Origin: Tetradesmus obliquus
Taxonomy: Eukaryota; Chlorophyta; Chlorophyceae; Sphaeropleales; Scenedesmaceae
DNA length: 64,000 nucleotides
Reading direction: 5' to 3'
NCBI GenBank assembly: GCA_030272155.1
Contig: CP126191.1
Span: 1,386,501 to 1,450,500 of the forward strand
The notes below the pieces were generated by a model, which had not been told where the DNA came from, searched no databases, and was given only the letters and a program-made list of their open reading frames with translations. The position numbers were made by a program, and so were the translations under genes. Below, one piece after another: positions 1 to 64,000 of this stretch; the stretch's first letter is position 1; each line of letters opens with the position of its first letter.

Positions 1-1270
1 ATGTAGCCAGGCCAGTAAACAGCAGGTGCCTCGCCAGCGCGCACCTGTGTGGAGAATGCAGCTGCATTGGCCTTTGGCAGCCTGAGCAGCACTGCTGCGC
101 TAGCAGCAGGCAAGCTTGTAATTTTTGCTGCCTGAAGCATCATCGTTGATGTGCAGTGTCTGGGACGCGACGGTACTGAACTTGCTGTTGTGAGGCGGCA
201 ACACCTGCTGCCAATGTTCTGCTGACAGCAGCAACAGGACACTGCGCGTTATTGAAATGGATCCGCCGCAGCAACAATTACAAATTGAGCAGCTTAAAAA
301 CTCGATAGCTATAGGTCAAGCAGCATCGTATGGGGCTGTAGTCGCTGAAATCAAGAAAGCGGTCGAAACGTCACACTCATCATGACGGAAGACCGAGACC
401 GTTGACAGGGCGGATAAAAGATGCTGCAGTTGATATGATGGGTTGATATTGCAACATCGTCAATGGAGCGCCGAAAAGCACATTGCTTTAATGCGTCGGC
501 CTGTGCTGCTGGTGCTCGGCACAGTGCAACTCAGACGCAAAGACCAGCACCTCCCTTGGCCGAGTAGGCCAGCAGCATCCAAGTGAAAGAGAAAACACCC
601 TTTCTGAAGATTTGGTAATTTGCGATGCTCTGCCAGTGATGAAGCAAGACACAGTGCCGCTGCCCTTCCAAGCCGTTGGCCACAACAACGCAAGCCACTG
701 CCACAGCATGCTACAGCTGCGCAGTGAGCCGCTCCCCTAGAAGCTGAAGAGGTTTGTAGTGGGTTTTCCTCGTAGATCAGTAACCTGGAAACCCCTCCAG
801 TGAGCGTGAAGCTGCTTGTGCATCTAGTATGCACGTTTTATACAGTACGTGACAACCGTGCAGCCTGCACAGCCTGTAGTGCCGCAAAGTAGCTGCACTT
901 GTCCAGAGCTTGAGGCCGTGTTCAGGACCACCATGAATAACATTTTAGTACTCTTTCAGCTGTATATGTGGTCTGATCCGCTGACGGTCGTGGCAAACAG
1001 TAGTGGCAAAGTACGCGGGTACTGGCATGCGCCTGCTCATCTCCTTGGAACGGCACTGCGCGTTCGCATACATTGATCTACTCATAGTAATGTCAAGTTA
1101 CTTACATTACGCTTACTGAGACAACAGCAGCCTGCTGTTCAGCTGCACTTCGCCTGCCACCGGCGACATCGGTGTCAGCCCAATGCAGCACGCTGGCTTA
1201 ATGCACAGTTCGCATTAAGGGTTTCCAATTGTTTGCCTTACCTGCGTGCATAAACGCGAACAGAGGCAGT
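1..1270. other. Upstream region without a supported gene
   Basis: No reading frame here has convincing protein character or splice-site support. The longest open frame (834-460, minus, 124 codons) is Cys/Leu/Ser-rich with no recognisable motif. The right part presumably holds the promoter and 5' leader of the gene starting at 1271; I see no clear TATA box. Confidence 0.4.
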
Positions 1271-4200
1271 ATGAGCTCTATTTCAAGGCATCACCTCTCT
1301 AGGCGTGCTCTACTGGTGATTGCCTGCTTGGTTGCTATATCAGAGGTAAGTTGGTGATGTGAGAGCGTGCAAGCGCGTTGAAACTGCAAGGATCCTGCGG
1401 AGTGTGACGGGCACTAGCACTGCTTTGAACAGCCCAGGGCAAGGCGGTTGAGTTCTAGAGACATTAATATGTGGGGCAATTATGATGTGCTTGGCGTTGG
1501 AGCGTCAGCTCACAAAACGGTTGTGAATGTGCGTCTTCCACAGGTGCGCTGCAACTCACGCACCATTCCAGGGCGCGCATTGGACCAAAAGCAGTCCCAA
1601 AACCACAGCGCGATACTCTCAGTCTCAACGGGCCGTCAGCAGCATCCAGCAGCCAGTATCAGCGCGTCCTGGTGTCAGCCCGCTTCTAGCAGTGCCAGAT
1701 GGCAGACCCTGACTGCACCAGGCCGGGCGGTGCTCAGCAAGTCCGACGTCCATGCGTGCTCTGTGATACAGCTTCCGGGTTCACACGACCCTGAGCTGCT
1801 GTACACACGCACGCAGCTGCTGATCCAGCAGCAGGCAGGTCAGACAGCGGCAGCGCAGCTGTATCAAGTGCTGCTGCTGGACTGTGATGCACAGTCTTGG
1901 CAGTTGGCAGGCCTGCAGGAGGAGGAGCACGTGTGCTTGGCTAACACGGCAGCGCTGCGGGCATCCTGCAATCAATGGTGAGTTGACTGACATGATACAA
2001 CCGAACCTGAGCACAACCGCAGCACAGGGGCGCACAGCCGTCACGGCGTGTACGTTTGTATGGTGATGTCCTGCAAGCTCCTGCTGCTCTCCAACCACAT
2101 TGCTGCAGAAGAAAACCGGATGGTAGAGCAGCGTGATGCAGGTGCATCGCAACCACACCGGCACATGTAGGGTACGGCTGCAGTGTTGACTGATGCTGTG
2201 TGCATGTATATTCTGTGTCCTGCAGGCTGCTGAGGCCACCACTTGCAGGAGAGGCCAGCTCAGAGTCCTGTGCCCCTCCCAGCACTGCCTTTGGCAGATA
2301 CGGCGACCTCACCAAGCGCGTGCTTGTCCTGCAAGCACACTGGCGCATCAACAGCAACAGCACAGCAGCAGAGCCCACAGCATTGCGCTTGCCAGACCTG
2401 CAGCTGCGGCTGGGTGCTGAGCCAGCAGCAGCTGCAGCCGATGGGCACTACACTGCAGCAGCTGATGCTGTGCAGCCGGCTCTGCTTGGCAGCTTTGTGG
2501 GTTCTGGCATCTACCCTCCATCCAGTTTGTCACACGGGCTACAGGTAGGCAACGATACTGCAAGGCTCCAATGTTCAGCATGCACAGCAAGGCTGCACGC
2601 AACCTGCAAGGTGTCGCATGTTATGTATTCGTATGTACAAGGATGCGACAAGGCAGCGGCACAGACCCTTCCTGCAGGAGCCCCGTTGACAACTTACCAT
2701 CACTGAGGCACACTTGTTGTTGTGCTGCTGCTGCGCAGGCATTTTCAGTGCAGCCGAGTGAGCTGCAGGCCATATCATCAGCAGACCTAGCCTGCACCAA
2801 GCGCTGCACCTACCTGCAGCTCGGCCGTATGCAGCCGCGCCCGGTCAACGTGGTCGGCTACAGCTTCGTTACGTTTGACCGGGCAGTGGCAGTGGCGGTT
2901 GAGGTGCAGCGGGGCTGGGCAGGCAGGTCAGCAGGGCATGTCAAGCTGAGGCAGATGCAGTGGAAGCAGACGCAGGCCGCTTCCGGAGGCCTGGTGCAAC
3001 TGCTGCAGCCATTCAAGGTGCGCTGCAGCTTTGTTTCCAGGTACCAGCAAGCGTGCTCTGCAGGAGACTGCAGTGCTGACTTTGCACAAGCCGATGAATG
3101 CTACTTGTGCAGCTGTGTGCTTTGTCTTGAAGGTAGTTTGAACGAGACGCTGCAAGCTTCACTGTACAACCATGTCTCGCCTGCTCACAGGACAACCTGT
3201 GACATGTGCAACATCAGCGCTGGCTTTTCTGTGCCAACCCTTGCATAAAATTGCTTTGTCCTTGCACAAATCCCCTGCTGCTCCTTGTTCCTGCAATGCA
3301 GCTGTATCCTGGCGACATTGTGCGCTGGCGTTGCAGCTACGACACAAGCGGCGTGCCGCCAGGAAGCACCCTCAAGGGCGGCTACAGCAGCGCAGCAGGC
3401 AGCTTGCAGGAGCAGTGCACAGTGGCGCTGCACTACTGGCCGCGTGTACAGGGCCTGCGCGGCTGTGCTGCAGCCACAATGAGTGACGCACTGCGTGGTC
3501 AGGACATGTGCAGCAGTGAGGTGGAGGACCTGCTGAGCATCACTGCTGCTGAGCAGAAGGAGCTGCCCATTAGGTGAGCCTGCAAGCGTGGCTGCTGTGC
3601 AACTGCTGTACAGCTGCTGCTGCAGGCAAGGGCCTTTCAACATCAGCACGACTTGTGCACCCAATGCGCCTGCTGCTGCTTTGTTCTAGCCAGGAGCAGC
3701 TGCAGCAGCAGCGTGTGCACCTGCAGCATCGCACAGCACCGTTGAAATTGCTGTCCCCATGTGCACCCGGCCGCTCTCCGCAGCCTTCATCCCATCTCCC
3801 GTCTGCGCGCTGCTGCTCCTGTTTGCATCTGTGCATCGACTCTGGCGACACTTGCAGGCGTATGCTCATTGAGTACGCCTCTCCTGCCTGGCGACTGAGT
3901 GACATTTCCATCTAATTCATGCTGTTCCTGCTTGCACCCCTGCCCCACACTGGCGCCACCTGCAGGCGCATGCTCAACGAGCACGCTTTCCCGGCTGGAG
4001 AATGGATGGGCGGCTGGAAGGCCACTCACATCTTGGTGCAGATGGCAGGCATCCTGGCCTGCCTGTGGGCCAGCCACAGCATGCTGAGCAGCTGCAAGTG
4101 GCTGGGCAGCTGGCACAGGCGCTTCCACCAGCTGGCACCAGGTGCGCTGACGTGGCATAACATGTTAGTAACAATGGGAATGACACATGTCCCGTTTATT

Positions 4201-5924
4201 GCGCCGTGGATGTGTGGCGTGCTATGTGCATGTGGCTGCTTGGCAGCTGCGCAGTGTTAGTTGAGTGGATCACTGACTGCTTGCCAGCTGCTGTTGCAGT
4301 CAAGTGGCAACTACGGTATCCTGCAAAGACATCACCTGCTCAGACACCAGCAACAAACCCACCCAAACCCTGCATGCTGTCCTGCATGTGTGCTGCGCTG
4401 TGCTGCCACCCTTCCTGCAAACAGGCCAGCAGCGCAACGTCAGCTTGTATGTCACCCACCTGCTGCTAGACACTGCCGCACTCATCTTCGTGTGCCGGCC
4501 GATGATCGAGCTTTGGTTGGGGCTCAATGAGCCAGCCGCCGCCGTGCGCACCGGCAGCTGGGGTTTTACGTACATCGTGTCCTGCTATGCCCTGGAGCTG
4601 ACGTGGCGGCGCAGAATCGACACCATGCTGGCGGTGCACCATGTGGGGACCATCATCATCATTCTGCTGTATGCTGGCGAGTATCTGGTGAGTTTTGGAG
4701 CAGCAGCAGTGGAGCTCGGTCGTGTTCCTTGCTACACTACCACAGGAACACTACGGGCGTAGTGATTTGCCTGCATCACGGCGCCATGTGCGCTGCTGTC
4801 GGAATGTGTGGAGCCACGTGCATGCCTTTTGCCTCTGGTCTTGCACTCCAGCTGCGTTAAAGCAGCTGTTTGTTGATAGAAGGCCGCTACGCCAGGTCCG
4901 GTTCCCGTCTTTCTGCCAGCCCACCTGCCGGTGGTGCGGCTGATGCTGAACCACAACACCTTGCACACCTTGCTCTGCCTAACCTCCGCCAATGTTGCGT
5001 GTCTGTCCCTCGCAGGCGAACACTGCACGTGTGGCCAACACCATCATTGTGCTGGGTGCATTTGCCCTCATGGAGCAGCCTACCTACGTGGCACTGCTGC
5101 TCAAGCGCATGCTGCCGCCCACCAACCGCGCTGTTGTCACCGCTGCACGCATCGGTTACATCAGCTGGTTTGCCCTGAAGGCGCTGTCAATCGCAATTGC
5201 GGTGCGGCTGCTGCACGAGGACTGGCATTTGATGCCCACCTGGATGAAAGTGAACTTCGTACTGACGTGGATCGTGGCATCACTTGTCCAAGGTTGGTCG
5301 GGGCTGATCCAGTATGGGATCTACAAGCAGATCCTGCGCAGCTACCGCAAGGCGCAGCTGCAGCAGCAGCAGGCGCTCGGGAATAAGCCGCTGCTGCTGT
5401 ATGCAGATCCTGACGGGTCTTCCGAGGATGGGTACCAGGGCAACATGAGTCCGCTGCTGACTCCGCTTGGGTCAGACGGCAGCGGCGACTGCATTGCGGC
5501 AGTGGATGATGAAGTTCTCGGTGCAGATGCCCAGCGCTACGGGAAGTTCGCGGCGAAGTTTGCGGCAGCAGCTGGTGTTGTTGCCAAGAGCAGGGAGCAT
5601 GGGGAGCTGCAGCTGAGCCCAACCAGCAGTGGATCAGATGGAGATGGTATAGGGCTTCAGCAGCAGGCAAGGCCAGGTGTGGAAGCTGGACACGTGCTGC
5701 TGCGCTCTTCATCTCGTGGCAGCGGCAGCGGCCGGCAGGCTGTTGCGGGCGATCCTCTGCAGCAGCAGGGTGGCAAGCGCAGCTGCAGTCGCAGCGGCGG
5801 CAGCAGCGGCGGTGGCTCTGGCAGCAGCTCTGCGCGGCGGCAGGCTGCTCCTACGCTGCAGCGGCGCACAAGGTCAGGCATGCTGAACATGATGGAGTGT
5901 GGGCTCAACTGCCAAGATGATTGA
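1271..5924 (+). CDS. TLC-domain membrane protein with N-terminal copper-monooxygenase-like lumenal region
   Basis: Eight exons join in one frame (908 aa): 1271-1345, 1544-1977, 2226-2544, 2739-3017, 3302-3573, 3966-4141, 4425-4687, 5016-5924. Exon 1 is a signal peptide: a short basic start, then LLVIACLVAI. Exons 2-5 resemble copper type II ascorbate-dependent monooxygenases (PHM/DBH family): a VLVLQAHW segment, then LYPGDIVRWRCSY followed by GGY...EQCTVALHYWP. Most copper ligands look lost: the usual HxH is replaced in NVVGYSFVTFD, and the EMC methionine is EQC. A pseudoenzyme is likely. Exons 6-8 (about residues 470-720) carry several hydrophobic segments and the TLC-type stretch YALELTWRRR...HHVGT, suggesting an ER membrane lipid-related or lipid-sensing role. 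The last 190 residues are Gln/Ser/Gly-rich. The TLC assignment is firmer than the monooxygenase one. The start was chosen because the signal peptide ends exactly at a GTAAGT donor in phase. Confidence 0.7.
3840..3892 (+). repeat. Exon-edge echo of TLC gene exon 6
   Basis: A diverged direct copy of the acceptor and first codons of exon 6 (3950-4003), 109 bp upstream inside the preceding intron. The CAG acceptor and the R-M-L-x-E start are kept, but the copy runs into a stop at 3913-3915 with no donor. Confidence 0.8.
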
Positions 5925-8900
5925 TGCAAAATTGGATACTGCTTGCAAGTAGTATCCAGAAGAAGTTGAGGGGTTGCCTGGATTGCAGGTGCCACTAGCC
6001 CTGGTGCGACTTGCGGCTTGGATGTAGCTGACTCGCCAGCTGCAAGGCAGCGGCAACACCATGTGAGGAGGCGAGTATGTTCCTTGGTGGTTTGTGTTTC
6101 CCTGTTGCTGACAACGCTGTATTTTGGCGAGGGAGTGTTGCTTTAGACTAGCGGCAGTTGATGGCGCAACGAAGAAAGCTGGCAGCACCACACTATGGTT
6201 GACATATGACAATTTACAGACAGCAACAGCCGTTGCCTTACCCTTCAGATGACAGCGCTGCATAGTCGGCTTTGGCACAGCCTGCAGCATGCATAATATC
6301 CGTGTTTGTGTTGCTCGGCACACTACTGCTAGCTGCTTATGATGCGCAACTGGGCTTGGGTTGACTGACGCAAACATGCCCACACAAAATGTGTGCATGT
6401 TCATGTGCTCCTCTCACACCCCTCCCCAACTGCTTGTATGGAAGGAGAACCGCGTGGGTTGGGGTCTCTTACAGTGGGTGATAGTAGTGATGTAGCTATT
6501 GTCACAGCAAATGGCTCCAGCACACCAGTGTATGTGGGTAGTGCCAGCAACGGCAAATCCGTTGTTATGGTTGGCGTCTTGCCTTATGACTCGACTGACT
6601 TGAGAGACGACTGTTTCTGAAGCCTGGAGCGTCTGTGCACAGGTGCAGCGGCAGCCATTGTCATGGCTGCACTGCTGTGGCAATACAGACACCACTAGAG
6701 GGCTGGCGGCGACGAAGAATCCGGAGCACGCTTCTAGGCAGAGTTCGTGGGTCTCGCAGTTTTCTGGCACTTGCCTGTAGATTGGGGTGCTTCTGTCGCG
6801 GTGGTGGAGTTGCGCAACGGAGCCTTGATGTCGATGGGTTGACAATTTACAGCCCTGATTAGTCGTATGCAGGATCATGTGTGGTGAGAGCTAGGGTCAA
6901 TTGGCGCCATTCAGCAATGTGCACGGTGCTGTTGCCTTGGCAATGAGACATAGGCTGATCTGGTGCAGATGTTGTCTGGTGTGCTGTGTCACACAGGTCT
7001 GTTGTGGTGTCCTGCCAAAGCATGTGAGCGCCAGTGTGCAACGTGCAGATGTTTTACACCTTGGGTTGGCCAGATAGTTGCTGCGCTGTAGCGTGTGCAC
7101 GGCGTTGCATTGAAGAAATTAGGAGGCTGCTCTGATTGTGGGTTGCTCTTTACATCGGCTACAGCTACAGCTTGTATCGGGTGATGTGTTAACAATCATA
7201 CGTGTTGGGGTGCACAGCGCTGCAGACGAGGCTGGAGTACCTCATCAGCAGCGGTACATGCCATTGCTGACCTGGTATGTGAGTTGGATGTTGACACGCA
7301 TAGCCTTGTGCACCCTGGCATGTGTGCATTAGATAAAGGCAAGGGCGGGGTCAGGTTGCTATGTTGCTGCATTGTTGCATGTTCAGTTGCCATGCCATTG
7401 CACAGTGTTGTGTGAGAGAGCTGCCTGGCCTAGCACCATATAGCAGCTGGCATGCCATGTCATGCCAAGCAAGCGTGCTGCTGCATACTGGGTGCAGCTC
7501 TCCTGGGATACACTCTTGCACAGTTTACCTGGCTGTGTTGCATTGGCCCAGTCACATGTGCCAACCCTTGCGGGCCCATACCAGAGTGCGCAAGCGTGCT
7601 TGCAACCGTGCCAGGCACTTCTTGCATCACCACAGCATGGTGCGATGTTGCTGTTGCGCCTTGCCTGAGTGAGGAGGCAGCCACATTCATAGTAATGATT
7701 TTCACTGGATGGGAAGGATGCTTTGGCAGCTCTGCTGGACTCTTGTGTGTGCCTGGCAGGCTGCAATCGTGTTTTGTACTGCTGCTTGAGAGCAGGCAAG
7801 CAGACGTAGGTGCTGCAGCACGGGCCCTGGCTGCTGTGCTCCTGGCTATTGTGTGATGCAGCGCATTAGCTGACAGAATTGGCCAGACTCAGACTGGCGT
7901 TGCGAATTGGCAGCAAGCGCATGCTGGTAGTTTGGACACCTCTGGTTGCTTACATGATCATGACCATAGTGTGAGTGTACGGCTGCATGCTGCAGCAATA
8001 CCCCTGCTTTGTGGCAGCTGCCACCAGCTTTGGTGCGACAGCTGTCATGCTGATGCATATCAACACCTTGTGCGATATGCAGACGCACTTCAAAAACGTT
8101 GCTACCCCTAGCGTGCATGCACTGCTTGAGTAGCCTCCACCAGTGCAGGAGAGTTTGCTGTGGCGTGGTCACCACGCCAGTGGCCGGTACGAATTTGCAC
8201 AGCATGCTGTCGACAGAAAGTTTGCATTTTGCATGTAAACATGCACAGCATGCTGTTGACTGAGATCTCTGTCAGATCTCTATCTCCAGAGTTCTGCACA
8301 GCATGCTGTGTCTGTCATGTCCTCGAGCGCCAGAAATTACTAGCATGCACCTTGCTGGCTTTGACTGACAGGCGTGGAAAGCAAAGCCTCCGTGTGACTG
8401 GAAAGACAGACTGCTGACGCATCATCTTGTGACGATTTGGGTGTGCAGCATCCCTGGAGCGTGTCGCGTGGCAGACGCATGCTAGATGCTGCACAGGCTG
8501 ATACAGTGTTCAATGAATGTCGTGCATGTGCATACTTTGGACAGCGGCTGTTGTAGTGTGTACAGCATGTGGCATGACATACAGCCGCTGTGCCGGCAGT
8601 ACACACGATCTTCCTCCCATGCAATTAGTGTTTGACTGCAAAAGGTGCTGCGCTCTAGCAGCTGCATATCTCACCAGAGGGACTTGAGTTCATGACAGCT
8701 ACTGATCAGAAGAAAAAATGGCTTTACACGCATCACATCTGACCTTGACCATTCATCGACCAGGTCAAACCAGTAACATAGTGATACTCATTGGTAACCG
8801 GCCTCGTCACTTGTAACATGCGTACTGGCAATGCTGATGTTGTCAGTGTTGCGAGTGCCCTGCAACAGGCAAACAGAGCTGCGCAGAGTTGGAGCTAGAG

Positions 8901-9559
8901 CTGCTGGTGCAAGCGGACGTGGCACCGTCTGGCTGGCAACCCGCAGCCAAGGCGTTCGGCACGTGCGCATATCCATCTTAACCACTGTGTCACGTGTCAC
9001 AGCATAGCAAGCTGCGCAGAAACGCCTGGCGGCGTACGCAGCAACGCCATCGGCTGCACAATTCATGCGCACTAGAACGGCACCACCCTGCCGGCACACA
9101 ACGATAAGCAGACTACTCGAACAAAACTGCATCGACTTCAAGAGGCTCGCTGCAAGCGCAAACAAACCATTATGCTGAGCCGCTGGCGCCACCTGCGGCG
9201 CAGGTGCTGCAGCATCGTGCTGCACAGGCTGTGCATGACACAGGCCTGGCTTGGCTGCGCTGAGTCTGCTACCCATTTCCCAACAACTGCCACAACAACT
9301 TGTCACCTGCGGCTAGAGTTCTTGTCCTGCTGCCTGGTCTGCCAGCGCGCTGCCCTGCCAGCCAATGACCCGGCATATCGCGTGTCAGGTCAACGCGCTG
9401 CAGTGCTGTGGCATCAGGGACGTCCAAGGCTAGGATTCTGCCATCGCCGCAGCAGGTTAGGGCTCTGCTGCGTGGTCTGCCAGCGTGTCCAGCCAGTCAT
9501 CCTGCAGGCTGGAGCTCCGCTGCAGGGTGCTGGGTTGCATGCTGGTGTGGCAGCTACAG
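5925..9559. other. Gene-poor region between convergent genes
   Basis: This 3.6 kb separates the 3' ends of the TLC gene (plus) and the U-box gene (minus). No exon chain or known domain was found. The longest frames (7452-7856 plus, 134 codons; 9306-8788 minus, 172 codons) are Cys/Ala-rich and unrecognisable. It holds the palindromes annotated at 8161-8309. No TGTAA was seen just after 5924. Confidence 0.45.
8161..8309. repeat. Cluster of perfect palindromes
   Basis: A 19-bp inverted repeat, TGGCGTGGTCACCACGCCA (9-bp arms, 1-nt centre), at 8161-8179 is followed by three copies of the 12-bp palindrome ACAGCATGCTGT at 8199-8210, 8245-8256 and 8298-8309. Each copy is preceded by GC, giving GCACAGCATGCTGT. 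Direct AGATCTCT copies lie between the last two. Spacing is 46 and 53 bp. Function unknown; protein-binding sites or remnants of a small repeat are possible. Confidence 0.75.
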
Positions 9560-10140
9560 TTCTGCCGCGTTGTCCGCCAGCGGGTCTTGCCCCGCGAGCC
9601 ACTTCTCCACCATCTCCCGCAGCAGGCCAGGGTGCTGCAGTGCTGGGGATGATCTCACAGCTAGAATTTTGCCGCCGCCGCAGGCTAGGGTTCTGCCATT
9701 GCTGCAGGCTGGGGTTCTGCCGTTGCCGCCGCAGGCTAGGGTTCTGCCGTCACTGCAGCAGGCTAGGGTGTAACCATTGCCGCAGCAGGCTAGGGTTCTG
9801 CCGCGTTGTCCGCCAGTGGGTCGAGCCCCGCCAGCCACTTCTCCACCATCTCGCGCAGCAGCAGGTTGGGGTGCTGCAGTGCTGGGGATGATCTCACAGC
9901 TAGAATTTTGCCGCCGCCGCAGGCTAGGGTTCTGCCATTGCTGCAGGCTGGGGTTCTGCCGTTGCCGCCGCAGGCTAGGGTTCTGCCGTCACTGCAGCAG
10001 GCTAGGGTGTAACCATTGCCGCAGCAGGCTAGGGTTCTGCCGCGTTGTCCGCCAGTGGGTCGAGCCCCGCCAGCCACTTCTCCACCATCTCGCGCAGCAG
10101 CAGGTTGGGGTGCAGGTCCAGGATGGACACGGGCTCGCAG
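9560..10140. repeat. 239-bp tandem repeat overlapping the end of the U-box gene
   Basis: The block TGCTGGGGATGATCTCACAG recurs at 9641 and 9880 (period 239). Each unit ends in a copy of the last roughly 80 nt of the U-box coding exon (true 10029-10108; copies about 9790-9870 and a more diverged one about 9560-9630). Between them lies a nested GC-rich minisatellite built on GCAGGCTAGGGTTCTGCC. The copied coding segments keep the protein frame but lie downstream of the stop codon. Confidence 0.85.
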
Positions 10141-10192
10141 GTGGTGGGGTCGCTGCCGTGCTGACTCACCCAGCGCCGCACGGCCTCATACT

Positions 10193-10225
<33 letters not shown>

Positions 10226-12735
10226 GGCAATTTATTATTTGCTGCGTGAATTGTCAAGCGCGGGTCAATGCAATGTGGTGCTTGCAGCACAGCTGGCAGC
10301 AGTGTATAATATGGCGAACGCAATTGCTCTGCTGCCATGACCTGAACCATCATCACACACAAAGTGAGCTGCAAGCACAAGTTATACTCGACAAGAGCGC
10401 ATCAGCCTACACAATGCCATGCTGCTGACTGAGCTGCCGTAAGCCAGCAGCATGCTTACCTCAAACGTCTTGCCGCTTGGAAGTGTTACCGGCTGCAACA
10501 TGATCTGCAAGCAGCAGACGCAGCCAAGTAACCAGGTCGGATGGCAACACGGAGTCGTCAGCATCATGGTATGTTATATGTGCTGTGTGCATGAGCAAAC
10601 CCAGCATGCGAAAGTACACGTTTCTATTCTTCAGCGCCAGCATTGCCCTTAAAAGTTGCCCGAATAAGCAATGAATGCTGGGGAACAAGCATGGTGCTGG
10701 TGAAAACACGCGAGCATGTGCATTCTGCAACCATCTCCTTTGCAAACACACCGACTGAACAATGCTCCACACTCAGTCAACACACCTGTCCAGTGATGGG
10801 GCAACACAGCAGGTCAGGAGCATTCTCGAGCCGCCGTTGACCACCACCACCATCATCAGCAGCAGCAGCACTCCAGCTGCCTGCCTCACCACGGCTGCCG
10901 CCTGCTGCGCTGCTGCTGCTGCCGCTGCTGTCAGGGCTGCCCCGCGGTTGCTGCTCCGCACTGCGGCGGCCTCTACTGCTGCTGTCTTTGCTGGCGCCTT
11001 TGCTGCTGCTGCTGCTGCTGCTGCTGCTGAGGCCCACGGCTGCCAGGTGCTCTGCTTGCTGCTGCTGTGCCCAATCAGGTAGCTCCACAGGTGGCGGGAT
11101 GCGGCTAGGCTGCTTGTGGCTGCTGCTGCTGCTGCCGCCGTTGGCGATGCCTCGCCCTGCTGCTGCTGCATACTTGCGCCGCGCTACGCTGGTCAAATGT
11201 AGCCGGGCGATGAAGATGATGGATGGGGGGTCTAGGATGAAGGAGTGGTCCTGCGTGTAAAGCAGTGCAGATACAGCAGAAGCTGGAGTTGGCATAACTA
11301 AGCAGCAAAGAGCTGGGCGGCAAACAGGTGGATGACAGAGGGCAGCCTCACTTTGCAGGTGCACAAGCTGGGCACCCACACTCCAGGAGCACAACCGCAA
11401 CATGCAAGCATACAATGGAATTGCCGCTGGCACTGCATTGAGCCGCTGCGCACGCAGTAGATCTGGTGCACTTGCACTGCAGCAGCGCAATCCTTGTTAA
11501 CGGTAGCTGCAAATGCAGCAGCACCTGATTCACTGGTGTGCTAACACGTGCAAGCCCTCCCCCCCTGCCTGTCACATCTGCTGCTGCTGCTGCTGCCACA
11601 TCTGCTGCTGCCACATCTGCTGCTGCCACATCTGCTGCTGCTGCTGCTGCCACTCACTGGAGCCAGGTCAGCCGTGCTGTACCACTCGTCCGTATCAAAA
11701 GACCACTCCCAATCTGTCTCCCCACCCACGCTGCGCCTGTAGAACAGCTCCTGCACGCAAACACACAGGCGTCCCAAGGTGCGGCAGCAGGAGCAGAGAC
11801 AGCACATCACGTTTGGGTGCATGCCAAACATGGCCGTAACAATCAGGTGCAGGCGCTGCGCATTTGCGTGCAACATGGCCTTGACGGCAACCCGTGCTAG
11901 CTGTCTTGCTTAGCCAGTGCCGTTGCTGCTGCACCTGCTGCTGCCGTATTGCAGGGCGCCAAGCTGCCAAGAACATGCTGTACAGGCGCACCTATGGCAA
12001 TCCACTGCTAGCTGTGTTGCTCAGGCCGTGCCTTGGCTGCTGCTGCAGCTGCTGCTAGCCATATTGCAGGGCGGCAATCTGCCAACAAACTGTTTCAAGT
12101 CTCACCTGGAGACTGCCGTAGGTGAAGATGTCCTCGATGTCGTCATAAACCACAAGCTCCTCAGGCACCTGCACATCTGCAGGTGTTGGAATGTGCCATA
12201 CGTAACACAGAACATGTTGCCACGACAGGTGGTGGTTGTAATGGCTTAGACTAAGTGGTGCGCTTGCCTGAAAGGGAAAAGGACACATGTAACACTGCGT
12301 CGCTGCAGATCAGCCACTGCCCATACTATATTTGAAAGTTCAAGCAAAATGCAGGGAACAATTTTTCAAGCAACGCATCATATGGCAAGGCTTTCTGCCA
12401 GCAAGCTGGTTGAGCAGCTGCTGTTGCACCTGTGCCGGGCCCACAACGCAACAGGGAAGCAGCCGCTGCACAGTGCTGCAACGGTGGCACTGCTGCTCTA
12501 GCAAACAGTTGCACCACCACCACTGCAAGCACCCCATCACCATCCGCTCACCTGGGCTGTCGCTGTGTATGGTGGCTGCTACTGCTGTTATGAGCTTGTC
12601 TGCCTCATACTCGGAGTCCCGCACAACCGAGAACAGGATCTTTGTGAGCTGGTAGATTGCGAATGCTGCTGAGGCACACAGCACGCTGGCACTGGCGGCA
12701 AGCAGCACGCCGCGCTTGGACTCCCAGGACTCTCC

Positions 12736-12773
<38 letters not shown>

Positions 12774-13718
12774 TGCTATTGCTGCTGGTTCCAGGTGCTA
12801 GCAGCAGTGATGGGGGTGGCAGCAGGAGCCACCGCATAGTGGTGACCTGCTGCTGCTGCTGCTGCTGCCACTGTTGGTTGAAGCTTCTGGTTCTGCCGCT
12901 GGTGCTGCCGCTGTTGCAGTTGCTGAAGCAGCTACGGCGCCTGTGCCGAAAGCAGCCATGCAGGCACATATGGACAGCAGCGGGGTAGGAGAGTGTGGAA
13001 GCATGTGTGCTGCTGCAGCAAATGAGTGGCTTCCTTCCAGTGCAGTGCTTCTGCTACAGCTGCTGAATGCAATGCTGATGCAGCCAGCCACATGCCCTCT
13101 TGCCACATGATTGTCCGCAGACGCGCTGGCAAATGCAGGGACAGCTGACGCCAAGGTGAGGCAAATGCAGGCAGCAGTACTGCACGTGTAGCATAGCCTG
13201 ATGCCACCTGGGCCTGTTCCTCCCCACACAGACATACAACGCCATAAAAGACGACAGCATATGAATCCTGAGGCAGCAATACATGGTGCTTGTGTGTGCA
13301 TGCTGACATGCATGTTGCTGCTGCAGGAGCTGCTGCTGCACACACACCTTCGCGCGTGGGCAGGGCCGATGCTTGAAGAGGCAACCTCTTACACCTAAGC
13401 TGCACACTTTTTAATGCTGATAGCGCTGCAGATACAAGCTGGTCGCGGCTGATGCTCAGCTTCACGGTCCAGTTCTCGTGAGGACCTGCGTAGCGCTGCT
13501 GGCGTGACCGATCACCAGAAACCGCTGCAAAGGCGAAACATTACACAAGAATTCTTTACAGGACGCTTGTTGAGGGCTTCGACAGCGTTGTGCAGCGAAC
13601 GTTCTTACAGCAGGTTGCAGTGGGACGTGCTTGCGTCAGAGTAATAACCACCTGCAGTGGACGGTCTAGCAGGGGTATCTCGTACGTGGCATGCTATATC
13701 GCTTGAAGTGCATGGCAT
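10029..13718 (-). CDS. U-box E3 ubiquitin ligase with a hydrophobic membrane segment
   Basis: Eight minus-strand exons join in frame (418 aa): 13718-13652 (tentative), 13524-13395, 12775-12552, 12176-12106, 11750-11658, 11250-10786, 10504-10460, 10190-10029. The C-terminus (about residues 340-412) is a U-box: APDLLCCPITGQ, IMLQPVTLPSGKTFE, then YEAVRRWV and HPNLLLREMVEKWL, matching the usual C-P-I-T, D/P-V-x-x-x-G, T-Y/F-E and P-N-x-x-L-x-x-x-I/V-x-x-W pattern. U-box proteins recruit E2 enzymes for ubiquitin transfer. Exon 3 encodes a hydrophobic stretch (GVLLAASASVLCASAAFAIY, about residues 80-110), so the protein is probably membrane-anchored with its U-box in the cytosol. A Ser-run and an Ala/Ser-rich linker precede the U-box. 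No ARM repeats were seen. Exon 3 has a TAGCAG double acceptor (12775/12772). Exon 1 is the weakest call. Confidence 0.75.
10191..10223 (-). repeat. (CTG)10-CAG tract forming a 3' splice site
   Basis: Plus-strand (CAG)10 at 10194-10223, read on the minus strand as ten CTG units running directly into the CAG acceptor (10193-10191) of the last U-box exon. Confidence 0.85.
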
Positions 13719-16700
13719 GTGTTCATCCGGTGCTAACATAACACCAGGACAACCCTTAAACCTGATGTTGGAACACCGACTCGATTGCTGAACCGTAACG
13801 GGCTTTGCTCATCTGTTATGCTGCTCCCTTAGCCGGATGAAAGGAAAGGGAACCCATTGCCCCGACTCACCAACCACTGGCAGCTGCAGCAGCTCAGTGC
13901 ATGTACGCCATCAGCTCATGCAACCAAGGCTGCACCACACAGCTGAACTCAGCCAAAGACACACATGTACAACCACTGGCAGCATTGCCAACTCCGCAGG
14001 TCGCTACCCACAGAGTGTAAGTGTGCGGCGCAGATGTGCACACCTTGAAACAGCGACCGCTGCCAAAGCTGGCTGGCCTAAACCTGCTGCAGGTGTGGAA
14101 GCGCCACCCCCAGTGCCACGAGATGCGTGCCACCAACTTGGTGCCAATCGCACAGGCACACCCAGATGCCTGATAGCTCCTACTATGCAGGTGGCCGCAG
14201 CTGGTTGTGCACAGCCCCGACCAAAAGACTGGACCACCCACCCCTCCAGAGCCATTTGCCCTCACCCGGCCTTGCTGCTTTTTGGGACACAACCCTTCCT
14301 GCAAGGCGTGGTGGTGGCAAGACTACCAAACCGCTATGTGTGTCACCTGCATGTGGGGCTGTGCAACTCCACGCCTTGCCACACACAGAACAGCTTGCAG
14401 CCCAGCTGCAGCCCATATCCACGCAAGGCTGCTGCCGACTGTGGTGCAGCAGCATACACACCCCATCCAAGCACCCCTGCACGCCGTGCAGCAGTAGCAA
14501 CCGCTGCAAGAACATCCACATGCATTGAGGCAAACTTGCCTTGATTTCTAGCCAGCCACACAGACCCTGAGGAAGCACCTCCCTCAGGCATATGTGACGG
14601 CTTCACAATCAACTGCCTGCCAGATCAGAACGCTCCTAAAGTGTAACACGGTGGACCGCAGCAAGAACATCCCGCCAAAAAAGCCGCCCTTCCAACACCT
14701 CATCGCCCTCCCCGCAGGCAAGCACCAAAGAACACCTACATGCTACTAGCGTGTGTGTGTGTGTAGTACACACCCAGCCACTTCCCACAACTCTTCCCGA
14801 GCACAGCAACCACACCCCTACCTCACCACAACATGTGCCCCACCGCAGCCCCGCACCTACAAGCACTACCAACAAACCTTCGGGCTGCTGCCAGCAATCC
14901 AGGACTTTTCGTGTGGGGCACAAAGCCCGTCCAGACTCGACCCACCTTTCCAACACCTCATCACCCTCCACACAGCTCACCACCCAAAACTACATACATG
15001 CTACACATTCAACCACATCCTACAATACTCCGGAACACACAACATCGGCACCCCTGCCACACCACCTCACGCCCCACCAAAACATGTCAACCGCAAATGC
15101 AACCCTGGACCTACAACCACCACCAACAAACCCTGGCACAGCGCATTCCTGCGCCAAAGGACTGCCACCACCACCTACCCCGGAATGGTGCCCAGCCTCG
15201 CGCATAACATTGTTATGTTATGTTATTCTTCCCTGCCAACCAACCAATGCCCCCAAGACATGACCCCTGCCTGCCTGCCGACCCTGGAAAGTTCCCAAAC
15301 AGCCAGGTGGTGAAGTTTAGTAGATGACCACAGCAATCAACAATACAAGGCAGCAGACTGAATGCATCTGCTGCAAAGACATGACCTGCATGCACAGCAG
15401 ACAGACACCCACAAACATGACAACGCTCTGCCTCGTGTGCATGCATGTTGATATGAGTGATTGTCAGGCTGTGTGCAGCTCCCTGGATTGTACATGCTAA
15501 TGATACACAAGTGCTGTTGCAAACAACACCAACCTGTAGCCTAGCGGTACAACCACTGGCTGACATGCACTGCTAACCACGAGCAACTACACTGCTATGG
15601 CGCTTGCTGCAAAAGAAGTCGCACACTACAAGTCACCAAAATGCAAAGCGTAACATAACAACCAACAGCAGGAGCTGAACACAGCTCATCATGCCAAGTG
15701 TTCTGCTGTGTCAGCGGCTCACATGCAAGCATGGTATGCATGTTCTCCAACATCGACAAGCAGCAACAAAAGAAGTTGCTGCATATGCGACCACCCTTAC
15801 CAACATACAACATCAACCAAGAAACCCGCAACTCACCCTACCAAGAATCACCCTACCAACCAACAACATCAGCGCAATCCTGGCACAACTACAAGACTGA
15901 GTATGCGCACAAGTCTGTGATGATGTATGCGTGCTGATTTCACTGTGCTCCCATGCACGCACAGCACAGCGCAGCGGCCAAGATACATACATCACTCTGC
16001 GGTGCACGGCCAGCATGCACTGAAATACCCCCTACCCCCTCCGCTCCCTGTCCAATGCTGCTTTCTTTCAGCAACACCCCTCTGCTACCATACACAGGCG
16101 CGTTGTACACCCTGCCATCCCTCAACCCACCCAGACCAACCCACAACCAACAACACATAGTGCAGTGCCTCTAGACACACAACATGCTTGTGTGCACAGA
16201 CACACGAGGCTGCTTGTGATGCAGCAATTGTACAACAAAGGTTGTTTTGCACTCTGCAGCCTTGCCTGGCAATGCAATTGACAGCTGCATGGCCCACCAG
16301 AGTGAATGCAGTCAAGAAGAGGATGCAGTGTGTGTCTCGCTGCACAACCGCACCTTTTCTGCTGTACAGGTGTGCTTATACTGCCTCAACAACGAGAATG
16401 CACTGCCAAACGTTCAGCCCTGAAACACACCTTTACCCCAACCACAGCGACCCCATGCCACACTCCGAAGCATGTGCACGTGCACACACTGCACCGTTGC
16501 AGCTTCCCCAGCTGCTAAGTGTGCAGGCTCCCCTCTGTTGATACCAAGTGCCAGCAGTGGCAGCACCGCGCATCCCAAACCCCAAAGTGTAACAGCCTTT
16601 GCAGCAAGGCGCTAAATCCACATGCTCCGCTCACGCCCCTGTAAACATTGTAGCCAGGCCCTAAAGACGCTTCTGCAGACACCAAGCCTTTGAAACCAAA

Positions 16701-17236
16701 AGCCTAAGCCGCTTTATCCAGCCTTAAACTAGCGCTCTGCAACCTCGCCAGCTATATTCAGCCTGCAAACACTGCATCACATACAAAACACAGCAGACCC
16801 GCGCAGCAAAGTGGTCTCATGCCCGATCTAACCGTGTCATTCAACGGAAGCGTTCACACATCAACCTGTGTGGCCAAGTTGCAGGAGCTAGCAGCCCACT
16901 CTGGTGCACTGCAGCTGCATCTGCCCGCACCCGCTGTGGTCCGAACACAACACCCTCAACCCAAACCCTACACACCCCACTGCACAACCCCGCCAATGCA
17001 TGCATAAGCATCATTGCTGCACACAGCAAGCCTCATCTGCCATCTCTGCCGGAAGCAGCTGAAACTCCAAGGAGAACTGAACTAGCTGCGGGCACCAGCA
17101 CAAGCTGCTTGCAGTTCACACAGCTGCCAATTTATGGTAAGCGTTATGGCGAGCCTGGCTGTTGTATCAACAACTGCTGCATGGCAGCAACATTGCAAGC
17201 TCAGCGATAGAGTCTCAAAGCTAGCAGCAGGACACA
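13719..17236. other. A+C-rich, G-poor gene-poor block
   Basis: Between two minus-strand genes, the plus strand from about 13,800 to 16,750 is strongly rich in C and A and poor in G. Loose internal duplication is visible: TTCCAACACCTCATC recurs near 14,690 and 14,955, and a Cys-Glu-Gly-Asp-Glu-Val-Leu-Glu-like segment occurs twice on the minus strand. Open frames here are products of composition. It could be intergenic, or a very long intron or leader of the U-box gene. Confidence 0.45.
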
Positions 17237-19294
17237 TCAGCAAGCCATGCAGTGCGTCCACGGTGCAGACACTGGCGTGACTGCCTCCGCACAACTGTCT
17301 GCGCCGTCCCCTGCTGCTGCTGCTGCTGCTGCCGACGCCGGACCTGATGCGACACCTGGCAGCAGCTGTGATTGGTTCCTGACGTCTGAGATGTGCTGCT
17401 GCTGCTGCTGCACGACAGAGGCAGCAGCACTAGTGAGCACAGGCTGGGGATGGGGCAGCAGCGCGCAGTCCGGCACAGATGCAGCACCAACCACACATGC
17501 AGCAGCAGCAGGTGCAGCAGCTTCTGCTGCCTCTGATCCCGCTTTGAATCCTGCTGCTGCTGCTCCTGCTGGCAGCTGTGCACTCGGGTGCACCGCCAGC
17601 AGGTGCTGCTGTAGCTGCAGCTGAGCACACTGCAGCATCTCTGAGCTGCACACAGCATGTGGTGCTGCCGCCACAGCCACCGCTGCTGCTCCCATGTCAA
17701 CATCGGCAGCAGCTGACGGCACTGCGTACTGCACTGGTGCAGCCAGTTTGCTCTGGGTTTGCTGCTGCTGCTGTTGCTGTGGTGCTGTGCTATGGATGGG
17801 AGCAGCATTGAGTCCCAGGCCTGCTGCGATGCTGTCCGAAGGTTCATGCTGGTAGTAGATCGTGCTGAGAGATGTCACCTGCAGTACACATCGCCAACAG
17901 TGCAATGCACAGTCGGCCATACAACAATGCACCATGCGGGATCAACAGGCAGATGGCCAGCATTGCACCAGGCCTAGCAGTGCTGGTCAGCGTGTGCCAA
18001 CCTACTGCTGTTAACGCACATCTGCGTGTTGACAGCAGCGGACTCTGATGGGCATACGACAAGACAGCCTAAGCAGCCGGCATGACTGCAGCACTATAGC
18101 GCTACATAGCAGCTCTCTCTCATCTCACCATGTCGCGCAGGCTCACTGCTGCTGTGCTGCTGGCCCCTGGCGGCCGGTACTTCTGCAGCTTGTCGCCCCA
18201 CTCGTGGCGGGGCCTGCGGGGGTACTTGTGGCTGAAGGCCTGCTCCTGTTGCGGTTGAAGAGCAAGAAAACAACAAGTAAGCACAATGCGCCCCTAGTCG
18301 AAACTGTAGGTAAGCCAGCCAGCTAGCAGGCAAGCCAGCGACCTGAGAAAGGAGTCAGGCAGCCAGCACGGCTGCAGCTGGTGGCGCACTTTACACTCCT
18401 AAGCTACTTCTGCTCGCCGTCTCCACTGGCATAATACACTGCAAGGCGCAGAAGGCAGTGACAAAGCACCCACAAAGATCTGCTGGCCAGCTGCAGCTCA
18501 CCAACTTCAATGAAAAAAGTCCACAGCAAGACACAGAAGGCCGCTACCACACAATCTTAGAACACAGCCGCTGCTCAACGCCGCCACTGGCATTAGGCAC
18601 ATACGCATGGTACAAAGCGACCTTACACCACAGCCGCTGCTCACCGCCTCCACCGGCAGTGTTTTGAGGCGCAGCCGCGTCTCCAGGCTGACGTCACTCC
18701 ACGCCAGGCCAGGGTTCAGGCGGAAGGTCCAAACCCTGCGGCAGCAAGCAATGCACAACACACGTTGGTTTGGCATGCAGCACGTACATGATGTAGTCGT
18801 CCCTGCTGCCAGGTGTATGTGCGTTGTTTGCTGGTGTCTGCTTGCAGGAGCGGAGGCTGGGGCTTGAAGGGCAAACGCAGACGGCTGCGGCATATGCCAC
18901 TGCAGGTGGCTCAATGCACGAATGGTGTACCAAAATGCACCAGCTACGGAGCCCTGCACAGCTCACCCTGTTGCTCCGTCTTGCTGCCCCACAAACAGCA
19001 CCAGCTTCTTGGCAGTGCGCGGCTGCAGCAGCAGCAGCAGCAGCAGACGTCAGAACGACGCATGACGAAAGATGGCAGCAGGGCAGCGAGTCGTGGTTGG
19101 GCTGAAAAAACCCAAGGCAGGGCTGCACACACGCAGCTGCAATGCACCAAACAGCCCTCCATTGCTCCTGCCCACATGTGCATCCATCCCTGTGCCGACA
19201 GCTGCGCACACATCAGTGCGCTCACATGGTGCAGGTTCATGCGCAGCCATGTTGTGAGGGCAGCCCACTCCTTGTCTCTTTGGCGAGGCGAGAC

Positions 19295-19325
<31 letters not shown>

Positions 19326-20432
19326 TGCTGCTGCTGCTGGGCCACCTCATCATCGTCTGAAGGTGCAGCACCACTGACAGAGCTGCGCCGACTGCTGTTG
19401 CCGTCTGATGCACTAGAGCAGTAGTGCTGCTGCTGCTGCTGCTGCGCTGCTGGAATGCCGTCTTGCTGCAGCGTCTGGGTCCTGCACTCCGCTTGCTGCT
19501 GCTGTTGCTGCTGCTGCAGATAACAACATAGACACGTTTCTGAGTCATATCTTGATCATCAAACAAGGCAAGCAGGGACACACTGAAAACACATTGCGCA
19601 TTCAAAGCCAAGCTACAGGCTTGCAATCAAAGTCAAGCCACGCAGAATGCACCTATGGGCAGGTATTGAAGGCAGGCAGCTGCACACCTTTTGCAGTGCC
19701 AGGGCGCCCCTATGGGGCCCTCGCCACACATATGAACGTGTGCCGTAGGAGTTTTTGCGAGCTTTGGGCACATGCCGCCCCTTGGACAACTCTGCACAAA
19801 CAGCACACGGCAACAGGAGCATGTCACGCCAGCTCACAATGAAAGAAGCATCGCGCTGATATGGGTATGCCAACTGATGTGTCAACTTGGGTTCAGCAGT
19901 TGCTGTGTGTGCGCATTCTCATGCAAATGCATCCCGTGACAGGGTGAGCATGGCCCACATGCCAGGTAGAGGACTTAACTTGCAGACATAAGCCAGCCTC
20001 TTGTTCATATCACGATTAAATGCAGAGAACGCTCAAAGTTATGGCACATGCCAGTCTGCTATTTGCTGTTGAAGGGAAACCGCCATGCATGGCCCCACCT
20101 GCAGCTGCTGCTGATGCTGCTGACTTGCTGGTGGCTTGCTGCTGCCTTGGGTCCTTGCAGGACCCTTGTTGCTGCTCTTGAAGGCCTGCACGAATAGCCA
20201 GCAGGAGCAGCGCTCCGTCTTCCAGTGCGTCATCAGCGACCTGTGAGTGTAGGTGGCAAAAAAACCAGAAGCACAACTGTCGGTGGTAGCTTAGCAGCAT
20301 ACAAACCGATGTTTGGAGGTACACAGCACAAAGACGAACGCAGAACACAGTACAGGGCACATCAAAGGAAGTTGGGCGTGCAACCTGACGCACCTCGGCA
20401 GGAGAGCCCCTGATCCTCTTCATGGCAAACAC
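17237..20432 (-). CDS. Unrecognised Gln/Ala-rich protein
   Basis: I do not recognise this gene. Minus-strand exons supported by phase and coding character: 18735-18645, 18245-18129 and the last exon 17878-17237 (TGA). Upstream are a Gln-rich exon about 19515-19212 and a probable start at 20432 (MFAMKRIRGSPAE, donor after 20394) followed by 20240 to about 20099; the join between those two parts is unresolved. The middle reads as ordinary folded protein: KEWAALTTWLRMNLHHV, VWTFRLNPGLAWSDVSLETR, FSHKYPRRPRHEWGDKLQKY, SLRDMVTSLSTIYYQHEPSD. The last 200 residues are Ala/Gln-rich low complexity. No signal peptide or membrane span is obvious. It may be two genes or one with an unseen exon. It is divergent from the HEATR5-like gene at 21730. 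Confidence 0.45.
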
Positions 20433-21729
20433 GTTTAACGCCTAGCAGCCCTCCTGAAATGGATCAATGGTCACGGCAAAGCCAGCTACGTTGCGTTGGT
20501 GCGTCTAGGTCTCCTGCCCTAGGTGTCTGGATGAGAACAGTCTCTGCCACGAAAGCCAGCAACCAAACCACTACAGCTTTTCACCGACGTGGGTAGAGAA
20601 CACCCCAGAGGACGTGTTAGCTTGAAGGTGTTAGGGTTGTTGTGTTTGAAAGAAACCGCAAGCATAGTTGCGCTAACTGCCAATGTAACGCCGTATCATC
20701 GTTTGCATGCCTACGTGGAGTGACGGATCATAGCGGTGCTCACTGCGTCGGCGCACCACTTGCACACCAGCACTGCCTCTGAAGCTCAGAACTCTCCTCC
20801 GCTGTTGGCTAGTCGGTGATACCGATTTGGCCCCTTCTTACAAGTCCTCCAACCTGCTGGTGAGGTTTAATTGGTTCTGCGTTGTGCAAATGGTGTGTCG
20901 TGGACTCTCGGGGAACATGGGGCATTGATCGATTATCAAGGTCATGACCTGCGCACTGTGCCGCATGCTGCCATGCCAGCTGGCAGAGCTGATGCACAGC
21001 CCTGCCAGGGGCTGCAGGTCGACTGAGCCGTTATCTTTCGTTTTAAACCTGTGCAATTTGTGCTCAAATGCTGTGGAGTGAGTCAATGGGCTATGCCATG
21101 CCAGTAGCTCCAGGCTGTATGTCAGGGACCCCTGCACTCCAGGCTGCATGTATGTCTGCGTTTTATGCTCTAGCAAAACTGTCCCATCTTCCATGCAACT
21201 CGACTAGGAGCTTGCATTGTGTCACAGCATCAACAAGTAACGATGATCATAGCCTATGATCCCAGGCGGCCGCGGCCTGGGCCCAGGTTGCCGGGCAGAA
21301 AACTGGCACTGCATCTGGGAACTAGGGCCTGTCACAGCCCTGACAGAGAATATAGGTCACACTAAGCTATTGTATCATCGTCAATGGCAGCGCAGTTCTG
21401 GCTGTCACCACTGACCACAGCAGATTGCTCAGCAGTTGTCAGTTGCTGCTGGGTGTTAGTAGGCGAGGTTGTCACAACAACCGCAAATTGTAGCTGTTGA
21501 GACAGCTGCCACATTTTGTTGATTCACTGTGATTAGGCAGGAGCCTGTGGCGAAGCGTTCCCTGGTTTCGTTTGCATGCCACGCCAGGACGATGGCCGAT
21601 CATCATTTCAGAGCTGCTTGTCAAAGCCTATAATGGGTGATGTTTGTGTCAACCCGCACCCCACGTGCTGATCAGCTGCAAACGTCACCTGCGCATTACT
21701 GCCAGTACATACAGAAGACAGCAGCAAGC
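20433..21729. promoter_or_regulatory. Divergent intergenic/promoter region
   Basis: About 1.3 kb between the starts of two divergent genes. A TATAAT lies at 21629-21634, about 96 bp before the plus-strand start, and is only a weak TATA-box candidate. A GC-rich palindrome nest (CCTGGGCCCAGG, 21276-21287, with CCCAGGC/GCCTGGG arms from 21261) is present. No gene seen. Confidence 0.35.
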
Positions 21730-24700
21730 ATGAGCCAGCAGCAGCGCAGCATCAACGCTGTCTTCTATGACGAGGAGGATTGCCTGGGCTTTGGCGTGTT
21801 TGTGGCTGAGCTTGAGCTCATCTTGGGGACCAGCAGGGACAGGAGGCCTGACCAGGTCCAGCTGCTAGAGCTGCTACAGAAGCTGCAGGCCTCTATCAGC
21901 ACATCAGAGAGCAGCGTGCTCAAGAAGCACCAAAAGCGCTGTGAAGCTGCACTGTATGACATCATTTACAAAGGCGGCTGCGGAGTGGTGCGTACCCAGC
22001 ATGGACTGCTCGTACATGCAACTGCAGCAACTGCCTGCATGCTCTGCACATGCTTCTATCGGGTAACGGGTGTTGATTGTGATGCTGCAATTGCAGCGCA
22101 GCTGGGCACAGGGCACTGCAGTACTGTTTTACAATGTACATATGTTTTATTCTATGACAAAATATGCTTGTTGAAGTTACTAGTTGCTGTCCTGCTTGGC
22201 TTGCAGCTGTTGTCTTGCAGGTGCACAGCAACAGCTGCATGCAGGGCAGCTGCTGCAGCCGTGTTCACCACCGCTGCGTGTTTCTTCACCAGCCTCAAAG
22301 GCACTGTAAATATCAGGTCGTTGCCTTTGTTTGCTGCAGGTGCGCAACTTGGTTGCCACGTGCCTCTCCAGGCTGTATGCTGCTGGCGACATGTTGCCGC
22401 TCTTTTCCAGTGTGTACGCGCTGCAGAGTTTCCTGCAAGACGCAAAGAGCACAGCCACAGAGGTATGCGGCACTAAATGGCAGCAAGTGACCTTGTAGAA
22501 GCTGTGCCTCAACCACCTGCAGGTGCAGCAGCAGTGTGTTCACCTACAAAGCAGCAGATGGCATCAGCAGCTTATTTGTCCACAGCAGTGATCAGTGCTG
22601 CAGCAGGCTGGCAGCACAGCACGTGCGCCAGTATTTTTGGCCAGTGCACCTGTGTGTTCGTAAAAGCCAATAAGCCACTGCAAACTGTACAGCAATCAAG
22701 GCTGTCCTGCTTGCTGTCTGTTTTATGTTGTGCCGCAGGCTGTGCGGCTGAGTGTGCTGGATGTGCTGGTGCACCTGATTGCTACAATGGGCCGCTTCCT
22801 GGCCTCAAGCAGCATTGAGTCCATGGCGATAGCTGCCAAGTGAGCACCCTGTTTAGCGCAGCTGCGTCAGCACAGAACAGCTGCTGCTGCTGCTAGGGTG
22901 CTTTCTGACCTGGAAGCTGTGATGTTTGTGAGAAGCAGCAGCTCTGCTTCCACCAGAAGCAGTGATACTTGCTGCATACTGATCCAGCTGCCAGGCACTA
23001 TTGCATGCGACATTTTTTGTATAAGCAGCAGGCAGTGGCTCCAACAAAATAGCTGACCAACGCTTCATCCACAGACGTGCTGTGCTGTGCTGTGCTGCTG
23101 TTGTGGGTGCTGCTGCAGGGCGCTCGGCAAGGGCAGCAGCAGCAGCATGAAGCTTGCAGGACTGCGCTTGGCGGCAGCTGTGTCAGAGACGCTGCCGCAC
23201 AGCGACCGCAACACAGCAGCAGTGCAAGCAGAGGCATGGAAGCTGCTGGAGAAGCACATAAAGGTAGTTGAAAACAAAGTGAAACAGAAAACAGAAGCTA
23301 GCTGACGCATGAACTCTTGATCTACTCTAAATCAAGCAGCGGTATGCGCCGGGGCTGCAACAGTACCATTGCATTGTGCACCAAGCATTCCACGCTATTT
23401 GACTGATCACACATGCTGTTTTGTGCGTTGTTAATTGCTTGCAGGACAAGGAGAAGGGTCCAGATGAGCTGCGTGCTGCGTATGCTACGCTGCTGGCAGC
23501 CATGTGCCGCGCAGGGGGCAGCTTCCTGTGGACAGCAGCAGGCTACTATGCAGAGGAGTCACTGAAGCTGGCAGTGGCTGGGCTCACAGATGAGGCAGTG
23601 ACGGTGAGCAGCACAAGAGAAGGTGGTGGGCTGCAGGGGTCTCTGTGGTCGCAGCAGACAGTGCTGGCAAGCTTATTGCAGATTGTTGATGGCCAGCTTT
23701 GCAGCAACAGCAGCAGCCGCCAGCAGAGAGTAGCAGCAGCTTGCAATGGAGGGGGACTGCAAGTGGTGGCCCTGACTGCTGCACCTGCAAGAGGCAAACG
23801 ATCCTCAGCTGGCAGCGGCGGCTCGGCTGTGTTTGCTGCACACTGCACTTCACAGCCAAAGAGCCGCAACAGCATTGCACAGCAGCTGCTGCTGTGAACC
23901 TGGGGCATTGCATTGCAAGGACACGGCTGAGCGTCCTGCCTTGCTGCTTCTTGCCTTGCTCTGCAGCAAACCACACGCGAGGCGTTTGCAGTAGCACTCG
24001 CTGACCTGGCGATGGCAGCGCAGCAGAGCAACCCAGCACTGGCAGCAGCTCTGGAGGCAGAAAAGAAGCCAGCAAAGCGCCAGCAGCTTGAGAAGACAGC
24101 AAGCAGCATGTTCCAAGCGGCAATGGTGCAGCCGTTTGTGGATGCTGCAGTGCAAGGCTCTGTGTGCACCTCACCTGCACTGGCGCCTCTGTACCAGGAT
24201 GTGTGTACAGCACTCGCACTTGGCTGGACGCATTATGCTTCTCGCCTGGCTAGCGCAGGGACACCAGCGGCAGCAGCAGCAGCAGCGCCAGATGCGCTGG
24301 TCGCTTTGGCGCTGCGTGCTGTGGCTATGCTGGAGTCGTGCAGCAAGGCAGCAATACAGGCTGCAGCGCAGCAGCCGCAGCTCGCAGCAGAAAACATTGG
24401 CGCGTGTTTGGCAGGTGCGCAGGTGTCCAAAACCTCGGCTGGCTACTTGTGCGGATGTGCTATGCATGTAACTGGGACTGCGGACGGAGAATATGATATT
24501 TTTCCATATTGTAGCCGGGTGCAAAGAGACAGGGCTATGTGTGCACATGTGCATGCTCTCACACACCAAGGGCTGGGGCGCTTTCTGCAACGAGTGTGCA
24601 GTGCATTGCGCAATGCTAGTAACCGCACCCGTTTCACCTCTGCATCCCTCCGTGCCGCCCCCCCCCCCCCCCCCTGCCTTGCTCGCTCACTTTGCACCAT

Positions 24701-25082
24701 AGGCGGCGAGATGCCGGCCCCCACAGCCGCAGTCATCTACTTCATGCGCACAGCAGTGATCTGCCGCCTGCCGGAGCCTAGTCAGCGCCGGCTGCTGTCT
24801 GAGCTGGCGCGCGCCACCAGCCACGCCATTGCGCCGCCTGCCATTGTGGCAGCGATGGAGGGCTGCGGCGTGCTGCTGGAGCTGCTGGGTGAGCTTGGGC
24901 GGCTGCCTGCATATGTCGTGGTGTGAGCAGATGTTATGTCTGCTGCACAGCAGTTCAGGTGTGTAGTTGCGGTACCCATGGGGAGATGAGATCAGCTGGC
25001 AAGTGAAGATCGTGCTGTGCTGTTCAGTCTTTTGCCAGCACGTCACAGCCTGCAGGATGTCCTGTGCTCTCTGGTGATGATG

Positions 25083-25118
<36 letters not shown>

Positions 25119-28100
25119 AGGGGAGGTGCATGATGAGGCAGCCATCAAGGCTGTTGAAAATGCCGCCATGAGCAAGCTGTCAGCCAGCAGCACGGTGAGC
25201 AAGCTTGGCAAGACGCTGGGCAGTCAAGCACAGCAGTAGTGTCTGGGTATGAACACCCTGCTCTTCCATCACAGGCAGCCAGGATGCGGGGATATGGCCT
25301 TGACCTGCAGTAGAACGCCTGCTGCACCTCAACAAACTGGTCCAGAGAGATCGACTGGTTATCAACACACTCTAGCTGCTGTCAAGCATCTCTCTGCTGT
25401 CCATGTGCTGCGCTGCTCTTCTCTAACCAAACCAATCTGGTGCATGCAGGCAGTGCGCCACCAGGCAGCAGCAGTGCTGGCAGCACTCGCGCTCAGCAGC
25501 CCTGCGCTGCTGGCCCGGCTGTTCGGAGAGTGCCTGGAGGGCGTTGAGACCTTCTGCCAGCAGCTGATGCTGCTGGCTGCGCCCTACACAAAGCCGCGGG
25601 CGTCAGCAGTCAGCAGCAGCGGCGGGCCGCCAGGCAGCAACGCCTGGTCGCCAGGTGCGCCTCATACTGCTGCTTTTATTGCTTATCAAGTGTGATCATC
25701 TGTGGCTGTGCATGCCCTGCAAGCGAGCTGCTTCTGCGCCTGTTCACCACCTGCAGTGTGCACTCCGTCACACCACAAAGCGATGTTGTGCGAGACTTGA
25801 CATCTCACCTGCCTGGCGTGCTATTGTTTTTCTTCTTACCCATCCACAGGCACGCCGCGGGGCGCCCCTGACAGCCAGACCAAGCACTGCATCGACGGCT
25901 TGCATGGCAACGCACTGGCTGTCGGCGCGCTGCTGGTCGCGTCTGCGCGCTCCGCGCTGGGCGCCCCCAGCCGCCTGACACGCAGCGTGTTCTGGATCGC
26001 CAAGCGCATGATCAGCCAGCCCTACTGCAGGTACATGTTAGCTGGGTTTGCGAACCACAAAGGGATTATTGAGACTTGCACTTGCCCACATCAAGCAAGG
26101 GCGCCACAGCAGTTGCATACTGGGCTTGGATTGAGCCAGCTTTGATGCGGTGCTGAAGCTCCATAATGTGAGCTGCAGGGTATTCCGCCACCTGAAATTT
26201 CACCGGCAGAGACCCCATCAAGTTCTTCAACTGCTGCTGCTGGTGCTGCTGCTGCTGATGCTGCGTGCAGTTGCCCCTGGGCTGTTGCAGCGGAGCGTGA
26301 GGCAGGCTACATGCTGCTGGGCTGCATGTGTGCCTCAGCAGCGCCAGGCCTCCTGGCAGGCCGCAAGAAGCAGCAGCAGATCCTGGAGCTCTTTGAAATC
26401 GCCCTAGGCCAATCAGCAGCAGACGCGCTGACTGGCACAGCAGCTGTCGCAGCGGCAGCAGCAGCGGCTGGTGCAAGCGCTGGTGCTGCCAGCGCAGCCG
26501 CAGGCGGCGGCGCGGCTGGTGCAGGGTCGCCGCAGATCGGGGTTTTGGGGTCTGGTGATGTTGAGAAGGAGCTTGCTGTGTCGTGCTGGTGGAGGGCTGC
26601 TGCGCTGCAGGCGCTGAGCGCGTATGTGCTGGGCGTGATGGGCAAGGGCTTTGCTGAGGACCCTGCGCAGCAGGTGGGCCAGGCCAGCAGCTTTTGTTGC
26701 CAACTCCTACAACGGTTATCCACACCGTCTCTTGGTCTTAGTGTCATGCATGTGTGCCGGCTGCTGTGGCACTAGGGCATTCAGTCAGATGCAGCGCCAG
26801 ATCACTGCAATGTAATCCTGGCCTCCTTGCTGCATGTTTCACCATTTACTCTGAGTGCATATCATGCTCCTGATCTGCACCTGTCAACTTTCCTACAGGT
26901 GCGCGTGATAGCCTCCCTGTTGTCGCCCCTGCTGGAGGTCATCAACAAGATGCCACACCTGGCTGACCCAACAGCACCATCAGCAGTAGCAGCAGCAGCA
27001 GCACCAGGCTCCGCACCATCGCCCACACCCGGGCCACCCCTCAGCCCTGGCAGCAACCCCAGCAGCAATGGCAACAGTGCTGCTGCTGCTGCTCCAGGCG
27101 GCTTTTCGGCGGCCGGCGGCGCTGCTGCCGGCAGCAGCGGTTGCTTTAGCAGCAGCCCGAGCGGCGCTGTGGCGGCTGCTGCTGCTGCGCTGCTGCAGCT
27201 GCGGCTCCTGGAGGTGTTTTTCTTCCTGCCTGCGCCGCAGTTTTGGGCGCACTGCCATGGACACCTGCTGCACCTGTGCTGCAGGCAGCTGATGGGCACC
27301 GGTGGCTCGAGGGTCAACCCAGGTACGCAAAGTAACAGCAGCCTTTGCTTACAACTGATGCGTGCAACTTGCTACTGCCACGAGCTGGTCTAGCTTTATG
27401 TGTAGCTGATGAACTCTGCATTCCGCGGTCCCCAGAAGCGCTGGAGGCAAATATGGCTGCAGTGCAGAGCCACAATACTTAAAGTGTCCTTTTCGCGTGC
27501 CTTGGTCATCTCACCTTTAACTGATTGACGCATCTGCCACCCCTACCGCTTTGCCTGCAGACGCCGTGGCGTGTGTGTCCTTCAGCAGCCTGAAGCACAT
27601 GCTCCGTACTCATGCGCCAACTCCTTCCCTGTGCTGCACTTCTGTCTCCTCTCATTTTGTGTGCCTGCAGACGCTGCGGCGTGTGTCTCCTTCAGCAGCC
27701 TGAAGCACATGCTCAACAGCCAGGACGCGCTGCTGGGGCCCTGGCTGCCAGGCAGGGACATGCTGGAGGACGAGCTGCGCACCTTTGTGGGTGAGTGAGG
27801 ACAGGCGCCAGATCTGAATCCGCCACTGTTAATTAGGCGCTGTTGGGATCACACACGTACACATAGTGATAGAGAAAACGGATTCTCCACGGTGTATGTA
27901 ATGTACTCTCCGCCGACGGCCATTCTGTAAGCAGTTTGTGTTGGAGATTTGAATTCTGTTTGGGTTGTGTGCAAGGTAGTGACCCAGGTCTGGCTGCCGG
28001 GACATGCTGGACGACGAGCTGCGCACCTTCGTGGGCGAGACACTGCGGCTGGCAACACATGTTTTGTGATGCGCACTCCATGTCTAATCTATGCTCCCTT

Positions 28101-31100
28101 CATACACACATGGCCATTTGTGAAGGGATCCACAAGTCCGCAGTCCCTCCGTGTGGGCCTCGCCGCAGCAAGTGTCCGCCGTGTCATGCCTGCACTTTGA
28201 CAGCAGCCTAGCGCCTGTGCCTGGTGCATTGACGCGGCTGCTGGTGCCATATGATTGACTGCCACATGTAACCCGATGGTATATACACACGTTTGTCGCA
28301 GTCAACCTGCGAGATCAGAGCCAGAAGTCAAAACATCATCTCTCTTGCACTGCTGCAGGCGAGCGGGGCGGGCCCCAGCAGCACCCTTGGGAGGTAGGAG
28401 CTGCCTTCACCGAGGGCTTCATAACCTACTCGCAAGCCCTACTGCCGCCAGACAACACAGAGGCCGCTGCAGCAGCAGCAGCCAACGCCACAGCCGCCGC
28501 GGCAGCCGCAACTGCAGCCGCCGGCGCGGACGGTGCTGCGGCTGCAGCTGCAGCAGCAGCCGCAACGGGTGACAGCGGCAGTAGCTTCTCCGGCCGAGGT
28601 GTGGCCGGAGGATCTGGCTCTGCAGATGTGGCGGAGCAGCAGCGGAGGGGAGTTGATGGGGTGCGGCTGCGGCGGCGGTTTATGCCGTACCCTCAACCCT
28701 ACGCGCTGGGCCCTGCGCTGCTGGAGGCCCAGCTGTGGCTGCTAGGGAAGCTGCTGGCCATTGTGAACAGCTCCAGCCAGATGCAAGTGCTGGAGGTGAG
28801 ATGCGATTTGCTGCGGGTCTGCTCTGTGTGCATTCTGTGATTGAATGTGTAGCTGTGATCCAGAAAAGGTCATGCAAGCACAGCAGCAGGTGTGCGTCTG
28901 GCCGGTGCTTCAAACATCAATCAGCTTTCTCACGCGTCCATAGGTGGCCGACGCACACAAATTGACCTGAAGCCATGTTTACAATCCCTGCTGCATGGCA
29001 CCCGCAGGTGATGCTGAATGCCGTCAACGTCAAAAGCTTCGCTGCGCTGGCGGCATCCAGCGGCCGGGCAGCCGCAGCGCGGCAGCGCGCCGCCAACTGC
29101 ACCGCAGTGGCACTGGCAGGGCTGGCTGGCTTGGCGCCGCTGGCAAAGCGTGTGAGGGGTGATGGCAGCGACAAGCTTGCTGAGCGGGTGCTGCACCTGG
29201 CCTCATGCATGCTGGAGGACCAGGTAAGGCATGCTGTGTCCTGATGGATTCATTTTGCAAACTCTGGTTTTGAGCTGTGATCACTGTGTCTCCGCGGCTG
29301 CTATTCAATGCTGGCAGCCGCTGTGCAGTGTCTGCTGGCCTGTTACATGCCAGCAAGTGCCAGGAGGCCTGCCAACGGCATCAACATATGTGTTTGTGCA
29401 TCTTGAACAGCAGGCTGTGTGCTCTGCAGCTGCGAAGCATGGCTGCTACCTGCATCCTGTTTGCTGCAGGTGTACAACCCTTGCCTTGTGCGTGCTGGAG
29501 CTGAGATGATGGCAGCAGCAGCTTGCATTGGCAGCAGCACACTGGCGCTGGGGCAGGTGGGTGCTGCTGACGGCATGCAAGTGCTTGCACATTGATGCAC
29601 GTTTGAGGAAATGCAAGCATCTCTGCAGGTCAGTTGCTGCTGAAGCCAGTTGCTCCCTGCATAAGCATGCTTGAACTTTGACAACACCAGGAACCCTAGT
29701 AATGATGACGCAGACCCGGTCGTTGGATCACCTCAACAATCACAGGCATGATGATTGTTTATGTCTGCTGCCGCCAGGTGAAGGCCATCACCACGCAGCT
29801 GTCCAGCATGATGGATGACGTGGGCGCTGCAGCATCAGCGGGCTCCACGACAGCATCAGGCAGCAGCATGGACGCAGCAGGCAGCAGCAGCCCTGAACTC
29901 AGGTGGGCAGGGAGGAGTCAGCTTAGCGAGCTGGTTTCTGGTTTTAAAGGTGCAGTACTTGCATTGGCGCCACCTGTTTATTGACAGGTCAGAGGTCATG
30001 GCACTTCTTTCCCTGCCTCCAACTCTGCTGCGGCTTATGACCCGCGTACTGTTTGCCTTTCCTGCCTGCCCATGCTGCTGCTGCCGCTGCTGCTGCTGCT
30101 GCTGCCAGGGGTGTGCTGTGCCTAGTACTGGGCTGCATCCACAGGGCCAGGGGCGGCCCCACCTTGCAGCCCACTGTTGCAGCAACAGTAGAGGCCCTGG
30201 TGGCAGTAGCCAGCAGGCCAGCTGGCATGGCACACATCTGGGCGCTGCATGGGCTGTGGCTGCTGGCAAGTGCAGCTGGGCCTGCATACGCGCCGCATGT
30301 GAAGCGCAGCCTGCAGCTGGCGCTGGAGCTGCTGGTGGGTTGCGTGCTGCTGCGCTGTTTACTGCTTTGTTGTGACTCCAACCTGGCCTGCAATACAGCA
30401 TACATATGATTGGACTCGGCCTTTCCGTGGTAGAACTGAGATTGTACAGAATGCTGTATTGCACTGAGGTACATCCTCAAACTTCCACTGACCTGTGTCC
30501 ATTTTCTGTTGTGTGGTTGCTTACCGTGCCAGGTGAGCTCTTTTGGAGACCACCCAATGCTGCAGCCCGCGGCAGCACGCCTTGCAAACGCCATGATCGC
30601 AGTGCTGGGCAACGACTTCACACTCGGATCAGCAGCATACAGCCGCTGCAAAACACTCGTCACTGACAACTCAGGCAGCCTCAGCGCAGCAGCAGCTGCT
30701 GCTGCTGCTGGTGGTGTTGGTGGCAGTGCAGCAGCTGGCGGGGCGGGGGCTGCAGCTGGCGGCGTGCCTGTTGCTGCGGGCAGTGTGGAAGGCTTGAAGG
30801 GGCTTGCAGTGACCTGGGCTGAGCTAGAACAGGTGTGCTTTGCAGGATGCTGTGTGGTTTGCTATGCCTGCTATGCTTGGGGCTTGCTGTAGTGGTGGAG
30901 AATGCAGGCATGTTGTGTTCCTTTGTGGGTGTTGCCTGGGCACAGCTGCAGCAGGGGCAGGTGGCTGCTTGCAGCGCCTGTGACAGCCGCACGGTGCTCT
31001 GTATGAAGCAAAGTGCAAAGACATGCCATGTGATGCTGCCTGCTGGACGGCGTGTGCGTTCAGCTGGCGGTGCATGCCATGAAGCATGCATTCAAAGAAA

Positions 31101-34100
31101 GACAAGCCGGTCAGGCACTGATGTTGATTGGCTTGAATCACACTGCAGCTGGCAGGCAAGCACATCTGTGTCACCGCTTAGCTTGTCCATATCATATGCG
31201 TACTGCGCTGCTGCTGCTGCTGCTGGCATTGGTGCCTGCAGGTGCTGTTTGCGCAGCAGCTGATCCTGTTTGCGCCGCAGGCACTGCCGGCTGAGAAGCA
31301 CCTGCCGCTGCTGCTGCTGACGCTCACCAGCAGCAGGCCGGCGCTTCGGCGAGCAGCAGCAGCAACGCTGCGGCACTTGGCAGACAGAGATGCTGCAGGA
31401 CTTGCAAAAGTGAGTATCCAGTGGGGTATTTGGACTGTAAGTAGCTGCTGATTGAGGCGTCACAAGATATGTTTTGTTAGTTGTTGACCTCGGCGCCTGC
31501 TGAAGGTATGGCAGTGTTTGGTGATGCAAACAAGGTCAAGCAGATGCTTGAGATGTCAAGAGTAGAAACACAATTCTTGGAACGGTGCTGCCACGACTTG
31601 GGTGAAGCCAGCACAGCGGCAGGGGTGCAGGAACGGCTCCAGGGGTCACCCTGGCTGTTGTTCCGTAGGGTAGGCGGCCCGCCTACTAGGAGCACTTTCC
31701 TGCTGCTGTGCGTTGCTGTGGCTTTGTTGCTGGTGCGGGGTTTCTCCCTGCACCCCTGACTGTGGCGGCACCAACAGTATGCATGGGTTTGTAGTACAGC
31801 AGAAGGCCTCTGAGGAGAAGCTACCTCCCTGCTGTCTCAATTTCCCAGGACATTCATACTCTTCGTTTTTATAGTACCCTGCTTTATTGCCCAAGCCCAT
31901 AGCCTACACTGCACTTACACTGAACTCTTGCAGCTGCACTGCACGTAACTAGCAACACTGACATACACACATTGACATGACCTGTTCTTTGCATCCTCTC
32001 TGTGCAGGCCCACATTGAGTCATCGCTGCTTGCTGCGCTTGATGGCGAGTCAGAGTCCAGCACTGCCAGCCAACTGCGCAGCACCCTGGCAGCGCTGCTG
32101 GCCGCATCAGCACCGCAGCAGCCGGGCTACTGGCTAAAGCTGCTGGGCGCAGTGGCCCTGGCGGCACCACCGCCGGCTGCTGCTGGCCAGGCTGCTGCTG
32201 CAGGTATGACATGCTTGGCTGCTGCCTTGGATGTTGTGTGTAGCGCAGCTTCATGAAGATCGTGCATTGTCTACAGCTGGCTCTTATCCTTAGTTCCAAA
32301 CTGATGCTGCGAGTGCTTGCACCTGCAGCGCCACTTGCGGCTACCAGCATGCATGCTTGAACCAGGCGCTATGCTGCCTATTGCAGTCCTGTTGCGGCCA
32401 CCCTGCATGTGCCACCTGTATGCATTTGGCGCGCTGTTTGCCACAGGCGCTGTTACCATAGAGGCAGACGAAGATGATGAAGCAGATGCCCGCGCAGTTA
32501 CCCCGCCGCCAGCAGCAGCAGCCCACACACCTTCTACTGCACCAGCAACAGCAGCAGCAAGCCAGCCGGGCGCTCCGCTGTCTGCTGCAGCGGCGGCTGC
32601 AGCCGCAGCAGCGATTGTGCGGCTGCCGCCAACGCCTCGGCTGCGCACTCGGCTGTTTGCTGCTGAGCTGCTGCTGTCGCTGTTTGCTGCTGTGGGGCCT
32701 GACCCCAGGCACCGCTTCCCCAAGCCAAAGTATGATGAAGGGATGCCAGCAGCAGCAGCAGCAGCAGCAGACAGCAGTGCAGCACGGAGGTCAACAGAGG
32801 GAGCAGAGGCTGAGCTTCAAGGTGGGTGCTGCTGATCCTCCAGAAATCTGTTTACATTTACAATCGATTGCTGCTGACGTCAGGCCATGCAGCAAGAGAT
32901 CTTGCCGGAGTGTGGTGCGCGACTCCTCATGTTGTTCCTCATCTGCAGCGCCGTCAACGTGTGCTCCCGCTCCTGCTGCCACCACTAATGTTGCCGCTGC
33001 TGCTGCTGCTGCAGACTTCTTAGTCAGCCACCTGCAGCGCCTCATTGATTTGGGCTACAAACTCACGACAGGCAGCGCCGAATCCCTGCGGCCCTCAGGC
33101 GCGCAGCTGCTGCAGGCTACGCTGCGCTTCTTTGGGGCAGTGCCAGACCCAGACGTGCCTGAGGTGCTGCTGCTAGAGCAGTACCAGGCGCAGTTTGTGG
33201 CAGCACTCAGGGCTGCACTGGCTCCCGGGGGTGCGCCTGCGCTGGTGGTGTGTGGCGGGACTCTGGCTACATCTTTCCTGAGTGCGGGGCTGGCGGCTGG
33301 CGATGGCGCAGTAATGCGGCGGCTTATGGATCTGTTAGTTGCGCCGCTCGAAGCATGGCAGAACTTGCTGTATGGCGGGTTTGCGGAGTCGGTGGGGGTG
33401 CGGGCGCGCGTGGCGTTGCTGCAAGCACATGCGCAGTGTGCAAATCTGGCGTCATCGTTTGGTGGCGGCAGCGGCAGGGCGTCTGGCAGCTCAGGGCTTT
33501 GCCTGAGCCCCAGCAGCAGCAGCAGTAGCAGCAATAACGAGCTGTGTCGCCAGATTGTCGTCAAGTCACAGGCGCCGCACCGCGAGATGCTGCTACTGCT
33601 GTGGTGGGGCGTGCTGCTGGACTATGCTGCTTTCAGCAGTACCCTACCAGGGTTTATGCAGAACCACAAGAGCCTGCTGTTTGGAGATACATACCCTGAG
33701 GTAGTCGAAGCAGTACAGGGGACATACACATCAGCATGGCCTCCAGTACTGATTGCCTTGGCAAGCAACCTACCGGCGCCAGCAGAGCTTGCAGCAGCAG
33801 CAGCAGGCAGCCGGCAGCAGGAGCAGCAGCGGCAGGCGTCCTGGTCTGCTTTTGTTGACCAAGTGAGCAGCGGCGCTCTGCTGGCAGGCAGTGGCGGCTC
33901 CAGCAGCAGCAGCAGCGCCAGCGGCAGCAGCAGCTCAGGTGCAAAGGCCAGCGCAGCAGCCCCAGCAGCAGCAGCAGCAGCGGGTAAGTTGTTCCGGCAG
34001 CAGCTAGCGCTGCAGTGCGGGGCGATGCATGGCATGCTCACTGATGTGAGTCTGATGCTGCTGTGTGACACGGCAACTGCCTGTGCAGCTGCTCTCGCGG

Positions 34101-34384
34101 AAGCAGCAGCCCGCAGCAGGGATGGCAGCAATGCATCGCCTGCTGCTAAGCCTATAACTCAGCAGCAGCAGCAGCAGCAGCCAGAGGTGCTGCAGCAGGT
34201 GCCTCAGCAAGCTGTAGCTGCTGGGCAGCGGGTGGCTGTAGCACTGCAGGCGCTGCAGCTGCTGCTATCGCAGCAGCACTTTGATGCTGGGCTGGTGCCG
34301 CCTGGTGTGTGTCAGGATGTTGCTGGCAGGCTCAGCGCCTTAGCAGTTGAAGTGCTGGTCCCTTGGCAGACGATTAGGCTGGCC

Positions 34385-34419
<35 letters not shown>

Positions 34420-37082
34420 GCGGAGAGTATCTGGCGGGGCTATAGGGTCCAAGTCATTCAGTGCTGTAGGTCGATCAAGTGGTGCTGATCAGTACAGCAG
34501 CAGCAGCAGCAGCAGCGCGGCAGCAACAGCAGCAGCAGACAAGGTGTTTGAATTGATGCTGCTTGCTGCCGCAGGGCTGCTGCAGTCCCTGGCATCAGGC
34601 TTGCAGAGTACCAGCTCAGCATCAGGCAGCAGCAGCAGCAGCGAAGCTGCAGCAGCGCTGGTTGAAGCACTGCTTGCACTCAGCAGCATAGCTGTGCCTT
34701 TTGAGGCAGCTGTAGTGGCTTCCACACCTAGCCAGCAGCAGCAGCAGCGGGACTCTATAGCATATCAGCCACTGCTGCAGCTGCAACAAGCTGCAGACGG
34801 TGATGTCGGCAGCTCAGGAAGCAGCCAGCCGCTCACAGCTACACCTAGCTCACAGGCAGTAGCAGCATGCAGCAGCCTCTGTCAAGCTGGCAGCTGCCTG
34901 CTGCGGCAGCTATCCACATGCTCAGAGGCCAGCAGCAGCAGCAGCAGCAGCAGCTTGGGGACTGTGCCAGCCCTGAGCAGCCTCAGTGTTAGGTTGTTAC
35001 TAACAACAGCACCTGGTCAGCAGCTGGTGGCAGCGCAGCAGCTGCTGGACAGCTGCTGCGCTGCTGTGGCTGGTGCTGCTGCGGTGACAGCACCGCAGCA
35101 GCTAGGGTCAGCAGCAGCAGCAGCAGCTGGTGCTGCTGCAGTTGCAGCGGCAGTTTGTGAGGCGTTATGTGCTGCTGTTACTGCAGCTGTGCGGCAAATG
35201 TGTGGCGGCTGCGCAGGCAGGTGGCAGCAGGTGGCTGATACACCGGCCAGGCTACCAGCACTGCTGTCTGCAATGCTGTCTGCTGCTGCTGCATGCAGTG
35301 CAGCTAGTTCTGGTCCAGCAGCAGCAGCAGCAGCAGATGGATCTGCAGATGCCAGCGCATGCACTGCTGCTGTTCAGCAGAGCTGTGGCGTGCTGCAGTG
35401 GGTATTGCAGCAGCAGCAGGTACAGCAGTGGCAGCAGCAGCAGCAGCATGCAGACAGTGAAGGTGGTGCTGTTGCAGCGTGCAAGGTGCTGGAGGCTGTA
35501 CGGATGCTACTGCAAGAGTCTGCCACAACAGCAGCAGCAGCAGCGGTGCCAGAGCAGCGGCTGAGAGCAGGCAAGGCAGCACTGGCACAGCTAGTTACGG
35601 GTGCAGTGGTACCTGAGGTGGGTGTTCCGCCACTGCTGCTGTGTATCAGTGCTCTACCTGTGCAAAAGGGCGGAGGTTGCTGCTGCTTTGACAGCTAAAC
35701 ACATGCTCTGTCGTTCATCACCAACAGCAGACAACAACACTGTTTCATGTTCCAGCAGCTCCGTGCTTCTTCAAACCCAACAGTGGAAACGATTTGAGGC
35801 CAACTGCAAACTGCAACCCCTGCTGCTAATGACTGCTGCTGTGTGCTGGGCTGCAGGCTGCTGCGCTGATCCACGCTGCTATGAACAGCAGCAGAGGTTT
35901 TTAACAACCAACTGCAATTAATGTTGCCAACATCTCATCAACGTCGTCATGTCACCAATCAACAGTGTTGCCAACATCTGGTCATCTTCATCATGTCACC
36001 AATTAATAGTGTTGCCAACATCTCATCGTCTTCATCATGTCACCAATTAATAGTGTTGCCAACAACTGCTGCTGTGTGCTGGCTGCAGGCTGCTGCGCTG
36101 ATCCACGCTGCTATGAACAGCGGCAGGGGGCCCCTGGCTGGATCTGAGCTGGCAGCCGTCACTGAGGGACTCAAGGTGCTGCTGCTGCTGTCCAACCGCA
36201 AAGCAGCGCAGGGAGAGGCTGCGCAGGTGAGGCACTTGTGGGGAATTTAACAGTTAAAAGCAAGCTGCACAACTACACAACAGCTGCTGGATGCTGCCGT
36301 GCAACTAGCTTTCTGCAAAAGTGCAGAAGGTGCCAGGACCCACATGTAACTATCCTCTATGCTGAAGTAACAGCGTGCATAGCATCACGTGTATGGCTGT
36401 TGGTCCTTTGGCGAGGCATGGCAAGGCATGGCAAGGCAGCTGCTGTGGCAGCACAGGTTCCAACAGCACGAATCGACTGTGGCCGTGCATTCTGCACTTG
36501 CAGACTGACCCAAGTTAGCACCAAGCAGTCCCGCTCTGGTGAACCCGTGCATCTTCCGTGCGCTGATAGATTATGTTTTGTTCGTGCACATCTCTAGCGC
36601 ATGTTGCTGTCATGCATGTGCTGGTGCCGCTGCTGGTGGACGGTCCCAGCCATGTTCCCCTGATGAACAATGGCATCTCTTCCGCACTGATCTGTTCTGT
36701 CGATGCCCCATCGCAGGTTGCTGTCATGCATGTGCTGGTGCCGCTGCTGGTGGAGGTGGCGGCGCCGCCAGCAGGCACTCCTGTCACGCCTCTGCTGCGG
36801 GACATGGCCTGCAAGCTGGTGTCAGCGATGCCTACCTCAGCAGCAGCAGCAGCATTCAGGACTGCTGTGACTGCCCTGCCTGCAGCAAGCAAGCAGCGGC
36901 TGCAGTTGGCCTTAAGGGAGCAGCAGGCTGCAGCAGCAGCAGCGGCAGCAGCTCCCGCAGCTGCCAGGGGAGTGGGTGTGTCAGTAGCAGGCGCAGCGTT
37001 GCCAGCAGCAGCAGCTGCGGATGCTAGGAAGCCTGCTATCCAGCTGAAGATGAACTTTGCCATGCCAGGTGCTGGCAAGTGA
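21730..37082 (+). CDS. HEATR5: HEATR5/SWEETIE/Laa1-type HEAT-repeat protein
   Basis: Twenty-five exons join without a phase break (2687 aa): 21730-21987, 22340-22462, 22739-22839, 23119-23263, 23445-23603, 23967-24414, 24703-24888, 25121-25194, 25450-25654, 25850-26030, 26271-26673, 26899-27322, 27671-27790, 28359-28795, 29008-29223, 29470-29556, 29778-29902, 30109-30334, 30533-30832, 31242-31409, 32008-32203, 32447-32821, 33015-35617, 36089-36226, 36717-37082. Family landmarks in order: RNLVATCLSRLYAAGD near the N-terminus, LHGNALAVGALL, REAGYMLLGCM, LLGPWLPGRDMLEDELR, LVLGCIHRARGG...HIWALHGLWLL, LILFAPQ...RPALRRAAAATLRHLADRDA. The family binds AP-1/clathrin machinery at the trans-Golgi (Laa1, HEATR5B); plant SWEETIE is tied to sugar and trehalose metabolism. 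The extra length over the roughly 2100-aa relatives is mostly Ala/Ser/Gln runs, especially in the 2.6-kb exon 23. ATG 21730 gives a conserved-looking start; an upstream in-frame ATG at 21637 is possible. Confidence 0.87.
24658..24674. repeat. 17-bp poly(C) run
   Basis: An uninterrupted run of 17 C in the intron just before HEATR5-like exon 7 (24703); it may serve as the pyrimidine tract of the TAG acceptor. Confidence 0.9.
25085..25120 (+). repeat. (CTG)11-CAG tract forming a 3' splice site
   Basis: Eleven CTG units run directly into the CAG acceptor of HEATR5-like exon 8 at 25121. Confidence 0.9.
27551..27606 (+). repeat. Exon-edge echo, 5' side of HEATR5 exon 13
   Basis: A near-identical copy of the acceptor and first 46 nt of exon 13 (27661-27714), 110 bp upstream. 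The TGCAG acceptor is preserved and the frame is open at first, but no donor is seen before the true exon. Confidence 0.88.
27990..28039 (+). repeat. Exon-edge echo, 3' side of HEATR5 exon 13
   Basis: A copy of the exon 13 end (true 27741-27795) in the following intron. A 5-6 nt deletion (CCGGGACATG against CCAGGCAGGGACATG) breaks frame, and the GTGAGT donor has become GCGAGA. Confidence 0.85.
35850..36124 (+). repeat. Echo of HEATR5 exon 24 with an enclosed 44-bp satellite
   Basis: The acceptor and first codons of exon 24 (from 36089) have a copy starting at 35857. Between the copies lies a 44-bp tandem array beginning at 35922, 35966, 36010 and 36054, the unit starting TGTTGCCAACATCT and containing CATGTCACCAAT. 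The 232-bp offset equals 100 plus three satellite units, so the array may have expanded after the duplication. The copied exon ends in a weak GTTTTT donor. Confidence 0.85.
36597..36645 (+). repeat. Echo of HEATR5 exon 25 with a destroyed acceptor
   Basis: A copy of the start of the final exon (36717), 114 bp upstream. The acceptor CAG-GTTGCTG reads CAT-GTTGCTG, so AG has become AT and the copy cannot be spliced there. Confidence 0.88.
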
Positions 37083-37667
37083 GTGCTTCACAGCTGCAGT
37101 GTCACATCGCTTGGACGGGCTGAGCAGCTGTGTCTGAGGCTGCTGATTACATTTCAGCTGTGTCAGTTATAAAGTTCAATGCTTATGTAACTGGTACATG
37201 TGAATATGATCAGTGCGGTAGATGCGGGCAATCAACAAATTCGACTGGGGGTTGTAGAAGTAGCCGATGTACGACAGTGTGAGCTCGAAAGTCCGCCTCG
37301 TTGCCATACATTGCTGAGTTTTGCTTTGTTGTTGCGCTTGTTGGGGTTTGGGCCGGCGATTCAGCATGTCATGCGGGCGACTCTAACTTTCGTTCCAACT
37401 TACGATCCAAACCCTCACGGAGCCAGCGTGCTCCATGTTGCGCAACTTGGTTGTCAAGCAATTCAAAGAGTTTACATAACTCCGTTCTTCTGGTTTATGG
37501 TGTGATCAGCAGCATGCCAGGGATTTACGCGGCTGTTGCTGCACAGGCCTGACGAAGCCCTTATCTGCCAGCAGTGCCTTCCTTTCACTGCCAGAACTCC
37601 GCTTCCCGTATAAGCTAACACTAAAAACGTGTGTTGCTGGGGCTGGCTGCAGCTATCATACACTGCC
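37083..37667. promoter_or_regulatory. Intergenic region with poly(A)-like signal and TATA-like box
   Basis: TGTAA at 37186-37190, about 104 nt after the HEATR5 stop, fits the green-algal poly(A) signal. TATAAG at 37609-37614, about 55 nt before the next ATG, is a candidate TATA box. No gene seen. Confidence 0.4.
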
Positions 37668-39183
37668 ATGATGTCTGTTGCAGAACACATGGGTCCTGTA
37701 GTGCCAGTGCTGCTGTTGCTGCTGGCTGCCGCGACGGTGCCAGTATGCCGCGCGGTTCACGATAAAACACTTTTATTTGGCAACGACTTGAACCTCGCAG
37801 CTGCAGCACGTGCACTGCACAAGCAGTGGCAGCACGATCCTGCAAATAAGCAGTGCTTTGCCTTCTCACTGGATGGCTCCATAGCCAGGGAAGACTTTGA
37901 ATACCCTGACGCAGCCACAGCCGAACGCAAAACAGCGAAAAAAGGTGAGAACAAGAGCAAGCTATCGGTGTATATTATGCTGCACTGGAATAAATTCACC
38001 ATGCAGTGCATGTGTTATGACATGATGGGCAGCGGCTGTCCACATAGCTGAGGTAGCTGCTGGTTTCAGATGATACCTCGGCAGCACCACATCAGGTGAA
38101 CTTGTCTGACCCACACAGCTGCAGCTTGGGATTGTAGAGCAGAAGACAAAAGAGCTGCTGCTGTCAGTGTTTGTGTTAACACGTAGCATACGCTGCTGCC
38201 GCCGCCTGCAGGTGACGTCATTAACATGAGGTGTGACAGTGTGGTGTGCCCCAACCCCCCAGTGCCTGACTGTTACATGGATGAAGGCATCTGCGCAGAA
38301 GATGAGTGGTGCCAGCTGGAAGATCAAGGTAGGGGCGCTGCTGCTGCTGCTGTTGTTCGTCAGCATGCGCGTGTTGCTGCTGCTGCTTGCCTCTACCCAC
38401 TGATCAGTGCCACACAGTACATGCAAAATGAGCGCTATAACGCAGCTCTAACAAAATCCAGACTTCCTGCATGGCATGGACCGAGCCGTCATCACTGTTA
38501 CAACATGTTATAACATGGCCACGCACCTGGCTGCAGTGCGCTTCGGGCCGTGGGCCATGGCTGGCGGAGAGACGCCCAACGTGTCACCGGGGGACTGCGC
38601 CTTCTTCAAGCAGCAGGGCTACAACTGGATCTTTGACCAGGTAGGCTGTTTTGATCAGAGATCTCATGTCCGCAAGTCTGAACCTCACAACCTTGACACG
38701 CAGCTGCACCTTTGGCAGTTGCAGTGCAGATGCAGGCATCCGCTTCTGATCCTTAGAAGCATGCATCAGGTGCAACGTTAACGATACGGCAGCAGTAGCA
38801 GAGCGGCTGGGTGCTGCCAGTTCAAGGCATTGAACGCAACAGCGAGTCAGTTAAATTCAGCCAGGCAGGCGTCATCTATGCTTGTATATGCAGTGAGACT
38901 TACGTTTTGAACCCGCCAGCTTCTGGGTCACTTTGTAGTGCGGCGTTATGAATTGCATGCCTGCCTCAAGCTCGGCATTAGCTATCCTTTGGTAAGCATC
39001 TGCTGCTCAGCAGGCTGCTGCTGCTGCTGCAGGTGTGCCGCAACAGCAGCCACTGGGGACCCTGGCAAGCAGTGCGAGGCAGGTGCTCAAAGTACAGGCG
39101 GGAGCAGCAGAGCTGCAATGCATACTTTGCTGCCATTGTCCCTAGCCTGCCACCTAGCAGGCTGAAGCAGCACTCTAGGACAG

Positions 39184-39243
<60 letters not shown>

Positions 39244-41742
39244 CTGCTGACATGGAGGCAAATGGCGGTGTCAAGCATTCTGGTGTAGGTAGTGACCTTG
39301 CCAATGTCCGCCGGCGATCTCTGCTGTCACCGCTGGAAGCGTTCCACGCGCCCGGCAGCAGCAGCATCAGCCATACAAACAGTGGCCACAGCACTGAAGC
39401 AGTACTAGGATCCAGCGGCTTCAACCAGCTGCTGCCGCACTATGCTGTGTCAGAAGAAGACGGCCGCCCTCCTGTGCGTCCGATGTTGTGTGCCCCTGGC
39501 CTGGTCTGCACGGGTGATGTGCAGCCAATGCCGAACACATGCGTCAAAGTCCGACCTCCCAACACATGTTACCAGGTGGGCGACACTGAGAATGCTGGTG
39601 AGCTTTCCCGGGTTACATTTGGACTTCCGCAGGAATTCATGCTTGAGGTTCTGCTAGAGACAGAGGACTGCATTGCGCATTGCATAGAGGCAATTTGTAG
39701 GGCTGCACAATGTTGTGTGGCGCTGGGCTGACCTGCACGGGTGATGTGCAGCCGATTCCTAACACGTGCCTGAAAGTCCGACCTCCCAACACATGTTACC
39801 AGGTGGGCGGCGCTGCTCATATTGCTGCTGCGCTTTTGCTAGGGTTTGTCGGGGTTACATGTGGAATTCCACTGGAAGTTATGCTTCAGGTTCTGCTAGA
39901 GACTTTGTAAGAAGATTTGCATTGTGCGTTGCATAGAGGCAATTTGTAGGGCTGCACAATATTGTGTGGCCCTGGGCTGGCCTGCACGGGTGATGTGCAG
40001 CCAATGCCAACACGTGCATGAAAGTCCGCTCATGCAACACATGCTACCACGTGGGAGGCACTGCTGCTCAGAGCGCTGTTTGAGTTTAGTTTCTCCTGTA
40101 GCTTCTGCCTCACACACGCTTAGAGTGCACAAACGCGGTTTGCTGCGACGCCACGTCAGCTCAGTCTCATCCGGGTGCCTTGGTGTTCATCAGTGGCCAT
40201 GTGCATTGTGTAGTCGCCACAGTCACTGTTTTGTTATACAAAGGGCCATCTGAATATTCATCAATGCATTGTGCTGGCCCTGCAGGGCCCTTGGTGGGAC
40301 AGCACCAGCTGGTGCAAGGTCGGCAGCAACGCCAACAACCAGTTTTACGCAGGCCTGCCTTTAGAAGAACTAAAAGAGGTCGCGCAGGCACTGCTGCTGC
40401 AGCTGCCCGTAGAGCACTTCACCAACCCGCTGTCAGTCAAGTTCTGGCACTCACCGGCCGCTGATGTGGCACGAGGCAAGATCCAAGGTATCTTGGCAGC
40501 ACTGTGGCCGCAGAGCTACAGGGCAGCCACAAGATTCCCTCTGGACATCCCAGACCCACGGCATGCGGTAAGCGGGGACAATGCGCAATACCAGTGGTGC
40601 CATGTGTGGCGGAATGTCTTTAGGTGCAATGTGTTGGTAAGACATGAATGATGAGACAAGCCCCACGTTGCCACTGGCATAGTGCTGCGCTTGCCATTGT
40701 ATAGGCGGTTGAGTTGCGCCAGCCTTGCAGCTACAGGGCAGCCACGAGGTTCCCTCTGGACATCCCAGACCCTCGGCATGTGGTGAGTGACACCATATAT
40801 GTACAAGCGCACCGTCTCACTAATGCCATGTGCGACCCGGTGGTTCTAGCTGCATTGTAAGGACCTTACATGGAGTAGTTGCAAGCTGTCAATCGCACAG
40901 TGCCGTCTGTGACTGAAGTATGTGCTGTTGAGCTGGGGCAGCACCAGCAGGGTTGAGTCCTGCCGCTAGAACCTGGCAATCTGGTTGCCTTGCTGCCTGT
41001 CTGCCTGTCAGCATACATGCTGTATGCCTGTACGGCAGGTGTGCAAGGATCCAGAGAGCACATTGATCATGCACACGTCCTGGACCTCCTGTAGCCCTGA
41101 GATTAATTATGGCTGCGTTATGCAGGGCTCTGTACACTCCACAGGCTGGAACCACACAGCAGCCAAGGCAGCTTCACTGTACCACCAGTCAAACAAGGTC
41201 TGGTCAACCGTTCAGACACTTGTGCACAACATGAAGGATCCCATGCCGCCGACACAAGTGGCGGCTTCACGTGCACTGGCAGTGTGGCTGCGGCAGCACT
41301 TTATGTGCTGCAACTGCCGAGGCATGTGGGCCAACTATGTGAGTACGCACTAGCCAAGAACGTTGTGGGCTAGGCACACAATGCACGTAAGCTGCCAGTT
41401 GCCGGTGTTGCAGTCAGCACTAGCAGCAGCAGCTGATGTGTGGTTGTCGGCTTGTTGTGAGCTGATGCGCGCCCCTGCAACTGCCACGGCATGTGGGCCA
41501 ACTATGTGAGTGCGGATGCGCGAGGAGGCGCTGCCAGCTAGTCACACACTGCAATTAGGCCGTCAGCTGACAGCTTGGCACTTGGCAGAGAGCAGCAGCA
41601 GCTGATTTCGTGGTTGTTGGCTTGCTGGGAGCTGATGCAAACCCATGCGGGAGTGAAGTTGCTGTCTGTGCAGCTCGTGCGCTGCATTGGCGCTGGGTCG
41701 TCATGAACACCTTCAACGTATCCTTCTATGCCTGCCGCATGC

Positions 41743-41776
<34 letters not shown>

Positions 41777-42304
41777 CAGGTGCTGAACCATCTTGGCCTG
41801 CCACCAAAGTCCAGCAGCCGCTACGACCACACCCGTTGGTGGTGGAGGGCACATAACATGGTGGGCAAGCAGATGCCAGCTGCAGCGGGCTTGTGGCAGC
41901 AACTTGCCTAAGCCAGCAAGCATTGCAGGGTTGTTGTCGAGTAGTGGACTCCCATTGCACAGCTGTGGACGACACCTGAACGCACTTGTCACACTGTTGG
42001 TATTATCTTCGGTCAAACGTCGGAGACAGTGATGCCACAGGGCCCATGTTTGTTGTTGCTCTTCGCTCAGTGCTCTGGTACAGCCCCTCTGCTGCACACC
42101 AACACCATGTAATGCTGCTTGCCACTGCAGGTCAGCGAGCACGCTGCATCTTCGCGGGGCGGCCACCCCTGGGTGTGGCCCTCGCAGACAGATGAAGAGT
42201 TCAGCACACAGCACGCGCAGTACGGCGGGAAGCTGCGCTGCCAGAACCCCTGGTTCCTGCCTTACGAATTTGCGGAGCTGATGTGGAAGATTCCGGAAAA
42301 CTAG
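37668..42304 (+). CDS. Secretory Erv/ALR-type sulfhydryl oxidase
   Basis: Eight exons join in frame (625 aa): 37668-37944, 38212-38328, 38537-38640, 39033-39575, 40286-40567, 41039-41338, 41780-41860, 42131-42304. The N-terminus is a signal peptide (VVPVLLLLLAAATVPVCRA). The C-terminal 180 residues match the FAD-dependent Erv/ALR fold: KVWSTVQTLVHNM, the redox CxxC in HFMCCNCRGMW (about residues 531-534), WWWRAHNMVSEH with the FAD-contacting His-Asn, and a terminal PWVWPS. Such enzymes form disulfides and pass electrons to oxygen, here probably in the ER or Golgi. There is no thioredoxin CGHC module as in QSOX. Instead the middle is Cys-rich (PGLVCTGDVQPMPNTC) and holds a 19-residue Ser run. 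Two ATGs (37668, 37671) are adjacent. A QSOX-like or chlorophyte-specific oxidase is the best description; the role of the N-terminal half is unknown. Confidence 0.77.
39186..39242 (+). repeat. (AGC)19 coding microsatellite
   Basis: Nineteen uninterrupted AGC codons inside oxidase exon 4, encoding polyserine. Confidence 0.95.
39485..40053 (+). repeat. Three-unit tandem repeat of oxidase exon 4 end and intron
   Basis: The end of exon 4 (Cys-rich, ...CTGDVQPMPNTC...CYQ, then GTGGGC) recurs at about 39711-39805 and 39963-40053, with intron sequence (GCATAGAGGCAATTTGTAGG) repeated too; periods are about 227 and 249 bp. Copy 2 is a possible 102-nt exon, 39701-39802, with AG acceptor, GTGGGC donor and phase 0 at both ends. 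Copy 3 has a 1-nt deletion and a stop. Confidence 0.85.
40731..40787 (+). repeat. Echo of oxidase exon 5 end
   Basis: A copy of the last 54 nt of exon 5 plus donor (true 40516-40571), 215 bp downstream. It has a CAG just before it and a better GTGAGT donor than the true GTAAGC, but its length is not a multiple of three. Confidence 0.85.
41475..41512 (+). repeat. Echo of oxidase exon 6 end (CxxC region)
   Basis: A copy of the exon 6 end, from CTGCAACTGCC through the GTGAGT donor, 167 bp downstream. It duplicates part of the redox-site coding sequence. Confidence 0.85.
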
Positions 42305-42480
42305 CAGATCCTCTGAGGCAATAGGATGTATGAATGCTCACGTGAACCAGCAGAGGCCCTCTGACGTGGAAGATTCTGGGGAACTAGCAGATCCTCAGAG
42401 GCAATCAGATGTATGAATGCTCCGAGTCATTGGCAGAGGCCCTCTGGTGTGGAAGATTCTGGGGAAACTAGAGCATTGGC
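42282..42480 (+). repeat. 83-bp tandem repeat beginning in the last oxidase codons
   Basis: Units start at 42282, 42365 and about 42449, each opening with the coding-end motif TGGAAGATTC and a TAG-containing segment. The first unit starts in the coding sequence and the others lie in the 3' untranslated region. Confidence 0.8.
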
Positions 42481-44235
42481 AGAATTTCGGCAACTTTGTG
42501 AGGCACAGCCTTTCGTTGGTTGAATCGGCCGTGGACGGTTGCCGCATAATTTGTGCGTCATGGATGGTACAGTAGGTGGGGCTAGCTTTGTTGTGGGTCG
42601 CCACCCCTGTATTTTGTAAAATGACGAATTCTAGACAAAGCCAGGATGCCGAAGCACGCTGGTCATGCACAGCTGCGCACCTTCAAGCAATGCTGAGCCA
42701 GAAGACCCCTGCCAAAGTCTCCTGGCACTCCGAGTGGTGGGCTGCTCATGTAGGCACGGCTGCCCGGCACCATAGCATCATGCGAAGTTCTCACCTGTAG
42801 GCACAGAGAAGGTTACAGGGCAGGGTCGTTAGGGGTCCATGGGCGGGACCACCTGTGACCCCTGCCCCCGGCCTTCAAGTAGTCCTGGGTAGGCCGTGGT
42901 GTAGGTTCCAGTCATGACACTCGCGGGGAGATCGCAATAGCAGCAGAAAACAAAGCAGTAGGCATTGTGTATCACAGACATCACATAGCAGTGGTGTATA
43001 TGGTGTGCAAGGCATGCAGGCAGCAGTGGGCGGACAGAGTTTTTTTGATACAAAAGGTGATGGCCATAAATGTATCACGGGCACACAGCCGTCTGGTGCT
43101 CCCCATTTGTTCTTGTAGGTGTGAGGCAGACCATGCACTGATGGGCAGTGATCCAGGCTCTCATCCCGCAGCACACAGCTTTAAACACTTGGGACAAACA
43201 GCAGTTCAAGTAGTACTTGCACATCAACAGGCAGTTCGGTGCACCTCAGAATCTACCTCAGAAACCAACAGCAACTGACCGAGCTTGTCCACAGATTGCT
43301 GTACAGTTTTGTACTCTAGTTTGCTTGCATGCATCGCAGAAGTTTGCTTTTGTGGCAGGGTTAAAACGGCGTAGACGTCGCCCCCGGGCCAGGGTTCTAT
43401 CTGGTGATGACTTATCAGCATGAGGATGCCGGTGGCTCAGGCTGAGATCAGTTTGTGTGACAGACAAGCAGCCCAGCTGTGCCATGACCACCAATCGAGA
43501 TATCGTTGCAGTCACACCTGCGTGCAACTGTGTCTGCATGGTGCTGGTTCAGTGCCCAAATGCAAGTTGGTGGGCTTGCTGCTTTGACTGCATGCCCAGC
43601 CCGCTCCTCTGGTTTCCTCTGGGCCACGGCGACGTTGCTACGTGTAAATTTGTTAAGGGGGAGTTCACAGTTGACAACATGTAAGCAGTGGGCTGAAGCT
43701 GGCGCTGGCGCTAAAAAGGCTTTGTGTTACAGTGCAGCCGCTGACGATGTTGCTGATGATGATGCCCAGCCTGCACATTTTGCAACCCAACGCGTTGTGC
43801 CTGATGCGGGCGGGATTTTATCACGCCATTATCCTGTTGTGCGTGGTGGATTGGATGTACCTGATCATCAGGATCATAGGTAATTGACGGTAGACTGCTG
43901 CTGGCGGCACAGCATGCGCCCATGCAGCAGCGGACATGCGAGGCATAGACAGCAGGACAACGCCAAGCTTCGATCCATAATGGTTGATAATGTTGCACTG
44001 ACCTGGTGGCCGACCAGTTGGATGGATCCCAGGGCCACACGTCACCCATAAGTCACTTAGTAAGTCAAACATAACTCTTATTGAGCACCATGGCATGTGT
44101 TCACATTGCAAGAAGACCCTGGTTTGATCGCTGCTTGTTGCGCCAAGTTCACGCTACGCAACCTGATGCCAGCAGTAGCCTGCCAGCAGTGCTGAGCTCT
44201 TCGCCAAAGATGGTACCGATGCATCCCATCCGATC
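42305..44235. other. Intergenic region between convergent genes
   Basis: No gene is supported. TGTAA at 42615-42619 (about 310 nt after the oxidase stop) is a plausible poly(A) signal. A short hydrophobic open segment (43735-43887) preceded by an AG is described in the findings. The rest shows no coding character. Confidence 0.45.
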
Positions 44236-44240
44236 TTACA
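44236..44240 (-). promoter_or_regulatory. TGTAA poly(A)-like signal of the OPR gene
   Basis: Minus-strand TGTAA, 27-31 nt past the TGA of the OPR-like gene; it fits the green-algal poly(A) consensus, but the short distance makes it tentative. Confidence 0.3.
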
Positions 44241-44266
44241 ATCCTCCGCCGTGCTGCCCTGCTGCC

Positions 44267-44616
44267 TCAAAAATGAAACACAATGCTGCCATCTCTGCTC
44301 ATGCTCGTAACCATGCTGCCCACCCCATCTACACTGCCCAGTGCTGCATGTGCATCGTCAACCGCATGAGCATCATGCACAGCGGATGCTGCACTACTTG
44401 AGCTACCGCTACTGCTACCACTGCTGCTGCCTGCATTGTTTCCTGCAAGCACCAGCTCCCCTGCTGGTGCACTGCCACTGCTGCTACCGCTGCTGCTGCT
44501 GCTGCTGCTGCTGCCTGGCATCTGGTAGTCCAGGCGTGCTACAGCCCACATGGTCAAGCCATGCAGGATGATCGAGCTGAAGTCAGCTGACAGCTGCAGC
44601 ACGCTCGGCGGCGCAG

Positions 44617-44653
<37 letters not shown>

Positions 44654-46529
44654 GTCTGCTGGCTGAGCACGCACACCGGCTAGCCGCCTGCGCCGCCCAG
44701 CTACTGCGCCGCTTGCAGCTGCCGCTGCTGCAGAAGCCGCGCTGCTGCCTGACGTCTGACCGTGCTGCTGCTGCTGCTGCTGAGGCATGCTGCCGCTCAG
44801 GGCCACTACCCGATCCAGGAAGCGCTGCATCCAGTCCACCCCAGGCCTGTGCCGCAGCATAGCAAGCGCCCAAATCGTTGCAGATAGCTGCGCACTGTCC
44901 ATTGTAGGTATGTGCTGCCTCAGCTGCACAAGGTACAGGTCCAGCCACTGCGGCTGCGGCTGCAGATCTAGCTGTGCAAGTGCCCAGATGGTGAAAGAGA
45001 AGTCTCTAGGCTGGAAGGCAGGCAGCAGCTGCTGCGATGCAGCAAGGAATGCGCGCGACCATGCCTCTGGGGGCTGGTAGCGCAGCATTGCCATCGCTCC
45101 TAAAGTGTTAGCCAGCGTCTGCGGGCAGTACAGGTCAGCTGCTGCTGCAGCAGCAGCTGTACTGCTGGACGATGTACTGCCTGCACTGCTTGTACTGCTG
45201 CTGCTGCTGCTGCTGTGTGCAGCCAGCAGCCGCCGGCCCGCTGCTGCTGCTGGCCCAAGGCCCCTGCCAGCTGCCACTGCCCCTGCCACAGAAGCCGTCC
45301 TGTTGAGCAGGCGGCTGCTGCAGCTGCAGAACGTGGCCATAAATGCTGCGTTGGGTGTGGCTTTCAGGCGAGCCAGGCACAGCAGTATGTTGGTCAGCTC
45401 GCTTGGCGTCATGCCTGGCAGCCTGTGGTGAGCCTCCACTGCAACGCGCTGCAGCCAGCGGGCATCTGCAGCAGCAACGATGACAGTAGGAACAGTACGA
45501 ACACGTGAGCTCACGCTGTGCTCCTACATCAGAATGTCTCAGACATGAGATACATGCGCATGCTTCAAACCAAGCATCACACAGATGCTGTGTGCCAATC
45601 AAGTGCCAGCATGCAACACGCAAGCGCACTGAACGCGGCAAAAGAACCACAGCAAGAATACGCCCCATGAGGTACCAACTAAGTTGACATAATGACGGAA
45701 CAAGCAGCACAGGGTTTCAACCAAAATCAACAGTAGCAGCAGTGGCGCGGCTCCCAGGTAACTCACCTGGCTGCAGGCGCATGCGCACCACGCCAACCAG
45801 CAAGCACGCCACATCCCTGGCTGTGGCTGACCCCACTGCCCTGTAGCTGCAATACATGAACTCAGACAGCCACCGCCCCAGCAGCCTGCTGCTGCTGCTG
45901 CTGCTGCTGAAGCCAGTGCTGCTGCTGCTGCTGCTGCTGGGTGGGGCTAGCACTCCCAGTGTGCCCAAGCCCCAGGCTAGCAGTGCGAGGTCGGTGGCAG
46001 TGGCTGCCTGCAGCTGCGGCTGCGTCTGCGCCAGCAGCCTGGCAAGCAGCCCTCGGCTCAGCGGCATCTGCAGCACACAATCGCAGAAGCAGAACGATGT
46101 CAAGAAATAGTGCAGAGTGCCGAAGAGAATGCGAATGTGATGTAGCAGCATTGCCGGGGGTGAACCTGCTACACAAAGTGCACTTGTTACGGCTGCAGCC
46201 ACAGGGGCGCAGCATACAGCAGCCTCAACACACCTCGACACTAACCCGCTGTCTGCCCAAACAACAGCACAAGAACGCTTACACTACATGGAAAGTGCTG
46301 GCCTACAAGCGACTACCCTTGACTCTGGTTTACACACCTGCAGCTTTGCCATCGCCCACACCAGTGTGCTGCTGCCCTGAGCCTTCAGCTGAGGCAGCAG
46401 CCTGCCAGCAGCAGCAGCGCAGCTGGCTTGCCAAGCAGGCCCCGGCTGCTGGCCCCAGGCACACATCACCCGCAGCACATTGACAAAGCCCTGGGCCTGA
46501 AACCCAACTGGTCTGCTGCCTCTTGGTAG

Positions 46530-46560
<31 letters not shown>

Positions 46561-48110
46561 TCAGCCTGATGGTCGATGCTGGAGCTGCCATCGACACTGC
46601 TGCCGTCTGCGGGAGCACTGCTGCTGCTGCTGCTGGCAAGGTGATCCTCAGTGCTGCTGCCATTGATGCTGGCATCTGGCACATCACCATTGCTGCTGCT
46701 GCTGCTGTCGGCTGCTGCTGTACTGCCTGTGGCTTCCAGCTGCACCTGTACTGCCTGCATGTAGGCATCCAGCCACTGCTGCTTCGGCTGATGATTCAGC
46801 CGCACTAAACCCAGGCCCAGCAGGGACAGCTCCTGCGAGTTGAAGCTGGGCAGGCTGTTATAACATGTTTTTAAATAGCCTGACAGCCACTGCGGTGATG
46901 GCTGTGCCTCCAGCTGCGGCAGCGCATACAGCAGGTTTGCGAGCTCCTGCGGCTTGAAGAACTGCTGCTTGCTGGCAGCAGCCTGCAGCAGCACAGAAAG
47001 CAGCAGAAAAGCACAGTAACAGACAGCTAAGGAAACTAGCATCAAATCAGGTACATGGCCAAGTGTGCAATAACCAACGCTGCACTGCACAATTGCTCGG
47101 CAACACAGCTACGACAGCATAGTGCCTCGACTGCGATTGCATCAGCATCTTTGTTCAGCTACACGACCCTGCAGGTGGCATCTGCGACTGTGAGTGGAGC
47201 AAAACACTCCACCCAACTTCACGCAGATATACACAGCAGCTCAGCCGCCACTGCATCAGCCATGCTCGCCACATCACGATTGCGCAGCTGTGTATTTACT
47301 GTGCACATGCGTCATTTTACATCACAAATTCTCACCTGCAGCAGCGCCTGCCGCCACTGGCTAGAAGTGCCCCACCCCATTCCGCCAACTGCCAGCGCTG
47401 CATTGCTGATGTGCTGCGGAGCAGCACCAGGCAGCTTTCCTGCAAAGGCTGCCAGGTAGCTTGCCCGAACCTTTTGTGAAACCCTGGCGCCTAAACCCAG
47501 CCTGTTGAGCGCCCACAGCGTGTTGGCGAGCTGGCGAGGACCGTAGTCCGGCACACACGCAGCAGTAGCTGAGGTGAGGTCTTGCAGGAGCTGCTGCAGC
47601 TGCTGCGGTTGCTGCTGCACTGCGCTCGGCGGTACTGGCCCCATGATCTGGGCTAGGTGGGTGATGGCAGCGCTCACATGCACTGGGTTGAAGTACGCTG
47701 TGTAGGTGCTGAACAGGTGCTGCAGCTGCTGCCATGACTTGGAGCGCTTGATGAGTGCTGTTAGCACGGCTGGCTCGCTGCGTAGCTGCAGCTGCAGCTG
47801 CCGCTGGCGCTGCTGCTGCTGGCGCAGCAGCTGCCGCAGTGCGAGCTGCTGCTGCAATGCAGCCATGGATGCAGCAGTGTCTTTGCTGGCTGCAGCAGTG
47901 CCTAGGTTTGATTGCTGCTGCTGCTGAGCTTTTGCCTTGTCTCGCCGCTGCTGCTGCCGCTGCTGCCGCTGCTCCTGTGGATCCTGCAAGCTGCTGCTCC
48001 AGGCTGGCTTTTGCAGGAAAAGCTGCTGCTGATGTTGCGGGGAAGCAGGACGCAGCAGGTGCATTTGTTCTGCAGCCCGCTGCTGCTGTTGCTGCTGCTG
48101 CTGTCTAGAG

Positions 48111-48142
<32 letters not shown>

Positions 48143-48844
48143 CTGCCACTGTGCTTGCAAGTCTGCAGGACCATTCGCCACCAGCTGCTGCAGCTGCAGC
48201 ATGTCGCTGCGCAGCTGCGAGTCTTGCTCTGACAGCTGCTGGTCATCAGTGTATCCACTGCTGTTGTTGTCAGCATCATCATCCTGCTGCAGCAAACAAA
48301 CCCCCATGACGTGTGCAGAAAAGGCACTGTGTTGACCAGGTGATACTGATGCAGCAGCAGCATGAACAGGCCCGTCAGCTGTCAGGCCAGCAAACGGATC
48401 AGCTGTCAGGTCAGCGCATGCACAGTGGAGCCTGTCATCTGCAGGCGAGCAGGCGAGCAGCAAAACTTTTACTACCTTTGGCATGTAAGCCTCCCTGCAC
48501 CACCTACCTGCTGCTGCTGTCCAGACCTGCCTCGCCTGATGGCTGTGTGCAGCAGGGCACGTTGCTGGCTAGTCAGAGGCGCAGCAGCCGCCCGAACAAG
48601 GACCTGCAGGCACATAACACGGACACGCAAGAAGACAAATCAAACTACGTGCTCTCTGCAAGCCACACCATAGCCAGCCAGACACAGAGCGCCCCCAGCA
48701 AGTCGGAGTCCCACCCTGAACACGCACCTTGCTACGCCCGCATCTGACTGGTGGTCTTCCGGTGCCTAGAGAGTTGACGTAGCTATGGCTCGCGTACAGC
48801 CGGCTCAATGCGGCATCCATGACTGCACTGCTGCAGCCCTGCAT
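44267..48844 (-). CDS. Octatricopeptide-repeat (OPR)-like organellar RNA-binding protein
   Basis: Six minus-strand exons join in frame (1102 aa): 48844-48728, 48603-48508, 48286-47336, 46982-46338, 46067-45767, 45465-44267. Degenerate repeats of about 38 residues recur: RQLANTLWALNRLG, QELANLLYALPQLEAQPSPQWL, QELSLLGLGLVRLNHQPKQQWL, PQTLANTLGAMAMLRYQPPEAW, RDFSFTIWALAQLDLQPQPQWL, AQLSATIWALAMLRHRPGVDW. The L-x-W-A-x-x-x-L and P-P/Q-x-x-W pattern is that of OPR/Tbc2-type proteins, which bind specific chloroplast or mitochondrial transcripts to control stability, splicing or translation. Repeat blocks are separated by Gln, Ser and Ala runs. No RAP domain was seen. Organelle targeting is expected from the family; the N-terminus (MQGCSSAVMDAALSRLYASH) is compatible but not decisive. 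Exon 3 begins at a CAGCAG double acceptor. The gene is divergent from RPB1 across about 600 bp. Confidence 0.82.
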
Positions 48845-49446
48845 GCGATGCTGCTGGTCAGCTAGGTATGCATTATTTGTCTCAACTGCATTGGTTGGAT
48901 ACCGATCTTCGTTTGTGCAACGCGATTGTCCAGCTGAGCCGTGTTTGTACGAAGAGCAGCAGTGAGAACAAGGTATGGCAGCTAGATGAATTTCTCATGA
49001 GCTAAAGCTCCTTAACACAATTAACTTTGGGAACAGCACCAATTGGCATCCTTTGCTCACTCACCGTGCCAACCACACTCACAGGAGCAGTAGAGCTCAC
49101 CCCAACCCCAACCCTGTCTGATAACAAGTTGTGCCACAGCACTTGCCGTTCACGCAAGCCGTTCATTTGAATGTGTTGATTGTTATTAGGCATCAGTTCC
49201 TTCGTCGTGCTGATAGGTCTTGTTTTACTTCGCTGTTTTGATCTGCTCTGTTGCCATCTAGCTGTTCATCGCCTGCCTTGGCTAGCAGAGCCCAGCTTGC
49301 CAGGCCCAACTGGGCTTGGCGTGAACAGCATTTGTTGAGATTAGATAGGCTCCCGCATGCAGGGCCTGTAGTAGCTGCTTGACACAGCAGAGCAGCAACC
49401 ACACTCCAGGCCCTGTTGAGAAGCCCACAGGGCCGAACTCGCAGCC
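48845..49446. promoter_or_regulatory. Shared upstream region of OPR-like gene and RPB1
   Basis: 602 bp between two divergent start codons, so probably a bidirectional promoter plus both leaders. No clear TATA box. Confidence 0.4.
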
Positions 49447-52400
49447 ATGACGACCATGGATCGCTTCACGCCTAGCAGGGCACCAGTGAAGCGCGTGAAG
49501 GCCATCCAGCTGGGCGTGTGGGACCCCGAGGAGATTGTGAGTCCCCAGCAGTACCTGCTAACGCAGCAGCAGCAGCAGCTGTAGCCAGCAGCAACTGCCA
49601 AGCCACGCCATGCATGCCCCTTACTTGCACACGTATGCCTCAACCCGCAGAAAAAGTACTCGGTGTGCCATGTGGAGGCAGCAGAGCTGTATGAGAAGGG
49701 CAAGGCAAAGGCAGGCGGCCTGTCCGACCCTCACATGGGCACCATGGACAAATTTGGAGGCATCTGCTTAACAGATGGCGCAGGCATGCACGACTGCCCC
49801 GGATACTTTGGGCACATAGAGCTGGGAGAGCCGGTGTACCACTGTGAGCGCCTGCTGGCACAGGCTGGAGCTTTTGCAGCAGCACATGAGCAGCAGCAGC
49901 AGCAGCAGTTGAAGCCGCATGGAAAGGTTGTGCAGCAGCACTCAAGCAGCAGCAGTATCCCTGCAGCGCTTCAAGCCAGCTGCAGCAACAGATCAAAGCA
50001 TGCGAGCCATTCGCAGTCAGCGGTTGGGCTGCAGCAGCTGCTGGAGCGGAGATAGCTGTGCAGTGCACACCAGCTTGTGTTGCACAGCATGCTCTGTTGG
50101 ACTCGCAGCAGCTGCAGCAGTAGTGGCTATTCCGTATTGTGCTCATAGCATCCAAGCATGTTGCACAACATAGTTATAACTCACAGGCTCGGCAGCAGTG
50201 TGCCGCATGCAGGAACAGGACTCACACTTGCAGCAGGCGCCATGCGCAGCGTTGTGCACATGTGCAAGCCTACACAAAAGCACACCAACCACATGCCATG
50301 TGCAGCATGCTACGCATGCCTAGCACGGCCACTCGGTAGCTCTGCAAGTGCTGCGCTGTCATCCTGCAAGCTGCGTCTGTTGATCATCCCGCAATGCTGT
50401 TGTCGTGCTAGACTTTGCTGTGCTGTGCTACATGTTGTCTGTCATGCTGTGTTGTAATGCTTAGCATGCTGTGCCGTGCTGTTGTCGTGCTTTGCTGCCC
50501 TACCTGTTGGGCTACATGCTGTTTGTCACGCTGTGCTTTGTGCTGTGTGCTGCCTGCCGTGCTGCTGCAGGCGGCTTCATCAAGACGGTCATCCGCGTGC
50601 TGCGCTGCGTGGGGCACACCAACTCCAAGATCCTGCTGGACAAGGTGAGGCGGCGCAGTGCTGCTGCTGCAGTGCTGTTGATTGCGCTTGACACACTTGG
50701 TTGTTGGTGCCGTCCAACAGCCATGTACGCTACCCACGCCTGCAGCTGCCGGGCTGTCAGGACGGCGTGCACAGTGCCGAACGTTTCGCTTTTTGGCTGG
50801 CAATGCTATGTCGTGTTAACACGCTGCTGCTGCTGCTGCTGCTGCTGCAGGCTGACCCCAAGTACCGGGCGGGCCTGATGCTGCGCAAGCCGCAGGCGCG
50901 GCTGCGCCACTTTGTGGGGGCGTGCGCTTCCAAGCGCTTCGATGACGCAGGAGGTAGGCGCACTGGGCGGGAGTGGCAGCGGGAGTGGCAGCAGGGGTTC
51001 GAGCCGTGAGGCAGGCCCGTTTGCATCTTGTTTCTGCTGTTCACAGAGAGTTTGCATCTAAGCATGCAGACATCCTGAGCACTCCTGCTGTGTTGCGGCA
51101 TGCGCCTCCGAGCGCTTTGGCTATGCAGGAGGTGTGAGGGATGGGGTGGGTGGGGTTGGACAGCAGGGGTTGGAGGTGCGAGAAGGCTGGCTTGCAAGCT
51201 GTTGATTCCACTCTGTCGGCACGCGCTTGGCTGCAGGCTCGTCTGTTTCAATGCGCTCGTCTGCTCAGCTGCATCAGTGTGCAGTGCAACATGGAGTGAG
51301 CAACTTTGCTGTGTCTGGTTGGGTCATTTTGCAAGCCGGCGTACAAGCTGGCGGGCTTGAAGATCATCATGTGCTGTCAACACATCAGGCTCATACAGTC
51401 CGTTTTTTTGTCACCCGCAGGCAACCCGCAGCCGGCGTACAAGCTGGAGGGCATGAAGATCATCATGGAGTTCCCCAAGCCCAAGAACCCCGACGAGGCG
51501 GGAGCCATGCCAGAGGTGGAGCGCAAGCAGGTGCGCTGCTGCTGCTGCGTGCCTGAGGCTTATAACCAACTTTCAAAAGCGATGACGGTGTGCGTATCTG
51601 TGTGCCAGTGTTGCCGCATGCAGCGTCGCTATCTCTGTGCTGCTGGTCTTTGCTGACTCCACACTGCTCGCCGTCTTCTCTGCCCTCTGTTGCCCGTTGT
51701 GCGTCTTCCTCGGGTTGCCTTGTTCTCGGCGCTTCGCCTTGCAGGAGCTGACCGCGCGTGCCGCACACCGCATCCTGTCTGCCATCAGCGACGAGGACTG
51801 CCGCGCGCTGGGCTTCAACCCGGCCTACAGCAGACCCGACTGGTTCCTGCTGAGTGTGCTGCCCGTGCCGCCGCCGCCGGTGCGGCCGAGCGTGATGATG
51901 GACAGCAGCGCGCGGTGAGTGGCGGCGCTATCAGCTTGATTGGCAGCCTGCATCGCCCGCGGCAGTGTAAAGTTTTACAGTCACGACTACTGACGCGGCT
52001 GTGCTGCGTCATGCACACATCTCTTGTGCGCAACCTGAGATTCATGAGGTTTTGCCGCTTCAGCTGCTGCTGCGCGCCTGACAAGTGGCCTCACGACCTC
52101 GGACACAAGCTGTCGGTGCATGGTTGGCCACGAACAACTGTGATGTTTGCTTGCTTTTTTTGCTTGCGCTGCGTGCAGCTGCGAGGACGACCTCACGCAC
52201 AAGCTTTGGATGCATAATGTGCTGTCACACGTCGTCAAATTGACTGCATTCTCTTGCGCTGCGCTGCATTTTCATGCTGCGTGCAGCTGCGAGGACGACC
52301 TCACGCACAAGCTGGTGGAGATTGTGCGCGCCAACAACACGCTGAAGCGCATGGTGGCCAACGGCTCGCCGCAGCACATCATCAACGAGTATGTCGCGCT

Positions 52401-55400
52401 GCTGCAGTTCCACGTGACCACCTACATGGACAACACGCTGCCCGGCATGAACCCAGCCACGCAGAAGAGCGGCAGGCCCATCAAGTCCATCAGCCAGGTG
52501 CGAGGATACCTCGGCACAGCGCATGTGGTGGCGTGCTCGTCGAACAAGTGTGTATGCATGCATCGCTGCGCCCGCGAGTGCGCTTGCTTTGATTTCGTTA
52601 TCCTTGCGAGGTGCGGCTGGAAGGCTGGTTGAATTGCCGCCTTTGCCGGGTGAGCATGCACGCGGGAGTGATGCGCCGCCCCTGCAGCTGCTGCCAGCCA
52701 CATCATATCTGCCACGCTGCGCTGACTGCACATTTTCTGCCCGCCTGCGCCCTGGCTACTGCCTCCCCGCCTGTGCAATGCGGCTGCTTGTCTGAATACC
52801 ACTTTGCAGCGCCTCAAGGGCAGGTCGGGCCGCATCCGCGGCAACTTGATGGGCGCTGCTGCTGCTCTGAATCACATGGCTTCAACTCCTTGCGCTGAGT
52901 GCATCTTGTCCGCCTGTGTGACAATTGTTTGCCGCGCAGCGCCTCAAGGGCAAGTCGGGCCGCATCCGCGGCAACCTCATGGGCAAGCGCGTGGACTTTT
53001 CTGCGCGCACAGTCATCACGGGCGACCCAAACATTGGCATTGATGAGCTGGGCGTGCCCTGGTCCATTGCACAGAACCTGACCTTCCCGGAGACGGTCAC
53101 GGCCAACAACAAGGGCTAGTGAGTGCTGTTTGGGTGGCAGCGTGTGCCTGGGTGCTGCGTAGGAGTGACTGCCTTGACTACTGGCAAGCAAGCAAGAGTA
53201 GTGTGCTGCCTGGATTGCGTGGGGCGGTTTCAACGAATCAGCAAGGGTGCTATTGAGCAGCCAGCAAGCCTGTGTCAGATCATGCAGCATTTGCAGACGT
53301 GTTTCTGTTATGCACGTGCGCGCCTCACACTGCATGTTTCGCATTCTGAACAGATCCTGCTGCCACTGCATTGCTGCTGCTGCCGTTGCTGCCGCAGCCT
53401 GCAGGCGCTGGTGGAGGTGGGCCCTCATGCGCCCGCGGGGCAGACTGGCGCTAAGTTCATCATCCGCAAGGACGGCCGCCGCATCAACCTGGCCTACCTG
53501 CGCGACGGCGCCAGCAAGCAGCTGGAGGTGCGGCGCGCGCACTATATTCGTACACATCTTGTACTGAATGCACATAGGCGTGTTGATCATCTCTGAGCTT
53601 CTCTGGTGTCTGCACGTCTGCTTGCTTGAACCTTTCTGCTGTGTTACGCCACATATACAATCAGTTTGCTGCTGTCGCGCGCCGCTGTGCCTTGTAGATT
53701 GGCGACAAGGTGGAGCGGCAGCTGCAGAACGGCGACCTGGTGCTGTTCAACCGGCAGCCCAGCTTGCACAAGATGAGCATGATGGGACACCGCATACGCA
53801 TCCTGCCCTACTCCACCTTCAGGCGAGGCTGCTGGTCATTCGATGGTGTGCTGCCTTAGGGCTCGTGCATGGTGTGTGCACTGAAGGGTGTTGCCAGGGG
53901 ACCACGGGGTGCGGAGCGCAGTAATCACGGTGTGCTGTTGAGCATGGCGTGGTTGTGTGCGGAGTCTGTCTGCGCTCTGCAGAGAGCAGCGTGAAGCCTT
54001 GTGCAGCTGTGCTATGTCTTGTGCCACCCATGCACACGATGTCTCGCCATGCATACTTCTGTCTGGCACAATCTTACAATTCACCTGTATGTTGCTGCAA
54101 CTCCTGCATGCAGGCTGAACCTGAGCGTGACCACGCCGTACAACGCCGACTTTGACGGCGACGAGATGAACATGCACGTCGCGCAGAGCCACGAGACGCG
54201 CGCGGAGATGCGCCAGATCATGATGGTGCCGCGCAACATCGTGTCGCCGCAGGCCAACAAGCCCGTCATCGGCATCGTGCAGGTGAGTGGGGTTATGCGG
54301 GTGTGGTGCTGCGATCTGCAGCATCGTGCGATGCTTGGCAGCGGCGTGCAGTGAGAACATGGGCAATGGGCCAGGCATTGCTGACGCTAGAAGACGCCAT
54401 GAGTCGTGGGCAACTGAAAGCGCACAGCTACGATTATGTCTTGCTTGGCAAGGTGGTCATATTGCGGAAGCTCAAACAGTGGCTTGCTTGTGGTTTTACT
54501 CTTCTCCTGCTGCTTTCCAAATTCTGCAGGACATGCTTCTTCTATGTATGTTGAGTTTGTGTTGCATTCATTTGAAAAGTGTCCGCTGCTGTTGCTGTTG
54601 CTGCTGCCTCCTTGCGTGCCGCGCAGGACACGCTGCTGGGCGCGAAGCTCATCACGCAGCGCGACACCTTCATTGGCAAGCACCTCATGATGAACATCCT
54701 CATGAACATCATGGACTGGGACGGCACAGTGCCCATGCCCACCATACTCAAGCCGGAGCCGCTGTGGACCGGCAAGCAGGTGGGTCTCTTGAACCGAAGT
54801 CCACTGGTTTGTTCCTTTGTTTGGAGGTGGCGTCTGTGGGGGCCTGTAACAGACAATTGCGACAGTACATCCTCTATGTCTACCAAATGTCATTCCGAGC
54901 CGCTGTGGACTGGCAAGCAGGTGGGCGGCGCAAGGGAAAAGGGGGCATGTGTGTGCATGTACAGGCATGAGTTTGGTTGTAACATACAAGCTCGGTGCGC
55001 GGCATGTGGTGCTTCGCCTGCACACACAGAGTATGTACATCTGCGCATTGCACCGTGCACGTCGCGCCAATATCGGTACAAACAGTGGCGGCGTGTTGGT
55101 TAGCTGCACACTGCTGCGCCCTGCTGGCCCGCCTGCCTGGCTGTCTCTGTTATCAATCTCAGGCGTTCAGCTGCTTCCTGCCCAACGCTGAGTCTCGACG
55201 CAGCTACGGCTGGGCGGACTGCTGCGCCTGTCGCTGAGCTTGCCTGCCTGCGTGCCTGCCTGCCTGCCTGCGTGTGCACCTGTCGCAGGTGTTCAGCTGC
55301 TTCCTGCCCAACGTGAGCCTGACGCGCACCAGCAGCTGGGCCAAGGACAACGACGACAGGGACTTCTCTTTCGACGACTCCTCCATCCTCATAAAGCGCG

Positions 55401-55655
55401 GCACGCTCATCCACGGTAAGCCAAACCCTGCAGCATGTTATGTTTATGTTGTGTTGTGTTTGTGTTGGGGTCTCACAACTTTGATGTTTCCTCTATCCTC
55501 ATCAAACTCGGCACGATCAACCGGTATGAATGTGCTGGATTTCACATGCAGCGCTGGGATTATGTAACTGGGTTCCTCGTGCTGTGCAGCGTGTGCTGAT
55601 TGCGTTCAGCACACCGTTGCTTGCGTATAGTAACTGCCGTGGCTGCAAACCTCAC

Positions 55656-55686
<31 letters not shown>

Positions 55687-58600
55687 CGCCGCGCTGCAGG
55701 CTGCCTGTGCAAGAAGACGCTGGGCACGGGCGCAGCGGGGCTGGTGCACATCGTGTGGAACGAGCTGGGGCCAGATGCCACGCGCTACACCATCAACAAC
55801 ACGCAGTATACGGTCAACCACTGGCTGCTGCAGGTGCTGCTGCTGCTGCTGCTGCTGCTGCTTTCGCTGTCATGTGCAGCTGCCTGATGCTTGCAAAGTT
55901 GCACACGCATGCATGCGAGGAGACATGCGGTGACGCTGGCATGAGTCAGCAACGTTCGCTTGGTGGTGCAACGCTGGCTGTTGGGTCCTGCAAATGTGCT
56001 TGGTGCACGCGCTGCCTCTTGCAGCCTTCCAGTACGGGGCATGTGATTTGTAGACACACATCTCGTGCGTGTTGTACTGCCGCTTTCAATTTGGCAGCAC
56101 GGCATGTCCATCGGCATCGGAGACACGGTGGCTGACGTGGCGACTGGCGCGAAGATCGGCAGCTTGATTGACACAGCCAAGGAGGATGTCAAGCGCATCA
56201 TCGAGCAGTACCAGGTGCGGCGCTGTCGTTTGCCCAAAGAACATCTGGCGTACGCATTTGCACATGTGTGCCTGGCAGCGCAAACCTGCGTGCGGCCGAA
56301 CTAGATACGCCTGGCAACTCAGGCAGTACAACCGTGTTGAGTGCTGCGGCGGCAGCTGCCTTCTGTCAGCATGGTGGTTGTCGCACAGTAGTCACTGTGC
56401 CATGTGGTTTTCCGCATGGCTCCTGCACGTGTGGGTTGTAAGTCAAACTATCTTCCGATCAGTATTTGGTTGTGCTTGGTTGCAGACGGGCAAGCTGGAG
56501 GGCATGCCTGGCCGCACGCTGATGGAGGCGTTTGAGCAGAAGGTGAACGCAGTGCTCAACAAGGCGCGCGATGACGCAGGTGGGCGGCGGCGGCGGTGGC
56601 GGCGGCGCAGGCAGCCAGGCAGGGCCATGCAGGGTGTTGTGAGATTGGTGTTTTCTGTGTGTTGCAACAGGGAGTGGAGGGGTGGGTGAGGGCGAGGTCG
56701 AGGAGTGGTTTGCAGCTGGCCTTCCTTGCATGCATAGGAGCACCAGCTGCTATTGGTTTTGTGTGCCGAGCTCATGTACGGCTGTTCACATACACAACAA
56801 TTGGCAAAGGTGCTGCGTTTGCACAGCGTGGCGCTGACCTGCTTGCTTGCTGTTGCGGGGCAAGACGATGATGTGTGTGCTGTGTGGTGCTGCTGCGCCT
56901 GCAGGCAAGACTGCGCAGAACAGCCTGGACTGGTCCAACAACATCATCAAGATGGTCACCAGCGGCTCCAAGGGCTCCTTCATCAACATCTCACAGGTGC
57001 GGCCTTGCATCAGCCTGCAGGCATGCCTTTCTGCCGGCGTTGCTTTCTCGACTTTGCCACATTCAGCAGTCGCTGCACACCTCTGTTAGGGCATTTCTGT
57101 GGTGGTGCCTCCAGCGTGGCACGTTGCTGGAGACTCTCACACGCGCGTGCTCGCACGTCTGTTGTGGCGATGCTGCTGGGAACATGCACCACACCTGAGG
57201 ATGCTGGTGCGCGTAAGTCACTGCTGCACAGCACAAGCTGCTTCCCAAACCAACTCCAAACGCCCGCTCGCACATACCATGCTGTGGGTCCTTCTCTACC
57301 CACTTTATTGCCCCCGCAGATGATGGCGTGCGTGGGCCAGCAGAACGTGGAGGGCAAGCGCATCCCCTTTGGCTTTGTGGGCCGCACGCTGCCGCACTTT
57401 TCCAAGGACGACTACGGGCCTGAGAGCAGGGGCTTCGTGGAGAACAGCTACCTGCGCGGGCTGTCGCCGCAGGTGCGTGTATTAGAAACCCTGCTAGTGC
57501 ATGTTGAGTGTGCTCTGCCCCATGTGGGCGCCTCATGTGGGGTGCGGGGAACAGGTGCCTGGATTGTCTGCGCACGTGTGGAGCCGGGGAGGGCTTGGCA
57601 GCTTGCTTGCTTGGTCGTTGAGTTGTCTGCTGTTGAGGCTTCGTGGACAGCAGCTAGCGGCGAACGTCCTCAGCCAGCTGTGTATGCTGCGCCTCATGTA
57701 AAGCGGTATATCAAAATGTTTCACTGCTGTTGGTTTGCTGCGCATGGCTTGCAGGAGTTCTTCTTCCACGCCATGGGTGGCCGCGAGGGTCTGATCGACA
57801 CCGCTGTGAAGACCTCGTCCACCGGCTACATCCAGCGCCGCCTGGTCAAGGCCATGGAGGACCTCATCATCAAGTGAGGGACATTAGTATTCTGTTACAT
57901 TGTTCGTTATAATGTTACAGAATGTGTTATATCAGACAGTATTGTACTGTATGTGTACCGCGTCTTTGCTGTTCACAGGCCATGCACATACATGGTGTGC
58001 TTGCTTGCTCTTCCTCTGTGGTGTGTGACATTGAGCGCATCAGCTGCAGGGTGTTGCTGTTTGGATGGTGGGGTCGTGCATGAGTATGCTTCTGTGGTTT
58101 GTTGTTCTGCAGGTATGACGGCACGGTGCGCAACAGCGCGGGCGACGTGGTGCAGTTCCTGTACGGGGAGGACGGCATGGACGCAGTGCGCATTGAGGGC
58201 CAGGTGGGTGGCTAACGGCGGCTGGCTGGATGCAGCTGGGGGTGCCCTTGCTCTTCTCATTGCATGGGCTGCTTGCTGAGGTTTCATAAGCGCTACGTGC
58301 GCCTGACGGCAGCAGCCGCCAGATGTGGTTGCTGCATGCGTGCGGAGCTGCGGGTGGCGCCGATCCTTTTTGTGTTTCACCAGACGGTGGTGTGCCATGT
58401 CAGCTCAGCCTTCCTACAGACGGCTAGCAGGTTGTACTTGCATCATCTGGAAACCACTTCTGGCACTGCTGCTGTATGCGGCTGTGTGTGTTGCTGCGCA
58501 GTCCATCGAGCACCTGAAGTGGGACCGCAGCAAGGTGGCCAAGACCTTCAGCTACGAGGGCCTCACGCCAGCCGCAGCCAACTGGCTGGGGCAGCAGCAG

Positions 58601-59386
58601 CTGGAGGACGTGAACAGCAAGGTGGAGGTCCGGTGAGTGGCTTGGCTTGAAGTCGGGCCGGTTTGGCGATGCTGCTGCGGTTCGTGTGCATGTATCTGGC
58701 CAACGAGTTGCGCAGAACACGCCAATCTGCACATGTTTGTGGGTGATCAGCAACACACACGCGTATCCTCTTCGGGCCTAAACTACGGCCCTAAACCGCA
58801 GTGGAAATAATAACAACACACACCACGTCGCATGTGTGCTGTGCACTCACCTGTTTTTGTTGTGAGCTGCTGGACGTCGAATACCGCAGCATCCTGGACG
58901 ACCTGCGGTTCATACATCTTGTAACAACACAGCATAACATAGCCCTGCTGTTACATAACGCGTTTGGACACGCTTGCAGCGAGCTGCTGGACGGCGAGTA
59001 CCGCAGCATCCTGGACGACCTGCTCTTCATGCGCCAGGAGGTGCTCACGCACGGCAACGGCGGCGTGAACATCCCCGTGAACCTGAAGCGGCTGATCTGG
59101 AACGCGCAGAACACGTACAAGTGCGGGCCCAACCGGCCGCCGCTGCCGGGGGAGCTGGCGGCTGTGGACGTGGTGGGAAAGATCCAGGTGAGATCTCGCG
59201 CACGTGTTGTGTGGGGTAATGGAAAAGCTTGGTCTGAACGGATGCTGCCAGGTGTGGCACACAGAGGTCTAGGAAGTTTGGTTTCTCGCTGTCCTGGGAT
59301 GGGTCTGCGTCTGCTGCTGATGCCGTGGGTGTGCCCCGTAGCGCTGCTGCGTGCTTCTGACTGCAGCTGCTCACGAGCTGTGCTGC

Positions 59387-59434
<48 letters not shown>

Positions 59435-62400
59435 AGGAGCTTGCCCAGAAGTTGATCGTGGTGGTGGGCGAGGACGAGCTGAGCAAGGAGGCGCAGCGCA
59501 ACGCCACCACCACCTTCATGACGCACCTGCGCGCCACGCTGGCCAGCAAGCGCGTGCTGGGAGAGTACAAGTGAGCATGTTGCACTCATATGCATAAATC
59601 CTAACTTGCAACAACCCTGTATTGCTGAAAACAAGTTGACTTGCAGCAACTGTGCGTGAAAAACAGTTCGTGCTGGGAGAGTACAAGTGAGTCAGTTGCG
59701 GCGGTGGTTCTGCTGCCGCTGCTTTACAGGGGCAGTTGCTGGCTATGTTTTGGTTGAGCCTACTGCACATCAGAGTGAGAGAGAGCGCATCGCTGCACCT
59801 GCTGCAGTGCTTCAGGGCACACACGCAGATACACAGCAGGCATTGGTTTATTCACCAACACGATGTGTATGATTCTGTGCTGTGCCGCAGGCTGAGCCGT
59901 CAGGCCTTTGACTGGCTGGTGGGTGAGATCGAGGAGCGCTTCAATGCGGCAATGGCCAACCCTGGGGAGGCCATCGGCACTGTGGCTGCGCAGAGCATCG
60001 GCGAGCCCACCACGCAGGTGAGGGGCAGCAGGCTGGGCGCAGATGCAGCCGACATGAGCAGGTCCCCGTGAATATGTGCTGCAAGTACTACTTACAGCAG
60101 TAGGCATTGACATGATCATAAATCTGGCGCAGAGCATTCGCCAGCTCATCATGCAGGTCAGGGGTGAGGCGCAGATGTGTGGCAGGTGCCTGCAATGATG
60201 TTCTTTGAGTGGTAGTAAGCCATCTTCTGCAGTGCTCCTGTCTGTGTTGTGTTGTATTCACTGCCGGCGTGTGATGTTGGAAGCTCTTTTGCTTCATCGT
60301 GTAACGCCTGCTCTGCATGTGCCCGCCTGCCTGGCCTCGCGCGCAGATGACGCTGAACACGTTCCACTTTGCGGGTGTGTCGGCGAAGAATGTGACGCTG
60401 GGCGTGCCGCGGCTGACGGAGATCATCAACCTGGCCAAGAACATTAAGACGCCCTCGCTCACGGTGCGCATGTTGGATGCATCATCGTAGCTGGTTTGTA
60501 TGTTGTGCATGGGGGGGATTTTGCAGAAGGAGGCGCTTGCTGTAGCCTGGCAGCCTGCTTGCTGCTTGCCATGATGTGTGCGTCACCTGCTGAGTGCAGG
60601 GGCTGGACGGTGTTGTTTGTGTGTCACGGGTTGTGTGCAGAACATCAGCTGGCTGCGTTTGCTGCCGGTATGAAGCTTTTCTGCTGTTTGGTGTGCATAT
60701 TGAGTTGCGGCTTGCAAGATTTCGTTTAGCGCATGTACTTAGGCACAGCTCTTCAACAAGGCTGTGCGCCACACATCAATCCAGTTGTCATGCAACATGG
60801 CCTTGTTGCTGCACACTTGACTGCCGCAGGTGTGCCTGCTGGGCCAGGCCAGCCGCGACCGTGATGCGGCCAAGGAGGTGCAGTGCCAGCTGGAGTACAC
60901 CACCATGCGCCACATCATCGCGCGCAGTGAGATCTGGTGAGCCGCGCTGCATGCGTATTTTACCGTATCACAGTGTAGCTGCAGCTGTTGCATTATGTGT
61001 TCACCATGCGCCACGTCATCGCGCATAGCGCCAGCTGGTGTGACAAGCTGTGTGGCAGCAGGTCGATTGCGCATGTTGGCGTTGCCCTGACCTTCTCAGA
61101 TACGCAATGCACTGCAGTTGTTGTCAGGCAGGTATGACCAGCTGCAGGTCGACTCAGAGGCCACTAACGTGGCTGAGGACGTGTCGCTGCTTGAGGACTA
61201 CTACGCATCTTGTGCCTGGCCTCTTTTCTCGTAACACCTGCACCGTTGAATTGTATATGATTGCAGGTACGACCCGCCGCAGATGGATGCGGAGGCCACG
61301 AATGTAGCGGAGGATGTGTCGCTGCTGGAGGACTACTACGCTGTTGAGAACTACGACGCGAGTCGGCTGACGCCGTGGCTGCTGCGCCTGGTGCTGGATG
61401 AGCGGCTGACGGTGGACAAGCACATCACGATGGACATGATCCAGGCACGCATCCACGAGGAGTACGAGGTGAGGGGGCTGGATGTGGCATGGCGTGCTGT
61501 TGGCCAATGGGTGCTGGTTCAACTGCAGGGATGGTGGATGTTTGAGGTATGGGGCACAGCCGTGGTGCCAAATCGACTATGCAGCCTGTAGGTTGCAGCC
61601 TATCGCCAGGCTTTGGGTCGTGCTGTTGCCTGTTGCCTGTTGTGATGCTGGGAGCGACAAGCACATCACCATGGACATGATCCAGGCACACATCCACGAG
61701 GACTACGAGGTAAGCGGGCATGTGTATTGAGGCATGTACGGTGTAGGGGCATGGCTGGGCTTGTGGTTGGGCAGTGGGGGTAAGCTGGGATGGTGGGCGT
61801 TTGAGGCATTGGGCACGGCAGTGGTGCCAACCTGACTTCGCTGAGCTACAGCCTATGTATGGTGTCTGGCTGTGGGGCTTGTTGTTGCGTGTTGCCTGTT
61901 GCCTGTTGCCTGTTGATGCTGGGAGTGCCAAGCACATCACCATGGACATGATCCAGGCGCGCATTTACGAGGAGTACGAGGTAAGCGGGCCAGCTGCGTT
62001 GCTGCTAACAGGCCTTGAGCCTTGGTAGCCTGCCACACTTCTGGGGATGCTGATTTTGCTGATGTGTTTGAATGTGCAAACCCCCGCCTGCTACCGCTGC
62101 TGCCGCCCCCGCCTAACACGTCAACCTACCCCTCCCTTGCATGTCCCCCTTACGTCTCTAATGGCCTGCTGGGCGAGATTGTGCCCGGACTTGAATCACT
62201 CACAGCACTGCTCATTGCTGCTGCTGCTGCCGCATTGTCTCTTCTGCCGCAGGGCCTGCTGGACGTGATTGTGTCAGACGACAACGCGCCCGTCAAGGTG
62301 GTGCGCCTGCGCATCGTGGACGACAGCGGCCAGGGCGGCGGCGGCGGCATGATGCAGGGCGGCGAGGAGGGCGACGAGATGGGCGCGATCAAGCCCATGG

Positions 62401-64000
62401 CAGGCGGCGGCGACGACAGCCAGGTGAGGGGCGTGCCTGTTTGTGTGCTTGTTGTGTGGGGATCGCAGGCTGAGTGCAAGGGATGTGTGGCAGAAGCAGA
62501 GGGTGTTTAGGGGCAGCAGATGGGCGCGATCAAGCCCATGGCGGGCGGCGGCGACGACAGCCAGGTGAGGCGCTTATGTGTTGTGCAACATGTGTAAGCA
62601 GCAATGTGCCATTCAGCAGCAGATGGGCGCCATCAAGCCCATGGCGGGCGGCGGCGACGACAGCCAGGTGAGGGTCGTGCTCGTCTGAAACAGGCGATGC
62701 TGAGTGCAAGCAGGGTGTCCTACAGCAGCGATATGCCCTGGAAGCTTACTTTCCGCTGCCGCCGCTGCTGCTGTGCCAGGCTGTGACTGACGAGACGCTG
62801 AAGAAGCTTGACGCTGGATACCTGCGGGACATGAAGCTGCAGGGCGTGGAGCGCATCAACAAGGTGTTCCTGCGCCAGCAGAAGAGCCTGTTCCCTGATG
62901 CTGCTGCCGCCAATGGGTACCGGCAGGAGGAGGAGTGGGTTCTGGACACGGAGGGCGTCAACCTCATGGGGGTGAGCGGGCTTGCAGGAACCTGCAGGAA
63001 CTTGCAGGAACCTGCAGGAACCTGCAGGAACCTACAGGAACTTGCAGGAACTTGCAGGAGCTGGTGATTAAAGGAATGTTGTGGCTTGGGGTGCATGACC
63101 GCATGTGTGGCTTTGTCGACTGTGGGTTGAGTGCTGCGGGATAGAGTGGACGAGGCTTCCGCAGGGGCTGTTTGAACATGCGCAAAGTGTGTGCACACAG
63201 CCCGGTTGACGGCAGCACGCGTTACAACTGTGTCTCCGCTCCCTCTGACCTGCTGCTGATGTGCCTCGGGTGTACCCTACACTCTGCTGTGTTTTGCGCT
63301 GCGCAGGTGCTGCCGCAGCCGGGCGTGGACCCGAGCCGCACCATGAGCAACGACCTGATCGAGATCATCCAGGACCTGGGCGTGGAGGCGTGCAGGCAGG
63401 CGCTGCTGCGCGAGCTGCGCAACGTGATTGAGTTCGACGGCAGCTACGTCAACTACAGGTGGGAGGCAGTGCGGCAGCAGCGTGCGGACTTGATGTGTGC
63501 AGCTGCGGGCAGTGGTTGGAAGGGGTGCATGCGTGCTGAGGTTGGCGCTGGGAACACACAGCGTCAGATGCAGCTGCTGCTTTTGTTGATTAATTGGGGA
63601 AGCGTCCGTGGATGTGGCGGGATCTTCAATCACAGTTGCTGGCTAGCTGAGAGTTGTGCTGCTTGCTGCTCTGCCCTGCCAAACTCGTCATGTGTCGACG
63701 TGTCGAACGTGCGCTGTCCCTATCGCAGGCACCTGGCCATCCTGTGTGACGTGATGACGTGCCGCGGGCACCTCATGGCCATCACGCGCCACGGCATCAA
63801 CCGCACCGAGGCCTCGCCGCTGGCGCAGTGCAGCTTTGAGGAGACGGTGGACATCCTGCTGAGGGCGGCGCAGTTTGCGGAGAAGGACAAGCTCACGGTG
63901 AGGGACGGGGGTGCTGCTGTGTTTGTGCTGATGCTGTGGGTTGCTGCTCATGCGGCGTGCCGGGGGTAGCGCTGTTTGTGAGGAGACGGTGGACATCCTG
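49447..64000 (+). CDS. RPB1: RNA polymerase II largest subunit RPB1 (3' end beyond window)
   Basis: Thirty-one exons join in frame for 1448 codons: 49447-49536, 49651-49843, 50571-50644, 50851-50953, 51421-51530, 51745-51914, 52287-52497, 52940-53118, 53398-53527, 53698-53822, 54114-54282, 54627-54779, 55289-55415, 55700-55833, 56098-56214, 56486-56579, 56905-56996, 57320-57472, 57755-57873, 58113-58203, 58502-58632, 58980-59187, 59437-59570, 59891-60017, 60347-60463, 60830-60936, 61267-61468, 62253-62423, 62780-62971, 63307-63458, 63729-63897. Catalytic NADFDGDEM has Mg-binding Asp 474/476/478; the bridge helix ([20 protein letters not shown]) and trigger loop ([20 protein letters not shown], His1085) are intact, so it should be an active Pol II core. 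ETRAE after the active site and other details fit Pol II rather than Pol I or III. The N-terminal clamp lacks most zinc ligands. Intron 10 is GC-AG. Many introns carry exon-edge echoes. The CTD lies outside the window. Confidence 0.97.
50824..50850 (+). repeat. (CTG)8-CAG tract at RPB1 exon 4 acceptor
   Basis: Eight CTG units end in the CAG acceptor used by exon 4 (50851). Confidence 0.88.
51331..51372 (+). repeat. Echo of RPB1 exon 5 start
   Basis: A copy of the [12 protein letters not shown]-coding segment (true from 51432), 96 bp upstream, starting GCAAGCCGGCGTAC, with two amino-acid-changing differences. No CAG acceptor is kept. Confidence 0.88.
52171..52212 (+). repeat. Echo of RPB1 exon 7 start with a usable acceptor
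   Basis: A copy identical to exon 7 over GTGCAG and CTGCGAGGACGACCTCACGC, 108 bp upstream (acceptor at 52179 against 52287). The 108 nt between are open and in frame, so use of the upstream site would insert 36 residues. Confidence 0.9.
52803..52856 (+). repeat. Echo of RPB1 exon 8 start
   Basis: A copy of [15 protein letters not shown] coding sequence with its CAG acceptor, 130 bp upstream of exon 8 (52940). The offset is not a multiple of three and a stop follows, so use would truncate the protein. Confidence 0.9.
53823..54113 (+). other. GC-AG intron in RPB1
   Basis: The donor is CAG-GCGAGG, the acceptor GCATGCAG. Joining at the GC gives [17 protein letters not shown], a nearly invariant RPB1 segment, and no nearby GT donor keeps that frame. 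Confidence 0.82.
54897..54925 (+). repeat. Echo of RPB1 exon 12 end
   Basis: A copy of EPLWTGKQ coding sequence plus the GTGGG donor, 141 bp downstream of the true exon end (54779). Confidence 0.85.
55157..55200 (+). repeat. Echo of RPB1 exon 13 start
   Basis: A copy of the acceptor and FSCFLPN coding segment, 126 bp upstream of the true exon (55289). Confidence 0.87.
55479..55527 (+). repeat. Echo of RPB1 exon 13 end
   Basis: A more diverged copy of the [13 protein letters not shown] segment and donor, 110 bp downstream. Exon 13 therefore has echoes on both sides. Confidence 0.8.
58862..58917 (+). repeat. Echo of RPB1 exon 22 start
   Basis: A copy of [17 protein letters not shown] coding sequence, 117 bp upstream of exon 22 (58980). 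The acceptor CAG is lost (TGTGAG) and several residues differ. Confidence 0.9.
59389..59436 (+). repeat. (CTG)15-CAG tract at RPB1 exon 23 acceptor
   Basis: Fifteen uninterrupted CTG units lead into the CAG acceptor of exon 23 (59437), the longest such tract in the window. Confidence 0.95.
59669..59691 (+). repeat. Echo of RPB1 exon 23 end
   Basis: A copy of the VLGEYK coding end with its GTGAG donor, 116 bp downstream. Confidence 0.85.
60127..60178 (+). repeat. Echo of RPB1 exon 24 end
   Basis: A degenerate copy of the [10 protein letters not shown] segment and donor (true about 59988-60045), 139 bp downstream; the donor has become GTCAGG. Confidence 0.7.
61001..61043 (+). repeat. Echo of RPB1 exon 26 end
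   Basis: A copy of [13 protein letters not shown] coding sequence, 101 bp downstream of the true exon end. Confidence 0.85.
61127..61230 (+). repeat. Echo of RPB1 exon 27 start; possible 99-nt cassette exon
   Basis: A copy starting at 61132, 135 bp upstream of exon 27, with its CAG acceptor. Over the 17 codons of [17 protein letters not shown] it differs from the parent only at synonymous positions. A weak GTAACA donor at 61231 would make a 99-nt, phase-matched cassette exon; without it the frame meets TAA at 61232-61234. Confidence 0.8.
61650..61710 (+). repeat. Echo 1 of RPB1 exon 27 end
   Basis: A copy of [17 protein letters not shown] coding sequence with a GTAAGC donor, 241 bp downstream; two residues differ. 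No in-phase acceptor seen. Confidence 0.88.
61920..61981 (+). repeat. Echo 2 of RPB1 exon 27 end
   Basis: A second copy, 271 bp after the first echo, with a GTAAGC donor. The flanking GTTGATGCTGGGAG is shared with echo 1, so the unit includes intron sequence. Confidence 0.88.
62517..62564 (+). repeat. Candidate in-frame tandem microexon A of RPB1
   Basis: A 48-nt copy of the end of exon 28, with a GGGCAG acceptor and GTGAGG donor, phase 0 at both ends, encoding [16 protein letters not shown]. It differs from the parent only at a synonymous position. Splicing from exon 28 (62423) to here and on to 62780 keeps frame. Confidence 0.7.
62617..62667 (+). repeat. Candidate in-frame tandem microexon B of RPB1
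   Basis: A 51-nt copy with a TTCAG acceptor and GTGAGG donor, phase 0 at both ends, encoding [17 protein letters not shown]. Differences from the parent are again synonymous only. Confidence 0.7.
62981..63060 (+). repeat. 10-bp minisatellite after RPB1 exon 29
   Basis: Eight tandem 10-bp units of the form CYTGCAGGAA (one CCTACAGGAA variant, last unit ending GAG), starting 10 bp past the exon 29 donor. Confidence 0.95.
63978..64000 (+). repeat. Echo of RPB1 exon 31, truncated by the window edge
   Basis: GAGGAGACGGTGGACATCCT, coding for EETVDIL in exon 31 (63838-63858), recurs 140 bp later and continues past the window. Confidence 0.85.

Follow-up and report, generated by a model that had tools for sequence, protein, structure and literature searches.

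About one in six of the introns that we examined in Tetradesmus obliquus contains a duplicate of a neighbouring exon’s edge, and the additional length of these introns is matched by the duplications that they contain. We refer to such a copy as an ‘echo’: a direct copy of the adjoining exon edge, located inside the intron. Short tandem duplications crossing the exon–intron border are the most likely origin of the echoes; once formed, the divergence of the exon-derived half of an echo is uncoupled from that of its intronic flank.

The window considered here is a 64,000-nucleotide stretch (C1:1386501–1450500) of an assembly of 104,662,953 bases in 17 contigs. Our first sample combined the window with 20 stretches of 10 kb picked at round coordinates, all 20 free of N, and provided 256 introns; a second sample of eight further stretches, one of which (L022) is the continuation of the RPB1 gene described below, provided another 71. 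Outside RPB1 and a protease gene, exon borders are predictions from a gene finder for which RPB1 was the training gene (it recovers 29 of the 31 exons of RPB1 exactly; initial settings that over-called exons were replaced), and we excluded beforehand predicted genes with less than 600 nt of coding sequence as well as any intron flanked by an exon shorter than 40 nt. Exon-edge copies are present in 40 of 256 introns in the first sample and 15 of 71 in the second, 55 of 327 in total, as against 0 of 256 and 1 of 71 when the introns were reversed (reverse-complemented) and none in either sample when introns of other genes were used instead; the report of such copies in an initial annotation of the window is thereby upheld. 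Taking the next intron in the list as control gave 2 and 8 positives of 256, which we take to be neighbours belonging to the same exon or array. Duplications lying wholly within an intron are rarer (13 of 327 introns), in a count that left out beforehand introns shorter than 180 or longer than 3000 nt, along with four introns with known exon copies or echo–echo pairs. One intron-only tandem pair is found at 11895–12088 (offsets 111 and 115), in a predicted intron of the minus-strand gene.

Self-alignment of the window returned 114 direct segment pairs (score at least 14, offsets 20–999), 53 of them, by manual count, from a single tandem array at 9.3–10.1 kb, and just five weak inverted pairs inside 1 kb, in line with the earlier description of the copies as direct and not inverted. 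Per offset, direct pairs scoring at least 18 number 0.42 at offsets of 100–150 versus 0.001 at 1000–2000, with zero at 2000–4000 and 5000–7000 (alternate offsets tried). The excess is not confined to the window: at offsets of 100–150 the 20 further stretches hold 89 direct versus 2 inverted pairs, the former number being inflated by a few tandem-array loci, chiefly L011. Extensive arrays, with periods of ~75–155 bp and more, run into predicted exons at L010, L011, L019, L021 and L025; part of these may be repeated coding exons overlooked by the gene finder.

Within the window, the exons of the gene for the largest subunit of RNA polymerase II (RPB1; 49447..63897, plus strand, continuing beyond the window end) were fixed by hand. 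Its 31 exons and 30 introns here give a 4344-nt coding sequence without a stop; residues 4–1053 of a 1056-residue part align with RPB1 chains in the PDB, and the one exon queried has a single match in the genome. Twelve of the 30 introns bear echoes in our table (10 at score 18 and 13 at score 14 with exon-only probes), all on the plus strand. Working along the gene, we see that a copy at 51334..51371 matches 51430–51467, 9 nt into the exon starting at 51421 (offset d = 96, 36/38 positions alike). Copies of a 3′ splice site together with the exon start lie at 52177..52205 (exon start 52287; d = 108, 29/29; with a weaker second copy of the same edge at 52093–52121), 52806..52854 (52940; d = 130, 46/49), 55157..55187 (55289; d = 126, 29/31) and 61128..61206 (61267; d = 135, 65/79); the exon start at 58980 recurs at 58864..58913 (d = 117, 46/50), its splice AG gone. 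At the opposite border, exon ends and their 5′ splice sites are echoed at 54897..54925 (exon end 54779; d = 141, 28/29), in the intron that also holds the 55157..55187 echo, and at 59669..59699 (59570; d = 116, 28/31), with copies of exon ends at 55489..55522 (55415; d = 110, 28/34), 60127..60164 (60017; d = 139, 31/38) and 61002..61040 (60936; d = 101, 32/39). Two serial echoes of the exon end at 61468 with its 5′ splice site occupy 61656..61990 (the first at 61656–61719, d = 241, 59/64; third copy at 61929–61990), and two of that at 62423 occupy 62518..62680 (d = 141 and 244); here the echo–echo pair 62513–62570 / 62616–62673 is alike at 57 of 58 positions, the sequence preceding it poorly so. 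RPB1 also has an intron (number 10, at 53823) that apparently starts with GC in place of GT (exon end ...TTCAG, then GCGAGG), in agreement with both the reading frame and the alignment of RPB1; and a 10-bp tandem repeat, TGCAGGAACC, is present in 7.7 copies at 62983–63059, just behind an exon end.

The remaining plus-strand genes are similarly marked. In the first, the 3′ splice site and exon start at 3966 are echoed at 3839..3878 (d = 108, 33/40). In the gene at ~21.7–37.1 kb, those at 27671, an exon called by the gene finder, recur at 27552..27604 (d = 110, 50/53), the exon end at 27790 recurs at 27996..28039 (d = 244, 40/44), and an exon start read by eye at 36712–36754, in an exon uncalled by the gene finder, recurs at 36598..36640 (d = 114, 42/43). 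Three copies of an exon end with its 5′ splice site fill 39483..40065 (offsets 227–249; border by eye), their intron parts also remaining alike; two such copies are found at 40514..40787 (d = 215, 54/59; both called exonic by the gene finder) and a further two at 41308..41514 (d = 167, 37/40; border by eye). A 44-bp tandem repeat of 3.2 copies (35922–36064) is flanked by a pair of exon-start copies (offset 232). An 83-bp repeat of 2.3 copies (42278–42471) begins in the last predicted coding exon and crosses the stop codon there, a case of tandem duplication at a border of coding sequence where no splicing is involved.

The initial annotation had reported echoes across four plus-strand genes, and we tabulate 29 pairs there, a number that includes echo–echo pairs and one pair across a stop codon; the division into four genes is our own reading, the gene finder having merged the second and third. 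Thirteen of its offsets (110, 114, 96, 108, 130, 141, 126, 110, 117, 116, 139, 101 and 135) were recovered exactly and one given as 109 probably as 108. What it had described at the 3′ end of a minus-strand gene corresponds to an array of a 239-bp unit in 2.3 copies (9559–10113). This array has 96% matches and an inner periodicity of 27/54 bp, and overlaps an exon predicted close to that gene’s 3′ end. Elsewhere in the window, positions 14001–18000 combine a strong negative GC skew and positive AT skew with few predicted exons on both strands; six pieces of the window’s other predicted genes, scanned against Pfam, returned only a sub-threshold match to FAST_1.

The suggestion that such copies enlarge introns is supported: median length is 417 nt for introns with echoes, 256 nt after removal of the offsets, and 271 nt for those without. 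Most offsets (52/70) fall at 80–160 bp, with some at 200–430. In Table 1 of PMC5966456, T. obliquus has a GC content of 57%, with which that of the present assembly agrees, and a mean intron of 462 bp, versus 230–302 bp in three other Sphaeropleales.

Where protein evidence is available, the additional copy appears to be removed by splicing, as had been proposed. A D1 protease intron holds an echo (L030:801–850) of the exon edge at 892–941 (d = 91), and the exons encode a stretch matching the photosystem II D1 protease of PDB entries 1FC7/1FC6 at 185 of 185 residues; the 1FC7 protein has the exon version and no echo insert. The 1FC7 structure is from Scenedesmus (now Tetradesmus) obliquus. Likewise, alignment of RPB1 with PDB chains shows no insertion at the eight of twelve echo-bearing junctions covered (introns 6, 7, 12, 13, 18, 21, 23 and 24). 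For the analyses that follow we use a ‘strict’ set of 52 cases from which possible whole-exon copies were removed, the filter and thresholds having been chosen in the course of the analysis. The three frames are about equally represented among the offsets (16/17/19), 23 of 25 echo indels (50 pairs examined) are not multiples of three, and the inner ends of echoes have no opposite splice site clearly above control windows; the earlier idea that echoes supply alternative exons finds no support in these data. On the strength of the near-control inner sites we reject cassette exons as a general answer, and these sites, with the indels and the offset frames, speak against tandem or mutually exclusive coding exons. 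That some copies are real extra coding exons, produced by tandem exon duplication, is suggested by parts at 62377, 62518 and 62621, which differ at synonymous sites only, are in frame by eye and, for two of the three, were partly called as exons; with the frames, inner splice sites and covered protein junctions all against it as a general reading (the 62423 junction being outside the query), we regard this as highly improbable. Some echoes were called as exons by the gene finder, and echoes are a pitfall for such programs.

Codon-position rates point the same way. The ratio of third-position to first- and second-position mismatch in the strict set is 2.36 (95% interval 1.75–3.27), near that of a neutral echo and far from coding. 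Across all 70 echo sides there is a significant third-position excess (observed/expected 1.56, 1.19–2.01), weaker in the 52 strict cases, and we think that missed exons cause part of it; 76 of 138 strict codon differences are synonymous, a share above the ~41% that we estimated by hand as the maximum for a neutral echo. This raised synonymous share would also be expected if an echo were the exon edge of the other haplotype, misplaced in a patchwork assembly, as very diverged alleles show a conserved exon, a diverged intron and an intact splice consensus. Against such an artefact stand the 17-contig assembly with its N-free stretches, and a strict third-position mismatch of just 12%, too low for introns so unlike; moreover, the frameshifts, the non-synonymous changes (15, to 16 synonymous, in RPB1 echoes) and the near-neutral codon-position rates argue against a collapsed-copy assembly error, making this explanation very unlikely. 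One echo pattern, sought in bacterial genomes as an independent contaminating copy, had 0 matches.

Turning to the anatomy of the echo, the exon part is mostly 20–80 nt (80 being the probe length) and is at distance 0 from the splice junction in 39 of 58 cases at score 16, 41 of 52 strict cases and 43 of 50, although abutment is in part a product of probes confined to exon sequence. Of 150 seeds free of this restriction, 63 have their end in the interval from −3 to +20 around the junction, 14 reach beyond 20 nt on the intron side, in the manner of plain tandem repeats, and 73 stop short of the junction, ~60 of these by more than 50 nt; the array locus L011 contributes 68 of 158 border seeds. 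As a set, echoes retain homology on the intron side beyond the splice site (mean 7.1, null −1.3, standard deviation of null means 0.55, n = 50), with the inner end only slightly above its null (mean 0.15, null −1.9, standard deviation 0.54, n = 42). Identity on the intron side is 0.71–1.0 over the first 3–5 nt, beyond which it drops to ~0.45 or lower (n = 18 and 17), and mismatch on the exon side is 4–11% in all bins to 80 nt. Residual intron homology is seen in about half of cases (flank recognisable in 25 of 52 strict). Direct, local, same-gene copies above chance, in host introns longer by the offset, are what duplication over the border predicts, and the copies are of different ages, as the initial annotation had it. 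Copying from spliced RNA was considered and rejected, the echoes adjoining an intronic AG or GT (distance 0 in those 43 of 50) and not the next exon.

If both halves of an echo date from a single duplication, our simple model predicts for the exon half about two thirds of the divergence of the intron half. Instead, the divergence of the intron half exceeds that in neutral simulation (simple, hand-set rates) in 40 of the 52 strict cases, in 41 of the 50 first-sample cases that left enough space for testing, and in 53 of 68 of the combined unfiltered set; a rerun gave 39 of 50, weakening to 28 and 19 of 50 under harsher indel settings. Simulations that include the detection step agree with this excess, least so under heavy indels. 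Exon-part mismatch is 0.072 with a recognisable flank (n = 25) and 0.070 without (n = 27), and the divergences of exon part and flank are uncorrelated (rho +0.18, p 0.21, n = 52), as expected of a converted part uncoupled from its flank, whereas neutral simulations give rho of −0.52 to −0.64 and recognisable flanks in 86–94% of cases versus 48% observed. With conversion included, rho is −0.06 and −0.13 and recognisable flanks 46% and 29%, at a hand-set conversion rate and a simulated mean mismatch of 4.2–4.8%, below the observed 7.1%. Among exon parts at least 96% identical, simulated flanks score above 12 in 78–100%; the observed figure is 2 of 10.

These comparisons bear directly on the initial annotation’s own reading, in which echoes are plain relics of one border duplication followed by ordinary decay, hidden from selection. 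The origin fits; the whole pattern does not, since a copy merely hidden from selection would lose its exon and intron halves together. For most cases we therefore consider neutral decay improbable, although the other 12 strict cases are consistent with it, heavy indels could mask some flanks, and the nine flank-first pairs that also kept their exon edge look ordinarily neutral. Higher indel rates may partly account for the lost flanks, yet intron-only pairs keep theirs (10 of 13 recognisable despite 12% seed mismatch, versus 25 of 52; a modest difference). Decay of this kind would also accommodate the 30 of 68 spacers with a second similar copy, 28 of them in the same locus, a distribution that disfavours a mobile spacer. 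The remaining 38 spacers had no second copy among the 29 sequences searched, as might be expected were there two kinds of birth: true tandem duplications alongside exon-edge copies joined via unrelated filler by template switching in break repair, in which case many flanks would have lacked homology from the outset. Equal exon-part mismatch in the two flank classes would follow, but copies ending at the junction (in so far as this is not forced by the probe) and bearing a working-looking splice site would go unexplained, and 24 of 68 flanks are decayed yet still homologous; we judge a double origin of this sort to be rather unlikely.

The splice sites themselves raise the main rival: selection keeping echoes for working sites, perhaps in the role of decoys or of unproductive alternative sites by which expression is tuned. 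Polypyrimidine tracts at echo 3′ sites score 0.683 (n = 21), level with the true sites of their introns (0.681) and above random intron positions (0.515), and kept echo splice sites in general score like true ones. A-type echoes with flank homology gone still reach 0.676 (n = 8), which plain drift does not predict and which leaves room for selection on these sites. Saying this, GT/AG is retained in 43 of 50 cases, approximately the drift expectation at 7–8% mismatch; the indels shift the frame, the inner end has no clear opposite site, and the 40–70 closely copied exon bases are more than a splice site should need. Selection is, on this evidence, an unlikely explanation. Exons with A-type echoes start with GT in 8 of 21 strict cases versus 69 of 327 overall.

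The explanation that we favour is tandem duplication followed by homogenisation of the exon-derived half. Short tandem duplications (mostly 80–160 bp, some 200–430) would keep arising in the genome; one that straddles a splice junction would leave an extra exon edge and splice site in the intron, lengthening it by the offset, and with the spliceosome taking out the extra copy the protein would be unchanged. Afterwards the constrained exon would serve time and again as the template for the exon-derived half (the edge and a few splice-site bases), through local gene conversion or through template switching from one direct repeat to the other ~100 bp away, as the unconstrained intron halves drift apart, such that the echo seems young beside an old-looking flank. 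We hold the origin by border-crossing duplication with strong confidence. For the later step, local conversion from exon to echo fits best, and we hold it, as an inference from sequence, with moderate confidence. For the account as a whole the balance of probability is about even. A stronger version, in which roughly one intron in six is enlarged by ‘living’ echoes, each continually re-copied from its exon edge in concerted evolution as the intervening DNA turns over, we offer tentatively, and on balance lean against; if true, introns grow and are remodelled under cover of splicing by a cycle of duplication plus conversion.

Why intron lengths differ between relatives is an old question, and insertions that can be counted and dated, and that match the length gained by the introns carrying them, make intron growth directly measurable; the uncoupling of exon edge from flank offers in addition a test of very short-range gene conversion. 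Short tandem repeats undergo concerted evolution by gene conversion, which leaves copies more alike than their flanks. Echoes share this resemblance beyond the flanks, but the pair here consists of a constrained exon edge and an intronic copy, with mostly 20–80 bp shared. Gao and Lynch (2009) reportedly described internal gene (tandem) duplications and their effects on introns, tolerated through splicing. Tandem duplication within genes is common to both; what sets the present case apart is the growth of existing introns, roughly one in six of our sample, and an exon-derived part whose preservation does not depend on that of the intron part. Among the matches listed in our literature search, the titles and abstract openings describe neither such a density nor the uncoupling of exon edge and flank. 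With intron gain by tandem duplication (Rogers model; the potato RdRp case of PMC4974935), the shared element is a duplicated segment carrying splice signals. At one locus, L019 8460–8577, offset and intron length coincide (116) on both sides, as that model predicts, and the intron may have been created by duplication; otherwise no new intron is formed, the offsets being mostly 80–160 bp in host introns of median 417 nt, and the echo sits in an existing, longer intron. Introners (PMC9860276) likewise bring about serial change in the intron content of genes, algae included. The intron holding the 58864..58913 echo, the sole intron queried genome-wide, matched only itself and its own exon edge, and no element family is seen for it; unlike introners, echoes are copies of the local exon edge.
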